From: Cytospora piceicola
Lineage: Eukaryota > Ascomycota > Sordariomycetes > Diaporthales > Cytosporaceae
Assembly (NCBI GenBank): GCA_023375675.1
Contig: JALQBC010000021.1
Location: 434,001 to 498,000 of the forward strand
Reading direction: 5' to 3'
Length of the DNA stretch: 64,000 nucleotides
Shown in pieces: positions 1 to 64,000 of the stretch (position 1 is its first letter; every line of letters starts with the position of its first letter). Both the position numbers and the translations under genes were made by a program. Under the pieces are notes generated by a model that saw nothing but the letters and a program-made list of their open reading frames with translations, did no database searches and was not told where the DNA came from.

Positions 1-388
1 TGCCTCTCTTATTGTCCATCCCATCCTTTTGCAAAGTTCTTCATGATCCGGTAGATGAGACGTTGGGCAAAGTTGGGAAGGAGCGCTCTCGACTACTCGC
101 AACTACCCCCCCCCCCCTACTCTTGCCTAAACGGAAGCCACACACTTTGCTGTCGTATCTTCACTCGCATCCCTCCTATCTTTTTTTTGCCTTTCTTGTT
201 CTCACTTGAGGCTAGGTTCAATTAATACCAAAGGTGTTTCGTCGACCCTCCTCAATTTGCCTGCCATCCTCTTCAAATCGACTTTTTGACCTTACCTAGG
301 TAGTCTTCCCTCCCTCCTCCTTCCGTCTGTCTTCTTCCTGCCGTTCTCTTCAACAGCAATCGGGCGTCACTCGAAAAACCTCCTGGAG
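1..388. other. Intergenic / 5' region of the kar5-like gene
   Basis: No gene is supported here. The stretch is pyrimidine-rich, with a run of nine C at about 107-115 and long CT tracts up to 350, as is common in promoters and 5' leaders of filamentous fungi. One copy of the palindrome TACCTAGGTA lies at 293-302. An open frame at 12-209 has low-complexity content and no protein-like features. Confidence 0.5.
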
Positions 389-1970
389 ATGAACTCGAAA
401 TCCTTCGTGTGGTTCGGTCTACTCTTGGCCAACCACGTCGTCGCATTTGGCTGGGGAAGTCAAAGAGTAGTGAAGACAGGCCCGCGTCATGATTTCAACC
501 TCAGCCCCTATGAAATTCTGCAGTCAGGATCGCCACCATCCGATGTCTACACCCTCGCATTGAGCGAGCTACAAGACCTCGAGTCCGAGCCTCTTTGTCA
601 CCGAATCGCTGCAAGACTCCTCGTTGGTAACTGCCAGCTGCTCGACGGCAAAGATGAAGCAACCATCTTGACCGACAGCGGTCGCCAGATCAGAGATTTT
701 GTCGATTCCTACGCTGCGAGTATGGCTATATGCGACCTCGAGCGAGGCAGATTCAACATTCCAAGCGCGTGCGAGAAGTTTCGGGAACCTGTCCTCGGCC
801 AGTTGCCACTCAGCGACAAGGCCCACCTCCACGTAACCTCCCGCGAGATCGACCACTGTTTGTCAGGCCTCGCTGCAGAAAACTCGGCTTGGTCTACATG
901 GGTTAGCTATCGCCACAAAGCTCTTAGGTTCTGCGAAGCTGCAATGGCAGATCAAGAGAAGGGTGAGTCAAAGTTGGCTCGTCCATGATGAACCTTGAAC
1001 TAACAAGCCTTCGTTCTCCTGCAGCCCAAAACATACTCCTCTACCAGCGACTCACCAAGGTCCTCGCAAAGTTGACACATGGCGTCGAGATCGACATCCA
1101 GAAGCACATGGAGAACCTCGAGCTTCGATTCAAGAAGGCTGGTACCGCCGCGCAAGACTTGGAACCGCAATTTGATCGATTGAGAGAGAAGTTGGTGCGA
1201 ATCGAGGACTATGTCTCCCACAATCTCGAACACGCGCTCAAGAATTCTGCCGAGTCTATCAACACCGGCCTGCATGATGCTACGAACCTTCAGCGACTGA
1301 TCGCAATGACCTTGCAGAGTGTCCTCGAGGGCACGTCACATGTCGCCGCGTCCCAAGAGAAGTCTGTGCAGCTTGCCAATCAGAACAACGACGACATGGA
1401 CAAGTGGTCTGCTGTAATAACCGCCGCCGCCGCGACCGCAATGTCACTCAACAAGCAGATAGTACGTATTTTTACCTCCGCGAGTGTCTCCTGATTGGCT
1501 AACCGTCTCTCTACACCCAGGAGCTATCCCGCCTTGACCTACAGGGACTGTCCACGCGCCAACACTCCCTGACGGAAGGACTAGACCGTCTCACCTCCGC
1601 GGCCGACGATATATCGTCGAAGTTTAATGACCACGCGCATGCGCTTGTCGAAGCCAAGAACATGACGGACGATCTCCTCGATACGCTCGAAGAAGTAGCC
1701 GTGGCTGCGGCTATCATCGAAGAAGCTAACTACTCCTACCTTCGGGGCTTTGGCCTCAGCAGCTGGGTCCCTTACATAATCAGCCCCATCGCGACACTGT
1801 TGCTGGGGTCCTACGGCCTCGCGCCCTCGGCGTTCAGGAACTTGGGTCTTATTGCCTTAGGGGAAGTCGTTGGCTTCTCGGTTTCTCACTTGAATTGTGT
1901 CACCTTCCCATGGCCGCCCCTATTTGCTACAGACGAGGCGGTGGTGAATGTTACAACAATGGCGTCTTGA
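389..1970 (+). CDS. kar5: Tht1/Kar5-family nuclear fusion (karyogamy) protein
   Basis: Predicted 486-aa protein from three exons: 389-962, 1025-1461 and 1521-1970. Intron 1 (GTGAGT...GCAG) has a CTAAC branch site. Intron 2 (GTACGT...CCCAG) has GGCTAAC. Reading phases match across both joins. The N-terminus is a signal peptide ([21 protein letters not shown]). It is followed by a Cys-containing luminal domain with Cys at about residues 70, 82, 115, 128, 157 and 182 in the family context LCHRIA...NCQLL...ICDLE...ACEKF. A helical, coiled-coil-like middle follows, then two C-terminal hydrophobic segments (about 420-443 and 447-465). This is the Tht1/Kar5 architecture. In yeasts the family sits in the ER/nuclear envelope and acts in nuclear membrane fusion during mating. 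Family assignment rests on the Cys pattern and layout. The function in this organism is inferred. Confidence 0.88.
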
Positions 1971-3069
1971 AACTTGGGGACACTGGATTTCGGCCGCTTG
2001 GTTTTGACCGGATTTAGACTTGATTTGGGTTGGGTTGCTTGCTTACAGTTCAGTGGGGATGATTCATTTTCATCATTTTCTTTTTTGGCATCCATTACGG
2101 GAATTGGGATCAGGTACTCACTTGCCATGATCGGGTAACATTCAATCACGGCAACAACGTGCGAGGGAGTTGATTTGCTATTATCGCTACATCAAATATG
2201 AAGCACATGAGTTTAACTTCGGCCGGTCCACATCATCAATCAAGATTCATTGCAAAGAGTTGCAACATATTCTACTTACCTATGAGCTATACCACCCCTG
2301 CCTGCCATGATCAGACTCAACTTTCTCGACCTTGTTTCATCCAGCCATGACCGGAAATCGGTCCAGACTCGTGGAGGATACTTTGACGATGATGGGTACA
2401 TATGGCCAGATGGGTACATATGGCCAGATGGGTACATATGACCAGATGGGTACATATGGCCAGAGTCTCTCATACCTGTGGTTCCTGCATAAGGTACACC
2501 CGTAGAGGAGTGTTATGTCTGCGCTGAGGAGTAACTCAAGCGTCGAAGATCAAGTACCTAGGTAGTCAATACCACCAAGTCGAGGCATAGTACACGGCTT
2601 GATGCAGCCAGGGACACTCACAGTGCAGTAGCAATAACGGAACCAGGGGGCGTCCTGTAGTCAAGGAAGGAGTGAGCTGATGGTTGGTAAGGTTTGCCAA
2701 TACGGATCGTATTGGCTGCATACCACCACCGGCTTCTGAACTAATATAGTCCTCACACAAGTACCCAGAGGGCCTCAGATCATTATTGCCAATTTTCTAG
2801 TCCCTGATCCCAGCATAACAACCGGTATACCTGGCCCAAAGGGCCTCGGATATAGTCAGGTCTCCTCGTGTATATCTAGCACACAAATGATCTGAATTCA
2901 CCTGCATGTTCTTCCAGAGTTTTTCTTTCCTCGTCTTCTCTTCCTTCTGGTGACCGAGAATCAACAAACTCTATATCCAGAATACCCAGCACACCCACGA
3001 CACTCACAACACCACAACACCACAACCACACACACTCATCTACCTTCCATCCACACGCTCACCCGCAAC
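1971..3069. other. Intergenic region, 1.1 kb, with a minisatellite
   Basis: No gene seen. It holds the kar5-like 3' region, four copies of an 18-bp minisatellite (2392-2463), one TACCTAGGTA palindrome (2555-2564) and the CT/CA-rich leader of the next gene (about 2910-3069). Confidence 0.5.
2392..2463. repeat. 18-bp minisatellite, four copies
   Basis: The unit ATGGGTACATATGGCCAG is repeated four times head to tail, with one substitution (GGCC to GACC) in the third copy. It contains the palindrome CATATG. No gene overlaps it. Confidence 0.95.
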
Positions 3070-4110
3070 ATGTCGACGCACACGCCGGCCACCGCGCCCT
3101 GCTCCACATTCCGGCAATGCCGGTGCCGCGCGCCCGACCCGAGCACCCACGCCTGGATGGGACGGCCGGCCCCGCTCGTCGTGTCGCACTACGCGGCCGA
3201 CTGCACCGGCTGCTACTCGTGCGAGTGGCTCCGGTACGCGGTGCACGCGCACGTGCCGGACCCGGCCCGCGAGGGCGAGATGGTGCCCAACACCCGCAGG
3301 CAGCTGCTCCCGGGCGGCGGGCGCGGGCCGGAGGAGCGCCGGCGGCCGGGGGCGGCCGTCATGTACGTCTACCCCAAGAAGGTGGGCGGCAGGCCGAGGT
3401 GGGTCGCCGTCCCCCGCCGGCCCTTCCTGCCCTACCTGCTCCGGGAGCAGGACACGGCGGGCGTCGAGAGGTTCGTGCGCCTGGACACCGGGGAGTGGGC
3501 CGGCCTGAGGGCCCAGGGCCGGCAGGACCTCCTCCTCGGCTGGGACGCCAGGCCCCCGCTGATGAACCCGCTGTACCCCGAGTTCGGGTACGGCCCCGGC
3601 GTGAGCCCCTACCTCCCGCCCGGGCACTGGGCCTACGGCAAGGGCCTGGCCCCGGCGCTGTGGTCCAGCCGGTGGGTGCCGGGCCTCGAGCCCCTCCCGC
3701 CGCACGCCGCCAACGCCGCGCCGCTCCCCGGGGGCAGCTGGTGCTGGGCGGCGGGGGCCGCGGGCGCGGGCGTGGGCGGCGACTTCCGCGAGGACAACAC
3801 CACCATCTTCGTGGGGTGCCTGGCGGGGGCGGCCACGCGGGGGGACCTGGCGGGGGCCTTTGGGCGCTTCGGCGAGCTGGCCGACGTCAAGGTGTTCGCG
3901 CCCGGGCGGGGGAGGGGGGCGGCCCCGGTCAAGAACGGCTTCGTGTACTTCTTCGCGCGGCGCGACGCCCAGATGGCCCTGGAGCAGCTGCAGGGCGTCC
4001 CCATCCGCGGCGAGCGCGTCCGCCTGTCGTGGGGCGAGCCCGAGGACCCGGGGCTGCTGAGGTCGAGGGCCGCGTGTCACGTCTACCCTGGTCCCGGGCA
4101 GGTGCAGTAA
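3070..4110 (+). CDS. GC-rich single-RRM RNA-binding protein, Nam8/Csx1 RRM3-like
   Basis: Predicted single-exon protein of 346 aa, starting at the first in-frame ATG (MSTHTPATAPCSTF). Residues about 244-322 form one RNA recognition motif: RNP2-like TIFVGCL, RNP1-like KNGFVYFF, and the ending VRLSWG. That ending is typical of the third RRM of Nam8/Ngr1/TIA-1-type proteins. Those relatives normally have three RRMs. Here the first 240 residues carry no visible RRM but have a Cys-rich start (CSTFRQCRCRAPD, DCTGCYSCEW) and Pro/Gly/Arg-rich sequence. Expected role: single-stranded RNA binding, probably in splicing or mRNA fate (inference). The reading frame is strikingly GC-rich, with G or C at nearly every third position, unlike its AT-richer flanks. 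The stop lies inside a GTAAGT sequence (4107-4112), so a downstream exon cannot be excluded. Confidence 0.8.
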   Translation: MSTHTPATAPCSTFRQCRCRAPDPSTHAWMGRPAPLVVSHYAADCTGCYSCEWLRYAVHAHVPDPAREGEMVPNTRRQLLPGGGRGPEERRRPGAAVMYVYPKKVGGRPRWVAVPRRPFLPYLLREQDTAGVERFVRLDTGEWAGLRAQGRQDLLLGWDARPPLMNPLYPEFGYGPGVSPYLPPGHWAYGKGLAPALWSSRWVPGLEPLPPHAANAAPLPGGSWCWAAGAAGAGVGGDFREDNTTIFVGCLAGAATRGDLAGAFGRFGELADVKVFAPGRGRGAAPVKNGFVYFFARRDAQMALEQLQGVPIRGERVRLSWGEPEDPGLLRSRAACHVYPGPGQVQ

Positions 4111-5365
4111 GTCATATCCCATCCCCTCCCCCTCCTCTATCTCCTCTGGTTTTCTCCTTGACACTTTGGAAGGTTTACTGACTAGAATGATACAATAGCG
4201 TGTTTGAAGACGCCGACACGTAGGTGTTTCGGGGACACTGAGCGTGGAGGGGATTGTTTTACTGTCATCGCGAATTTGAGTGTGTTGTTTGTGTGGGTTT
4301 GTTTTTGTTTGTATTTTGTTTCTGGTCATCTCTTTTTTCTCTCCTTTGTTTGGGACAGTAACTGGTTGTTTGCGATTCACGGTTTCCCGGACTCATTTCC
4401 CAGCAGAGCATGTTTCAAGCAAATTCTTTTCCAGATGGCGTGTCTGATCAAAAGTCATTTCAGCCTTCTGTTTTAATGTTTGGGTGTTTGGCCACGTTGA
4501 GCCTTTCGTCGGCGGCACACTATTATATTTGTGCCCCGGCGTTTAGGGTGGCATGGTTTATGCATATCTTTGGGCGCAAAACAGAAGATACCCGAGATCA
4601 TTGCTTTGGATACCTAGTATCAAGACATTCATGAATGACATTGATATCATTCAATCAGATACATTCACGATGGCAAGTGACAAACCTATTCCTATTGAAG
4701 TCCACCATCTGGAGTGCGTTAAGCCCCTCCTTCACGCTTGAGTATGCCTTGTTTATGCTCCTATGATATGGGCGTGTATACAATTCCTCTTGAGATATTC
4801 ACCACCTTTTGTAGACCTTATAGGCTATTGTAGGCTATCGTTGGTCGTTGAATGTCGTTGGATACCATATTGGTCTCCTTTTGGGAACGAGGTGACGTTG
4901 GAATACCCACGCGCCACAATGAGGCCAACTGTGGCTAGAAGACCGGCTTATGTATACACAGTAGTAGGTAGACAAACACCACTAACACCCAAACATTGAC
5001 TACTATGTACACCACTACAAGCCTGCAAGCCAAGCCTGTCAGCCTGTGTGTGTATGTGTGTGGCACAGCAAGCATCTCCGCCACGGAGCGTGATGTCATG
5101 CTGCAGCTGAGGGAGGTCAGCCAGACCGACTTACACGCTGTCGCTGTCGCTGTCGCTGTCGCTGTCTTGCCTTGCCCAGTCGATATAACCTACTTCTGCT
5201 ACTGCATTTCCCCCAAGGTGCTATCATTAAACCATCTCCCTGAACACACCTGCGAGCTACGTCGTTAAGCTTCTATCTCATCAGAAAGAAATCATAGGGA
5301 GGGCCAGAAACCCCATCAAGATCAGGCGTCCATACAACCATCTTGCAAACCCATCATCCATCACC
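4111..5365. other. Intergenic region, 1.25 kb
   Basis: No gene supported. The first part (to about 4600) is T/G-rich and looks like the 3' UTR of the RRM gene. A perfect hexanucleotide microsatellite (GCTGTC, five copies) lies at about 5137-5166. The last 100 bases are the probable leader of the small protein starting at 5366. Confidence 0.5.
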
Positions 5366-5756
5366 ATGAACAACGACAGCAACAAAGGCGTCACCGGCGC
5401 AGCCAAGACCGTCACCGGCATCCTCGGCAACACCGTCTCCGGCGTCACCCACACAGCCGGCGGTATAGTTGGTACGCTATACTAAAACCCCTCCACCCGG
5501 TCCCCTTCCCCTTTTGCCCTGCCCCCCCACCGCCCCAATAACTAGGGCGAAACAAAGAGGTGACGAGGCTGACTTGACACGCTCCTCACCCCCGACAGGC
5601 GGAGCAACCCGCGGCCTCGGCGAGACAGTCAACGGCCTGACCGGGGGCGTAGGCCGGCCACTCGGCGACGGCCTGGCCAGCGTGGGCACGGGGGTTGAGA
5701 ACGGCCTGGGCGATGTTGCCAAAGGTGCCAGGGACGCCGGGAACTGGAAGAAATAA
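5366..5756 (+). CDS. Small Gly/Thr/Val-rich protein (87 aa), function unknown
   Basis: Two exons, 5366-5471 and 5599-5756. The intron starts GTACGC and ends GACAG, and the phase-1 join completes a Gly codon. The protein begins MNNDSNKGVTGAAKTVTGIL and consists of loose repeats of the type G-x-T-V-x-G-x-x-G with no charge clusters, ending DAGNWKK. There is no signal peptide, membrane segment or recognisable domain. The regular Gly/Val/Thr spacing suggests amphipathic helices or a surface-associated small protein, but no function can be assigned. It is transcribed towards the coiled-coil gene at 6819-10807. Confidence 0.72.
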
Positions 5757-6818
5757 GCACCTTGCCTTTTTGTCGTTTCCAGATTGTCAGCCAGCTGCGA
5801 TGGGGATTATTAGTACTGTTGAATCCATCCAATTCGTGTCATGATTGTTGGGTTTATGTCGGATTTCTCGGTTCTTATGTGGTACGGATGTCTCTGGCCG
5901 AGTCTGAGCGACAGAGGCTCGAGGTACATGTCTACTACCTACATAAGTAATTGGCTTATGCAGTTGATGCAGTTTCGGGTTAAGATACCTGGCCGAGACG
6001 TCGAATTTGTCATGTTGACATGCCGTGACAAGCCTGTACGAAGCTGGGCTGCAGGCCATCCCATCGAGTCGAGTCCCACTGTCACCAGCAACTGCCCCCG
6101 ATTCGTCCACGTCACACACGACACAGGACACACGACGCAAGACATCACACAGTTTGGACGCTCATGCCACAAGACACGAATCGTAAAGTAGGGCAAAATC
6201 GGAATGGGTATCTGGTCCTTCCACTCAATTCTGACTCTTCGCCACACCAGGCACACGTCCTCCACAGGGTGGATGGGCGCCCAACCACTCACGAGAAGCT
6301 GGATACATAATAGTATGCATGCAGCATCTCCCTCTGACAACAGTCCCTGCATAGCCTCATGCAGGCTAAAACTCCAATGCTTGCTCGCTCGCCCGCTTTG
6401 CCAATAATCGATCCCGCAGCAGTGGACCTTGTCTGCTTTCCAAGGCCCCAATCTCCAATAGCAACGCAGCGAAACGGTCGGAGGGTATAGAATGCTAAAT
6501 GCGAAACACGCCGTATGCGAGGGGTTCGAGTAAGTACCTTGTTGTTAGTCCGCCTCCGAATGTTAGAAAGAAGAAGAAAAAATCCATCTCGGCCGAGGAC
6601 CGGGGGTAGGTAATTGCGATTAAAAGCATAAAATGTGAGCTGTCGGTTCCCCTTCAGGTGTGAAAAAGGGTTCTGTTGCGGGTACCGCATTCTTTGGTTG
6701 GTTGGTCTACGCCAAACATGTTGCGCGTCTCTGCTGTGGGTTTTGGTTGCATTGATTGCTCGACTAAGGGGGGGGAGGGGGGATACGAAGGAGGCGGCGC
6801 AGCGGGAGGCTGCCACGC
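5757..6818. other. Convergent intergenic region, 1.06 kb
   Basis: This segment lies between two genes pointing at each other, so it should hold both 3' UTRs. Several open frames cross it on both strands, but none shows protein-like composition or splice-supported extension. No gene is called. Confidence 0.5.
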
Positions 6819-9800
6819 CTACACCATCTGGCTGACATCGCTGTTAATCTTAGCAGCCGTCGCCTCCTCCATGGAGCGGAGGAGGTTCAGGTTCTGCTCG
6901 CGCATGTCGCTGTCAAGTGTCTCCAACGAGTTGACCGTGTGCCTCATCCTAGCTAGCTTCACCGTCACATCCGTTAGCACCGATCCTCCAGCCTGCCTGA
7001 TTGCGCAACCAAGGGACGTAAAAAATAGGATGAAAGAGAATTGCAGGGAGTGGATGTAAGGACTGCAAATAGCAAGGGGCTTTCGCACCAAAGCTAAAGC
7101 CGCTGAAGAATGGTCCGGCTCACCTTCCGCCGTGGTGCTGGTGGCTCCCGTCTCTCCAGCGGCGGCGGCATCATCTTCCGTAGCACCGGCGAATCTGCTG
7201 GCCGCCAAGTCTGTCGGCGACATGGGCATCGCCTTGGCCTTTTTGTTCGATCGGAACATGGTCAGCTCTATCGCACATACGCGGCGTCAGGGCGGCATAC
7301 CTTGGCCTCGGCAAGCTCCGCCTCCCTGACCTTGAGCTGCGCCATCAGCTCTCCGAGCTGTGACTCGGCCTTCTCAGCCCGGCCCGTGGCCTCGTTCAAG
7401 ATCTCCGTCATCGATTCGTGCATATCCCTGTAGTCTGCCTCCGCCGTCTTCGCCTTGGCCGTGGCCTCGAGCTTGTTTGCCTCGAGCTCTTTGTTAACCA
7501 TGTGGTAGTCACTCCTGAGTGCCTCCAGCTCCTCCGACGTCTTCATGGACTTGGACTCGGCAGCGGATACAGCCTCGTCGTAAGCCTTCTTGTACTTGGC
7601 GAGTTCCTCCCGAAGCGCATCAGTCTCTGCTGAGCCGGGCGTTCTTGGCTGCCTGTGCGCTTCCAGGTCTGCCTCAGCCTGGTACCTGGCAAACTTCTCA
7701 TTCGCAAGCTCGCCGCGGAGGTGGTCGATCTCCTCCTCAGCCTTGGCGAAGTTCGACTTGGCGGATTCCAGCGCAGTGTCGAGGTCAGACTTCGACTGCG
7801 AGAGTTGGCTGTCCAGCACAGAGGCGTGCTGGGTCTTGAGCTCCAGGATGGACTTCTCGTGCTGCTCCTTCAGGCTCTCCAGCTCAAATTTGGCGTCCTC
7901 GGCGCCACCAGCGTGGTCCTTCATCAGGTTCTCGATGGCATCGGTGTGGGATGCAACCAGCTTCTGGATATCGGAAGTGTGTGAAGCATAGAGTTCTTGC
8001 TTGACAGCCTCCAGAGCGGTGGCATGGTGCTCGTCAGCCTCCGACAACTTGGCCCTCAAAGAAGCAAGCTCGTCCTTGGATGCCTGGGCGTCCACGAGGT
8101 CCTTCTTCAGTCGCTCGAGCTCTGCAGCGTGGGCCTCGGAGAGTTCACTCTTCAACTGGTCAATTCGGCTCTCCAGTTCAGTGGCATGGTTGGTGTTCAG
8201 CTCGTTCTCGAGGTCCTTCAACTGCTTCGACAAGGTCTCCAGCTCCACCGCATGCTTGCTGTTGAGTTCGTTCTCGAGCTCCGCAAGCTGGGTGCCCTGG
8301 GCTCCCTCACCGGCAGACTTGGCTGCTGCGAGCTCCTCGCTGTGTGCGACCAGCAGTTGTTGCTTCTCCGACTCGCTCTTTTCGTTCAGTGCGTTGATGA
8401 TCTCGCCATGCGAAGCCTTCAGGATTTCCAGCTCCTTTGCCAGGCTTGTCTCGGCCTCGGCCTTCAAGATTTCGATCTGCTTGGCGTGGCTAGCCTTCAA
8501 TTCTTCCAGGTCGCCCAGGTGTGAGTCTCGCTCCGCAGAAACACCGCTCTTGGCGCTCTCCAGCTCTTCGGCGTGGCTGGCCCGGAGAGCATCGAGCGCC
8601 TTCTGGTGCTCATCCGCCTTGGACTCCAAAGATGCGACAGCGTTGGTGTGTTCGGCCTTTGCTGCTTCGAGAGCAGCGAGGGTGGAGTCATGCTGGCTCT
8701 TGAGGTCATCAAGAGCTTTGCTGTTGCTCTCAGAAACCGCGGAATGAGCCTGGGTCAGTTCATTGTGCCTGGCCTCAAGCTCCTCGTACTTGCGCTTGTA
8801 CATGGCCTCGCCTTGCAGGGCGTTGATCTCGTTCTCGTAGTCGGTCGTGATCTGCTTGAGATGCTGGTTATGCCTCTCTTCAATATCGGCGTGCTCCGAC
8901 TTGAGCTTTTCGATCTCCGCGTCCTTGATCTTCATTTCTTCCTCGAACTTGGAAATCGCCTCTTGCGCCTTCGAGGCCGTCTCCTCAGCCTCCTTCAATT
9001 TGGCTTCCATGGCCTGCATCCGCTCCTCAAAGGAGGAAATCTCGCTTGTCCTGGCCTCCATCTCAGCTTTTACACTCTGGGAGCTCGCCTCCGCAGCCTC
9101 GAGCTTGCTTGTCAGGTCTGCGACCTCACCCTCGAGAGAAGTGATCTTGGCAGCGGTCACGGCGCTCTCGTCTGTAACCTTGGCTTCATGGGCGCTCTCC
9201 AAGGCTGCCTGAGACTCGGTAAGCTCGTCGATCTTCTTTTGCAGATCAGCCATGGCGGCCTCATGGCCGGCTTTCTGATCCGCTAAGGCTTTCTCAAGGT
9301 CACTTGAGCCTGTCGCGCCCTGCTCAAGCTCTGCGGCATGTCTCGCCTCGAGACCAGCGATTGCCTCCTTGTGTTGTTCGCTCAGCGTCTGCTGCAGAGC
9401 CTCGAGTTTGGATGCGTGCTCCTCAGTGGCCTTGGTCAGGTTGATCTCGCTCTCGTTTAACCTGGCATCGTGCTCGGCCTTGACGGACTCGAGGGCCTCC
9501 TTGAGGGAGACGATCTCGGCATCTGTCGCGTTCTTGGCAGCAGTGAGGTCAGCCAGGTCCGCCTTTTGCCTCTCGAGCTGCTCCTCGGCTTCCTTGAGCT
9601 TCGCCTGGGCCTCAGTGATCTGAACCTCAAGCGCCTCGACCTCGGACTTGTGCTTCTCCTTGAGGCTCTCGAGCTCATCAGCGAGCTCACTGCGGGCGGC
9701 GTCGGAAGTTCCGTCGGTACCTTGCTCGGCAGGTACCGAGTTGATCTTCTCTGTGAGCTCCGAAATCTTTTCTGCAGAGGAAGAGATTTGCGCCTTGAGA

Positions 9801-10807
9801 GAGGTAATCTCGGTCTCGCTGTCCGTCAGCTTGCTCTTGAGCTCCTCGATCTCCTTGGTGGCTTCGGCCGAAGCAGTAGCCGAGCCAGCACCTGACATGG
9901 AGATGCGGTTGGAAGTCTTGGGTGTGCCGCTGGTCGAGGGTGAACCAGCAAGGGTAGACAAGCGCTTCTTGGCCTCGGCGACCGGGCCTGCTGCGGCTGG
10001 CCTTGTCGCTGTGCGTGTCGTGCTGGTCGAACTGATGCTTGCGTCTTTGGTGTGGCTGGAAGCCCTGCTGGTCGCTGTTGGCCTCGTCGAGGTTGTGGGC
10101 GAGGTCACGCCCGAGGGCGTTGGGGGTTTCCTGGCTGTGGTTGACGTGGTTGATGTAGGCCTGGGCTTGGGCGAGCCGCCGCTGGCGGCGCCCGACAGAG
10201 TCGAAGTCCTCCGGGCAGCAGTAGTCAGGGCTGAGGGTCTGCGCTTCTCGTCCTCCGACACGGAAGGCTGAGACCTGTGTGTAGAGGCCGCGGTAGACGG
10301 CCTCTTGGCGACGGTCGAACCTGCCGGCGGCCGTGTCGGAGGCTTGGTCGGCCCGCCGCCCGCGGTGCTTGTACGGGTGGCTGAGCTCGCGGTTGGCTTT
10401 GTGAGGGTGGACGAAGTGGCGCCAGGGCGGCGCGTAGCCGTGGTTGATGTCGTGGATGTTGGCCTCTTCGCTAGAGTCGGGGTACCTGCAGTCTTGGTGC
10501 CATTGGTAGTACCAGCAGCCGGCTTCTTCGCAGGAGGGGTAGCGGCGGCGGCCTCTTCAGAAGCAGGAGCGGCGGCAGGGGCATCCTCGGCAGCAGGAGC
10601 GTCCTCAGCAGGAGGGGCGTCCTCAGTAGCAGGGGCGTCCTCAGTAGCGGGGGCGTCCTCAGTAGCAGGGGCATCCTCAGTAGCAGGGGCGTCCTCAGTA
10701 GCAGGGGCGTCGGCAGCAGGGGCGTCCTCGGCAGGAGAGGGAGATTGAGGAGATCCCGCGGGAGCCTCCTCGTGCTGAACGACTTCAAAACCCTCGGCGT
10801 CGGACAT
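6819..10807 (-). CDS. Large coiled-coil protein with Pro/Ala/Thr-rich N-terminus
   Basis: Predicted 1,251-aa protein from three exons: 10807-7301, 7238-7124 and 6952-6819. Intron 1 is GTATGC...AAAAAG with a CTGAC branch site. Intron 2 is GTGAGC...CTAG with a perfect CTAAC about 20 bases before the acceptor. Phases close in frame. The N-terminus (MSDAEGFEVVQHEE) is followed by hexapeptide repeats of the type ATEDAP, then a Ser/Thr/Pro/Arg-rich low-complexity region to about residue 310. From there to about 1,169 it is almost continuous heptad coiled coil rich in Glu, Lys, Ala and Leu. The short C-terminal exons end SDVSQMV. No catalytic motif is visible. Comparable fungal proteins are often labelled M protein repeat proteins. 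A cytoskeletal, septal or tethering role is only a guess. The intron-1 acceptor is the weakest call: a 35-base alternative ending at 7266 is also in phase. Confidence 0.82.
10575..10735 (-). repeat. 18-bp coding minisatellite (ATEDAP hexapeptide)
   Basis: Within the coiled-coil gene an 18-bp unit (on the plus strand GGGGCGTCCTCAGTAGCA, with small variants) is repeated about six times. It encodes alternating ATEDAP/AAEDAP hexapeptides. The period is a multiple of three, so copy-number changes would keep the frame open. Confidence 0.9.
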
Positions 10808-13061
10808 TGTGGCGCTCGGAAGTAGTAGTGTTGAGGAGTAGTGTACAAGGGGGTTTTGGTGAGGGGTGTCGGATCTGGACAGCAGTAGCAACGGTTAGCC
10901 GCGTGGCCCCAGGGTCGATTTGATGCGCCGTAGCTCGTTGAGGCGTTGGGGAGGTCGCCCAGTAAGCGATATGGGGGAGGATTGCTGCGGGAAGAGTGAA
11001 GTGAAAAAGCAGTCATGTATATACGTACCAGTTGTGCCGAGAAGCTTCGTAACTCCTGCAGTAAAAGGGGGTTTGCGCAACACGTTGCTTTGGGGTGCGG
11101 CGGTATGGCTGGCTGGCTGGCTGTAGAAGCAATGTACAATGGTGGAAACAAATCACCAAAGATCGCAACCAAACAACAGACAAATGGAAGGACTGGTGAC
11201 GCTGGAGCACCTTTTCATACAGCTTGCTTTTCCCCTGAATTCTTGTCTTTGTCGACTACTGAGCGTACTGCAAAGAAAGGGAGAAGAGGTTGAGGTGTTT
11301 GGAGAGAAATAAAATTGGGCACCTGTCCAGTTACCTACTTGCGAAGAGGGAGCAGCAGCAGCAGCAGCATGAGCACTGACCCTTGCTGACCCTTGCTCAC
11401 CCTTGCCCACTGCAGTAGTGCAGGGGGACTAAGTGGGGAGAACGAGGAGGACCCCGTCGGCCCCGTGTTGTAAAAGCCCACGCTGGCCTGGCAGGCCTTG
11501 GCTGGCAGGCTGGCAGAGCTGGCAGAACTGGCAGAACTGGCTGCTTGGTGTGCACGGAGCACATGTTGACAAGGGATGAGCTGATAAGAGAGCTTGATAC
11601 TACGGTTCTACCGGAGTATCAGACTATGTGCCCACAGAAACCGGTCAAGACAAGCCGACAAGGAGACTGGGAGACCAGGTGCACATTGGAGGGTGCCAAC
11701 CACACACACACATCATCTCATATCATATCACACCCAACCTTTCCCAAGAAGAGTCTCCTAAAGAAACCATCTCATGCAGCTTCCCCTGCACACATGCACA
11801 CATGCACACATGCACACATGCCCTAAGTTCTAATGTTGCGTTTTACGGTCCAACGGTTTCCCGTCCTGTCAGATAACCCGGCGCTCCGTATTCCAGGACC
11901 AATCCTGGTCCCGGGTCCAAGATCATCGCCTTGATAAACATCTCTTGTTGAAGATTGGCAGCTTCCAACCCGTGCTCTACATATATAGATATCCACTCAG
12001 AGCAGCAGGCGGCCAACGGCCAGTCTATGTGGACCGTCGTCTCACGTCTCGCTATCACCATTCCGGTGTGGCAAACCGTTCTGGCCCTTACGGAGTCAAG
12101 GACGCTGGCATTGATCAGGGCAGAAGCAGCCATTCAGGCCTTTAAGAAGATCCCGTCCCGTGGACAGGTTGCGGGCTCGGCAAATACCCCGGAAACCTAA
12201 GGACTGACTCCAGGGGATCCCAGCCCTCTGCTGGCTGGACAGCCCGCATTGCTGCTGCTGCACTTTCGGCGAGAGAGTATGGCCAATGCAGGTGTGCTGT
12301 TCATGTCACAGCCGATATCTTCCACAACGTCTGGGTCCTGGGTCTTGAGACCGAAAACAGACTGCACCCGTGTGAGGGTAGGTCTCGCATAAACCACCTG
12401 GCGTATCGATAGCCATACACTGCTGGAAATGTCTTTGAACAGCGTCTTTGGCATCCCGCTGACTGTCTACAACTCTCAGCCGGCACACCAGTGGATCGGC
12501 CCTTTGTAGAGACACCTCGTTACTGATAAATGACCAACCAACGAGATGTACCGTGGTATTCGGCGCCGATTCATGACTGGTCGCAAATTCGCCAACTTTC
12601 AACCATGGACTTTTCCGTAGGAGTCTATCGTTTTGTCGCATCGCCTTCCGTACAAGACATCAGTCAAAGAGTAGACTGTCTCGGCGAGCGCTGCCTAATG
12701 ACGCACAGCCAAGACATTCCTCTGAGTAGTACCAATGCTTGGTGTGTACAAAACGCTTATTCGATGACCATTTTTCCGTCGTCGAAAATAATAGTATCAT
12801 ATAGGTTGGACTAAACGAGGATAGACGTAGCTTGTGGTGATGTGGCATTATCTAGTTGGCAACTACGAAGCCGCCCCTAACCTAGCCAACGCTCTGATTA
12901 GATGCAAGACAAACGCCTACGGGTTCAGAAACTGCATTCCGAGAATCGTTGAGGCCAGTTTCGTCAACAGGGTATACCGCACTCCGAACTCAAGAAACGA
13001 AAAGAAAAAGAAGAGGAGGAACAAAATAATTAGCAGACCAGAGGTCCCCAAACTCTGCACT
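10808..13061. other. Intergenic region, 2.25 kb
   Basis: The right end is the 3' side of the SANT-like gene and the left end the promoter/leader of the coiled-coil gene, both read leftwards. Simple repeats occur: (GCA)n at about 11350-11370, a tandem TGCTGACCCT-like motif at 11378-11410, CTGGCAGAA-type repeats at 11485-11545, and ACACATGCA repeats at about 11790-11820. No gene is supported. The 96-codon minus-strand frame at 11843-12133 lacks supporting features. Confidence 0.5.
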
Positions 13062-15320
13062 CTAGAGAGCATAGGCCGGGATCTCCTCCCCCCTCTCAAT
13101 GAATCGGGCTCTATAGCCCTCTTTCAGCAAAGCAACCTTCCTCGCCACATCGTGTTCCGATCGGCCCAGTTCCGCCGCCATTGAGGCTAGATTGTATGTT
13201 CTGTCATACTTTATCGACTTGACGAGTATCTTATCTTCCTTGTAGGTCCAGGGCCTGTACGCCTGACTGTTCGTCTGGGAAGGTCGCTGTGTGGTTCCAA
13301 AGCCGTTTGGGCGATTGTGTACAGTTGGATTGCTGGGCGTAGCCCTTTTCTGGGGTGGCGGGCTCTCCAGGAAAGGGTCCCAATCATCTGGATCCTCGAT
13401 CTGATCATTTCTGGAGGGTCCAGCTCTGGAGTGGCCGGCTTGGAATCCAACCATACCTGACGTCCTCTGACCTTGACTTTGGTGTAAGCCCTGGCTCGGC
13501 GTGTTGGTTCGTGCAAAGGTGTCTTGTGACGCTCTTTCCCTGGCAGCTTGATCCAGATCCCACTTCTCCTGCATCGGGTTCTGCTTCAATGGCAAGATCT
13601 GCGTGAATCTGGCAAAGTGGGCATACCGCTCTGCGTCCCTTTGCCTCTTGAATTCTGCTTCACGCTCCTTCGCAGCTTCCGCTAGTTGCATTTGCTCCTC
13701 TAACCATCGCCTCTTGGCCTCTCGTCTCTGCTTCTCTGCCTTTTTCGCCGCATCCTCCTGTATGGCCCACTCTGCGCGCTTGGCAGCAGAGTACAATCTG
13801 GAAAGTTGTTGTCCGAAGACCTCCCGTGCCTCGTTCTTCGCTTGCTTGGATTTTCGTTCGTCTTCGTCAAGATCCTTGCCGTCCTTGGTGAACTCTGGTT
13901 CAAACGGCCACTGGTCAAGGCCTCGGCATAGTGCGTTGTGAAGTCGAGTAGTCCAGATGATTGTCCTCAGGAAGAACTGAAGTGTGAATGTGTTGAAGTA
14001 AATCGTCATATGGGTCCGGTGATCCTCCGATACAGCCAGGCCACATGCCTTGTTTACAAGAAGAACAAGCATGGGAATCAGCCTGCGTGAAATTTCAGAG
14101 AGAAGTAACCGTCTCTTCTGGATGGCTCGCTCTGCAGACTTCTTGTTGACGGTTGGTGGAGGCGGAGCCAGCTCCTCGGTGCAGATATGCTCGACGGCCT
14201 GATTGATATCTGCGATATGTCTCTTTGTCTCGGCGCTTTTTCCACCGAGGTAGTTGGTCGCCGCGTGGATGTCATCATCGTCTGCTTCTTCAGAGCTCTG
14301 CCAGGCATCTATTGCGCTCTGCATGAGGCGCTTGTAGCTCATGGCTGCTTTCATCAAAGCCTTCCCCGAGACAGTCTTGCACGCCGTGGGATCGCCGTCA
14401 CTCTTGTCATCACTCTCGAAACTGCGGTCCCAATCCGCCCTTCTCGTCCACGCTTGGTGTCTCAGCGTCTTGAAGATGCCTCCCATACTGTTTATTTTGA
14501 CCAGCACTGGAATCTCGCCAGGCCGAGGAGACTCGATGAAAGCCGAGTCCTCAGCCATGTCGACTATGGCATCACTGGACGAAGATATATCTCTCAACTC
14601 TTGGTCCTGCACAGGCTGTCGGCGTTGACTAGTAGTTGGTCGGTTGATTGGACGAGACGTTTCCTTGTTTCTGGTACCACGTCCAGCTGCCGCTCTCTGA
14701 TGTGTTCGCGTCTTCTCCGGCGATAACGCTGGGACATCATATATGTCCGATACTTGATTGGTACGGGTCTCCGGTGCGGATTTGTCCCTGTTGGACATTC
14801 TGGCTCCGTTGTGACCATTCGGTGCCGTCTTTGGTCTCCTTCCTCTCGGTCCCTTAGCTGCCTGTACTGAATGATGTGCTCCGATGCCGTTGACAGTCTG
14901 CTGAGGACCAAGCCGTCCTCGATTCATTGCTTGGGCTATGAGTTCGTCATCGACCCCAGCCCCTTCCTCCTGATATTCCTCATCATTATCATCACCACCA
15001 CCAGACTCATCATCCTCATCATTCTCGTCATCCTCGTCGTCCTGGGTCGTCCGTTGCCTCTTGCCCTGACGAGTTGATGCAGCTTGACGCTCAGGCTGCT
15101 CGGTGTTGCTGCGCTTAGCAGCATGTCTCCGATCCGCCCGTGATGCACGGTCATCAGGTGGAGCCTTCGCGGGCTTCGTCCTCAAGCCCCGTCCCTTTGC
15201 GCCAGCATTGAATTTTGTTCGCTTGGCATGGTATTCGCCCACATAGTCCTCGTCCATGGCGTTGAGTTGTTCTTGCTGGGCGGCCGCGGCAGCCGAGCGC
15301 AATGCCTTTTTTGAGGGCAT
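13062..15320 (-). CDS. SANT/Myb-like domain protein, probably nuclear
   Basis: Single-exon protein of 752 aa. I start it at the ATG for MPSKKALRSAAAA; the frame extends 13 codons upstream but without an ATG. Basic clusters lie at 30-50 and 85-91 (QGKRQR). An acidic tract (94-126, mostly Asp/Glu) is followed by a long polar region. A helical Lys/Glu/Arg-rich segment lies in the second half (EKQRREAKRRWLEEQMQ). The C-terminus, about residues 690-740, begins PWTYKEDKILVKSIK and contains MAAELGRSEHDVARKV, the Trp/hydrophobic helix pattern of a SANT/Myb domain. This suggests chromatin or DNA binding in the nucleus. It is not assignable to a named family from sequence reading alone. It shares a 554-bp divergent promoter with the PTPA gene. 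Confidence 0.8.
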   Translation of the reverse strand: MPSKKALRSAAAAAQQEQLNAMDEDYVGEYHAKRTKFNAGAKGRGLRTKPAKAPPDDRASRADRRHAAKRSNTEQPERQAASTRQGKRQRTTQDDEDDENDEDDESGGGDDNDEEYQEEGAGVDDELIAQAMNRGRLGPQQTVNGIGAHHSVQAAKGPRGRRPKTAPNGHNGARMSNRDKSAPETRTNQVSDIYDVPALSPEKTRTHQRAAAGRGTRNKETSRPINRPTTSQRRQPVQDQELRDISSSSDAIVDMAEDSAFIESPRPGEIPVLVKINSMGGIFKTLRHQAWTRRADWDRSFESDDKSDGDPTACKTVSGKALMKAAMSYKRLMQSAIDAWQSSEEADDDDIHAATNYLGGKSAETKRHIADINQAVEHICTEELAPPPPTVNKKSAERAIQKRRLLLSEISRRLIPMLVLLVNKACGLAVSEDHRTHMTIYFNTFTLQFFLRTIIWTTRLHNALCRGLDQWPFEPEFTKDGKDLDEDERKSKQAKNEAREVFGQQLSRLYSAAKRAEWAIQEDAAKKAEKQRREAKRRWLEEQMQLAEAAKEREAEFKRQRDAERYAHFARFTQILPLKQNPMQEKWDLDQAARERASQDTFARTNTPSQGLHQSQGQRTSGMVGFQAGHSRAGPSRNDQIEDPDDWDPFLESPPPQKRATPSNPTVHNRPNGFGTTQRPSQTNSQAYRPWTYKEDKILVKSIKYDRTYNLASMAAELGRSEHDVARKVALLKEGYRARFIERGEEIPAYAL

Positions 15321-15874
15321 CTTGGGCGGACTGTGAGACGAAGCGTGTTCTGGGTCCACAGCACACCCGATCTCAACTCAGTCTCACAAACTTCTACCAG
15401 CGGTAACCAGCACCGGTGCCTTGAGGAAGGTTGCGAGATGTCCAGGTGTGTCACGCATCTGCAAGGGCGGCGAGCCATGTTTCCCGAGCAACCCTGGAAC
15501 AGAGAAGGACGCAAAGCACGGGCCCAATTCTGCGACCGTAACCCTAACCCTATATATCGACACCTCACGAGCATGACAGTTCATTGAGACTTGGACTCGA
15601 ACGCGCTGATTATCACACTGCACGTATTCTTCGACTTTTGATCTCTACCAGTTTTCAAATCAACCGACATAATTCTAGCACCATTACCGTTGTACAACAG
15701 TCCTTCTCACTTGCGTATCCCAAAATTTCAGACCCTGTTGTGCCTTTCCATGGGGAGAAGGCTCATCACTCTAAAGACACGATAGATCAAAGAATAGTGG
15801 CTAGAGGACCCGGCTGAAGAGGACAGCCCACTTCACAAATCCAGAGCATATCTCGTCTCTTCAAGGTTTCCAGG
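15321..15874. promoter_or_regulatory. Divergent promoter with a telomere-repeat-like box
   Basis: This 554-bp segment separates the start codons of the SANT-like gene (-) and the PTPA-like gene (+), so it should serve both. At 15539-15552 it contains TAACCCTAACCCTA, two-plus units of the fungal telomere repeat in the CCCTAA orientation, immediately followed by TATATA. Such teloboxes in promoters are bound in yeasts by Tbf1/Rap1/Teb1-type factors. Whether it acts so here is inference. Confidence 0.55.
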
Positions 15875-17413
15875 ATGGCCTCCCCCCAGCAGGCCGCCCC
15901 GGCATCACACACATCTTCCTCCTTCCCACAGCTGGAAATCCTCAACCCTTCCGAGCCACATGCCTTCTCAGACCCCTCCAAACGCATCAACGACGGGCCC
16001 GACGTCGCACGCTTCCTCACATCCAAAGCCTACCGGGACATAGGCGTCTTCATCATGCAGCTCAACCGCGCCCTCTGCCCGCGCAAGACACCCTCCGGCC
16101 CATCAAGGACATATCCCCTGGTCGGCGCGAGCCGGCAGGATCCTGCGTCCGTCCAGAAGCTGCGGAGCCTCCTGGAACAGACCGAGACGTATATCGACGA
16201 GGCACCGCCAGATCCAGGCCCGAGGAGGTTCGGGAATGTCAGTTTCCGGAAGTGGTACCAGTTGCTGGAGGACAGGGTGGAGGGGCTGCTGAAGGAGTTT
16301 GTAAGCGAGGAGGTGCTTGGCTTCAGGACCGCAGGGGGGAAGTCGTCACATGAGGACCGAGGAGATGGCAGGACTCTCGGCGCCATCGACGAGTTGAAGG
16401 CCTATTTCCTTGGGAGCTTTGGTAGCCCTCAGAGGTTGGACTATGGGACGGGCCATGAGCTGAGTTTTCTGGCATTCTTGGGCTGCCTGTGGAAGCTCGG
16501 GTCTTTCAAGGATGGTTCTCAAGATGGTGGCATTGAGCGCAGCATCGTGCTTGGTCTCTTCGAACAGTAGGTCACAGTTCGGGCTCATCTCAAGGCGGTA
16601 CACTAACATCTGTACAGGTATCTGAAAGTGGTGCGCCGTCTCATCCTCACATACACACTGGAACCAGCCGGCTCTCACGGCGTCTGGGGCCTCGACGACC
16701 ACTCTTTCATGCCATACATCTTCGGCTCGGCACAACTGACCCGGCCCATCACGGAGGACGACCCCATGCCCCTCGAGGGCTCCGTCGAGCGGGCACCCAA
16801 GCCCGGCGACGTCGTCAAGCCGGAAGCTGTCGAGCGGCTGCGGGAGATCAACATGTACTTCTCCGCCATCGGCTTCATCAACGACGTCAAGAAGGGCCCG
16901 TTCTGGGAGCACAGCCCCATCCTCTACGACATATCGGGCATCAAGGACGGCTGGGGCAAGATCAACAAGGGCATGGTCAAGATGTTCAACGCCGAAGTCC
17001 TGTCCAAGTTCCCTGTCGTGCAGCATTTCCCATTCGGCTCGCTGTTCTCTTGGGACGTCGACCCGGAGGCGTCCGCGCCGCAGCAAAGCGTGCACATGGT
17101 GAACCAGCCCATCGCCTCCGCTGCATCTCCTCAAACTTCTGCTGCTGGTGGTGCTGGTGGTGTTGGTACCGCCGCGCCGTGGGCGCAGGCCACGCGCATG
17201 CCGGGACCTTCTGGGCCGGGGATACCTTACTCTAGGGCGACGGGGATGGCGCCGGGCATTTCTGTCGGCCGTGAGCCACCGCGGGGGACTGCAAGGCCTG
17301 GCGAGCCCGGCGTGGGTCCGACGATGCTGCCGCCGGGATCGGTGCGGCCGAGTGGTCCGCCTGGGACAGCTGGGAATCAAACAAGTATCACAAAGGCGCC
17401 GTGGGCGAAGTGA
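15875..17413 (+). CDS. rrd1: PP2A activator, PTPA family (peptidyl-prolyl isomerase), Rrd1-like
   Basis: Two exons, 15875-16566 and 16618-17413, give 495 aa. The 51-base intron (GTAGGT...TACAG, branch ACTAAC) joins in phase 2 to rebuild a Gln codon between FE and YLKV. PTPA signatures are clear: [10 protein letters not shown] at about 124, YGTGHELSF at about 190, and [11 protein letters not shown] at about 251. PTPA proteins bind the PP2A catalytic subunit and help load metal and activate the phosphatase; yeast Rrd1 and Rrd2 are the models. The Gly/Pro/Ala-rich C-terminal tail (about 389-495, ending TKAPWAK) goes beyond the catalytic core. I assign Rrd1 rather than the shorter Rrd2 from this tail, so family is secure and paralogue less so. 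Confidence 0.92.
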
Positions 17414-18098
17414 GGAAGGCCGGTGGGAAGGACTCGGGTGGGGCCGCACGCCCCTCCTCGAGACGTAACTATGTATCAATGATTCAGGTTCTTGTGGATA
17501 GCTGTTATCCTGTGGAACTGGCTATTGATGGTCAATAACGCAGATCTTTCGAGCCGAATCTAACAGAGACCCATTCTCGCGTGCTGTTTTGAGCGCATGC
17601 TAGATTCGTTATGGAAATCCGGTAAGAATGTATGATTTGCCTGGAAAGCTCCACGCCATGGAACTGTAGACATCAGCAGTCTTTGTTTCGAATTTGGGGT
17701 TCCCCAAGCGGCAGAAATGTATAGTGTGTGCTCAAGGAACATGCTGAATGTAATTTGGTATATTGAGGGTATCTATACAACTCTGACAGGCTGCAACACA
17801 ACACGACAACGCGAGTGGTATTAGAAAGAAAAGACAGACAAAGGACAAGAACGAATAAATCCAGCAGAACCAGAGGTCTCCTCCGCGGGGGAAGGGGGGG
17901 GGGTTGCCCCTCGAGATCCTCAAACACCACCTCCATTACACATCCAATACTCGCTCCCATTATGCGAAAAGCAAAAGAAGGACCAATCTCGTCCAGCCTC
18001 CCGCTGGCTATTGTGGATTGATCACGCCATGAAAAACGCTAAAGCATGATTTGCATGCTGGTCAGGGACTTCAGAGAACACGATCGAACAGTAGGAAA
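17414..18098. other. Convergent 3' intergenic region
   Basis: This is the shared 3' side of the PTPA-like gene (+) and the Ala/Pro-rich small gene (-). No gene was seen. A short GC-rich run with nine consecutive G lies near 17900. Confidence 0.5.
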
Positions 18099-18790
18099 TT
18101 ACTTGGTCTCCTCAGCAGGCTTGGCCTCCTCGGTGGCCGTGGGGGCGGGAGCAGCAGCAGCAGCGGCGGCAGCAGGGACTGGCTCCTCAGCTGGTTTGGC
18201 AGCCTCGGCAGCGGGAGCCGGTGCGCCCTCGGTGGTTGTTGTAGCAGGGGCAGCAGCGGCAGCTTCCTCCTTGTTTGGCTCCTCGGAGATAGGCGCGGGT
18301 GCTTCGACTGCGGGTGCGGATGCGGGCTCGGCTGTACAGATAAGACATCAGCAGGTGTCGGTGGTACGGGGTGGGATCATCATGTTCGACTTACCAGCCG
18401 GTGCAGCGTCAGTCTTCGCGGGCTCGGTGGCGGCGGCGGTGGCGGCGGCCGCTGGTGCGGCCTCCGTGGGCTTGCTCTTCTTCTCCTTCTTCTTGAAGAT
18501 GGCCTTGAACTTGGCCTTCAAGTTGTTGAGCGCGTTGGGAGCTGTGGGCATGAAGTGTATGGTTAGCAACGATACAGCAGTGGATGGAAAGCAGTGGAGC
18601 AAGAGAGGCAGAGAGCACGCTATGCCAAGAAACGATGGAAATCGAAGCTTGCAGGCGTAATCTTGTATGTGTGTCCGCTCCATAGCATGGTGTGACGGGA
18701 ACGAGAAAGACAAGTCTCTCTGCCTCTGCCTCTGCCTCTGTCTCTGTTTGTTGACGAGGGTATCGCGTTTCACTTACGAACACCAGGCAT
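18099..18790 (-). CDS. Small Ala/Pro/Glu-rich protein with basic N-terminal helix (130 aa)
   Basis: Three exons: 18790-18778, 18541-18395 and 18331-18099. Exon 1 codes only MPGV plus one base. Intron 1 (236 bases) has GTAAGT, a CTAAC branch and CACAG. Intron 2 (63 bases) has GTAAGT and TACAG. Both joins are phase 1. The protein starts MPGVPPNALNNLKAKFKAIF and has a strongly basic patch (KKKEKKSK). The rest is a low-complexity chain of Ala, Pro, Glu, Thr and Lys ending PAEETK. There is no signal peptide or known domain. The N-terminal amphipathic basic helix could contact membranes or nucleic acid. I do not recognise the family. Confidence 0.75.
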
Positions 18791-20182
18791 TTCGGCGGTT
18801 TGAATTAGGTAGAGGGTGCTGTAGTTGATGGAGTTGATACTGTTTTGGAATCTCTATGAAGCGTGGCAGCGGTCCCGAGTTTTTAAGAAGTTCTCTGCTG
18901 GAATGCTGTTGTAATCATAAAAAGATGTTGAAGTGGGGGGAAAAGAAGATGAAGTGTTGTTGAATGTCACACCGAGACAAAGCCGTGACAGCAGCAGCAG
19001 AGTTGGCAGATCGGGATAATTTGCGAGATTTGATTATGGAATATTCCGGGTAATGAGAGAAGTTTTCCGCGGGGGGGTTCCAAAGATGATAAAATTGTTG
19101 TTTTTTTTTGGTCGCACACCAACTTGAGATTGATTGACTGACTGCAGATTAGAATGATGAGTCTCGGTTAAAACGTTGTTTTGGGGGAAGCTCCTGAGAT
19201 TCTAATTAGCCAGCGGGGCCGCGCTTGCCCCCCTGCAACAACGTTTCTATTTACCATACAGCCATAACATACCTGCATACTGATGCCCAGACACCCTGAC
19301 ACCCTGACAGTCCTGGCACTACAGTAGCGTGGGAGTGCTGGGGTCCTACTGGGGTCCTGCTGGGACCCTGCTGGGACCCTGCTGGGGTCTAGAACTTCCT
19401 GCCCTGAGACCGGCTGGCCCGCTCCAAAGATAGCAACAACGGTCCACCAGAACTCCAACTTTATTTTGCTTCTTCGGGACGCCGTTTGCTCGGTGACTTC
19501 GGAAGGGAAGCACTTCGACTTCGACTCCACGAGACGCCAATCTTGAAAGCACCTCAGAAAGCCCGAAGCGCCGAAATCATTCCTCACAGTACAGTACCTA
19601 CCCCAAAATCTCGTCCTGAACCCCAGATGTCGTCCCGGCCAAACGTCCCCAAGATAGTAGTATGGCATGCATGCAGCTTGTTTTGGTGTGATTGCAGGAT
19701 CACGCAAGGGGTCCCCCAGAATTGCGAGCACGGAGATGGCCGGTTGCAGCCGACCTTGGAACCGATCTTTACCTCCAGTAGCACTTTCATGCCATACCTA
19801 CTTAAGTAGGTAGCTCAAAACCAGCGTGATGCTGTTCCGTTTTCCACACACTGCGGGACAATGGCGATTGTAGCTTGAAAGTGCCGACAGATGCCCTCAG
19901 AAAATATTGGTCAAGGGGTGAATCGCACTCGACATTTCACTGAGCGACTACAGGGTCAGGTTTGATAGGTGCTATGTCTACATAGTGACCACGGAACTAA
20001 GAGACTTGCTGAGATTACCTAGGTAGTGTTACGGCGTAGCGGTAGCACTCCAACAAAAAGAGATGACCGAGTCCCACAAGGCGGCCACTCATTCTGAATG
20101 GAAGCCTTTAGAGCAGGTGCTACAATCGGACTCGCACCCCCCAAAGACCCATTAGTAGATGTTTAGATAAACCACTCGGGCT
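18791..20182. other. Intergenic region, 1.4 kb, next to the giant element
   Basis: No gene supported. It holds the promoter of the small Ala/Pro-rich gene, a cluster of GGGTCC/GGACCC motifs at about 19340-19390, an 18-bp perfect palindrome (TACCTACTTAAGTAGGTA, 19795-19812) and one TACCTAGGTA (20016-20025). Composition is normal up to about 20180, then changes abruptly. Confidence 0.5.
19340..19390. repeat. Short GGGTCC-TGCT tandem repeat
   Basis: Five near copies of a 12-13 bp unit of the form CTGCTGGGACCC or ACTGGGGTCCTG follow one another. GGGTCC and GGACCC alternate, so the array could fold back on itself. Confidence 0.75.
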
Positions 20183-20250
20183 GCCCCTTGTCAACCGAGA
20201 GCGATTTTTTCCCATTTTCGGCAGGTCTTAACTCCTAAGACACTGTTTTT

Positions 20251-20333
20251 AGAGTGTATTTTCGAGTTTAAAACCTGTTTTTAAAGTGTATCTCGAGTTT
20301 AAGGCCTGTTTCTAAAGTGTATTTTCGAGTATA
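20251..20333 (+). repeat. Terminal tandem repeat of about 30-34 bp (left end)
   Basis: Three successive units of GTGTAT(T)TTCGAGT plus an A/C/T-rich spacer containing CCTGTTT. A mirror set lies at about 60955-61030 on the right end. Confidence 0.85.
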
Positions 20334-20564
20334 ATATATATATCGTAAGTTTAGACATTATCTTTAGAGTATATCTTTAAGTCCTTATCGTCTAGCTTTT
20401 ACGACGACCTTAAGTCTTAGCCTTTAAGTCCTTATCGTCTAGCTTCCACGATAACCTTAAGTCTTAGCCTTTAAGTCTTAATCGTCTAGCTTCTATTACG
20501 CCTAAGTAGAGTAAACTACTAATTATCTAACTATAGCCGTGTAAGTAGTATTCTTAGTATATCT

Positions 20565-21120
20565 TATAGTCGGTCCGCCTTAAAAGATCTACGTATAATA
20601 CCTTTTATAATCGGTCCGCTATAATCGGCTTAAGCTATACTAAGTAGGAAAGGCTATATAGAAGGAGTATATCGTATACTCGGTCCGCTATAAGACATAT
20701 AACTGCTTAAGTAGTAACTGCTTAAGTAATAGCTACGATACCTTTATAGTCGGTCCGCTATAGAATATGTAACGTATAGCTATAATACCTTTTACGGTCG
20801 GTCCGCTACAGAAGATCTATAATAGCTATAATACCTTTACGGTCGGTCCGCTATAGTCGGCTTAAACTATATCGAGTAAGAAAAGCGATATAAAAGGCTA
20901 CGATACCTTTTACAGTCAGTTTATTATAGAAAATAAAATATAGAATATATAACGTATAGCTATAATACCTTTACGGTCGATCTGTTATAGAAGATCTACG
21001 ATAGTTATAATACCTTTATAGTCGGTCCGTCTCGAAAAATCTATATACAATACCTTTTATAGCCGGTCCGCCCCGGAAGATTTATAATAGCTACGATACC
21101 TTTTACAGTCGGTTTACTAT
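20565..21120 (+). repeat. Subterminal repeat array, left (CGGTCCG core)
   Basis: About eight clear copies of TCGGTCCG(C) occur near 20571, 20611, 20680, 20750, 20798, 20843, 21021 and 21062. Decayed forms (TCAGTTTATT, TCGATCTGTT) lie between them. They are embedded in a 40-70 bp context of the type AGCTATAATACCTTTTA then CGGTCGGTCCGCTATAGAA. The core CGGTCCG reads CGGACCG on the other strand. Confidence 0.85.
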
Positions 21121-21179
21121 AGAACATGTAACTAGTTAAGCTATTTATAGCATCTTTCCCTAAGACTAATTTAGCTATA

Positions 21180-21210
21180 ATAGCTATAATAGCTATAATA
21201 GCTATAATTA
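21180..21210 (+). repeat. TAGCTATAA tandem repeat
   Basis: Four to five copies of the 9-bp unit AGCTATAAT follow the subterminal array directly. Confidence 0.85.
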
Positions 21211-21245
21211 TAAATACGGTAGTAATTATACAGATATAGCCGGTT

Positions 21246-21480
21246 AGTAAGCTCGCCTCTCAATTTCAGCGACCGGTTTATTAGCCGGTTATATCGATTC
21301 GAATATTCGACTATAACCTTAACTTTAACCTTAACCTTAACTTTAACCTTTTAAGTACTTATTAACCTAAACGTTAGTAAGCTCGCCTTTTAATTTTAAC
21401 GACCGGTTTACTAGCCGGTTATATTAAATTAAATATTATCGACTATAACTATAACCTTAACTTTAACCTTAACCTTAACC
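21246..21480 (+). repeat. Direct repeat pair with AACCTT hexamer runs
   Basis: Two copies (about 21246-21356 and 21374-21480) of a segment containing GTTAGTAAGCTCGCC, GACCGGTTTA and AGCCGGTTATAT. Each ends in a run of AACCTT/AACTTT hexamers. The hexamer resembles but is not the telomere repeat AACCCT. Confidence 0.8.
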
Positions 21481-22419
21481 TCGACTACGTTATAATATAT
21501 ACCGATATTAATCGGGTCTATAAACTTATACGTAGTTAGATTAAAATAAAGTCGAGGTTAATACTATTAATTAATATATCCTTATCGTCGTCTATAAGTA
21601 TTTATTATATATACGTTTATAAAGTATATTAGGCCGGTCTTTTTCTTAAGATTATATAAAATATTAAAGACTAACTAACTATATAAAGTATATTATCCCC
21701 TTTCTTTAACCTAACGGCGAAAGCTTATTACTCTTTATTAGTAGTCTAATAGCTTTTATTATTAGTAGTTTAGCGGTTTTTATCGTTAGTCGTTTAATAA
21801 TACTTATCTTTATCTTTATCCTCTTCGATAATAAGCCTTTTACGTTTAGATAATATCGCTTTAAAAGAACCGCTTTAAAAGATATTAAAAAAGGACTAAT
21901 TATAAACCTTATAGCTGTCAGCTAGCCTAATAGCTATAAAGCGGGTATAACTATACACTATAGTATAGTCGATACCGCCGGCGACTTAATAGTTAAATAA
22001 GTAGTACTTCTCTTTAACCTTTATTATCTTAGCCTAAATATATTATTTACGTCTAAAGTATAGCCTTAGCTTATTTTACACGGCGATTTAGTATATCTTA
22101 AAGACGAAGGTGTAGACACGGCCTTAGTTATCCTTTAAGGCTAGGCCGAGGGCGTTAATACCCGGTATATAAGGCTTTTTAAATACCTTATAAACGTCGT
22201 TTATAACGGGAAAGGCTTTATAGAAAACTCTATAAAGGCCGAAGCCGACTAAGTATCGTAAGTATTTATATATATAAAGGGTATTAAATAATACTTATAG
22301 AAAGTTCTAGCCTTACTTAAGTCTCGAGTCTCGGATATCTTATTAATAAAGTAAGTAAGTAATAACGTTAAATAAGTCTTATAGTTTTTTAGCCGGGTAG
22401 TAATTAATTTAAAAGTAAA

Positions 22420-22620
22420 AGTATATAAAGTTTAAAAGTAAAAGTATATAAAGTTTAAGAGTTTTAAGCTAACTAAAAGTACCGATAGTAGATAATTATA
22501 ATAAGTAACTAACAGATTTTCTCTTTAAAAGTTAAGTATATAAAGTTTAAGAGTTTTAGCTAATTAAAAGTACTAGGACGGTAAATAAATATAATAAGCG
22601 ACTAACGGATATTCTCTTAT
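22420..22620 (+). repeat. Tandem duplication of about 110 bp
   Basis: The string AAGTATATAAAGTTTAAGAG, followed by a TTTTAGCTAA and AAAAGTAC context, occurs twice. A smaller direct repeat (TTTAAAAGTAAAAGTATATA) lies inside the first copy. Confidence 0.75.
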
Positions 22621-24899
22621 ATAAAATTAGTCTATATTTAAAGTAACGATATCCTATAAAAAACTATAAAGGTTTAAATTAGAGTTTTTTATTATTTAGA
22701 AATATTATATACACTTTATTTTACTACTGCTAGCTATATAAAAACAGCGACCTCTATCTATTAAATAGGTCTTACTTTATAAGCAGGTCTTACTTTATAA
22801 TAATATCTAATTTACTATCGATAAGTAAAGAAAGAAAAAAAGGTATTATATAATATATAAAACTTATAGAATGTATAATAGCTAATAGCGCTCTGTTTAC
22901 TCGGCTGTTTTTATAGTTTTAGCTACTAAGAACACTTACTATATATATTTCGGAATCATAAGATTTCGAAATTATAAATAGCCGGTAATATTTAGAATAT
23001 ATAATATAAGTAAGAGTTTTAAAAAGGGATTTTCTAACTCGAATATCTCCTTATAAACGAGATACCGGCTAAGTAAGAAAACGATAAAAGAGTTAACTAA
23101 TTAAAGCGATAAAAGCGATATATTAATCGAAGTTGTTAAATAGTATTATATAATTAACAGCCGAAGTAAAAAGCGTTATATTATACGTTTATTTATTTAA
23201 CTAAAAGAATTAATTACTTATAATAAGATTTCTTTATAAATATATTAAAAACTATATTTAATATACTAAAATAATATTCTACTAAGTATAAAATACACTT
23301 AAGAAAATATATATATCTTAATATAAAATATTTTAATAAAAAAAAAAAAAGGTAAATAGTTAACCGAGGCGCTTATAAACTAAAGTAACTACTAGCCCGA
23401 AGATAACTATAGCTACCTTTATATATTATATCTCTCCTTTAACCTATTAGCTATAAAGGCGACTTAACTTATTAGCTACGAGTCTTATAAGGTTACCCCT
23501 TATCGTAGAAGTATTAAGTCTTTACTTAATTTAATACCTTTAAAATAATAACAGTCTTTAATCTTCTTCTCGGTTCTATATAGCCTATTAGAGTTAGAGA
23601 TTAATATAAGTTTAAGTTTAAGTTTAAGTTTAGTCTAGTCCGGTAGTATTCGTTAATAATAAAGATAGCGGTTTATCTCGATACACCTATAAAACGTATA
23701 CTTTATATATTAAAAACTATATTTAAATAAAAAGTAACTTTAACCGGTTACTTAACTTAAGTATAAGTAAAGAAGAGGTATATATAATAGCCGGGGCAGG
23801 TACTTAAAACAGTCTATAATATAAAAACGAAACGGTAGAATAGTATAAAGGTATAAATATAGTTAGTATAGTATAAATATATAAGTTTAAATAAAAACGG
23901 TATAAGACTTTTTAAGCGCCTATATTAATTAAAGGGTAGCGTTTTAAAGTATTTATATAATTACTACCTTATTAACTTTAGCCTTAACTATAATAACTAC
24001 CTATTTAAGTACTTAGCTTAGTTAAACATAGAAGAGGTTAAACGTAAAGGAAGCTAAACGTAAAAAAAGCTAAACGTAAAAGATAAATTCCTTACCTCGA
24101 GCTAGTTATAAAAGGTAACCTCTTTCGCTACTTTATTAAAAGTATTAGATTAAGCTGCCCTTACGCTTCCGATTTTAGCTAAAACCCCTATATAAAAGTA
24201 AATAAACTAAAACAATAAAAAGGCTAATATAATTCTACTTAGCTTTACGTATTATATAACCTACCGGAAGTTTATATATACGGCTATAGCTATAACTATA
24301 ACTGCCCGGCTTAAAGTCTATTTTCCGCTATAGTATAGCTTAGAAAAGGTATAAATAGCTGAGGCGATAGTAAAGCGATAATAAAGAGCGGTCTAAGTTA
24401 AAGGATTTCTTTACGATAGGTCGGGGCAGCTATATTAAAAGAAGCTTTAGCCGGGACGTTATAGATAAGTTATTAGCTAATAATAAGTTTATAGTCGCTT
24501 AAAAATAGCCTTTCCGCTTAAGCCTTAATTATTAAGCTTAAAACGGAAAAGCCTTATAAAATACTATTATATCTTTTATAACTATCTGCTAAATATCTCG
24601 GTAAAGATATAATATAAAGGATAGCGTATAAACAGGAATATTACTACTATCTTTAGAATATTATAATATAGACTCCCGGTATTTAGTTTAAAAACTTATA
24701 AATAGCCTAACCTGTTTATACCGTTAAAACCCCTCGGCCTTTAAATATTTAATAAAAAAGCGATAACCTTTTAGTCTGTCGAACTAAACGCTATCGGCTT
24801 AAATATACTAATTTCTTACCTTAAAGTAAAGATAATATAGCTTCGGCTTAGCTTTCTATACCTTCTCTACTAAAAAAGCTTACCTTTTATACCTTCTCT

Positions 24900-25375
24900 A
24901 CTAAAAAAGCCTTAGTTTAGCCTTTTACACCTTCTCTAATAAAAGTAAAAGAACTCGCCTCTTATACCTTCTTTACTAAAAAAGCCTTAGCTTAGCCTCC
25001 TACCCCTTCTTTAATAAAGGTAAAAGAGCTCGCCTTTTACACCTTTGTTAAAAAAGCCTTAACTTAGCCTCTTACCCCTTTTTTAACAGAAGCAGAAAAG
25101 CTCGCCTCCTATACCTTTACTAAAAAAGCCCTAGCTTAGCCTCCTACCCTTTCTCTAATAAAGGCAGAAAAGCTTACCTTTTATACCTTTACTAAAGAAG
25201 CCTTAGCTTAGCCTTTTACCCCTTCTTTAGTAAAAGCAAAAAAGCTTACCTTTTATACCTTTATTAAAAAAGCCTTAACTTAACCTTTTACCTCTTCTTT
25301 AGTAAAAATAAAAGAGCTCGCCTCCTATACCTCTACTAGTAAAGCCTTAGCTTAACCTCTTATACCTTTTCTATT
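24900..25375 (+). repeat. 72-bp tandem repeat, about seven copies
   Basis: The AAAGCC landmark recurs with GCC at about 24909, 24984, 25056, 25128, 25200, 25272 and 25344. The first spacing is 75 bp and the rest are 72 bp. The array lies in frame in the decayed gene around it. Confidence 0.9.
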
Positions 25376-25538
25376 AAAAGAGCTCTATAAAGAAATCGTA
25401 AAAATATCTATCTTTAATAAGTTCCTTAACTTAAAACTAAAGTATAGTTTTACCTTACCGGCACTTATATAAACAGATTATTCCTTATAAAGACTCTATA
25501 TCGAAATAGCTAAATATAACCTGCTTATAGTAAAATTA

Positions 25539-25670
25539 GCGTTTATAAACTTAGTTAAAAATAATAAAATATTAGCGTTTATAAACTCGGCTAAAAACGA
25601 TAAAATATTAACGTTTATAAACTTAGCTAAAAACAATAAGATATCGGCGTTTATAAAATAAGCGTTACGT
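25539..25670 (+). repeat. 36-bp tandem repeat, about four copies
   Basis: GCGTTTATAAACT-like starts recur at 25539, 25575, 25611 and 25647, exactly 36 bp (12 codons) apart. Confidence 0.9.
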
Positions 25671-28600
25671 AATATATAAATACCGAACAAAATAAATTCG
25701 TTAAACTAACTCTATCTTAGTAATAAATATAAACCCGCTTTAAGTAACTAAAAATAATATTATCTTAGTCGATACGTAGTCTTCCTTTAAAAGGCTAGTA
25801 TTCGAGAATATCGAGCAGATCGAGTAAGTCGTTTTACTCTATATTTTAATAAAAACTAACTAGTCTATTACCTTAAATAATCTATTAAACTTAAAAGTAA
25901 TAGTTCTAGCTTTCCTAACATTCTTTAAATAAAAGTATAACTACTACCGGATAATAAATAATAACCTACTACCTTTTATAGACGGTATATTCTATACGAA
26001 GTAAAAGAGGGTTTTTAAAGGCTAGCTAAGCTACTATTATTTCGATATTATTACGCTCGACGGTAATCCTTTTTATCTAGGCCGTTATTATAAAAGCCCC
26101 GAGTACGTTACGATAAACCTTCGTATATAACTTAATAACCCCGATAACTGCTTTAAAAAGACCGAGAAGCCGGTAGTTCAGGTCTATAATCTTTAGCTAT
26201 ATAACCTTCTAGCCTAAATTAAACGACGTTATAATAATATCTTCCCTTATTAAAATAACGGCGAATATAACTAAAGTACGTCCCTTCTTATATTAACGTA
26301 ATAAACTATTTATAAAGTAAAACTAACTTTAATATATAAGCTAATAGGTCGGAACGTTTACTAAAAGCTAAAAGATTAACTATAATAGAATCTATTAAAA
26401 CTAACCTATACTTAAGATATATATATAGGTTTAAGCGCTTTATATAAAGTAATTACTTTTACTTTAAATATTCTTAAAGGTTATTAACGAGATAAAGCTT
26501 AATAGATAATAATATAGATTATATACTTTATATCTATATATACTCCTTTTATATATATATAAACGAACTAAATTCCGGATCGGTTCCCTCCTTACTTTAT
26601 TAATTTAATATAATATATAACTATATTTAAAAGATATAGTATATATACTATTACCTATACTTACCTTCGGCTAGTTTCTATAAAAACCTAACTTCCCTCG
26701 GCTTACTATAAATTATAATAGCTTTAAAGACTTAAGGTATTTATAAGCCGAAAGGAGAAAAGGCGTAGCTTACCGTACTAAAGTTTATTATAAGGTTTAT
26801 TATCGATCTGCACTAGCTTTTAATTATCTCTTTTTTATATAATTTATAGTTTCGGATCTAATACTATATAAAAAGCTAACGCCGTAGTAATAACTAGCTA
26901 ACGAACTCCCTTTTTTATACTTAAAGCGGCTTTACCTTATCTATAGGTTTTAAAAAAATATAAACAGAAGCTGTATATAAATATTAACTTTAAAGCGTTA
27001 CTACTATAACTACCTCTTTAAATCTTATTCCTTTATATAATACTACTTAAACCCCGTACTTAATACCTATTCTACCTTTTTAGCTATCGGATTACTTAAT
27101 AACAGCTTAAACAATATCTTTAAGTACTACTTTTATCTTACCGCCGAGGCCTAAACCTCGATAAGCCGAATCGCTTTTAAAGTATTATCGTAATAAAAGA
27201 AAAAGTAACCTTAGTAGATAAAAACCCTTATAAAAGACTTAATAATAGTATAGAAAAGACAGAGAAACTACGGCCGGTCGACTTTCCTTTAAATCCCTAA
27301 CAGGCGATAAAGCTAGCTAAAATCTATAACGATAGCGACGCCGAATAAAACCGGCAGCTTACACTCGAACGAAGGAAATATATACTACTACAGCCGTAAC
27401 GTTTTTAAGCCTTCCGGCATACTTTTAAACTCCCTTAATACCTAAATCTAAAGCAGGATACGTTCGAAAGTCGTTAAAGCTACGTATTATCCTATATTAA
27501 CCGCTCGCTTATATACCGAAAAGGCCGACATACCTAAAAAAAATAAAACAGTTCGTACTCCGAATACGTTAACGAAATAAGTAGTCTACTCCGGTATAGC
27601 AAAAAGATATAGTTATAGCACTTTATCTTACTCTAATTAATATAGTACGGCTTTTAAGTAAAATAGTTAAGATTAATATAAAGCGAGTTATAGTATAAAT
27701 AGCTACTATTATACCTAATAAACAGCCTATACTCGACTAAGTTATCGAGCTAAATCCCGCTCTATAATTAATACTCTATCGAAAACTAAGCTAACGCTTT
27801 AAATAATATAGTAATATAGTCCCCTTCTTTATAAAACTTTATATTATTAGTACCGTACTAGCCTTAAAGCAAACGACTTACTATATAAAGTACGACTAGC
27901 CTTAAGCATACCGCTAGCTTAAAATTTTATACTAAGGTTTCCGGTAATACCGCCTCCTACTCGAAGGTTAAAAAAACGTATATACTAAAATACTCGTATA
28001 CAACGCTTTATAAGTTTATTAGCTTAGCTACACGCTAGTCTAGCCTTTACTTTACCTTATATATAAGCTAAAAAACCCCCTTTTACTATATAAAAACCCT
28101 GTTCGACCGTTTAATATTATAGATAGGTATAACCTTAAAGTAATTCCTATAGCAGTCTTAACGCTTCTTTAAAATATAGGTCTTAAAGTCTACGCCAAAA
28201 CCGACTAAGTAGTCGCTTAAATACTTTAAAAAGCTACCGATAAAAATATAACGGAATACTTTATCGCCGTTATAATTATAAACTAACAGCTAAATCTGTC
28301 TTCTATAAAGCTATATCGTTAAAAGGTCGACGGTAATAAAAGTATAGCCTATAACCTTACTATAAACCTCTTATTAATATTATATATATATATAGCGCTA
28401 TAAATTCTATAGTCGTAAGAAAGGCCTTTTATAAAAGCTACCGTCGAGCCGCCTTTTATAACACTAATATATTAAGCCTTATTCGTCGTTTATAATAACG
28501 TTATAATACCGGGCAGAAAGCCTTCTATACTTCCTAGCGTTATAGCTAAATACCTTTAACCTTTAACGCTATCGGAATATCCGATAGTTACTTATAGTTA

Positions 28601-30354
28601 TTCTTAAAGTCGAAATACCCCGAGTATTATTTTAATTTATTATTATAGTAATCGGAGCGTTCGACCTTATTACTTACGATAGTAATAGTCTTATATAGCT
28701 TTTAAAAAACTATAGTTTAGCTAAAAACACTTTTATCTATTAAAGTATATATACATTTATTATAACTCTTCTATATAATTTAATATAAGTAACTCGTTAA
28801 GTTCGGGTTTCTTTATAGTAAAAAGCGTAATTATCTTCTATACCGGAAATATACTTTAAAAGACTAATAATATAGTATATAAGTATAACTATAAATAAGT
28901 AGTAAAGTACGAAAACACCGATATATAATAACGTTAAACGAGATTCCTTTACTTCCTACTTATTTAAAACTTCTTACTTAATCTAAAGATTATCCTATAA
29001 GCGGTATTAATAATTAGCGAAATACGATAAATATAATAACTTACCTTTACTTATTACTTTATCCGACGCCTTTTAAAATAGCTATAATCTTAAATAAACT
29101 AAGCGGCTATTTTTAGTCTATAGCGTATAAAAAACTATAAATAATATAATAGCGGTTCTTAACCTATACCTTAAGTATATAGAAAAAGACAAGGTTATCG
29201 ATAAAGCCGACTTATATATCGGTTATACCGGTTAGCTTTTTTATAGTCGTAGTCTTTAAAGTATCGACAACGTATATATAATAAAACTTCCAGATATCGT
29301 CCTCGCCTTTCTTTAACTTACGCCGGAAAAGGTCTATAAGGTAATCGAGACTTAACTAATTAAAAGCCTTATCTATAACCTACTTCCTTTCTATATCCGA
29401 AAGGATAAAGGTATCCTCTTTAAACCTATTCTACTCGGAATATAAGATAATATAAAACACCTCGGTATTAAAATATAAAAGCTTAATTTAAAACTATACG
29501 GTATTATCGACATCCCTATTACAGATAAAACCGTCGTTTAATATAGTTAGCGGCTTTATACTTAAAGAAACAGGTTTAAGATATATTAGTACTAGTCTAT
29601 AAAACAATAAGAGTTAAAACTTATATAAAAGACACAAGACTTTAAAGATAAGATCTTAAATAGTAAAAGATATAAAGGTAACGACGATATATAAGTTTAA
29701 AATAGTAAAATATAAGATAAAAGGCAATATTAAAAACATACCGGAAAAAAAGTAATATAAAAAACGTTAAAGTATACTATTATATAGTTTTTATTTATAT
29801 AGCTATAAGTGTTCTCTATTCCTTATTTATCTATTAAAGACTAACGTTAAAGCACCTCGAACAGCTAACCCCGAAATACTCTAATATTAGCCTTTTCGGT
29901 AATAACTATACTAACTTTATAATTTATATCTTTTCCGGTATTTTAGTTACTTAGTAATAAAGTATTATAGGCAGCTAACCCTATAATACCTTACTACTAA
30001 GTAAACGCGATACTAAAAAAAGACTAAATACTATCGTTATATTCGTTTTAAACCTGCCTAAAGCATATACCTGTTTTTATTATAAGTCCGACTAACTACG
30101 TTACAGTTTAGTAATTTTAAATTATATTAAGTATTATAACTAAACGGCTAACCTTAAAAACTATACCTAATACGTCCCTTAATCGCATTATCCGAGACTA
30201 CCTTCCTTAACCCTTTTAATCTAAGTAGCGAATATAATATTACGCTGCTTTAACGTATTTATATATACGTACCTAAGACGTTATACTAACAGAAGCTAAA
30301 CCTCGATAGCCCGGATAGTCTGTTTATCTAATACTTTCTTACCGGTAGATTTAA

Positions 30355-30495
30355 TATTGCCAGGTAGTTTATTTTATATTTAAGTATAATTTCGCTAAAT
30401 AGTTTATTTTATATTTAGCTATAATCTCGCCGGGTAGTTTTTATATTTAGCTATAATCTCGCCGAGTAAATATAATCTCGTCGAGTACTTTTTAG
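30355..30495 (+). repeat. Imperfect tandem repeats around TATTTAGCTATAATCTCGCC
   Basis: Three to four diverged copies of a 35-45 bp unit containing GGTAGTTT, TATATTTAGCTATAAT and CTCGCCG are present. No coding frame is evident. Confidence 0.65.
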
Positions 30496-31384
30496 TTTCC
30501 TTATCTATAAACTTATAAGTATAAAGAACGAAAGTATTTAATTATAAAAGCTTCCGGTAATAATTTCGTCGGAAGTTTACTTATTTATCTATACCGCGGT
30601 ATCGTTAAATATAAACGATAAGATATACGCTTTCTAGCTATATATTTATATCTTATTTAATAATAATAATTACTTCCGATAGTAATCTTATTAAATATAA
30701 GGAAAAAGGTCTACTCGGCTATAAGGTACTATAAAAAAGAGAGTATTTAATAATAATAACTACTTCCGGCGGTAATCTCGTTAAGTATAAGAAAATATAG
30801 TAGTAAGCTATAAATAAAAGAAGGTGTTTAATAATAATAAGTACTTCGACTTATCGTTATACGGCTTAAAATTAGCTATATATATTATTACCGATAGCGA
30901 GATTTATATTAATAAACCTTTAGTTTTACTCTTTACCTAGTTATAAAGACCGGTTTCCGTATATAATATTCTACTTTAATAAAATATTTAAACCTATAAG
31001 CTATACGTTTTTACCTATATCTTCTTATACAATAACTATTATTTTCTTATATTATAAGCTTAAATATTTAACTTTATAGGCTAAAGTTATTACCGGCATG
31101 TCTATATATATAAACTGTTACTTTTTTAATAAGTTTAAGTCGGCTTTCGTTATTTCTATATATAATAGACTACTATTTTATCGTAAAATAGTATTTATAT
31201 ACCGGCCGTTATAAAGAAAAGTGTTTAACAGGTCTTTACTACTTATATCTTATTATAAAAGCGGTTACGAATAGTAAGCCCGGCCTTTCGAGGCAACGGT
31301 ATACGATATATAAATATAAATCTGCTATCGTATATCTCGCTTTACTTATTAAGTACCTTTTAAACCTTATTAGCTGTCTATATC

Positions 31385-31500
31385 TTTCTGTTTATATCGT
31401 TCTATCTATATCTTTCTGTCTATATCTTTCTATCTATATTTTTCTGTCTATATCTTTCTATCTATATCGTTCTATTTATATCTTCCCTATCTATATTCTC
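31385..31500 (+). repeat. Microsatellite-like TCTATATCTTTCTG array
   Basis: Seven to eight diverged copies of a 14-16 bp pyrimidine-rich unit (TATATCTTTCTGTC / TATATCGTTCTATC). Confidence 0.85.
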
Positions 31501-31849
31501 GCTATCTATATAAGCCTCTCTGTCCTCGCCTTTTTAAAACGTTATTATAACTATTAAGCCGACTCCCTTCGCGACTTAAAGTAAAAGAATAAAGCTTATA
31601 GCCTTCTACTTACCTTTAACAGCCTTACCTATAACTATAATAATTATATTACCTTCCGGGCTATTTATAACCTAAACGTCTTATAGCCTCTTTATATAAC
31701 AGTATTCCTTTTTATCCGTTTTACCGTCTCCCTTAAAAAAAATAATATAGTCGAAAATACTTAAAAACGCTTTAAGGTAAGATATAGTAATATAGAAAAA
31801 AAAGATATTCTCTTTATTATCGTATACGCCGCTATAAACGTAGCTAAGT

Positions 31850-32720
31850 TACGTTACTTAAACAGGTTTAAGACATATAGCTTAATCGATATCGTTAACA
31901 GAGCTATAAGCGATAACTTAACTAACCTCTTCCGGAGAACTATAAATAATAACTTAACTAATACCTTTAGAGTTATAAACAGAAACTTAACTAACGCCTT
32001 AAAAACTATAAACGGCTTAACTAACTTCGGAATAGCTATTAACGGTTTAACTAACTTCGGAATAGCTATAAACGGCTTAACTAATACCTTCGGAAAGATT
32101 ACGAACAGAAACCTAATTAACACCCTCGGAATAACTATAAATAACGTCTTCGGAATAACTATAAATAACGCCCTTAAAAGGACTATAAACAGAAGGCCGA
32201 CCTATACGCTCGATAAAGCATATACCCTTAAAAAGCCTACACGTCCCGGCTTTAACGTTAATACTAGAAATACCTTAGCCCCGGCTATTAGTCTCCCGGC
32301 CGAGCTACTTACTAAGTCCTACTAAATAAGTCTCTTTTACGTAAAGTCTATAGCTTAATTAATATAAATAGTAACCGAAAGACCCTCTTATTACCTTTAA
32401 TAATAAGGTTAAGGGCTTTAATATAAAGACTATCCGGAAAGGTAAGATACTAAAAAGCTAAGCTACTACCTATATCGAAGCCGGTAAAGCTATTAAAAGG
32501 ATAACAGCTAAAACTAACCTCGATACTCTTAGCTAAAAGCGTATAGTCGATACGGTTAAGTCTATTAATAAGTCCTTATATATCTTTATAAAAACGGCCG
32601 CCGTTATAATACTAGTATATCGCCTCTGTTTAGTCTAAAAGGCCGAAGCTAATATCGTATAGAATAATAATAACGATAAGTAAAGTAAGAAAGATAAGGC
32701 TTAATAGTATATCTAGTTCT
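31850..32720 (+). pseudogene. Decayed gene with NLTN-type repeats
   Basis: A plus-strand frame stays open from about 31860 to 32324, unusually long for this block. It encodes repeats such as INGLTNFGIA and NRNLTNAL at 30-36 bp spacing (30 bp exactly between 32011, 32041 and 32071). A second frame, interrupted only at probable Gln codons, continues to about 32720. The TG-poor repeat units escaped many stop-forming changes. No domain recognised. An open frame on the opposite strand is a shadow of the repeats. Confidence 0.55.
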
Positions 32721-34769
32721 TAATACTAGCCGATAAGTCGTACTTCTTAAACGGCCTAAATCTTATATATATACGTAAATACAGAATTATAAGTAGTACT
32801 TTTTTCTACTTTAGTTTTATTCTAAGGTAACGGTTTTAGTATTTACTTTAGTTTAATATATTATAAACTATCTTTAACTTAAAAATTTTATTTTAAATCT
32901 ATATAAAGGTTACGGCTTATTAATTAACTAGCCGAATAATTAATAGTTTTAATTATAAGAAGTATATTCTTAACTTAACGTAGTAACTATAACTATTTTA
33001 TTATATTTAGTACTCTTAATATTATAATTAAAGGTTATAAGAAATAGCTGTTCGGTACCGAATATAGTTATATAACCTTTACCGCTAGAATTTAAGTAAA
33101 GAGTCTATAAATTCGATAACCTATTATAAAGTTTAAAACTAAACAACTAAATAATTAATTTATTTACTACGAAAGGGCTTATTTATAATATTTAAGCTAA
33201 TTATAATATCGCTATTATTATAAGGCTCTTTTAGCCTTTTAGTATAGTTATTTCTCTTCCGGTTATAAGTAGCTATATCGGTATATATACCCGAGTAGTA
33301 AGCTAAACCGGTCTTTCTCTTTTTTAGTTGTTAAAACTACTATAATCTTAAAATAACGCTTTTATATACCGAGGCTATAAATAATCTAAACAATAGAATA
33401 CCTCTTTACGTTTAAGCGTAAGGTATTATAAACGTTATAAAAACCGAGGCTGTAACCGTTAAACCTATAGCTAAAGCTCTTTTAGATCTATAAGTTTATC
33501 GTCTATAAGTTTAAAACGAAAGTTCCGGAAAGAGCTATAGGTATACTTAAACTCCTATCTCTGCTTTTCTTAAGTAACGTTAGCTATCTCGGTACCGAAC
33601 TTATAACTAAAACGCTTTAAAATATTATTATCGGCTTCTGCTTACTACTTAGCCTTAAGTTTAAAAGCCCTTTTTAATATTATATCTACTAGTATAAAAC
33701 CTTTATTATTATCGACCTTGCTATTTAAAAAGATAACTTTATTATCTCTACCGAAAAAACTATTGTTTATTATAATATCTCTATCTTTACCTTCCTCGTC
33801 TATTATAAGGACGGTAAAAGAAAAGGGTATAAGAGGTTTATATTAGCTATCTCTGTCTTTACCTTCCTTACCCTCTTCTATTATAATAGAAAAAGAAGCT
33901 ACTACTATAAAAGCGATAAAAAGAGCGGGCGCGGAAGGTTCTTACTATATAACCTAACTAGGCTATAACGTATTAAGGAAAAAAGTAAGCTACCGATAAT
34001 AATAAGCTTCTTTATAATATATATAGTTAACGTAGGTATTACCGGTATAAAACTTAATTTCTAAACCGTCTGCCTTCTTTAAGTTAATATAGTATTTAAT
34101 AAAAAAACTATTACCTTTTATATACTATCGGTAAAAACCGAGTATATAAATACCTATAATCTATATAAGTAAGGCAACGAGGTTTTTAACTTAACGTATA
34201 CCCCGGCTATTACTTATACTCTATAAATAAAAACAGGCGTTTTATCGTAGGTTACGAATAACCGCGTTTATAGCCGGTAGGTCGAACTATATACTGTTAA
34301 TAAAGAAAGAAAAGGGAGAAGGGATAATACTTACTAATTACTTAACTCTACAGTTTATCGGGCGGTAGTTACCCGGAAATCTTATAACTAAATCTAAATA
34401 CCTCGTTTTAATAACCTTTTAAGTAAACCTTAATATAACCGGGGCCTTTAAGTAATAGCGTTAATTAGAATATAACCGTTTAGTAAACCGGTCGATAAAG
34501 TTTAATAACAGATTTACTAAAACCTTACTTTAAAGAACTTACGGTTTAAAAAGGTATTAAAAAGGGTAGAAGAGTTAAGGGTTATAAAGGAGGTAACAGA
34601 AGATATTATTAAATAAGTAATTAATTTAAACAGTATTAAAGTATATATATTAAGAGAGTATATTATACTTACTAAAAGATTAAGAAAAAGGTTAACTATA
34701 ATGTCTGTTATTAAAAAACGTTAAACGTTAGTATTTTACTATAGTTTAATATAACGCTTATATAGTTAA

Positions 34770-34945
34770 AGCAACCGGTTTAATAACCGGTTATATTATT
34801 ATAGTAACACGTTACTATATAGGTAACTATAGTAATATACATCTTAGATCTAAATACTAACTATATTTATAATACAGCTAGTAATATAGCTCTTATATAG
34901 CTAATATAACCGGTTCGGCTACCGGTTACGTTATTATAATAACGT
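34770..34945. repeat. Paired ACCGGT inverted repeats
   Basis: Two similar stretches, each with AACCGGTT-type palindromes followed by TATTATTATAGTAAC or GTTATTATAATAACG, lie about 120 bp apart. ACCGGT palindromes also occur at 21280 and 51180. I see no element boundaries around them. Confidence 0.5.
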
Positions 34946-35559
34946 ATTTCTATATAAGTTATAACTATTATATTAAATAGTTAGGTTATAGACATTATAG
35001 CAGTATTATATATATAATCTTAATTTAAGCTATTAAAACCTATTATATTATACACCTTACTTAGATCTAAATTAAGTATAAAATATAGATCTATAGAAAC
35101 TAGCTTTTTAACGTCTACTTAAAGGTCTTTAAAAACCTTTAAGCCTTCTACCTTTATATACCTTACTACCCTTATATACGTTACTTTATCGACTTACCTT
35201 TTCGCTTTATACTTTTTACTAAACCTGTTTTCTAAACAACTATAATCGTTAAAGCTAGTTTAAATAGTTACTTTATATTTAATAGCTAGATCTATCCTAT
35301 ACCTTACTTATTTTAATTAATAACACTACCTTTTCTATACCTATCTAAATATAGTACTATAATAAGCGTATAAACGTAATACGCCTTAATTAAGTCGCCG
35401 TCTAATCGTATAATCGGAATAATATAAGTAAGTTAAAGCATCTGTCCTATAGAGCGCCTATAATCTAGCTCGACACGATAGCCTACCCTCTCCGTATTAT
35501 AGTAAAGTTACTTCTCGGTTCTTTACTTTAAAACATTTACTAACTTAAAGATAAATTCC

Positions 35560-36370
35560 CTTAAAAATCGGTAACGTAACTATTAATATTAAGGCCGACA
35601 GACTAAAGAATAACTAGCCTAATATCTACCTTAATATATACCTTTTAGCCGTAAGTAGTTAAAAGCTTAAGCTATATATCGATAACTTACCTACTATAAA
35701 CCTTAATAAAGAAATAATACTTACGATCCTTATTCGGCCGGGCGCCTGGCTTATAGCTTACTTTACTATTAACGATAAGTTTAATAGTAGCTTACTCGAT
35801 ACCTTTATATAAAAGAAAAGTATAATAAAAGCTATACTAATATAGTTATATAAACGTAAATAAGTATAGTACGACGCTTTTACTAACAGCGGCTATATTA
35901 AAGATAGCCCTTATAAGGTATATTAAAGTATAGAGTACGGCCTTAAGTATAAAGTACCTTTTATATATTACTACCGGCTTAAAGGTATTTATAGCGAAAG
36001 TATTTTTAACGGAAAGTACGGTAACTCTTTATAAGAAGAGGATATAATAGTAGTAAAAAACTCGGACGATATAAACGAAGTAAAAGACTAAGATAATATA
36101 AACGATATTAAAAACTTAAACGATATAAGCGATATAAAGGACTCGGACGATATAAACAACGTTAAAGACTTAAACGATATAAGCGATATAAAGGACTCGG
36201 ATAATATAGATAACGCTAAAGACTTAGACGATATAGACGATATAGAGGACTCGGATAGCGTAAATAAAGTAAAGGACTTAAACGATACGAAAGACTCGGA
36301 TAACGTAAACGAAGTAAAGGATTTAAACAGTACGACTAAAGCAAAGGACTAAGATAATATAAATACCGAG
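35560..36370 (+). pseudogene. Decayed gene with Asp-rich C-terminal repeats
   Basis: A single plus-strand frame runs from about 35560, starting with sequence like KFPLKIGNVTINIKADRLK, and is interrupted only by TAA/TAG at probable Gln/Trp positions. From 36050 to 36360 it becomes a tandem array of the acidic unit D-L-N-D-I-S-D-I-K-D-S-D-D-I-N. Asp and Lys codons are poor RIP targets, so this part stayed readable. No known domain was identified. Confidence 0.6.
36050..36360 (+). repeat. Acidic-repeat coding minisatellite
   Basis: Diverged copies of ACGATATAA(G/A)CGATATAAAG and GACTCGGA(C/T)(A/G)ATATA alternate about every 18-54 bp, always in the same reading frame. Confidence 0.8.
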
Positions 36371-36589
36371 AAATAAAGGTTAAAAGTATAAGAAGTGCCT
36401 ATAAGAAGTAAATATAAATAAAATAGAAGTTAAACTATATCGATAACTTTTTAAAAATAAAGGTCTATAGTATAAATATTTAAAAAAGAGATATATTTCT
36501 TTTAGTCTATAATTAAACTAACACGGTCTATAACTAAATAAAAAAACAGATCTTATCTTAAAGTTAATCTAAGATATCTTAATACTTTA

Positions 36590-36895
36590 TAACGTTATAT
36601 CCTTTAGTATTATATCGTTAATATACTTTTAGTATTATACCCTTTAATAATATATCGTTAATATACTTCCGGTATTATATCTTTTAATAATACACCCTTA
36701 ATATACCTTTAATATTATATCCTCTAATATTACACCTCTTAATATCTATTATCCTTTAGATTTAAAGATCCCTTTAATACTAAGTATCCCTCGGAATTAA
36801 ATATTATTAAGTAGTAGACATTATTAGGCAATAAACATTATTAGGTAGTAGATATTATTAAGTAGTAGATATTATTAGATAATAGATATTATAAG
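36590..36895 (+). repeat. Two adjacent AT-rich minisatellites
   Basis: About 36590-36750 holds copies of a roughly 40-bp unit with TATTATATC and GTTAATATACTT. About 36800-36890 holds four to five copies of the 18-19 bp unit GTAGTAGATATTATTA. Confidence 0.8.
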
Positions 36896-37919
36896 CTGTT
36901 TTTTAAGACCTTTCTTAAAAACTAACTATTATATAGTTAACCTTCTTATTATAATATATTTAGACTCGAAAATTATAATATAAACCGCTAGAATACATCC
37001 TTTCTTAATAGATAACCTTTACCTTTTCTAAAGCGACTTATCTTAAACATCCTTACTACTATTTATATTAAAGTTAGCTACCTTTAAATATAGCTCCTTA
37101 ATAAGAAAAAAGTTAGGCAGTATATAAGGAAGCTCGAAAGCTAGTATATCTATTAATAAATCTATTCTACTAGTAATCCTTTTATAGTTTTAAATAAAGA
37201 AACAGGTAAAGTCTATTAAAAAAGCCTTAACCGCTTATCTTTAAGTAACGTATTTAACGTTACTCGGGATAAGATAAAGTATTTCGTATCTATAAATAAT
37301 GTTTTAAAAGAATATATAGGTATACTTATTTATTAGATTAAAAGGACGGTCCTTAATAAAAACTATACTTTTAAGACTAAAGCCGGCTTACGTATTATAA
37401 CACGCTATAACCTCGGCTAATAAACTAAGTTCTTATAATAAGATTATTAGATTAATTATAAAGAAAGATAGGAAAAGTATACTTACGTTAGTAATCCTAA
37501 TAATTAAGTTACCGAGTATATTAAAGTTACCTGTCTCTCTTATAAACTTAAAATTAAAGCTATTAGTCGCTAAAGTTACCGCTAGCTTAATAAAAGGCTT
37601 TTAAATGTCTTTTAGCTTATATACTAGCTTAAGAAGTAAAGCGAGGTATAATAGCAATACTAAGTTCTTAATAAAAGCCTTTACTATATAGACATTTATT
37701 ATAAGGCCTTCTGTTAACAGCTAGCTCTAAATAATATAATATATTAGGTATATACGATAAGAATTAAAAGGAAATATATCTTACTATAATATACTTATAT
37801 CTAGATAAGCGGAAGTATTATAAGTATTCTAAACTGCTTATAAAGTTAGACTTATAACCGTATAAAGATATAATTAAGCAACTAAGGCGTATATTAGTAT
37901 TCTTACGGTTTAGATTATT

Positions 37920-39020
37920 AACGAAAACAGTTAAATAAACGTAATAGAAAACTTCGGTAAACTTACTAATAAGACGGTATACTAACTTATATAAACTATA
38001 CTTACTAATAATAAAAGGCTAGGTATTATCTTTACTACTATAAATAGTAATATCGATCGAAGGAGTATAAGGAGGTTCTTTACCTTAACTACTAAAACCT
38101 TTACTAGATAAATTAAGGTTAAACTATATAGTAGTTTTAAAAAACTGTTACTTTATATTAAAGCCTATTATAATATTATTATTATACTCGCCTCTACTAA
38201 AAGTAAAAGGCTCTTAAGTATTTATATTCACGTTAGTCTCTTATATAGCTAGTCTCTTACCTAAACTCTTTTATAATTACTATACCGTATAAGCAGGGCT
38301 TTATACCTATATATTAAAACTAATTAACTAAAAGGTATTATTACCTATACTAAATATAATAGCGGAAAATAAGCTAAGACTAAAAGTAAAGGTAAAAAAG
38401 AAGGTATTATTATCTACTAGTTCTTATTTAATTATTCGGTCTGCTTTATTTAAAATAAAACTACTAATTATAGCTTAAAGCTATTAAAGAGTAACGTCTC
38501 GCGTAAAGCTACTAACAGGAAAGGAAATATCTAAGTTAGTACTATTAGTACTACGACGGATAAATATACTATAAGCAGGTTATTAAGCAGGGGGTTTTAT
38601 AAAAGTGTTCTATATATTAAAAGAAAAAAACTAACGACTAATAGTAAAAGTTATAATAGTCCGAACTTTACTATTTAATAAAGAAAGAATAGTAAGCTTA
38701 TACTTACTTATATCGTACTCGATATTTTCTTCCTTATTAGTATCGAGGATATTAATAACATTTTAAAATTAATAACTCGGTAACACGATTTATAAGATAT
38801 AGGCCGCGCTTTTAATAAGCTTAATAAGCCTAAGCTATTTAGATCTACCGTTTATCTTAAAGTTTATAATAAATTTAATAATAGCAGATTAAAAAGGAAT
38901 TAAATAAAAAGAAAAGAATTACTAATCGAGGTATATAATTCTAGGTTTTAAGTAAATTATAAAGGTAAAGAAAATATAAAGCGTAGAATAGTTAAAAGTA
39001 AAAGGTTTAGTTTTTAATAA
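37920..39020 (+). pseudogene. Decayed gene of unknown function, about 365 codons
   Basis: From 37923 to about 39020 one plus-strand frame contains only scattered TAA/TAG, many at plausible Gln sites, and protein-like content. Readable stretches include LTNNKRLGIIFTTINSNID, ISRLLSRGFYKSVLYIKRKK and VYLKVYNKFNNSRLKRN. Stops are clearly sparser than in the other frames of this AT-rich block. It is basic (Lys/Arg-rich). No family recognised. Confidence 0.55.
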
Positions 39021-40397
39021 GCTTAAAAAGTATTATAAGTAAAGCGGGCTAAAAAAAGGTAAGGCCGGTAATTATCGATTAAATAAACGCAGAAACTAAT
39101 ATTATTAGCTAAGAAAACGTAAGGTAACGAAAGCTAATATTATTAATTAACATAATTCTAACAGGTATATATAAGCAGGCACCTTACCTACTAGTTATAT
39201 AGTAACTACGTTTCTCTATACCTACCTAACAACTTAACGCTTTTACTTCTAACTATTCTACCTTTATAAAAAAAAAATTAACCTTTACTTTAATCGAAAG
39301 TATAAAATCGATTATAACTTTCTTTTAATTTAAACTCTATATTTCTCTAATTAGTTAAGCTATTAAACCGTTACGATAACGCTTAAACAAAAGAATAAAA
39401 CTATAGCTACTAAGCCTAACCCGCTAGCTAAGCCTAACGTTAAGAATATAGCTTATACTACCGGTCTTAGTATTTAATTTAATACTATTATCTAAACTAC
39501 CTCCTTTACCTAAAGTAAGCTTACTCTTAGCTCGTAATATACCTGCTAGTCTACTTTAAACAACTCTATAAAGTTATCTTACTAAAGTAATAATTACTAA
39601 ACTACTAAAGTTAATACCCTTACGCCTCTATACTATAAGTAACAGGTATAAACTTCTAAACCCTTTACTTTAAAAGACAACACTTCGTTACCTAACCTTA
39701 ATAAGTTTACTCCTCTTACCCTTAAAACTCACGAATCCCCTTTAGTAATTACTAATAATTATAACAATAAAGACGTTAAGGTTATAATTTTAATTCCTAG
39801 CGTTAACCTAAGCGATATCGTTCTATAAAGGCTGCTAAAAATTCTTAAAACCGTCGGTCGTAAAAAAGCTATAAGAATAAAATATAAAAACTCCCTTCCC
39901 GCCGACCTTAATACTAGTCTTACCGCTTATAATAATAACGTAACGGCTATTAATCTAAATAATAAAAACACTTAAGCAGCGTTAGCAGGATAAAATATAA
40001 TTACTAAAGGTAAGTAACCCGAGATACCCCTTAAAGGCATTTTCGGTTAAGTCCTTTAAGATATAAAGTATAGTAAACCCTCTCTTAATAGTACTAACAC
40101 TATATTCTGTAAAAGCCCTTATATCTTAACACTTTTTAGCTATAAAGATAACGATAAGGATTATACAGGTAACGAGATATTAGTCGATCTCGGAAATAAC
40201 TTAAATAAAAAGCTTAATAAGCTACTTAAGAATAACACAGTTAATACTAATATCCCGGTCCCTTAAAAACATAAAAAGCGAAACATTTCCTTATAAGCCG
40301 ATTATAGTCCGTAGTACTAACTTATAAACCTAGTCTTTAAAGAAATTAGTTTAATCGAAGTCTACTACTCTTAATATCTCGATATATTTATAGCGAA

Positions 40398-41481
40398 GGT
40401 CGTATCGTTATTTTAGAAGAAACACCTTTTAATTACTTAATTATATAACTATTCTTTTAATTCGGAAAGTAGTATTCAATATTTATATTATAAGTCGGCT
40501 AACCTTTATAACTATATTATAATACGTATTATCCTTTAACCTTATTAAACTTTCTTATACTAATAATATACTTTTTATAAAATAAACCTACTACCGAAAG
40601 TCCGGTTATAAACACTTATATAGCTAAAATATACATTATTAATATAGTAAAAGACACTTATCCTATATTACTAAAGACTTTAACAGCTAAGTTAAGCCGG
40701 ATTTAAAGCCGTTTTATAAAAGTAGCTATTATCCTAACTACCGATAGCTTAAACAACTTATATAAAACCGATATATATAAGGTTAATAACTTAGGTTATA
40801 ACCTAAAAAAAGTAAATATAAGTACTACTAATCGTAGTCGTCGTATATCCTTTACTAATTAGATTCGTTTTATCTATAGGTAAAAGCTCTTTAGTCTTTT
40901 ATAAACCGCCGCCGAGGTTTATCTAAGCAAGCTTCTATAATATCGCCTAAAATCATTACTAATAATAAACCTAACTTAAATACTAACTTTACTACTATCT
41001 TCCTTAATAACTATTCGTTAGTATTTAACCTACCCCGCCTACTACTTAATAATAAAGGCTTTATAGTTTAAAATAATAAAGTAAAAGAGTTCTTAATAAA
41101 GTTAAGACTCTTCTATAATAAAACATATAGTTTTATACCCCCCTGTTAAAACAAGCTAAACAAGTTAATATACTATCGTATACCTTATACGTTACCCGAC
41201 TAAAAAGATCTTTAACAGTACGATTATACAGTTAACGGTATAACTAAGGCGGAAAGTGTTAAAGATTCCCCTTTAAAAAAGCAGAAAGTCTTAAGTATAA
41301 GTAAAACAAAGAGTATTAAAAATTCCCTCTTAAAAAGGCAGAAAGTTTTAAGTATAAGTAAAGCGGAAGGTATTAAAAAACCTCCCTTAAAGATCTTTAA
41401 AAGGCACGATATCTTTAAAAAACTTACAATATATATCTTAGGTTAATAAAGAGAATATATATAAGTTACGATTAATAGAAC
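40398..41481 (+). pseudogene. Decayed gene with 19-aa C-terminal repeats
   Basis: A plus-strand frame from GRIVILEETPFNYLI onward carries only TAA/TAG interruptions. It ends with three copies of a 57-bp (19-codon) unit containing KVLKIP and RKS/RKF, starting near 41256, 41313 and 41370. It includes the stretch RYPTKKIFNSTI. The coding signal is strong, but no family is recognised. Confidence 0.58.
41256..41400 (+). repeat. 57-bp tandem repeat, three copies
   Basis: GTGTTAAAGATTCCC / GTATTAAAAATTCCC landmarks are spaced 57 bp apart, in frame with the surrounding decayed gene. Confidence 0.85.
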
Positions 41482-43475
41482 ATCACTAATAAATAAAGTA
41501 AAGACAGATTAGATAAAAACCGAGTAAAACCGAAATTAATACTACGTTTAATTAAATCCGAGAAATAAGTGCTATAGCAGATTAATATAATTATAATTTA
41601 AAGCTAATTAAAATTAAAAATAGGTAATATAGATCTTAAAACACAGCTTTCTATATACTTACCCGCCTTTTTTATAACAGAAGGTATATAAAAGTTACAG
41701 ATTTAGGTTATTTAAACTCGTATCCTTATATTATATAACGCTCGAGTATCTGCTTATACTAGCTTACTTATTCGTTCTTACCTTATAGGCCGTCTTTAAG
41801 GCCTGCTTTAGCTATAATATATACCTCTGCCTCGTCTATACTTAAACTATATAGCCGTTTAACGTATCGCGTTATTTAACGATAGTATTTAATATATAAA
41901 GCGTATATTTTATAAGTATATCGAGATAAATCGCTATCTCCGTCGTTAACGAATACCTTTAAACTAAACTTAAACTTAAACTAAAAAACTACTAACTACT
42001 AACCTAACTATACTAGATTAATATAAATATAAAAAAAACCTACTAATTATATACAGATATAAAAAGAATTAAAAACCGAAAATTAAAAATTAAGAATTAA
42101 GAATTAAGAAATTAAATTAAATTAACAGACGATAGTTTATAACCACCGGCTAATAGTCGATTATATACTTAGCGCTAACACGCCGCTAACTAAATAATAC
42201 TATAACTAAGCCTTTAAGCTTAAGGATTTAAAGCTCCTTTAAAACGGTACGGCACCTACGTCTATATTTAAGGTTACGCTTCTCTTTTTACTATTTTTAT
42301 CTATTTTAATAATATACTTTATTATTTTATAAAGTATATATAATTTTATATATATACCGTACTTAATATAATATAGTTTAAAACCGGTCGGCTACTAATA
42401 TAGTCTCTCTTTTTAGTAGTATAAATAAATATATTATAATACCTTCGATATATAGCGTTTTTTAAGCAGATGTCGCTTTTATCGCGCTTTTAATCGGCTG
42501 TTATATTAAACCTTAAAGTAGCTTTACCTAGTCGCTTTAATTATAATTATTAAAGTCTATATTATTACCTTCGACCTTAACCTTAATTAATCGCTACTTA
42601 CACGCTACTAGTTATTATAGGAATAACCCCTTATTATCTCTACTTTTTCTCCTTTACTCTTTTCTACCCTTTAAATAATACCTTGTAACCCGATACCTTA
42701 AGCAGGTCTTAACTTCCGGCTTACTTAACAACCCTCCGCTACGTTAATATTCTTATAATACTACTAACGCCTACTCTACAGACTTAAAGTATAGCTAGAC
42801 TATTTAGTTCCTGTTCTTTAGAATAATTAAATTTAACTACCGTTATAAAAATCTCCTTTATACTAATAGCCTCGTTTACTTAAACGCTATAGTCGCGTAG
42901 ATATACATCCTACCCCTTCTCTTACCCCTCTTCCTCTTTTTCTTACATTAAGTCGAGAAATTCTATAAATACTAACGAAAAGATAATACTATAGGTTTTT
43001 ATAATACTAAGTTAATAACACTAAATAAATAACTATAAAAAGAAAAAAGATAATAAAGATAATAATAAGATAAAAAATAAAATATAAAAGCCTTATAATA
43101 TACCTAACCGAAAATTAAATATCTATACTAACCCGAAGGCGGCGATATATTAAAAGTTACTAATATCTTTAAAACGTAATCTACTAGTTCGATATTTCCT
43201 TTAAAATCTCGATATCGTTACTTTAACAGAACCGATAGCTGTTATACTACCGCTATACCTTTAACGATTCACGCCTTTAATCTTCGAACTAACGATAACC
43301 CTTTTCCCTTTAGCCTATCTTCGGTAGCTACTTTTTATATAGTAGTTATAGTTTTAATTATAGCTATTATAAGGTTAAAATAAAGCCGTATAACCGAACG
43401 CTTTTATTAAGTATAGTATACCTTTCTAATACCTTTACCTAATTACCGACTTACCTATAACAAACTACTATAAGA

Positions 43476-43815
43476 TACCTTCTATATAAAACGTAACCCG
43501 TTTAAAAGATCTTATAAAAGAAATCTACTTCTATATAGGCTATACTAAGTCGAGGTATTCTTATCTTTCTTATATTTATTAATAAACTATAATATACCTT
43601 TTATATAAAACGTAACCCGCTTAAAGGATCTTATAGAAAAGATCTACTTCCGTATAAGCTATAATAAGTTAAAGTATCCTTATCTTTCCTATATTTATTA
43701 ACGAACTATAATATACCTTTTACGTAAAACGTAACCTACCTAAAAGATCTTATAAAAGAGATCTACTTCTATATAAGCTATACTACGCTAAAGCGTTCTT
43801 ATAAAACGCTAACAA
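43476..43815 (+). repeat. 119-bp tandem repeat, three copies
   Basis: Copies start at TACCTT near 43476, 43595 and 43714. Each contains AAAACGTAACC, AAAGATCTTATA, GATCTACTTC and a TATATTTATTA tail (the last copy is truncated). The spacing is not a multiple of three. Confidence 0.92.
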
Positions 43816-45039
43816 GTAACGTAATAAGAAAAAAAGAGAGAAATAATAAGCTAGGAGAAGAAAAAAGTACGTTAATATAGTAGAAGGTAAAAAACAATAA
43901 GCTGTAAAGAAAGGTATAATAATATAATAAAACGTAGTAAGATAAGTAAAGGGAATAATAAGCCGGAAAAAAGGAAGGTAAAATAGTATAGTAAAAGTAG
44001 GAGATAATAAGCCGAGAAAGATAATAAGCCGCAGAGAAAAGTACGATAGTATAATAAAACGTAGTAAAGAAAATAAAGGAAAATAATAAGCCGAAAAGGT
44101 AAAAGGTACGATAAAGTATATTCTGTTTTAGTATAAGGCAGAAATATCTTAAGCTAAATAAATTAAAGCTCTTTTAATAAGTATAGACTACGCCGATTAA
44201 GAGAAAGTCTTATTTAATATCTAACTGCTAGCTATCGTACCTGCTTCTGCTATTTTTAGTTATTATTACCTCTAAAGCTCTTACTTTTTATTAATAAAAT
44301 TAACGGCGTTTAATTAGCCCTGTTTAATTAGCCTGCCTAACAACGTTTATTCTGTTATATTATAATAAAAAGGAACGGCTTATAATATTTTTCTTTTTTC
44401 CCTTCCTTTTATTTTAATTTCTAATACCTTTAGTTTCTATCTTCTCTTTAATTACTTACCTTCGTTCCTTAAACTATTTTTTATAGTAAGTATAGCAAAT
44501 TAATTTTCTATAATAAAAGCACGCCCGGGAACAGGCTACTCGTTATAATACTCGAAGAAATATTTAAATAATCGTTTCTTATCGTTCTCCTATATAATAC
44601 GTTCTCTTACGTAGTATATTATAACAAAAACTTAAAACGATAAACTTTATTAAAGAAGAAATATAAAACCGAGTAAACGTATTTTATTCTACTATTCCTT
44701 TTCCCGGTTTAATAATACTTTCGAAGCTACGTTTAATAAGTATAAACTAATACTATATATAAAAATAACTTTATCGACAACGTTTTAATCTTTTAAATTA
44801 AAACTAACGTTTAAGTAATAACGACGTCGATAAAGAAGATCTTTTTAACTTTAGCCTTATTCTTATTCTTAAAACCTTTAAGCTAAGGCTAAAAATCCTA
44901 ATTTTAAAAACAGTATAAACAACGACTTAAACAGAAAAGACTATTTATAACGACTTTTATAAAGTTATACCTTAAACTAAATTATACAAAAAAATAACCG
45001 AAAACTATCGGTTTAAGTCCTTATAAATAAAGACGGTAT

Positions 45040-45240
45040 ACCTATATTATAAAGCGTAGCCGCTATAAAATATAGCCGCTTTAAAGCGTAGCCGCTATAA
45101 AGCGTAGCCGCCTTAAATATAGCCGCCCTTCGCTCTACGTTATATACGTCGACCTTTATAAAAACCCCTATATCGCCTATAAGCTATATCGCCTATAAGC
45201 TATAGAACGTAGCTGCCCTTCGCTTTCCACGTCGTGTATA
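45040..45240 (+). repeat. GTAGCCGC minisatellite
   Basis: Repeated (G)CGTAGCCGCTATAAA / ATAGCCGCTTTAAA units (16-17 bp, about six copies) are followed by two longer copies containing CCCTTCGCT. GC is locally higher than in the surroundings. Confidence 0.8.
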
Positions 45241-45389
45241 TCGACTTCTGTAAAAACTCTTAAGAGATTATCTTATAAATAGTTACTTAAGCTATAAAAA
45301 CTAAGATTAAGACTAAAAAGATAAAAAGAATTTATAGTAGATTCGGCCGAATCGCTAATAAGTTCGGTTTTATTCTTATTCCGGACGCC

Positions 45390-45960
45390 GATAACGGCTA
45401 CCTCGTCGAAGTTACTATAGTAAGTAAAAGGCTATAAACCGATAAGGCTATAAACATCGATAACGGCTACCTCGTAAAGGCTACTATAAATAAACAGAAA
45501 GCTAAAACCGACGTAGCTATAAACACCGACGAGGCTATAAACACCGATAACAGCTATAAACACCGACAACGGCTACCCCGTTAAAAAGCCCGCTTAAAAG
45601 GCTACTATAATAAGTAAGCGGAAGGCTATAAACATCGATAAGGCTATAAATACCGATAACGGCTATAAATACCGACGACAGCTACCTTATTAAAAAGCCT
45701 GCCTATAAAGCTACTACAATAAGTAAACAAAAGGCTATAAACACCGATAAAGCTATAGATACCGACGTAGCTATAAACAACGATAACAGCTATAAACACC
45801 GATAACAGCTACCTTATAAAGGCTACTATAAGTAAGCAAAAGGCTAAAACCGATAAGGCTATAGATACCGACGAGGACGGCGAAAAAAAGCGTAAAAAAA
45901 GAAAAGAGCTAAAGCCTTTTATAAAGGATAATAACTCTATAAAGCCTCTTTTTAAAAGAG
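45390..45960 (+). pseudogene. Decayed repeat-protein gene (AINTD repeats, basic C-terminus)
   Basis: The region is built from repeats of GGCTATAAACACCGATAA-type units (Ala-Ile-Asn-Thr-Asp and Gly-Tyr codings) mixed with a longer unit containing AGTAAGCAAAAGGCTA. In the best frame it ends with an acidic then strongly basic stretch (DTDEDGEKKRKKRKELKPF), like a nuclear localisation signal. Frame breaks occur, so the boundaries are uncertain. Confidence 0.5.
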
Positions 45961-46324
45961 AGGACTATAAGTACGGTATTTTTACCTCTTAAACATATTA
46001 CACTTATTATTAATATATTATATCCCTTATCGGTATAAAGTAATACCCTCGGCTTAAGTCCCGATATAAAAATAAGCCGATCTTATACTCTACCTTTTAT
46101 ACGTCGACCCCTGCGTAGACCTTAAGCCTAATAGTAGTAATCGTAAGCCTAACGGCTTTAAAAACAGCCTTGTTATTAATAAGGGCTTTTAAGCTACGAG
46201 TAAAAAGCTTTAACTAGTCAGACCGGCAACGCTAATAAAGGTTTTTAAGCTATATATAAAAGGCTTTAAGCAGTTAAGACCGGTAACGATAATAACAATA
46301 CGGCCGCTAACAAGGGCTTTTAAG

Positions 46325-46425
46325 CGACTCTATAGCTACCTACCTACTAAACTGCCTACTTACTAAACTACCTACTTACTAAACTGCTTATATACTAAAC
46401 TGCCTACCTACTAAACTACTTACAG
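46325..46425 (+). repeat. 20-bp tandem repeat, about five copies
   Basis: The unit CTACCTACTAAACTGCCTA / CTTACTAAACTACCTA is repeated about every 20 bp. Confidence 0.9.
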
Positions 46426-47054
46426 GTATAGTAGTAAACAAAAAGCCGTAAACTCTACCGATAAGATAAAGATCTTAAACGATAGCGTTAAAGTGTTACT
46501 TTCTTAATAAAATATAAGGCGAGTAATAAAGAGAAAAAGGCTTTTTAAAGCGGTAAAGAAAAAAGCCGCTCTTAAAACTACCGCGCCTATAAAGAAGTTA
46601 TCTTATTAATATTTTCCGTTTAAGCCGATCCGATACTATCTATACTATAATAAGTAATACGGCTTATAGAAAAGCCGGCTAAGTATATAAATACTACAGA
46701 AAGACTACTTAAAAGCTTACTTTAACCCGCTGTATTATATAAAGCGCCGCCGGAAGATCGCGTAAGCTAGTTAAGCTAAAGTTAAGCTAAAACGATTATA
46801 AACGCTTAAAATAATAACGTATTTACTTTTATATAAGGTTTATTAAAACTATATAAATCTTACTTTTTCTTATATCCCGATATCGAATATACCTTTTAAA
46901 AAGGCTAAAATTAAGCTTATTATAGGTAGCGACGGCGTTATATCTGCCGTTACCGTCCTTATAAGTCCTTTCTTCTTTATCGTTTAAGCTGCTTTATTAG
47001 CTATAATAAGGTTTAATTAAATATAGTAAATAGTATCGCCTAATTATAAGTTAC

Positions 47055-47159
47055 AATAACCTTAAGGCCGACGACTTTAAAGCCGATAACCTTAAGGCCG
47101 ATAACCTTAAGGCCGATAACTTTAAAACCGATAACCTTAAGGCCGATAACCTTAAAGTA
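47055..47159 (+). repeat. 15-bp tandem repeat encoding DNLKA pentapeptides, seven copies
   Basis: Seven consecutive 15-bp units (GATAACCTTAAGGCC with small variants) read Asp-Asn-Leu-Lys-Ala in the plus frame. The frame stays open through the array and beyond (VITLSLLLSSESRR). No larger protein could be delimited. Confidence 0.9.
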
Positions 47160-48044
47160 ATAACTTTAAGCTTACTCCTATCCTCGGAATCGCGTAGGCT
47201 AAGAATATATAGTCTACCTTTTCGTTTTAAGACATTATCTTTTATTCTACCTTAGTCTTAAGGCTAAACCTTCTCTGCTTCTTAATTATAGCTATAAGGC
47301 GATTAATAACGTAATAAAGAACTACTTCTTAATCCCGGTTAAGCTAAAGCTATCAGACGTTAAAAATAATATTATTATATTATTTTAGTTATATTAGTAA
47401 TCTGCTGCTACTGTTAATCGAAAGGCTTAAGGGTATATTCGAACTAACTACCGGCTATTTTATAAAAGGTATAAAGATTATTAAAGTCGTTAAGTAGTAA
47501 GATTAATTAAGTCTTTAAAAACCATCTATTAATATAACCAGTTATTTTATATTTTATAAAAAGTTATAGTATAATTATATTTTAATATACTTAAGATATT
47601 ATTATAGTTAACCTATCGGAAACGTAAAACGCGTTATAAGGTCTTATACTTTATTTTTAACTCTCGTTTTATATTCCTGTTAGTTAAATACGCTACTAAT
47701 ATTTAAAATTAAACCTTGTTATTATAAAACTTTCTAACCTATATCCTAATAGTTTATTTATATCTATATATATTCTAGCTATTTTTTTAATCGAGGATTA
47801 AACGTATACTTAAAAATAAACTTAACGTATAAGGTTAAAAGCTTAGTTATTATTATAGTTATCTAACTATCTATCCTTCCCGTTACCTGTACTCTTTTCG
47901 ATAACTACTTTTTAAGATATTCTCCCGGTAAAGCTATATTAAACCCTTTATTAAAACCTGTATTAACTACTAAAGCACTACCGACTTAATAATATACTAT
48001 AAAAGCCGTTTACTTTTAAAGCCCGATACCGACTTATAGAAATA

Positions 48045-49190
48045 AACTAAAAAAGAGCTGTTACTATACGCTATTATATATAATATAAGTATACCGTAAG
48101 AGCTCTTTTAAACTATATATAAGAAAATAGAAAAAGCGTCGGACTTAAATCTTAACCCTATATATACGCTTATAAAAAACTAGTACGGACTATAAGTTAA
48201 GGAAAAGGCTATAAAAGTATAAATTCTTAAAGGTATTATTTATAAAATTATTAAACGACTATAGCCGGCAGCTATACCTACAGGTCTGCTTATAAGTTTA
48301 CTTATAGTAATATTAGCTTAACCTATTAAGAAAAACCCCGCTTATTTTATCTTCTACCCTTAATAGTAAAGACCTAGCAATATTTTCAACGTTACTAACC
48401 CTTATCCTAATACTAAAGCTACCCTGCTTACCCGCTATACTATATTCGATATACCTCCGACTTCGAAAACCTCCGACCTTTTTATAAGCCCTTTACCGGC
48501 TAGCGTTTTTAATAGCCTATCGACTCCTCCTTAAAGCCGGTAAACATATTAGGTTTATATAAATATAAATATATTCTAACGTATATTTAACGTAGTAAAC
48601 GTACCTTCTGTTAACTTTACCTTAAATATTACCTGTAACCGCTTTATCTTTAATATACCGGAGAAGATAGCTATATATAGCTTTACACGGCCTTTAAAGC
48701 CCTATAGACGTAAAAAGAACTAAAGCCTAATATCTTTTATTTAAAAAAACCCGTTATAAGCTTATAACTTACTAATAGACTTTATAAAGGTTATTAATAT
48801 TAAATACCCGGACGTTACTACTATCCTAATAAACGATAGAAGCGGCTAAAATACCGAAAAGGCTATACAGGTCCTTTTTTAAAATATAAGCGATATTAAC
48901 AAACAAGCCCTTATAATAAAGATATATACCGTAAGTACTCGGTAAACCGCCTTAAACTAGCTCGAAGTCTTTTCTAAGATTATTAAAGATACAGACTAAA
49001 TAAGTAAAACGATAAATAAGGTAATTAATAAGATAAAGCGTTTTAACGTAATAATCCTTAGTAATAATAATAAAGCTTCCGATAACGCTAAGTATAATAA
49101 CAGGTATAAGGGCGGGCGTAAAGGTAGGCGGGATAGTAAGCGGGATAGTAGCGGCCGGGCTTACTTTAAAGATACGATAAAGACGTAATC
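48045..49190 (+). pseudogene. Decayed gene with Gly/Arg-rich C-terminus
   Basis: A plus-strand frame begins around KKELLLYAIIYNISIP, includes AAIPTGLLISLLIVILA and FTRPLKPYRRKKN, and ends in a basic Gly/Arg/Asp/Ser tail (YKGGRKGRRDSKRDSSGR). Interruptions are TAA/TAG at probable Gln or Trp codons. The basic tail could bind nucleic acid, as in transposon-encoded capsid-like or accessory proteins, but no zinc knuckle or other motif is visible. Function unknown. Confidence 0.57.
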
Positions 49191-51140
49191 TATCGCTCCG
49201 AGAATAGCTACGGATAAGCTATAAAAACGGTTAAAACTAATTATAAATACTTTATATAAACTTATTATTATAATAGTTTTATCGAAGTTATAATATTACC
49301 TTTAGTCGGCTTTATATATATAATATTATAATATAGTATAAGGTGCTTAGTAGCTCTATATATATAGTACCGATAATATAACCTTAACCTTCGCTATAGT
49401 TAATAACCTCTAACACGGTTTATCTTTAGCCGTAATAATACTAACAGTATAAGTAAATCTAAGTCGACTTTTAAAATAAGAGGCTATATACTCGTTTAGT
49501 TTATATACTAATAGCTAGATATCGGCCGCCTCTACCCGGCTAGTCTTTCCCTTCTCTTTTTTATTAAAAGCGCTATAGGTTAGTAAATTACGAACCTCGT
49601 ATATAATTAATATTATAACTCTTCCTGCTTAAGAAACGTTTATATAGTATTATATATTATTAATATAAGAGGTATAGTATAGTAGCCGCCGTTTTAATTA
49701 GTTAATATAAAAGGGAAAACAGACGCTAAAACGAATAGTATATATAGGTATCGATACTATATATATATTTTATTTAAAGAATCGATCCCGATAGAGATTA
49801 TCGAGGTAGGTAAGGATAGGAAACTCGTAGCGGTAATCCCTTTTAAACTCGGTATATATATAAACTATAGATATATATTTACTTTAATATATATTCCCGA
49901 TATTATTTATAATCTTAACAGGTAAGGTATAAGGTAAATAGCTGTCTTATCTATTTATAAAAATATAGCTATCTTTTAAATTAATATCTTAATCTTTTTT
50001 CTTTTATAATCTTAACCTAGTCTACTTATTATTTACTATTAATAAACTATATCTATTACTTAATATAATCTTAGGTAGTTTAAGCTTTAAAAACCTATTA
50101 TTCTTTTAAGTTTTAAGCAGGCTTTAAACTTATCGGTAACTACCTATAAACTTTTAACTTTTATTAGGCTTAAGGCTAAAGCTATTTTCTATACTTTCTA
50201 TTCTTCGACTTATAATATTAAAAGCCGTAGCTAATAACCTAGCTATATATAATAGCAATAGCTATATCGAAACTACTAAAGGAAATATATCGTCTAACGT
50301 AGCGAACGACCGAGGTATACTATTAACGCTTTCGATAGATATACTAAATTATAAACGGCTTAAGCTAAAAACTAAAATCGAAGCCGATTTCGTCGGTAAT
50401 CTACTTAGTAAGTTCCGGAACGCCCTCGGTAAAAATATCGGTAAAAATACTATCGGCGATATATAGCTATAGGTAAAACAGGCTAAGTCTATCTGTAATA
50501 GTATCTTTAATAAAGAGTTAAAGTATATTCCCGATACGACTAATATAATAGCCGAAAGTGTTACTATAATATCTTAAAAAATAGCTATAATATCTAAAAA
50601 TATCGTAATAATAATAGAAAGGCTTGTTAGTATAAAGGCTATAGTCGATAATATAAATAAAGTCTTTTATATAAACTACGATAGTCTATTAAAGATACTT
50701 AATAAGCTAAGAATACTCTTTATATTATAAACACTTCCCGGCTATCCTTTTAATCTTATAACCTTTTAGCTTAATACCTCCGTTAATAGTAGTTATAGCT
50801 AAAACTAAGTATTACCTATAGCTAATAGCAGTCCCGTCGAATTATTATCCGTTAATAAGAACAGCGATTAAAACGTACCGCTTATAGCCGATAACGGTTC
50901 TGTCCGGTAAACGTTACTATTTAGTCTAATAAATAAAAATACTAATAATAAATAGATAAAAAGTAGTATAAAGAATAAAGGTAGTATAAAGAATAGGGGA
51001 GATTATAAATATAATAGTAGATATTAAGCGTTAGCTATAAAGTAAAAAAGGCGATTTAAAGGCTAGATAGTTCCTGTTTTTTATAACGCCTATCAGAACT
51101 TTTACTATAATAGTTAGTAGTAGTAGCTATATTAACAGTA

Positions 51141-51370
51141 ATAAGCTTAATTTCCTATATATATAACCTGTCGGTAAACCGGTCGTTAATATTTAGTAAT
51201 ACGCTTATCCGATTTAAATATAGACAGGTAAAAGGGCGTAGTAGTAGTAATAATATTAATAATAATAAGATTAATTTCTTATATATATAACCTGTTAATA
51301 AACCGGTTGCTTAAATTTAGTAATACGCTTACCCGATTTAAATATAAATAAGTAAAAGAGCAAAAGGAGG
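51141..51370 (+). repeat. Direct repeat pair, period about 124 bp
   Basis: Two copies contain ATAAG(C/A)TTAATTTC(C/T)TATATATATAACCTG, then ATTTAGTAATACGCTTA(T/C)CCGATTTAAATATA and GTAAAAG. They start near 51141 and 51265. Confidence 0.9.
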
Positions 51371-52059
51371 TTATTATTTACTAGTTTCTTATAGTATAAT
51401 ATTCGTTAAATAAGCTGCCTATCTTCTATCGACTTATAGTAAATTTTAAAGTCTTTAAATAAATTAGTAGGCTTTATACTATAGCCTTTACTATTAATAG
51501 TAATTCCTATGCCCTATACCTTTAAATCCTTTTACGCTTGGTAAAGGCTATACCGGGTAAGAGAAGGTTTATTTCGTATAGTGTTATTATTTAAAGCCTA
51601 TTTCGCGTAATATTATTATTTAAAGCCTTTTACGCTCGGTAAAAGCTATACCGGGCAAGACAGGCACTATAAGCCCTACTTATTATCGTGTATAGTATAG
51701 GCCTTACCTGTTACGCTATACGTTTATTTAAATCGTTATTTTTACGTTACTTTTAAATATAGTTATAATACTAAGTCTTAAGTATACACTAACGTTAAAA
51801 CTACCCTCCTTTTACAAGAATATAAGTTATCTGTTATTAATCCTTCTAGCCTTTATAGACCTCCTACTAACAGTTAGTTTACTAATAGCGAGAAGATCTA
51901 CGTTAAAAAACATCTTTAAGCGTAAGCAAATCCGACTAGCTTAAATATTAATAATAGCTAATAAGGCTTAAAATCTTCGTAACTACTTACGTAACTACCT
52001 AAATAATACTTCTAGTATCTTTATTAAATTTATCTAGATTATTTAAGATAGCTACCTAG

Positions 52060-53050
52060 AGTTTTCCAGCTTTATAAAGTATAATACTACGTCTGATCTC
52101 GATAATAAAGCGTAACGCCTCGATAATCTCGAGTATAATATTATAGAAAGGGAGCGTTATATCTTTAAAAAGAAGCTTTAAATTTCCGAAAAGGAACGTT
52201 AAGTCGAGACTAAAGATAAGCAGCTTAATAAGAAGTCTCTTATCTTTAAACGGTATAAGTAATATATCGAGGCCTATAGTATATAAATAAAAGAACAGGA
52301 AAGCTACTTAATAGAAGTTATCGATTTAATTTTAAAGGCCTTAGTAAAAGCCGAGTTATAGAGCGCTTAAGTAGAGCGGGATATAAAGGTTACTAATAAA
52401 GCTTTTTTAAAGATAAAGGCTAAGTTATAAAAGGTCCGGAAAGCTATAAAGAACGTAGTTAGTATTTTAAGATATATTAGTTCGAGGTTAAGTAACGATA
52501 ACTAAATAAAAAAGTCCTTAATAATTTAAGGCTATCTTTAAGGCGGTTAAATTAAACTAGCCTCTGTATATTAATAGGCTATTATAGGGTATATACTTTA
52601 AATACTTATCTTTATAATATTAAAAACCTGTAGGCCGATAATTAGAGTCTTATTATCCTGTTATAACTAAACCGGTAACTTTTAATCTCCTTTAAATCTA
52701 ATTAATCGACCTACTTAGTATACCGTAGAGAAACCTGTTACGTTACTATAAAGTAATTCTTTAAACTTTCTATTAACCTTAGATATAACTAAAACGATAA
52801 CCCTTACGTAACCTCTTCTCTTCGACTATAATACCCTTTCTACCGACCGCAATACTTTCCGATAGCTAGCCGCGATACCTCTTCCTTATTAACCGCAACT
52901 CCCTCTATTCCTCTAGTTAAGATACCCTCTTATAATAACTGTCCGTAATAACCTTCCGCGATAACCTTTCGCGATAACTTTTTACGATAGCCTGCTATAT
53001 TAACCTACTGCGTTAACCTTTACCGTAATTATTATATCTAAGACAGCTTA
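52060..53050 (+). pseudogene. Decayed coiled-coil gene
   Basis: The plus frame starting near SSFIKYNTTSDLDNKA runs for about 330 codons with only RIP-type stops. The first 150 codons are rich in Glu, Lys, Arg and Ile/Leu in heptad-like order (LEYNIIERERYIFKKKL, ISEKER, VETKDKQLNKKSLIF), suggesting a coiled coil. The later part is Pro/Thr/Leu-rich. No known domain was seen. Confidence 0.57.
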
Positions 53051-53379
53051 GTAAAAGGTAGAATATTACTTTATACTTAACTTAACGCTTAAAGACAGCG
53101 GTATATATAAAACGGTCTATTAGCCGCGTGTTAAATAGTCGCTTTTAGCCTAACTATACCTGTTCTTTAAGCGCTAGCTCTAATCTCTTAAAACTAAGTT
53201 AAATCGATTTTATCGAAACAGCCCGAGAAATCTCGTTTTTAACCTAATACAGCCTTAAGGAATAAGCCGTATTTTTTCCGTCCCCCTTCCCTTTTAATTT
53301 TTTTTTTAGTCCGACCGGGTCGGAATACTACCGGAAACTATTATATATATATTGTTATAGCTTTATCTTCGGGTTAAGT

Positions 53380-55210
53380 AAACATTTTATTACCGGTATT
53401 TATTTTCTTCGAGTAAAATAGTTAACGCTTTCCCTTCTGTTTTTTCTAATACGCCGAATATAAGCTAAAAACCCTTATAAAAACTTACTTCCTACGTTTC
53501 GCCTACCTCGACTCCTCTATCTTCTAAATAATCTTTTAAATAGTACGCTTTATAAAAGGCTCCTTATTATTATACGGAAGATTACTATATAAGACCTAGT
53601 ACTTCTGTTACGCTTATACTACTATATCCGGATACCTTTATTTAAAGTTACCTTTTAAAATAGGCAGGACCTTTTCGTATATCGTTATACCGGGGGAGAC
53701 GCTCTTATTATTAAGTAAAAGCCGTAAAACTAGCCTAACCCTCTCTTTACTCTTTTTTCTATCGACTAAATATAAAATATCCTTATTATCGAGCTCTTCT
53801 TAAAGCTAAGTCGGCGTTTAAAAGAAAATACCTTCCCTCGGCTTTACCTTCGCCGTTATTTACGCCGGCTCGATACCGGTCTTCTAATATATAAAAAGCG
53901 TACGTCTCTTTACGCGAAAGAAATCTACTAAAGTATCGACTAATAAGTTTTAGTCTAAATAAGTAGTTATACTTATACTTCGTAGCTAGCTATCTAACCT
54001 TTATCGCAGTTAGTTATTTAACTTCTGTCGCAGCTATATAATATCTTTTACTTAAAGACACGTTTATTTAAACGTAATAGCCGTAAGGATATTACTTTAT
54101 CCTTATTACTAGTTATCGCTTAAGTTAAAAATAACATATATACTTTTCGAAAAGCCCTTACTATAAATAAACTTCTGTATTAATAGGATAATCGTAAGGA
54201 TATCGCTTTATAGTTAATTCTTAACCAAGGCGATAATACTATACTTAGCTACCTTCGGGTAGTTTTTATACTATAAAAGCTTACGTTTCGGTAAAATAGC
54301 TATTAAAGCGTTTATTAGTAGCCGATTAAAACTAATATATAAGGAAACTGTTTAGCCTACTAGTCTATAAGCTTAAACAGGTTTACCTATACTTTTTAAA
54401 AAATCCGAACACTTTAGCCTTATATCTTATACAATTAGCTTAACGAGTTTCTCCCGAAATATCTCGTTTAAAGCTAACCGTATATTTATATACTCAAAAC
54501 ACGTATATATACTCTAGTAGTTTATCGTAACTATATCGAAGATATCGGGTAGTAATATCCGGTATATATTTATATTAGATTATAAGTCTTTATTAGCTAA
54601 AGCGTCGGCGATTAATAAATAAGTAATAAGTAATTTACGTTATTATAACTCTTAGTCTCTTTTATTTAGTAAAATACGCCGGTCGATAACCTACTAACGT
54701 AGCTTTAAAACTATTATCTCGAATAATATCTTCAACCTACTAAATATAAGCTATACCCGTTATATTATATCCGGTCGGTCCTGTTCTTAAAGCTAAAACT
54801 AGTAATATATAAGTACTAGTTTTAAATAAAGTAATAAAGAGTAAGTATAAACTTTAATATAACTCGAAACGATACTTCTTTTCGTTTAATACTTTAACTC
54901 GAAAGTCCGGTTTTTAATCTTTTTAATTAATAGGTTTATAAAAGGTAATAGTTTCTCTTTAAGCAGGTTATCTTATAGTAACTCGAACTCCTATAGCGCG
55001 AAAAGGACTATTAGGTAGCTAAGGTCAGACTTTTCTATAATCTTTTATTAATTAGTAAAACGATAGAAGTAGTTTTCGGTCTATTAGTTTATATACTTAG
55101 GTATCTTTTATATAAAGATAAACCTTATTAATATCGGCTTTTCCCGGTCTTCCGAAGCTATAGTATTTTTAAAAGTTAATAAGTAGTTTAGGTATAGTTA
55201 AGTATATACT
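53380..55210 (-). pseudogene. Decayed large gene on the minus strand (about 600 codons)
   Basis: Reading the minus strand from about 55210 down to 53380 gives long frames broken almost only by TAA/TAG. Readable stretches include ASEDREKPILIRFIFI, LALNEIFREKLVKLIV and LPILKGNFK. At least one frame change (an intron or indel) lies near 53950. It shows that the element carried genes on both strands. Leu/Ile/Lys-rich helical content is all that can be described; no family recognised. Confidence 0.55.
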
Positions 55211-58200
55211 AGTATAAAACTTATAGTTTTATTTTTTAAATAGCTAGATTTAAACTTTAATATAAAAGTTTTCTAAATAATTAAATAAGTTTACTAGATA
55301 TCTTTATTAAACACCTTTATTTTCTGTTTTTTAAAAGCAGATTAAAAAAGGTATATTTAAGCTAGTAATATTAAAAGGTTAATACTATTTCTTAAACGTT
55401 ATCTTAAATACCTAGTTTTATCGGCATTTACTACTAGGTAGAAATAATAACAGGTATAAGAAGAAAAATCTTTTTAAAACCTTAAATATTTAGGCTTTTA
55501 TTAGATACTTAACCTAATATAATATAAACTTACCGATCGATATAACCTTTAAGTATATTTTAACCTTAAAAGTAAATATTAAAAAAAGTCGAACGCTATA
55601 TATAAGAAGTTAGCCTTAAAGATTAAATCCGAACCCCTACGTTTTATTATTAAATAAATACTACGCTAAAGTTTTAATATAGTTTTATTATTAAACCGTT
55701 TACTTACTATCGCCTATTTAATAAAAATACTATTATTTAAATATCTCGATTATTCTGCTCTCTATTAAAGCGATAAGCTAGTCGATAAAAACGCTATTAT
55801 TTAAATACCTCGTATACCTACCTTATACTACTCTTTATTAAAACGATAAGCTAATCGCCTATCGCCTGTCTAATAAAGATACCGTTATTTAAGTATCTCG
55901 TATACCTTATACTACTTTCTGTTATTAATATTTAGCTTTTTATTAAGTAACTATTACGTAATAGGCTAATACTGCTTTTTAAGGCCGCTATAGTTACTTA
56001 ACCGACCTAACGAATATTTAAATCTAACTTTTATAAACTAAGCAGGTATAATAATATTAAAACTGTTAAAACTATAAGCAGACTTACTTTAAATTTTACT
56101 TTAGTTCTACCTACTTCTTATTTTTAATATTATACTTTATATTTTATATAAGCCTAGCCTACTTAACACTTATACTACCTACTATTATAAACAGATCTAC
56201 TAAACTAGCTTTTAATACTAAGAAGTTATTTTCTAAGCCGACGCCTATATAAATACAAATTACTAATTTAGCTTTTAGCTTTATAATAAGTCGAAACTCC
56301 CTATACCTACTTCCTTACTCGATACTAATTCTATCTGCTTTATAACTAACCTTTTAAAGAAACCACCTAATAGCCGACTAACCTTATATAATACTTAACT
56401 AGTTATCGACTAAGCTATCGATAGTAAGTTAAAAAGCATTTTATTCTTTATCTCGATAGATTAATATTAATAATCCTAGCTAAAGCTAACCCTTAAAAAA
56501 AAGAACTAACTAGCCGATTAATCTTATATAATACCCGAAGGTTTATTTTAACCTTACGTTATTAAAGATAAGTATATAATTATCGTTAAAACAGTTTTTA
56601 ACTAAAAAGCTAATAATAAAGTATTCCCGATCGGTCTTAAAGATATCCTTACGTCGAAACTAAAAGGGATTTACTTTTAAGAGTATTTTTAAAGCGATAA
56701 AACATTTATACCTAGCCTTTTTTAAATATAGTATAATAAACGTCTTAAAGACGTTATAAACAGCTTTTAATAAAACTTTTATAAAATCCCGTCGGCTAAT
56801 ATTACTTTATCGAAAGCTAACGAAACCGAATTTTTAAAGCTATAAGCCTTCGACTCTTTAACCGGTTAAAACGTCCTCTTCCTTACTTTACTATTTAACG
56901 TATCTTTAAAAGCTTTTATACTATTTACTTTTTGTTAAAAAGCCTTATATTACTATATAAAGGCTAATCTCGTAGTTATTATAAGCTTCTTTAACTAAGT
57001 AAAGAGCCCGGATATATTTATTTTAAACCTTATAGTCGCCGCCTGTTAGTAAAAGGTTTTATAAGATTTCGAAACGCTTTAAGATTAACGCCTTCCTATT
57101 CTCTAATAGCTTACCGTCGTTATAGAAAACCTTATAATAGCTCGACGTCTATTAAAGCTTCGTAACCGAAGTTATTAAGCTCGGCTAAAGTAATAAGCCG
57201 ATATAATAAACGAAAACTTAAAAATAGTTCTTAAAACCGTCTCTACTAAAAAAAAGACACGGATTTTAAAAGAGAAGCTTATAAAGGCTAGACGAAATAA
57301 TAGCCTTCTTTTTAACCTCCGAATCGAAAATAAAAGATCTCTTAACAACGTATTAATTTAAAAAGTATCCCGGATCTAATAAAGCTACCTAGCTATTTTT
57401 AAAAGCTATAGCCTTAGTAAATCGGAGTTTAAAACCTATATACTTTTCGACGGTATATATATCTATCCCTTCTATATCTTTTACTATAGCTAGCTACGCT
57501 CTATCGGCTATATAATCGGTACTCTACATACTATATTAGTATCTTTACCTTTCTATATACATTATAATAAAGCTGTAGTACGCTTTAACCTTTATAAGCC
57601 TAAACTAAGTGTTTATTAAAAGCGATTCCTTTTTTAAATTATTCACAACGTCTTATAATAAGTCGTTTAAGCCGTTTAAAAGGTTAATAACCGGAAGACG
57701 GATAACCGCTATTCGTTAAACTTTATACTTAAGGTCTAATAGTCGATTACAGACCGTTAAAGCTTCCCGATCGTCCCGTTTAAAAATAGCCTTTTCCGGT
57801 ACATTACTACTACGTAAAAACCTCCGAACTCGGCAATATTCTCGGGATATTAAACTAGTCCGTTATTACTAACAGAAGGACCTATTAAACACCCGAACTT
57901 ATTCAATCCGGTAAAAAACTTTTAAAACGAGTTTTATAGCGTTACTTAAAATAGTAATATTACTAATAAGGTTATAAGTACCTCGGATCCCTTATTTTAG
58001 CTAACCTAGTTTACTTACCTGTCGTAGATCCCGATAAGTAAACCGTTTTAAAAACTTAAACCCGAACTTAATAAAAAGCGATAAGCTTTAAAAGAACGTT
58101 TTAAGATAAAAGCCCCTAACTCTTTATTTCCCGACCTTAATATACTAAACCCTTTATACGCCTAACTTATAAATAGTTAAAACTAGCCGCTTTATTTCCG

Positions 58201-58889
58201 ATACCTATATCTACACTACCCTCTTTTTAACTTCGACGCCGGTTAATACTAGTACTACTTTAACTGCTTTTATAGCAAATAAAGGTATAGATATAACGAT
58301 TACTAAAGGTTATTTTTTAACTAAGAAGCTTTAAAAGCTTATCGGGATATTAACTTTTATCTCGGTATAAAAAGTGTTTTCGACTAAGCCTATAACTTCT
58401 TTTAGAAATACCTCCGTTATAACTATATCGACTATACCGGAAGGCGGGAGAGATTCGATATAAAATATTACCTCGATTAACACCGCTAAAGTTATATACC
58501 TTTAAAAGAGTAATTATATCCGATAATAGTTTATAAATATAGCTTTTACTAAGTAAGTAAAATAAATTATATTAACATATATTAATCTACTTAATTCTAC
58601 TAACGATATATAAATAACCGCGGTAAGCTTAACTAAAGGCTATCGAAAACGTTCTAATACTCGAACTATTATTTCGAAACTAATAATCGGTATAAGTAAA
58701 AAGAGTATTAACGTTTAAAGAATTATAAAAAAGAAATACTATACTCTCTTCTCTAAGGCAACTTTTAAAAGATCGACGAAGCTACTATTTAGATATAAAA
58801 GGCCGGATAGGTTTTAAAGCCTTCTTTATCGAAGGTACTCTAAGATTCTTAAAACAACTATAAAGCTATATAAGATCGCGGTCTGTAAA

Positions 58890-60170
58890 AAAAAGGCTAA
58901 AGTAACAAATAAAAAGGAAACCTTTTTATTTATAAGGCTTATAAATACGGATTTACGCAGACCTGTTATTTTTATCTATATTTTAATACTATAGAATACG
59001 AATTTCGAGATCCTACCTCTGTCCCGTTACCGCAGAAATATCGTTATTAGCTTTACGACTTCGAGACGAATATTCTTTACCGGTCGAAAAAGTATACTAT
59101 AAAGTGCTATTTAGCACTTAAGATTAAGCCGTTAAACCTTATAAGAAAGGTTAAAAACCTTTTTAAAAGGCTTCGAGATATCCTCTTAAGTAATAACGGT
59201 ATCTTTACCGACTTAAAGGAATACGTATATTCCGAATACCTTTATTTATACTTAAAAAAAAGCTATCTTTTATAATACCGGTTAATATACAGCTACTATA
59301 TAAACTACAATACACTTAAGTCGATCGATAACAACGTTTCGATCGCCTATATAAAAACGTATATATATCTTAAAAGAGAAGGTTAAGTATTTACTAGACG
59401 TATCGCTACTAGTAAAGATATTACTAAATAACAGCCGGTTTCGAGTATTAGAAAGCCGACCTTAAAACGTCGGAATTCTAATAATCACTCCTCAGAAAGA
59501 TCTTTAAAGCGTTAGTATTCGAAGCCGACCTTAAAACGTCGGAATTCTAACGATAATCACTCCTCGGAGAGATCTTTAAAGCGTTAATGTTCGAAGCCGA
59601 CCTTAAAACGTCGGAATTCTAACGATAATTACTTCTCGGAAAGATCTTTAAAGCGTTAGTGTTTAAAACCGACCTTAAAACGTCGGAATTCTAATAATAA
59701 TTATTCCTCGGAAAAATCTTTAAAACGTTAGTATTCGAAGCCGATCTTAAAACATCGGAATTTTAACAATAATTACTTCTCGAAGAGATCTTTAAAACGT
59801 TAGTATTCGAAACCGACCTTAAAACGTCGGAATTCTAACGATAATCACTCCTCGAAAAGATCTTTAAAACGTTAATATCTAAAAGTAAAATCAGGTAGTA
59901 AAATCGAAACTACTATATATTAATATTTATTACAGCTAGCCGCCCTTTAGCCGTCGAGTAGTAGTATATCGATACTAATATAAGTAGTAACGTTAAACGA
60001 TACTATAGATAAAGGTAAAGATAGCGCTAGTAATATTAATAATAACGACGGTAACAATAGTAGTAATAGTTTTAAGGCTAACTATACCGACGATAGTAAC
60101 GATAGTTTTAAAGGTAAATAATAGGTTTAAGAATATAAGATAATATAAGGAAATAAAGGTAAGGATATTT
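58890..60170 (+). pseudogene. Decayed gene next to the right terminal repeat, with 24-aa repeats
   Basis: A plus frame can be followed from about 58890 (FIYKAYKYGF) through DPTSVPLPQKYRY, KIKPLNLIRKVKNLFKRL and IFTDLKEYVYSEYLYLYL. It enters six tandem 24-aa units (PTLKRRNSNDNHSSERSLKR type) and ends in an Asn/Ser/Asp-rich tail (NINNNDGNNSSNSF). Stops are few and sit at CAG/CAA-derived sites, for example TAG after KR in each repeat. It lies about 190 bp inside the right inverted repeat. Function unknown. Confidence 0.62.
59455..59880 (+). repeat. 69-72 bp tandem repeat, six copies
   Basis: Copies begin near 59455, 59524, 59596, 59668, 59740 and 59812. Each contains the small palindrome CCGACCTTAAAACGTCGG, then GAATTCTAA, AATCACTCCTCGG and GATCTTTAAAGCGTTA. 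The first copy is 3 bp shorter, so the frame is preserved. Confidence 0.95.
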
Positions 60171-60359
60171 AGATTAAATATATAAATTTAAACGTTAAGA
60201 TATTATACGAACGATTATAACTATTTATCGTTTTTATCGCCTTTAGTATTTAATCGAATAGCCTTCCTTTTTATCCCTTTTAAGCCGAAGGCCTTTTATA
60301 ACTAACCTTTAGGCAAGATTCTTACGTTATCTATATCGTAATTTAATAGCTATCCTTAT

Positions 60360-61104
60360 AATATACGTTACGTCTTCTGTAGCGGACCGACCGTAAAAGG
60401 TATTATAACCTTCCGTATCGCCTTTTTCACTCGGTATAACCCGGACCGACTATAAAAAGTATCGTAGTTATTTATAGATTATCCGGCTAAACTGTTTAAG
60501 GTATTATAGCCTCCTATATCGCCTTTTCTACTCGGTATAGCTTAAGCCGACTATAGCAGACCGGCCGTAAGAGGTATTATAGCTATATATCTTCTATAGC
60601 AGACCGACTATAAAGGTATCGTAGCTATACGTTACGTATTCCGTAGCAGACCGACTATAAGATAGACTATAAACATACTACCGATATAGCTACGGTTAGA
60701 TAAATAAAGGACTATTAGGCGTAATAGAAGCTAGACGATTAAAACTCGAAGGCCGAAGGTCGAAGGTCGAGGTCGAGATAGAGATAGTAATAGTTACGAT
60801 CAGATTCGAAGGCGATATAGAAACAAAGAGATAGCTACGATTAAACTCGAAGGTCGAAGGTCGAAGGCGATATAGAAATAAAGAGATAGCTATAATTAAA
60901 TTCGAAGGCTAAACTCGAAGGTCGAAGTAAAACTTATAATATATGTATTATACTCGAAAATGCACTTTAGAAATAGGCCTTAGACTCGAGATATACTTTA
61001 AAAACAGGTATTAAACTCGAAAATACACTCCCGAAACACTGTCTCGAAAGCCGAAACCTGCTAAAATCGGAAATTACCGCCTCTCGTTATCGAGGTATAG
61101 GGGC
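60360..61104 (-). repeat. Right terminal inverted repeat with subterminal repeats
   Basis: Read on the minus strand from 61104 inward it gives GCCCCT, ACGAGAGGCG, GCAGGT (61061-61056) and the GTGTATTTTCGAGTTTA-type units (about 61030-60955). A divergent CTCGAAGGTCGAAGG minisatellite follows, then TCGTCTAGCTTCTATTACGC and CGGTCTGC/CGGTCCG units. About 56 bases around 60508-60563 match the left copy at 20840-20900 base for base apart from C/T and G/A changes and a base or two of indel. This supports true homology. Confidence 0.82.
60740..60930 (-). repeat. CTCGAAGGTCGAAGG minisatellite in the right inverted repeat
   Basis: Short CGAAGG/TCGAAGGTCG units are interleaved with a 45-60 bp unit containing GATATAGAAA(C/T)AAAGAGATAGCTA. 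At the equivalent place the left end has a different repeat (TTAAGTCCTTATCGTCTAGC). The two ends therefore differ here. Confidence 0.8.
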
Positions 61105-61578
61105 TACTACGAAATCAACTACCTAGGTATGTACGGTCTTCTTCTTTTCTAGGTTAATACGCACGTGCTACCTGCAGACCCGTACATATAGACGTACTTA
61201 TACGGCAACTAGATAGTACTACTTTACGATTTCCACGGCGCTGCTTGTGCCCGTCCATGGATGCTGGGAAAAGACTTATTACTCCATGACGGAGACCCCA
61301 TGTGTATTAGAGGTGACGGGACGGTAGATCATATTATTTTTGACAAGTATGTGGAGCTTGACAATCACATTGGAACATGCTACTCAGAAAACAAGATATG
61401 CGGGCACAACTCAGCACAAAATATCCTCAAAAACATTGGCTTTTGATAAAAGCTGCACGAAAGCATACAGGAAATTGGGTGATACCCTGTCACGTAAGAG
61501 TTTGGATGGATGAGAAGATAATATTCATATTGATTGGGATTAAGAAAAAAGAGAAGACAAAGGAGAAAAGAGAACCAC
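61105..61578. other. Right flank of the giant element, no gene seen
   Basis: Normal base composition resumes within a few bases of 61104. One TACCTAGGTA palindrome lies at 61120-61129, only about 16 bp outside the inverted repeat. A 61-codon open frame at 61261-61446 has no further support. Confidence 0.5.
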
Positions 61579-62080
61579 TCACTTGGACGCCGCGGTGGCC
61601 GGCCCCGATACTGTCAGGGATGGCTCACGCGATCTGGGGCAAACTGAGAAACAGGCACGTTGTAGTGTACCTAGGCAGTTTACAGTCTTTCAAACTCCAG
61701 GGTGTGTGTTGTGTTGGGAAATAAAGAAAGTAAACAAACATGCCAAAAGCCTAAGGGAAGGGAAGGAAATAGGTGTGAGTGAAGGAAGTAACACTGACGT
61801 AAGTTTCCGTAACAGTTATGCCCTTTCTTCCCAACATCTTGGCCGACTTACCTGCGGTTACGTCTCCACTGTCCCCAGCTAAGTTTGGTGCGTCAGTCAT
61901 TGGGACGTCCTTGCCTCCGGCAGGGTCATTCAAAGTCAAGTTCTGCATGGCCTGCATCAGATCCTCGGGAGGCTCCAGATTCTCATGGTCTGGTGTGACG
62001 GAGGAAGGAAGAGTGTCCTGGATAGACATGACAGCTTTGGGACCCAAGAGCGCCTTCGCCTTGGAGTTGAGAGCAGCCAT
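61579..62080 (-). CDS. Small acidic protein of unknown function (about 86 aa, two exons)
   Basis: Starts at ATG 62080 (MAALNSKAKALLGPKAVMSI). Exon 1 (62080-61852) ends at a strong donor, GTAAGTCG, after DSGDVTA. My best acceptor is CTGACAG at 61611, giving a ten-residue final exon (61610-61579, VSGPATAASK then TGA) in correct phase. A nearer acceptor (CCCTTAG, about 61758) would add a less protein-like tail, so the C-terminus is uncertain. The protein is acidic in the middle (HENLEPPEDLMQAMQNLTL) and has no membrane or signal sequence. No family recognised. It is the only gene supported to the right of the element. Confidence 0.55.
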
Positions 62081-64000
62081 ATCTGTAGGCCCGTTGCACC
62101 TGGCAAGAGGCGTAGACGAATGGGAGATGAGTGGCTGGAGCGAGAGGACTTTGGAAGAGTATTTGTTAGGCTGAGGACGGATAGTGATGAACACTTGAGT
62201 ATCGTTGATATCAATGTCGCTCTACCTCCAGCTGCAGGTTGCCCTCTCTTATATACTCAGCAGCTTATGGGGGGCAAGCGGTATTGTCCCATTATCTTCT
62301 CCTTTGATTATTTGAATAGCATTGTCTTCGCCAAAAGTGTCACAACAAAAAGAAGACAAAGAACAATATTGTGTCTGATCATAAAGCGATTCTCTCCTCG
62401 CACCGCTTCCTACCCTCCAAAGTTACCTTTGTTATGATTACAAGGCCGTGAGCTGCTTGTTCCTCTTACATGTGGGCGCTGAAAAAAGAGGCTTTTCCTT
62501 TGTAGAGCCATATGGCACAGTATCAGGTCACCTAATATACAATGGCCGGCGTGCTGGGACAGTATAAGGCGCAGGTATTGGGTGCTCACACGTGCAATCG
62601 GTAGTAAGGGTAGGTAGGTAAGGAGCACTCGAGAGCAACCCCAACTGAGATGGCTAAACTTGAAGAGCGTGGTTTTATTGAAAAGCCACATAGCCTCTAC
62701 ATGGGACATTTTATGCCAGGTAATATGAGGTATTCGGTGATGGTTGATGATGGCTACATTCAATATGAGGACTTAGGGTGCGAGACATCTGGAGTTCGTG
62801 TAAATTTCATGACATATCTTTAGGAATTGGCTTGCGACTAAACGTATTGTCCCGTACAGCGCCCAATATAGTTAAGTGGGAACTTATCAGGGAGATCTAT
62901 AGAGATACGCCAAACCTACTGCACGTTGCAAGAGTACCCTAGGGTATCTAGGTATGTAATACGTGTACTATAGAGTATTATCTTGCCGGCAAATTTGAAC
63001 CGGTCGTCGAGACAAGCACTCCAATATTCTCCTCCGTGGCTACAGGTCCCCCCTCTCCCCCCACCTAGCCGAACAGTCATTGAACCGATGGTTTCGGTCA
63101 GAATATCGGTTGTCCTGAAAACATGTTCAGGATACTGCAGCTGAGCATTTCTCAAAATACGGGCCCCCCGCCCCAATCTTCCCGGTTTCGCTATACACAT
63201 CAGATATGTTGCAAAAATACCTTTCTATTCACGTCATCCCCGTCAATTCCAGCGGTGTAATATGCGTTTCCAGGCTGTCAAAGATAGTTACGGAGTCAAA
63301 CCTTAAGGACATGTACTATCTAGGTCTGGTGTACCTAGCACGGGGCAGGCACTGCTCCTGGTCTTACATACAATAACCGTCCGTCTTGGATACTTCTGCA
63401 TGATATGCAATATCTGAGTATATAGGTGCGATCGAGTGGACCAATCGCACATGTACATACCGATAACTATCTACCTAGGTATATAGAGAGCACAACTTTA
63501 GGGGCCTTGAGTAAGTAACTAGTGTGTGGTATGCAATGGGTGTCTGACTTATACTTGATTAAATTAGCACCATGGCTGTTGTGAAGGGGCAAACGATAGC
63601 TCCGGGAGGTTATATATATAAGTCAGATTGTTAGAATTGCAAGTATGGGTAATTCTCGTGCAGATAGGCATCACTACGTTAGTCTATCTGGGACTGACAG
63701 GAAAGCACTTGAGGTCTGTGTGTGCCACCATTCGGCCCAGACTTGAACTTTTTTCTTTCCTTTCAAAAGATAATTACCTACTAGGTATCTAGATATTTAT
63801 TCACCAAGACCTCGTCGGTCGACGACTGAATATGGCGGCCAGCAGGGCCTTGAACGGTCGAAACTCGAGAATTGTACAGTGCAGCCAGCACGAGAAATTT
63901 GGAATCTGGGTATCCCATACCGATTTGTTCTTCTATAGTTTTTGTTCAACGCTGGGGAAATTAGTCAGGGGAACCGCCCAAAGCATCATGTCAGCCGCAA
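62081..64000. other. Intergenic region, 1.9 kb, no supported gene
   Basis: No frame is convincing. A 57-codon plus frame at 62650-62823 is weakly protein-like. Repeated TACCTA/TAGGTA half-sites occur, with one full TACCTAGGTA at 63472-63481. Composition is mixed, with several TATATA stretches. Confidence 0.45.

What the first reader, a model, noticed from the sequence alone, without database searches (positions are those of the whole stretch)
20183..61104. A 41-kb RIP-destroyed giant element bounded by long inverted repeats
Seen: composition changes abruptly at about 20180 and 61105. The outermost sequences at both edges are the same motifs in opposite orientation and the same order (GCCCCT, GAGAG-CG, GCAGGT, GTGTATTTTCGAG units, TCGTCTAGCTTC block, CGGTCCG array). 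Inference: the block inserted as one unit of about 41 kb with terminal inverted repeats of 0.7-0.9 kb. Most fungal TIR transposons are far shorter, and Starship elements are defined by a tyrosine-recombinase captain rather than long TIRs, so this may be an unfamiliar class.
Basis: partly seen in the sequence, partly recalled or inferred. Interest (0 to 1): 0.85.

Follow-up and report, generated by a model that had tools for sequence, protein, structure and literature searches.

The report
Giant inverted-repeat transposon family
The block is one of about 45 copies of a jumping DNA element, mostly 33-49 kb long, that spread through what looks like a fungal genome as whole units and was then wrecked by the host's repeat-mutating defence; the enzyme that moved it was not recognised.

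Summary
The window carries a 40.9-kb unit (20185-61095) with imperfect, repeat-rich terminal inverted repeats of roughly 0.7-0.9 kb, saturated with RIP-type mutations. It is not unique: a genome-wide census of its end types found 48 right and 48 left ends, and 45 of 46 adjacent facing pairs are one left plus one right end. 39 of those 45 fall in three size ranges (33.2-37.5, 39.8-41.8, 44.4-48.9 kb); the 46 pairs span 1.86 Mb, 4.25% of the assembly. Four copies compared over nearly their whole length are collinear and differ in their interior by 7503 transitions but 126 transversions. Twelve copies with both ends intact show no constant target-site duplication; insertion is precise beside a CA/TG dinucleotide. 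A core gene is under coding constraint: every indel between subfamilies is a multiple of three. Its product and that of the reading region next to the right end resemble nothing found. A captain and a Helitron, both RIP-damaged, are detectable elsewhere in this genome. Best reading: a new family of giant TIR transposons with an unidentified recombinase; a divergent Starship or a provirus is not excluded.

The parts
20185..61095 (.). whole element, 40,911 bp, subfamily A copy
   Evidence: ends set by alignment with other copies; collinear with C9, C15 and C43
20185..21130 (+). left terminal repeat (LE): terminal CCCTTGTCAACCGAGAGCGATTTTTTCC, TTTCGAG units, 47-bp units 20375-20515, CGGTCCG array 20556-21130
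   Evidence: this end type in 23 places of the genome
60360..61095 (-). right terminal repeat (RE), reading inward CCTCGATAACGAGAGGCGGTAATTTCCGATTTT; partial inverted match to LE
   Evidence: this end type in 48 places
61096..61097 (+). dinucleotide just outside RE (TA here; CA in 10 of 12 copies), read as target sequence
56351..58150 (+). candidate mobility gene: reading region next to RE, found in copies of all three size ranges; strand probable
   Evidence: 31 of 55 purine/pyrimidine differences in one codon phase over 56800-58149, a range chosen after the fact; stops 35-40 on + against 41-44 on -; 56801-58150 a multiple of 3 in 7 of 7 copies, 56351-58150 in 6 of 7; 29 loci listed
58152..59374 (+). 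further + strand reading region in another frame (exon, frameshift or separate gene)
   Evidence: fewest stops of the three + frames, 20-26 of 405-410 codons; alignment A6
47884..49098 (+). core gene of subfamilies A, B and C; unknown protein
   Evidence: all indels against 17 B/C copies are multiples of 3, three A copies have none; lengths multiples of 3 in 16 of 16 loci; phase test; alignment A3
27004..28505 (-). second core region of A, B and C; strand only probable, two phases
51914..52499 (+). third shared region, in A, B and some C copies; frame weakly supported
21732..22533 (.). segment near LE conserved between A and C copies; coding strand undecided
   Evidence: 7 transversions in 695 aligned positions against C24
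24848..25379 (.). tandem array, about 70-bp units
   Evidence: self matches
59444..59884 (.). tandem array, about 71-bp units
   Evidence: self matches

Best explanation
The block is one copy of a family of giant DNA transposons, 33-49 kb in 39 of 45 bounded copies, each with one left end (LE or its B variant) and one right end (RE) that form long, imperfect, repeat-rich terminal inverted repeats. Shown: unit structure, copy number, size ranges, near-identity of four subfamily A copies apart from transitions, a protein-coding gene under constraint, and insertion without a constant target-site duplication. Inferred: an element-encoded recombinase recognises LE and RE, excises or copies the whole unit and joins it precisely next to a CA/TG dinucleotide with 0-1 bp duplicated, more like a site-specific recombinase than a DDE transposase. 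The reading region beside RE (56351-59374), found in every size range, is the best candidate for that enzyme. Also inferred: a recent burst made many copies, and RIP then converted nearly all CpA sites and ruined every copy examined.
For: Census: 48 RE, 23 LE, 25 B-type left ends, 0 hits for each reversed control pattern. 45 of 46 facing pairs are L+R; 10,000 label shuffles give mean 23, maximum 36. Window, C9, C15 and C43 collinear at about 82-85% in the long blocks; C24 is a related 35-kb form. 15955 transitions and 1010 transversions in 120,091 aligned positions; interior 7503 and 126 in 56,421. Core gene with only 3n indels between subfamilies. Interrupted host genes keep frame only with 2 nt (modulo 3) between the flanks: ammonium transporter C1, aldo-keto reductase C12, HET-domain gene C9, zinc-cluster gene C28; for C12 the five solved chains displayed align without a gap at the junction. 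Two REs abut at C26 with 2 bp between their CCT starts (coordinates only).
Against: No enzyme identified: three protein searches (about 8000 best-word candidates scored each), two PDB profile searches, six-frame Pfam scans of two copies and an AlphaFold run (mean pLDDT 30) gave nothing. RIP can hide a domain: after simulated RIP 5 of 7 host pieces stayed detectable (one below Pfam's cut-off) and two HET pieces, detectable undamaged, were lost. Only 12 insertion sites were read with both ends, none of B type; no empty allele from another strain was available. In the window copy a 5-bp GGGCT match, and in C36 a 4-bp GATT match, lie at the same unequal offset; I take this as chance because the other ten do not share it. 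The in-frame copies represent three lineages, not 20 independent cases.
Confidence: 0.72

Rival explanations
1. A Starship family with a captain too diverged or too damaged to be recognised, or Starship-type units moved in trans by another element's captain.
For: Size, RIP-bearing host and TIRs overlap with Starships; 18 of 20 A. fumigatus Starships have TIRs, 19 of 20 have identifiable direct repeats, as short as 2 bp (PMC12153272, passages). A DUF3435 match lies within one copy's bounds.
Against: PF11917 rings only at C51:181911-182709, in a 58.6-kb insert that splits one family copy, and that sequence has no match in five family copies. That captain is RIP-damaged yet detected at E 1.5e-7. 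No constant direct repeat in 12 sites.
Confidence: 0.17
2. An endogenous linear double-stranded DNA virus, Polinton-like element or linear plasmid with terminal repeats, integrated many times.
For: Several regions conserved between subfamilies in rearranged order, long TIRs, no TSD.
Against: No polymerase, integrase, packaging ATPase or capsid family in six-frame Pfam scans of two copies; no relative in IMG/VR by two end motifs or two protein alignments. PF03175 was silent, but so were that search's controls, so it shows nothing.
Confidence: 0.08
3. Non-autonomous giant units moved by a transposase encoded elsewhere, the internal genes being cargo.
For: No transposase recognised; none of the 14 B-type pairs of 33-36 kb appears among the listed matches to the 47.9-49.1 core gene (capped list), so not every gene is needed.
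Against: The RE-adjacent reading region occurs in all three size ranges, including 5 of the 33-kb B pairs (capped list), as expected of a mobility gene; the shortest pair with these ends is 18.8 kb, so no small autonomous partner was seen.
Confidence: 0.1
4. Segmental duplication, or spread of RIP over unrelated AT-rich DNA, not a mobile unit.
For: RIP acts on any duplicated DNA.
Against: 45 L+R pairs at dispersed sites, with sharp ends inside different host genes.
Confidence: 0.01

Closest known systems
Starships (tyrosine-recombinase giant elements of filamentous ascomycetes)
   Same: tens of kb, multi-gene, often TIRs
   Different: no captain found in family sequence although a damaged one is detectable in a nested insert; no constant direct repeat; about 45 copies in one genome; long repeat-array TIRs
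Polintons/Mavericks
   Same: several genes, TIRs, up to 40 kb (PMC10175614, passages)
   Different: no integrase, polymerase, ATPase or capsid signal in two copies; no constant TSD (the 5-6 bp figure for Polintons is recalled)
Teratorn and piggyBac
   Same: very large TIR transposon; termini of CCYT type
   Different: piggyBac uses TTAA duplications and 12-19 bp TIRs (PMC10175614, passages); neither is seen here
CACTA/EnSpm and Plavaka transposons
   Same: terminal motif followed by subterminal repeat arrays (recalled feature)
   Different: 2-3 bp TSDs, and in Plavaka TGT..ACA or CATCA..TGATG termini (PMC12730594, passages), not met; size; no transposase match
Helitrons
   Same: insertion without target-site duplication (recalled)
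   Different: long TIRs here; Helitron_like_N domains in this genome lie outside family units
Icarus, a 294-kb putative captainless element of Pyrenophora tritici-repentis
   Same: giant, TIRs, no captain (PMC9594970, passages)
   Different: 294 kb, a potential TSD, DDE genes at the captain's place, reported in two isolates rather than as a multicopy family

Membership tests
Starship | DUF3435/tyrosine recombinase captain at the 5' end | tested here: not met
   PF11917 genome-wide: 2 matches, both in the C51 nested insert; six-frame Pfam scans of two copies negative. A captain beyond Pfam's reach is not excluded
Starship | short direct repeats at both ends | tested here: not met
   12 paired ends, no constant repeat; at most 1 bp C. 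One of 20 Starships also lacked an identifiable repeat
Polinton/Maverick | protein-primed DNA polymerase B and retrovirus-like integrase | tested here: inconclusive
   no Pfam match in two copies; PF03175 silent with silent controls
Helitron | Rep/helicase protein and no TIR | tested here: not met
   long TIRs; Helitron_like_N only outside family units; no Pfam match in two copies
DDE cut-and-paste TIR transposons | constant-length target-site duplication | tested here: not met
   12 sites; but Harbinger relatives with 0-bp TSDs are reported (PMC12730594, passages)
DDE cut-and-paste TIR transposons | DDE transposase | tested here: inconclusive
   no Pfam match, but RIP may hide a diverged one
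Mobile element in general | same bounded unit at many unrelated sites | tested here: met
Endogenous linear DNA virus | capsid and packaging genes | tested here: inconclusive
   no Pfam match in two copies; no IMG/VR relative

The most novel reading that the evidence does not exclude
A new superfamily of giant eukaryotic DNA transposons: 33-49 kb units with long repeat-array inverted termini, moved by an undescribed recombinase that inserts precisely at CA/TG without duplicating the target, and able to multiply to about 45 copies in a host with strong RIP.
Probability: 0.38. Interest if true: 0.9.

Novelty: new variant of a known kind. Interest (0 to 1): 0.78.

Why it matters
Starships are the established giant transposons of filamentous ascomycetes. 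A second, unrelated kind that multiplies as 33-49 kb units would mean that large multi-gene mobility arose more than once in fungi, and that searches for captains alone miss megabases of it. The end motifs given here make the family directly searchable in other genomes. It also shows RIP acting on a burst of giant units, some of which landed inside host genes whose halves are still open.

Tried and rejected
Target-site duplication: matches of 3 bp or more within four bases of the ends in 5 of 12 pairs, none in 7 of 12. The window copy (GGGCT) and C36 (GATT) share one offset, the other three do not; rejected as chance.

Coding strand by a codon classifier trained on simulated-RIP host genes: weak, 13 of 28 held-out windows right; used only where phase tests agreed. 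Phase test on the core gene: excess in 47601-47900, 48051-48200 and 48501-49100 (p 0.0015-0.25 per 150-bp window), none in 47901-48050, 48201-48500 or 49101-49250.

Motif hunt for Walker A and polymerase B signatures in five copies: nothing consistent. AlphaFold on the core gene with stops read as Q/W: mean pLDDT 30.1, no fold search made. The second AlphaFold job, a metagenome scan and a sister-strain empty site were not run.

Segment 21.2-22.7 kb: the reading frame could not be settled.

A first reading of the C51 nested insert as having a 4-bp duplication was dropped on reading the junctions: 0-1 bp.

Literature: search listings (no paper); no report of this family seen in them. Passages only were read of PMC12153272, PMC10175614, PMC6431247, PMC12730594 and PMC9594970. 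No preprint server is held.
Full report
1. The observation. GC falls from 0.51 to 0.24-0.38 at 20.2 kb and recovers after 61.1 kb. The RIP signature is extreme inside and absent outside: of all C or T standing before A, only 2-5% are still C inside, against 69-70% in the left host DNA. Alignment with other copies places the ends at 20185 and 61095.

2. It is a family. Searches with the two TIRs returned 114 and 156 matching stretches in the 43.6-Mb genome. Long stretches of four more units were fetched: C9, C15 and C24 whole, C43 without its left end, which later placed 7 kb further out. C9, C15 and C43 are collinear with the window unit over nearly all of their length, at about 82-85% in the long blocks and less in short ones. 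C24, 35 kb, shares segments at about 65-87% with its central block inverted. Pattern searches for the ends with up to 3 mismatches gave 48 RE, 23 LE and 25 B-type left ends; each reversed control pattern gave 0. Pairing neighbours that face each other within 110 kb gives 46 pairs: 45 are one left plus one right end, one is RE+RE (C26). Four ends stay unpaired. Shuffling the labels 10,000 times gives on average 23 such pairs and at most 36. Of the 45, 23 measure 33.2-37.5 kb, 9 measure 39.8-41.8 kb and 7 measure 44.4-48.9 kb; the other six are 18.8, 49.9, 53.9, 60.2, 61.6 and 102.2 kb. In the 102-kb one an insert was read at both junctions; for the others inserts or a deletion are inferred. The 46 pairs sum to 1.86 Mb, 4.25% of the assembly, or 4.1% without the C51 insert.

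3. Recent whole-unit amplification, then RIP. Window copy against C9, C43 and C15: 15955 transitions and 1010 transversions in 120,091 aligned positions; in the interior, 25183-44182, 7503 and 126 in 56,421. These four copies were therefore nearly identical when they inserted, and almost all difference is C-to-T change. Several interrupted host genes are still open on both sides, which also points to recent insertion.

4. How it inserts. Of 15 units whose two ends were examined, 12 have both canonical ends; none of the 12 is B type. No repeat of constant length and register flanks them. The base before the CCT of LE is C in 12 of 12, with a variable base before it. The dinucleotide outside RE, read outward, is CA in 10 of 12, TA in the window copy and CG in C28. 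Where the unit interrupts a coding gene, two nucleotides (modulo three) are needed between the flanks to keep the frame: ammonium transporter (C1), aldo-keto reductase (C12), HET-domain gene (C9), zinc-cluster gene (C28) (family labels). For the aldo-keto reductase the five solved chains displayed (of 17 matched) align without a gap at the junction, with a two-residue gap a few residues further on, and show A, Q, Q, A and K at the bridging residue. The RE-side CA would give Q there; the LE-side CC would give P, seen in none of the five. For the HET gene the RE-side TG gives W, which I recall as the usual residue; no call shows it. In the transporter the junction lies near a variable loop and the codon is P either way. 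So CA is most likely target sequence, and the unit inserts beside it with 0-1 bp duplicated. At C26 two REs face each other with two bases between their CCT starts (coordinates; letters not read), which fits a dinucleotide target. This is unlike ordinary DDE insertion and more like site-specific recombination; that step is inference.

5. What it encodes. The core region 47884-49098 is shared by subfamilies A, B and C. In 20 other copies aligned to the window, the three A copies have no indel and the 17 B and C copies have 8 to 11 each, every one a multiple of three; the 16 loci fetched for it all have lengths divisible by three. These are three lineages, not 20 independent cases. Purine/pyrimidine differences favour one codon phase in parts of it. 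The reading region beside RE, 56351-59374, is listed at 29 loci in all three size ranges (capped list). Against C24 it has the lowest transversion load of the three shared regions over 1 kb: 106 in 3042, against 127 in 1463 and 118 in 1190. Its + strand is only probable: 35-40 stops against 41-44 on the other strand. Regions 27004-28505 and 51914-52499 are shared too. Pfam gave only chance-level hits, E 0.04-0.83. The 47.9-49.1 and 56.4-58.2 profiles match nothing in PDB up to E 10. These two and the 58.2-59.4 profile match no protein in the database of 5.8 billion, about 8000 best-word candidates being scored each time. AlphaFold failed on the first.

6. Is absence informative? Host genes put through simulated RIP of similar strength lost 20-24% of nucleotides and 21-49% of residues (8 pieces). 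Of the 7 submitted, Pfam still found 5, E 1.7e-4 to 2.7e-33, the weakest below its curated cut-off; two HET pieces, found undamaged at E 2e-17 and 1.4e-3, were lost. In the same genome a RIP-damaged DUF3435 captain (E 1.5e-7) and a Helitron domain with 17 stops (E 1e-17) are recognised, neither in family sequence. A well-conserved captain or Helitron enzyme in the family would probably have been seen; a diverged one might not.

7. Comparison. Starships share size and often TIRs (in A. fumigatus 18 of 20 with TIRs, 19 of 20 with direct repeats of 2-12 bp). The captain test and the direct-repeat test are not met here. Polintons and proviruses are not supported but cannot be excluded from RIP-ruined genes. 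The closest published oddity seen is Icarus, a 294-kb captainless TIR element. I found no description of this family in the searches listed under Tried and rejected. Membership in any known superfamily is not claimed.

8. Verdict. The open question is the enzyme, and the end motifs make it answerable in an undamaged relative.

Noticed in passing
G000:C51:125026-183596 (junctions in L084 and L049; most of the interior unread): A 58.6-kb insert splits one family copy; a RIP-damaged DUF3435 captain lies about 0.9 kb inside its right end, reading inward, as in a Starship.
   Followed up: partly
G000:C26:348063-348130: Two right ends abut with 2 bp between their CCT starts, as if one unit inserted at the end of another; letters not read.
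   Followed up: partly
G000:C58:25286-85466: Interior runs opposite to its ends compared with the window copy (against 80, 82), as expected from recombination between the two TIRs.
   Followed up: partly
nine subfamily C pairs, e.g. C24 (L014-L017): The core gene is inverted relative to the ends compared with subfamily A in 9 of 9 C pairs.
   Followed up: partly
G000:C14:1048290-1048820 and C57:602280-602882: Helitron N-terminal domains, the first heavily RIP-damaged, outside the family units.
   Followed up: no
flanks of the C1, C9, C12 and C28 units: Units interrupt an ammonium transporter, a HET-domain gene, an aldo-keto reductase and a zinc-cluster gene whose halves are still open.
   Followed up: partly
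G000:C79:1020501-1039289: An 18.8-kb LE+RE pair, apparently a deleted copy that could be a natural minimal unit.
   Followed up: no
window 3001-4000: GC of 0.75 with overlapping long ORFs on both strands.
   Followed up: no
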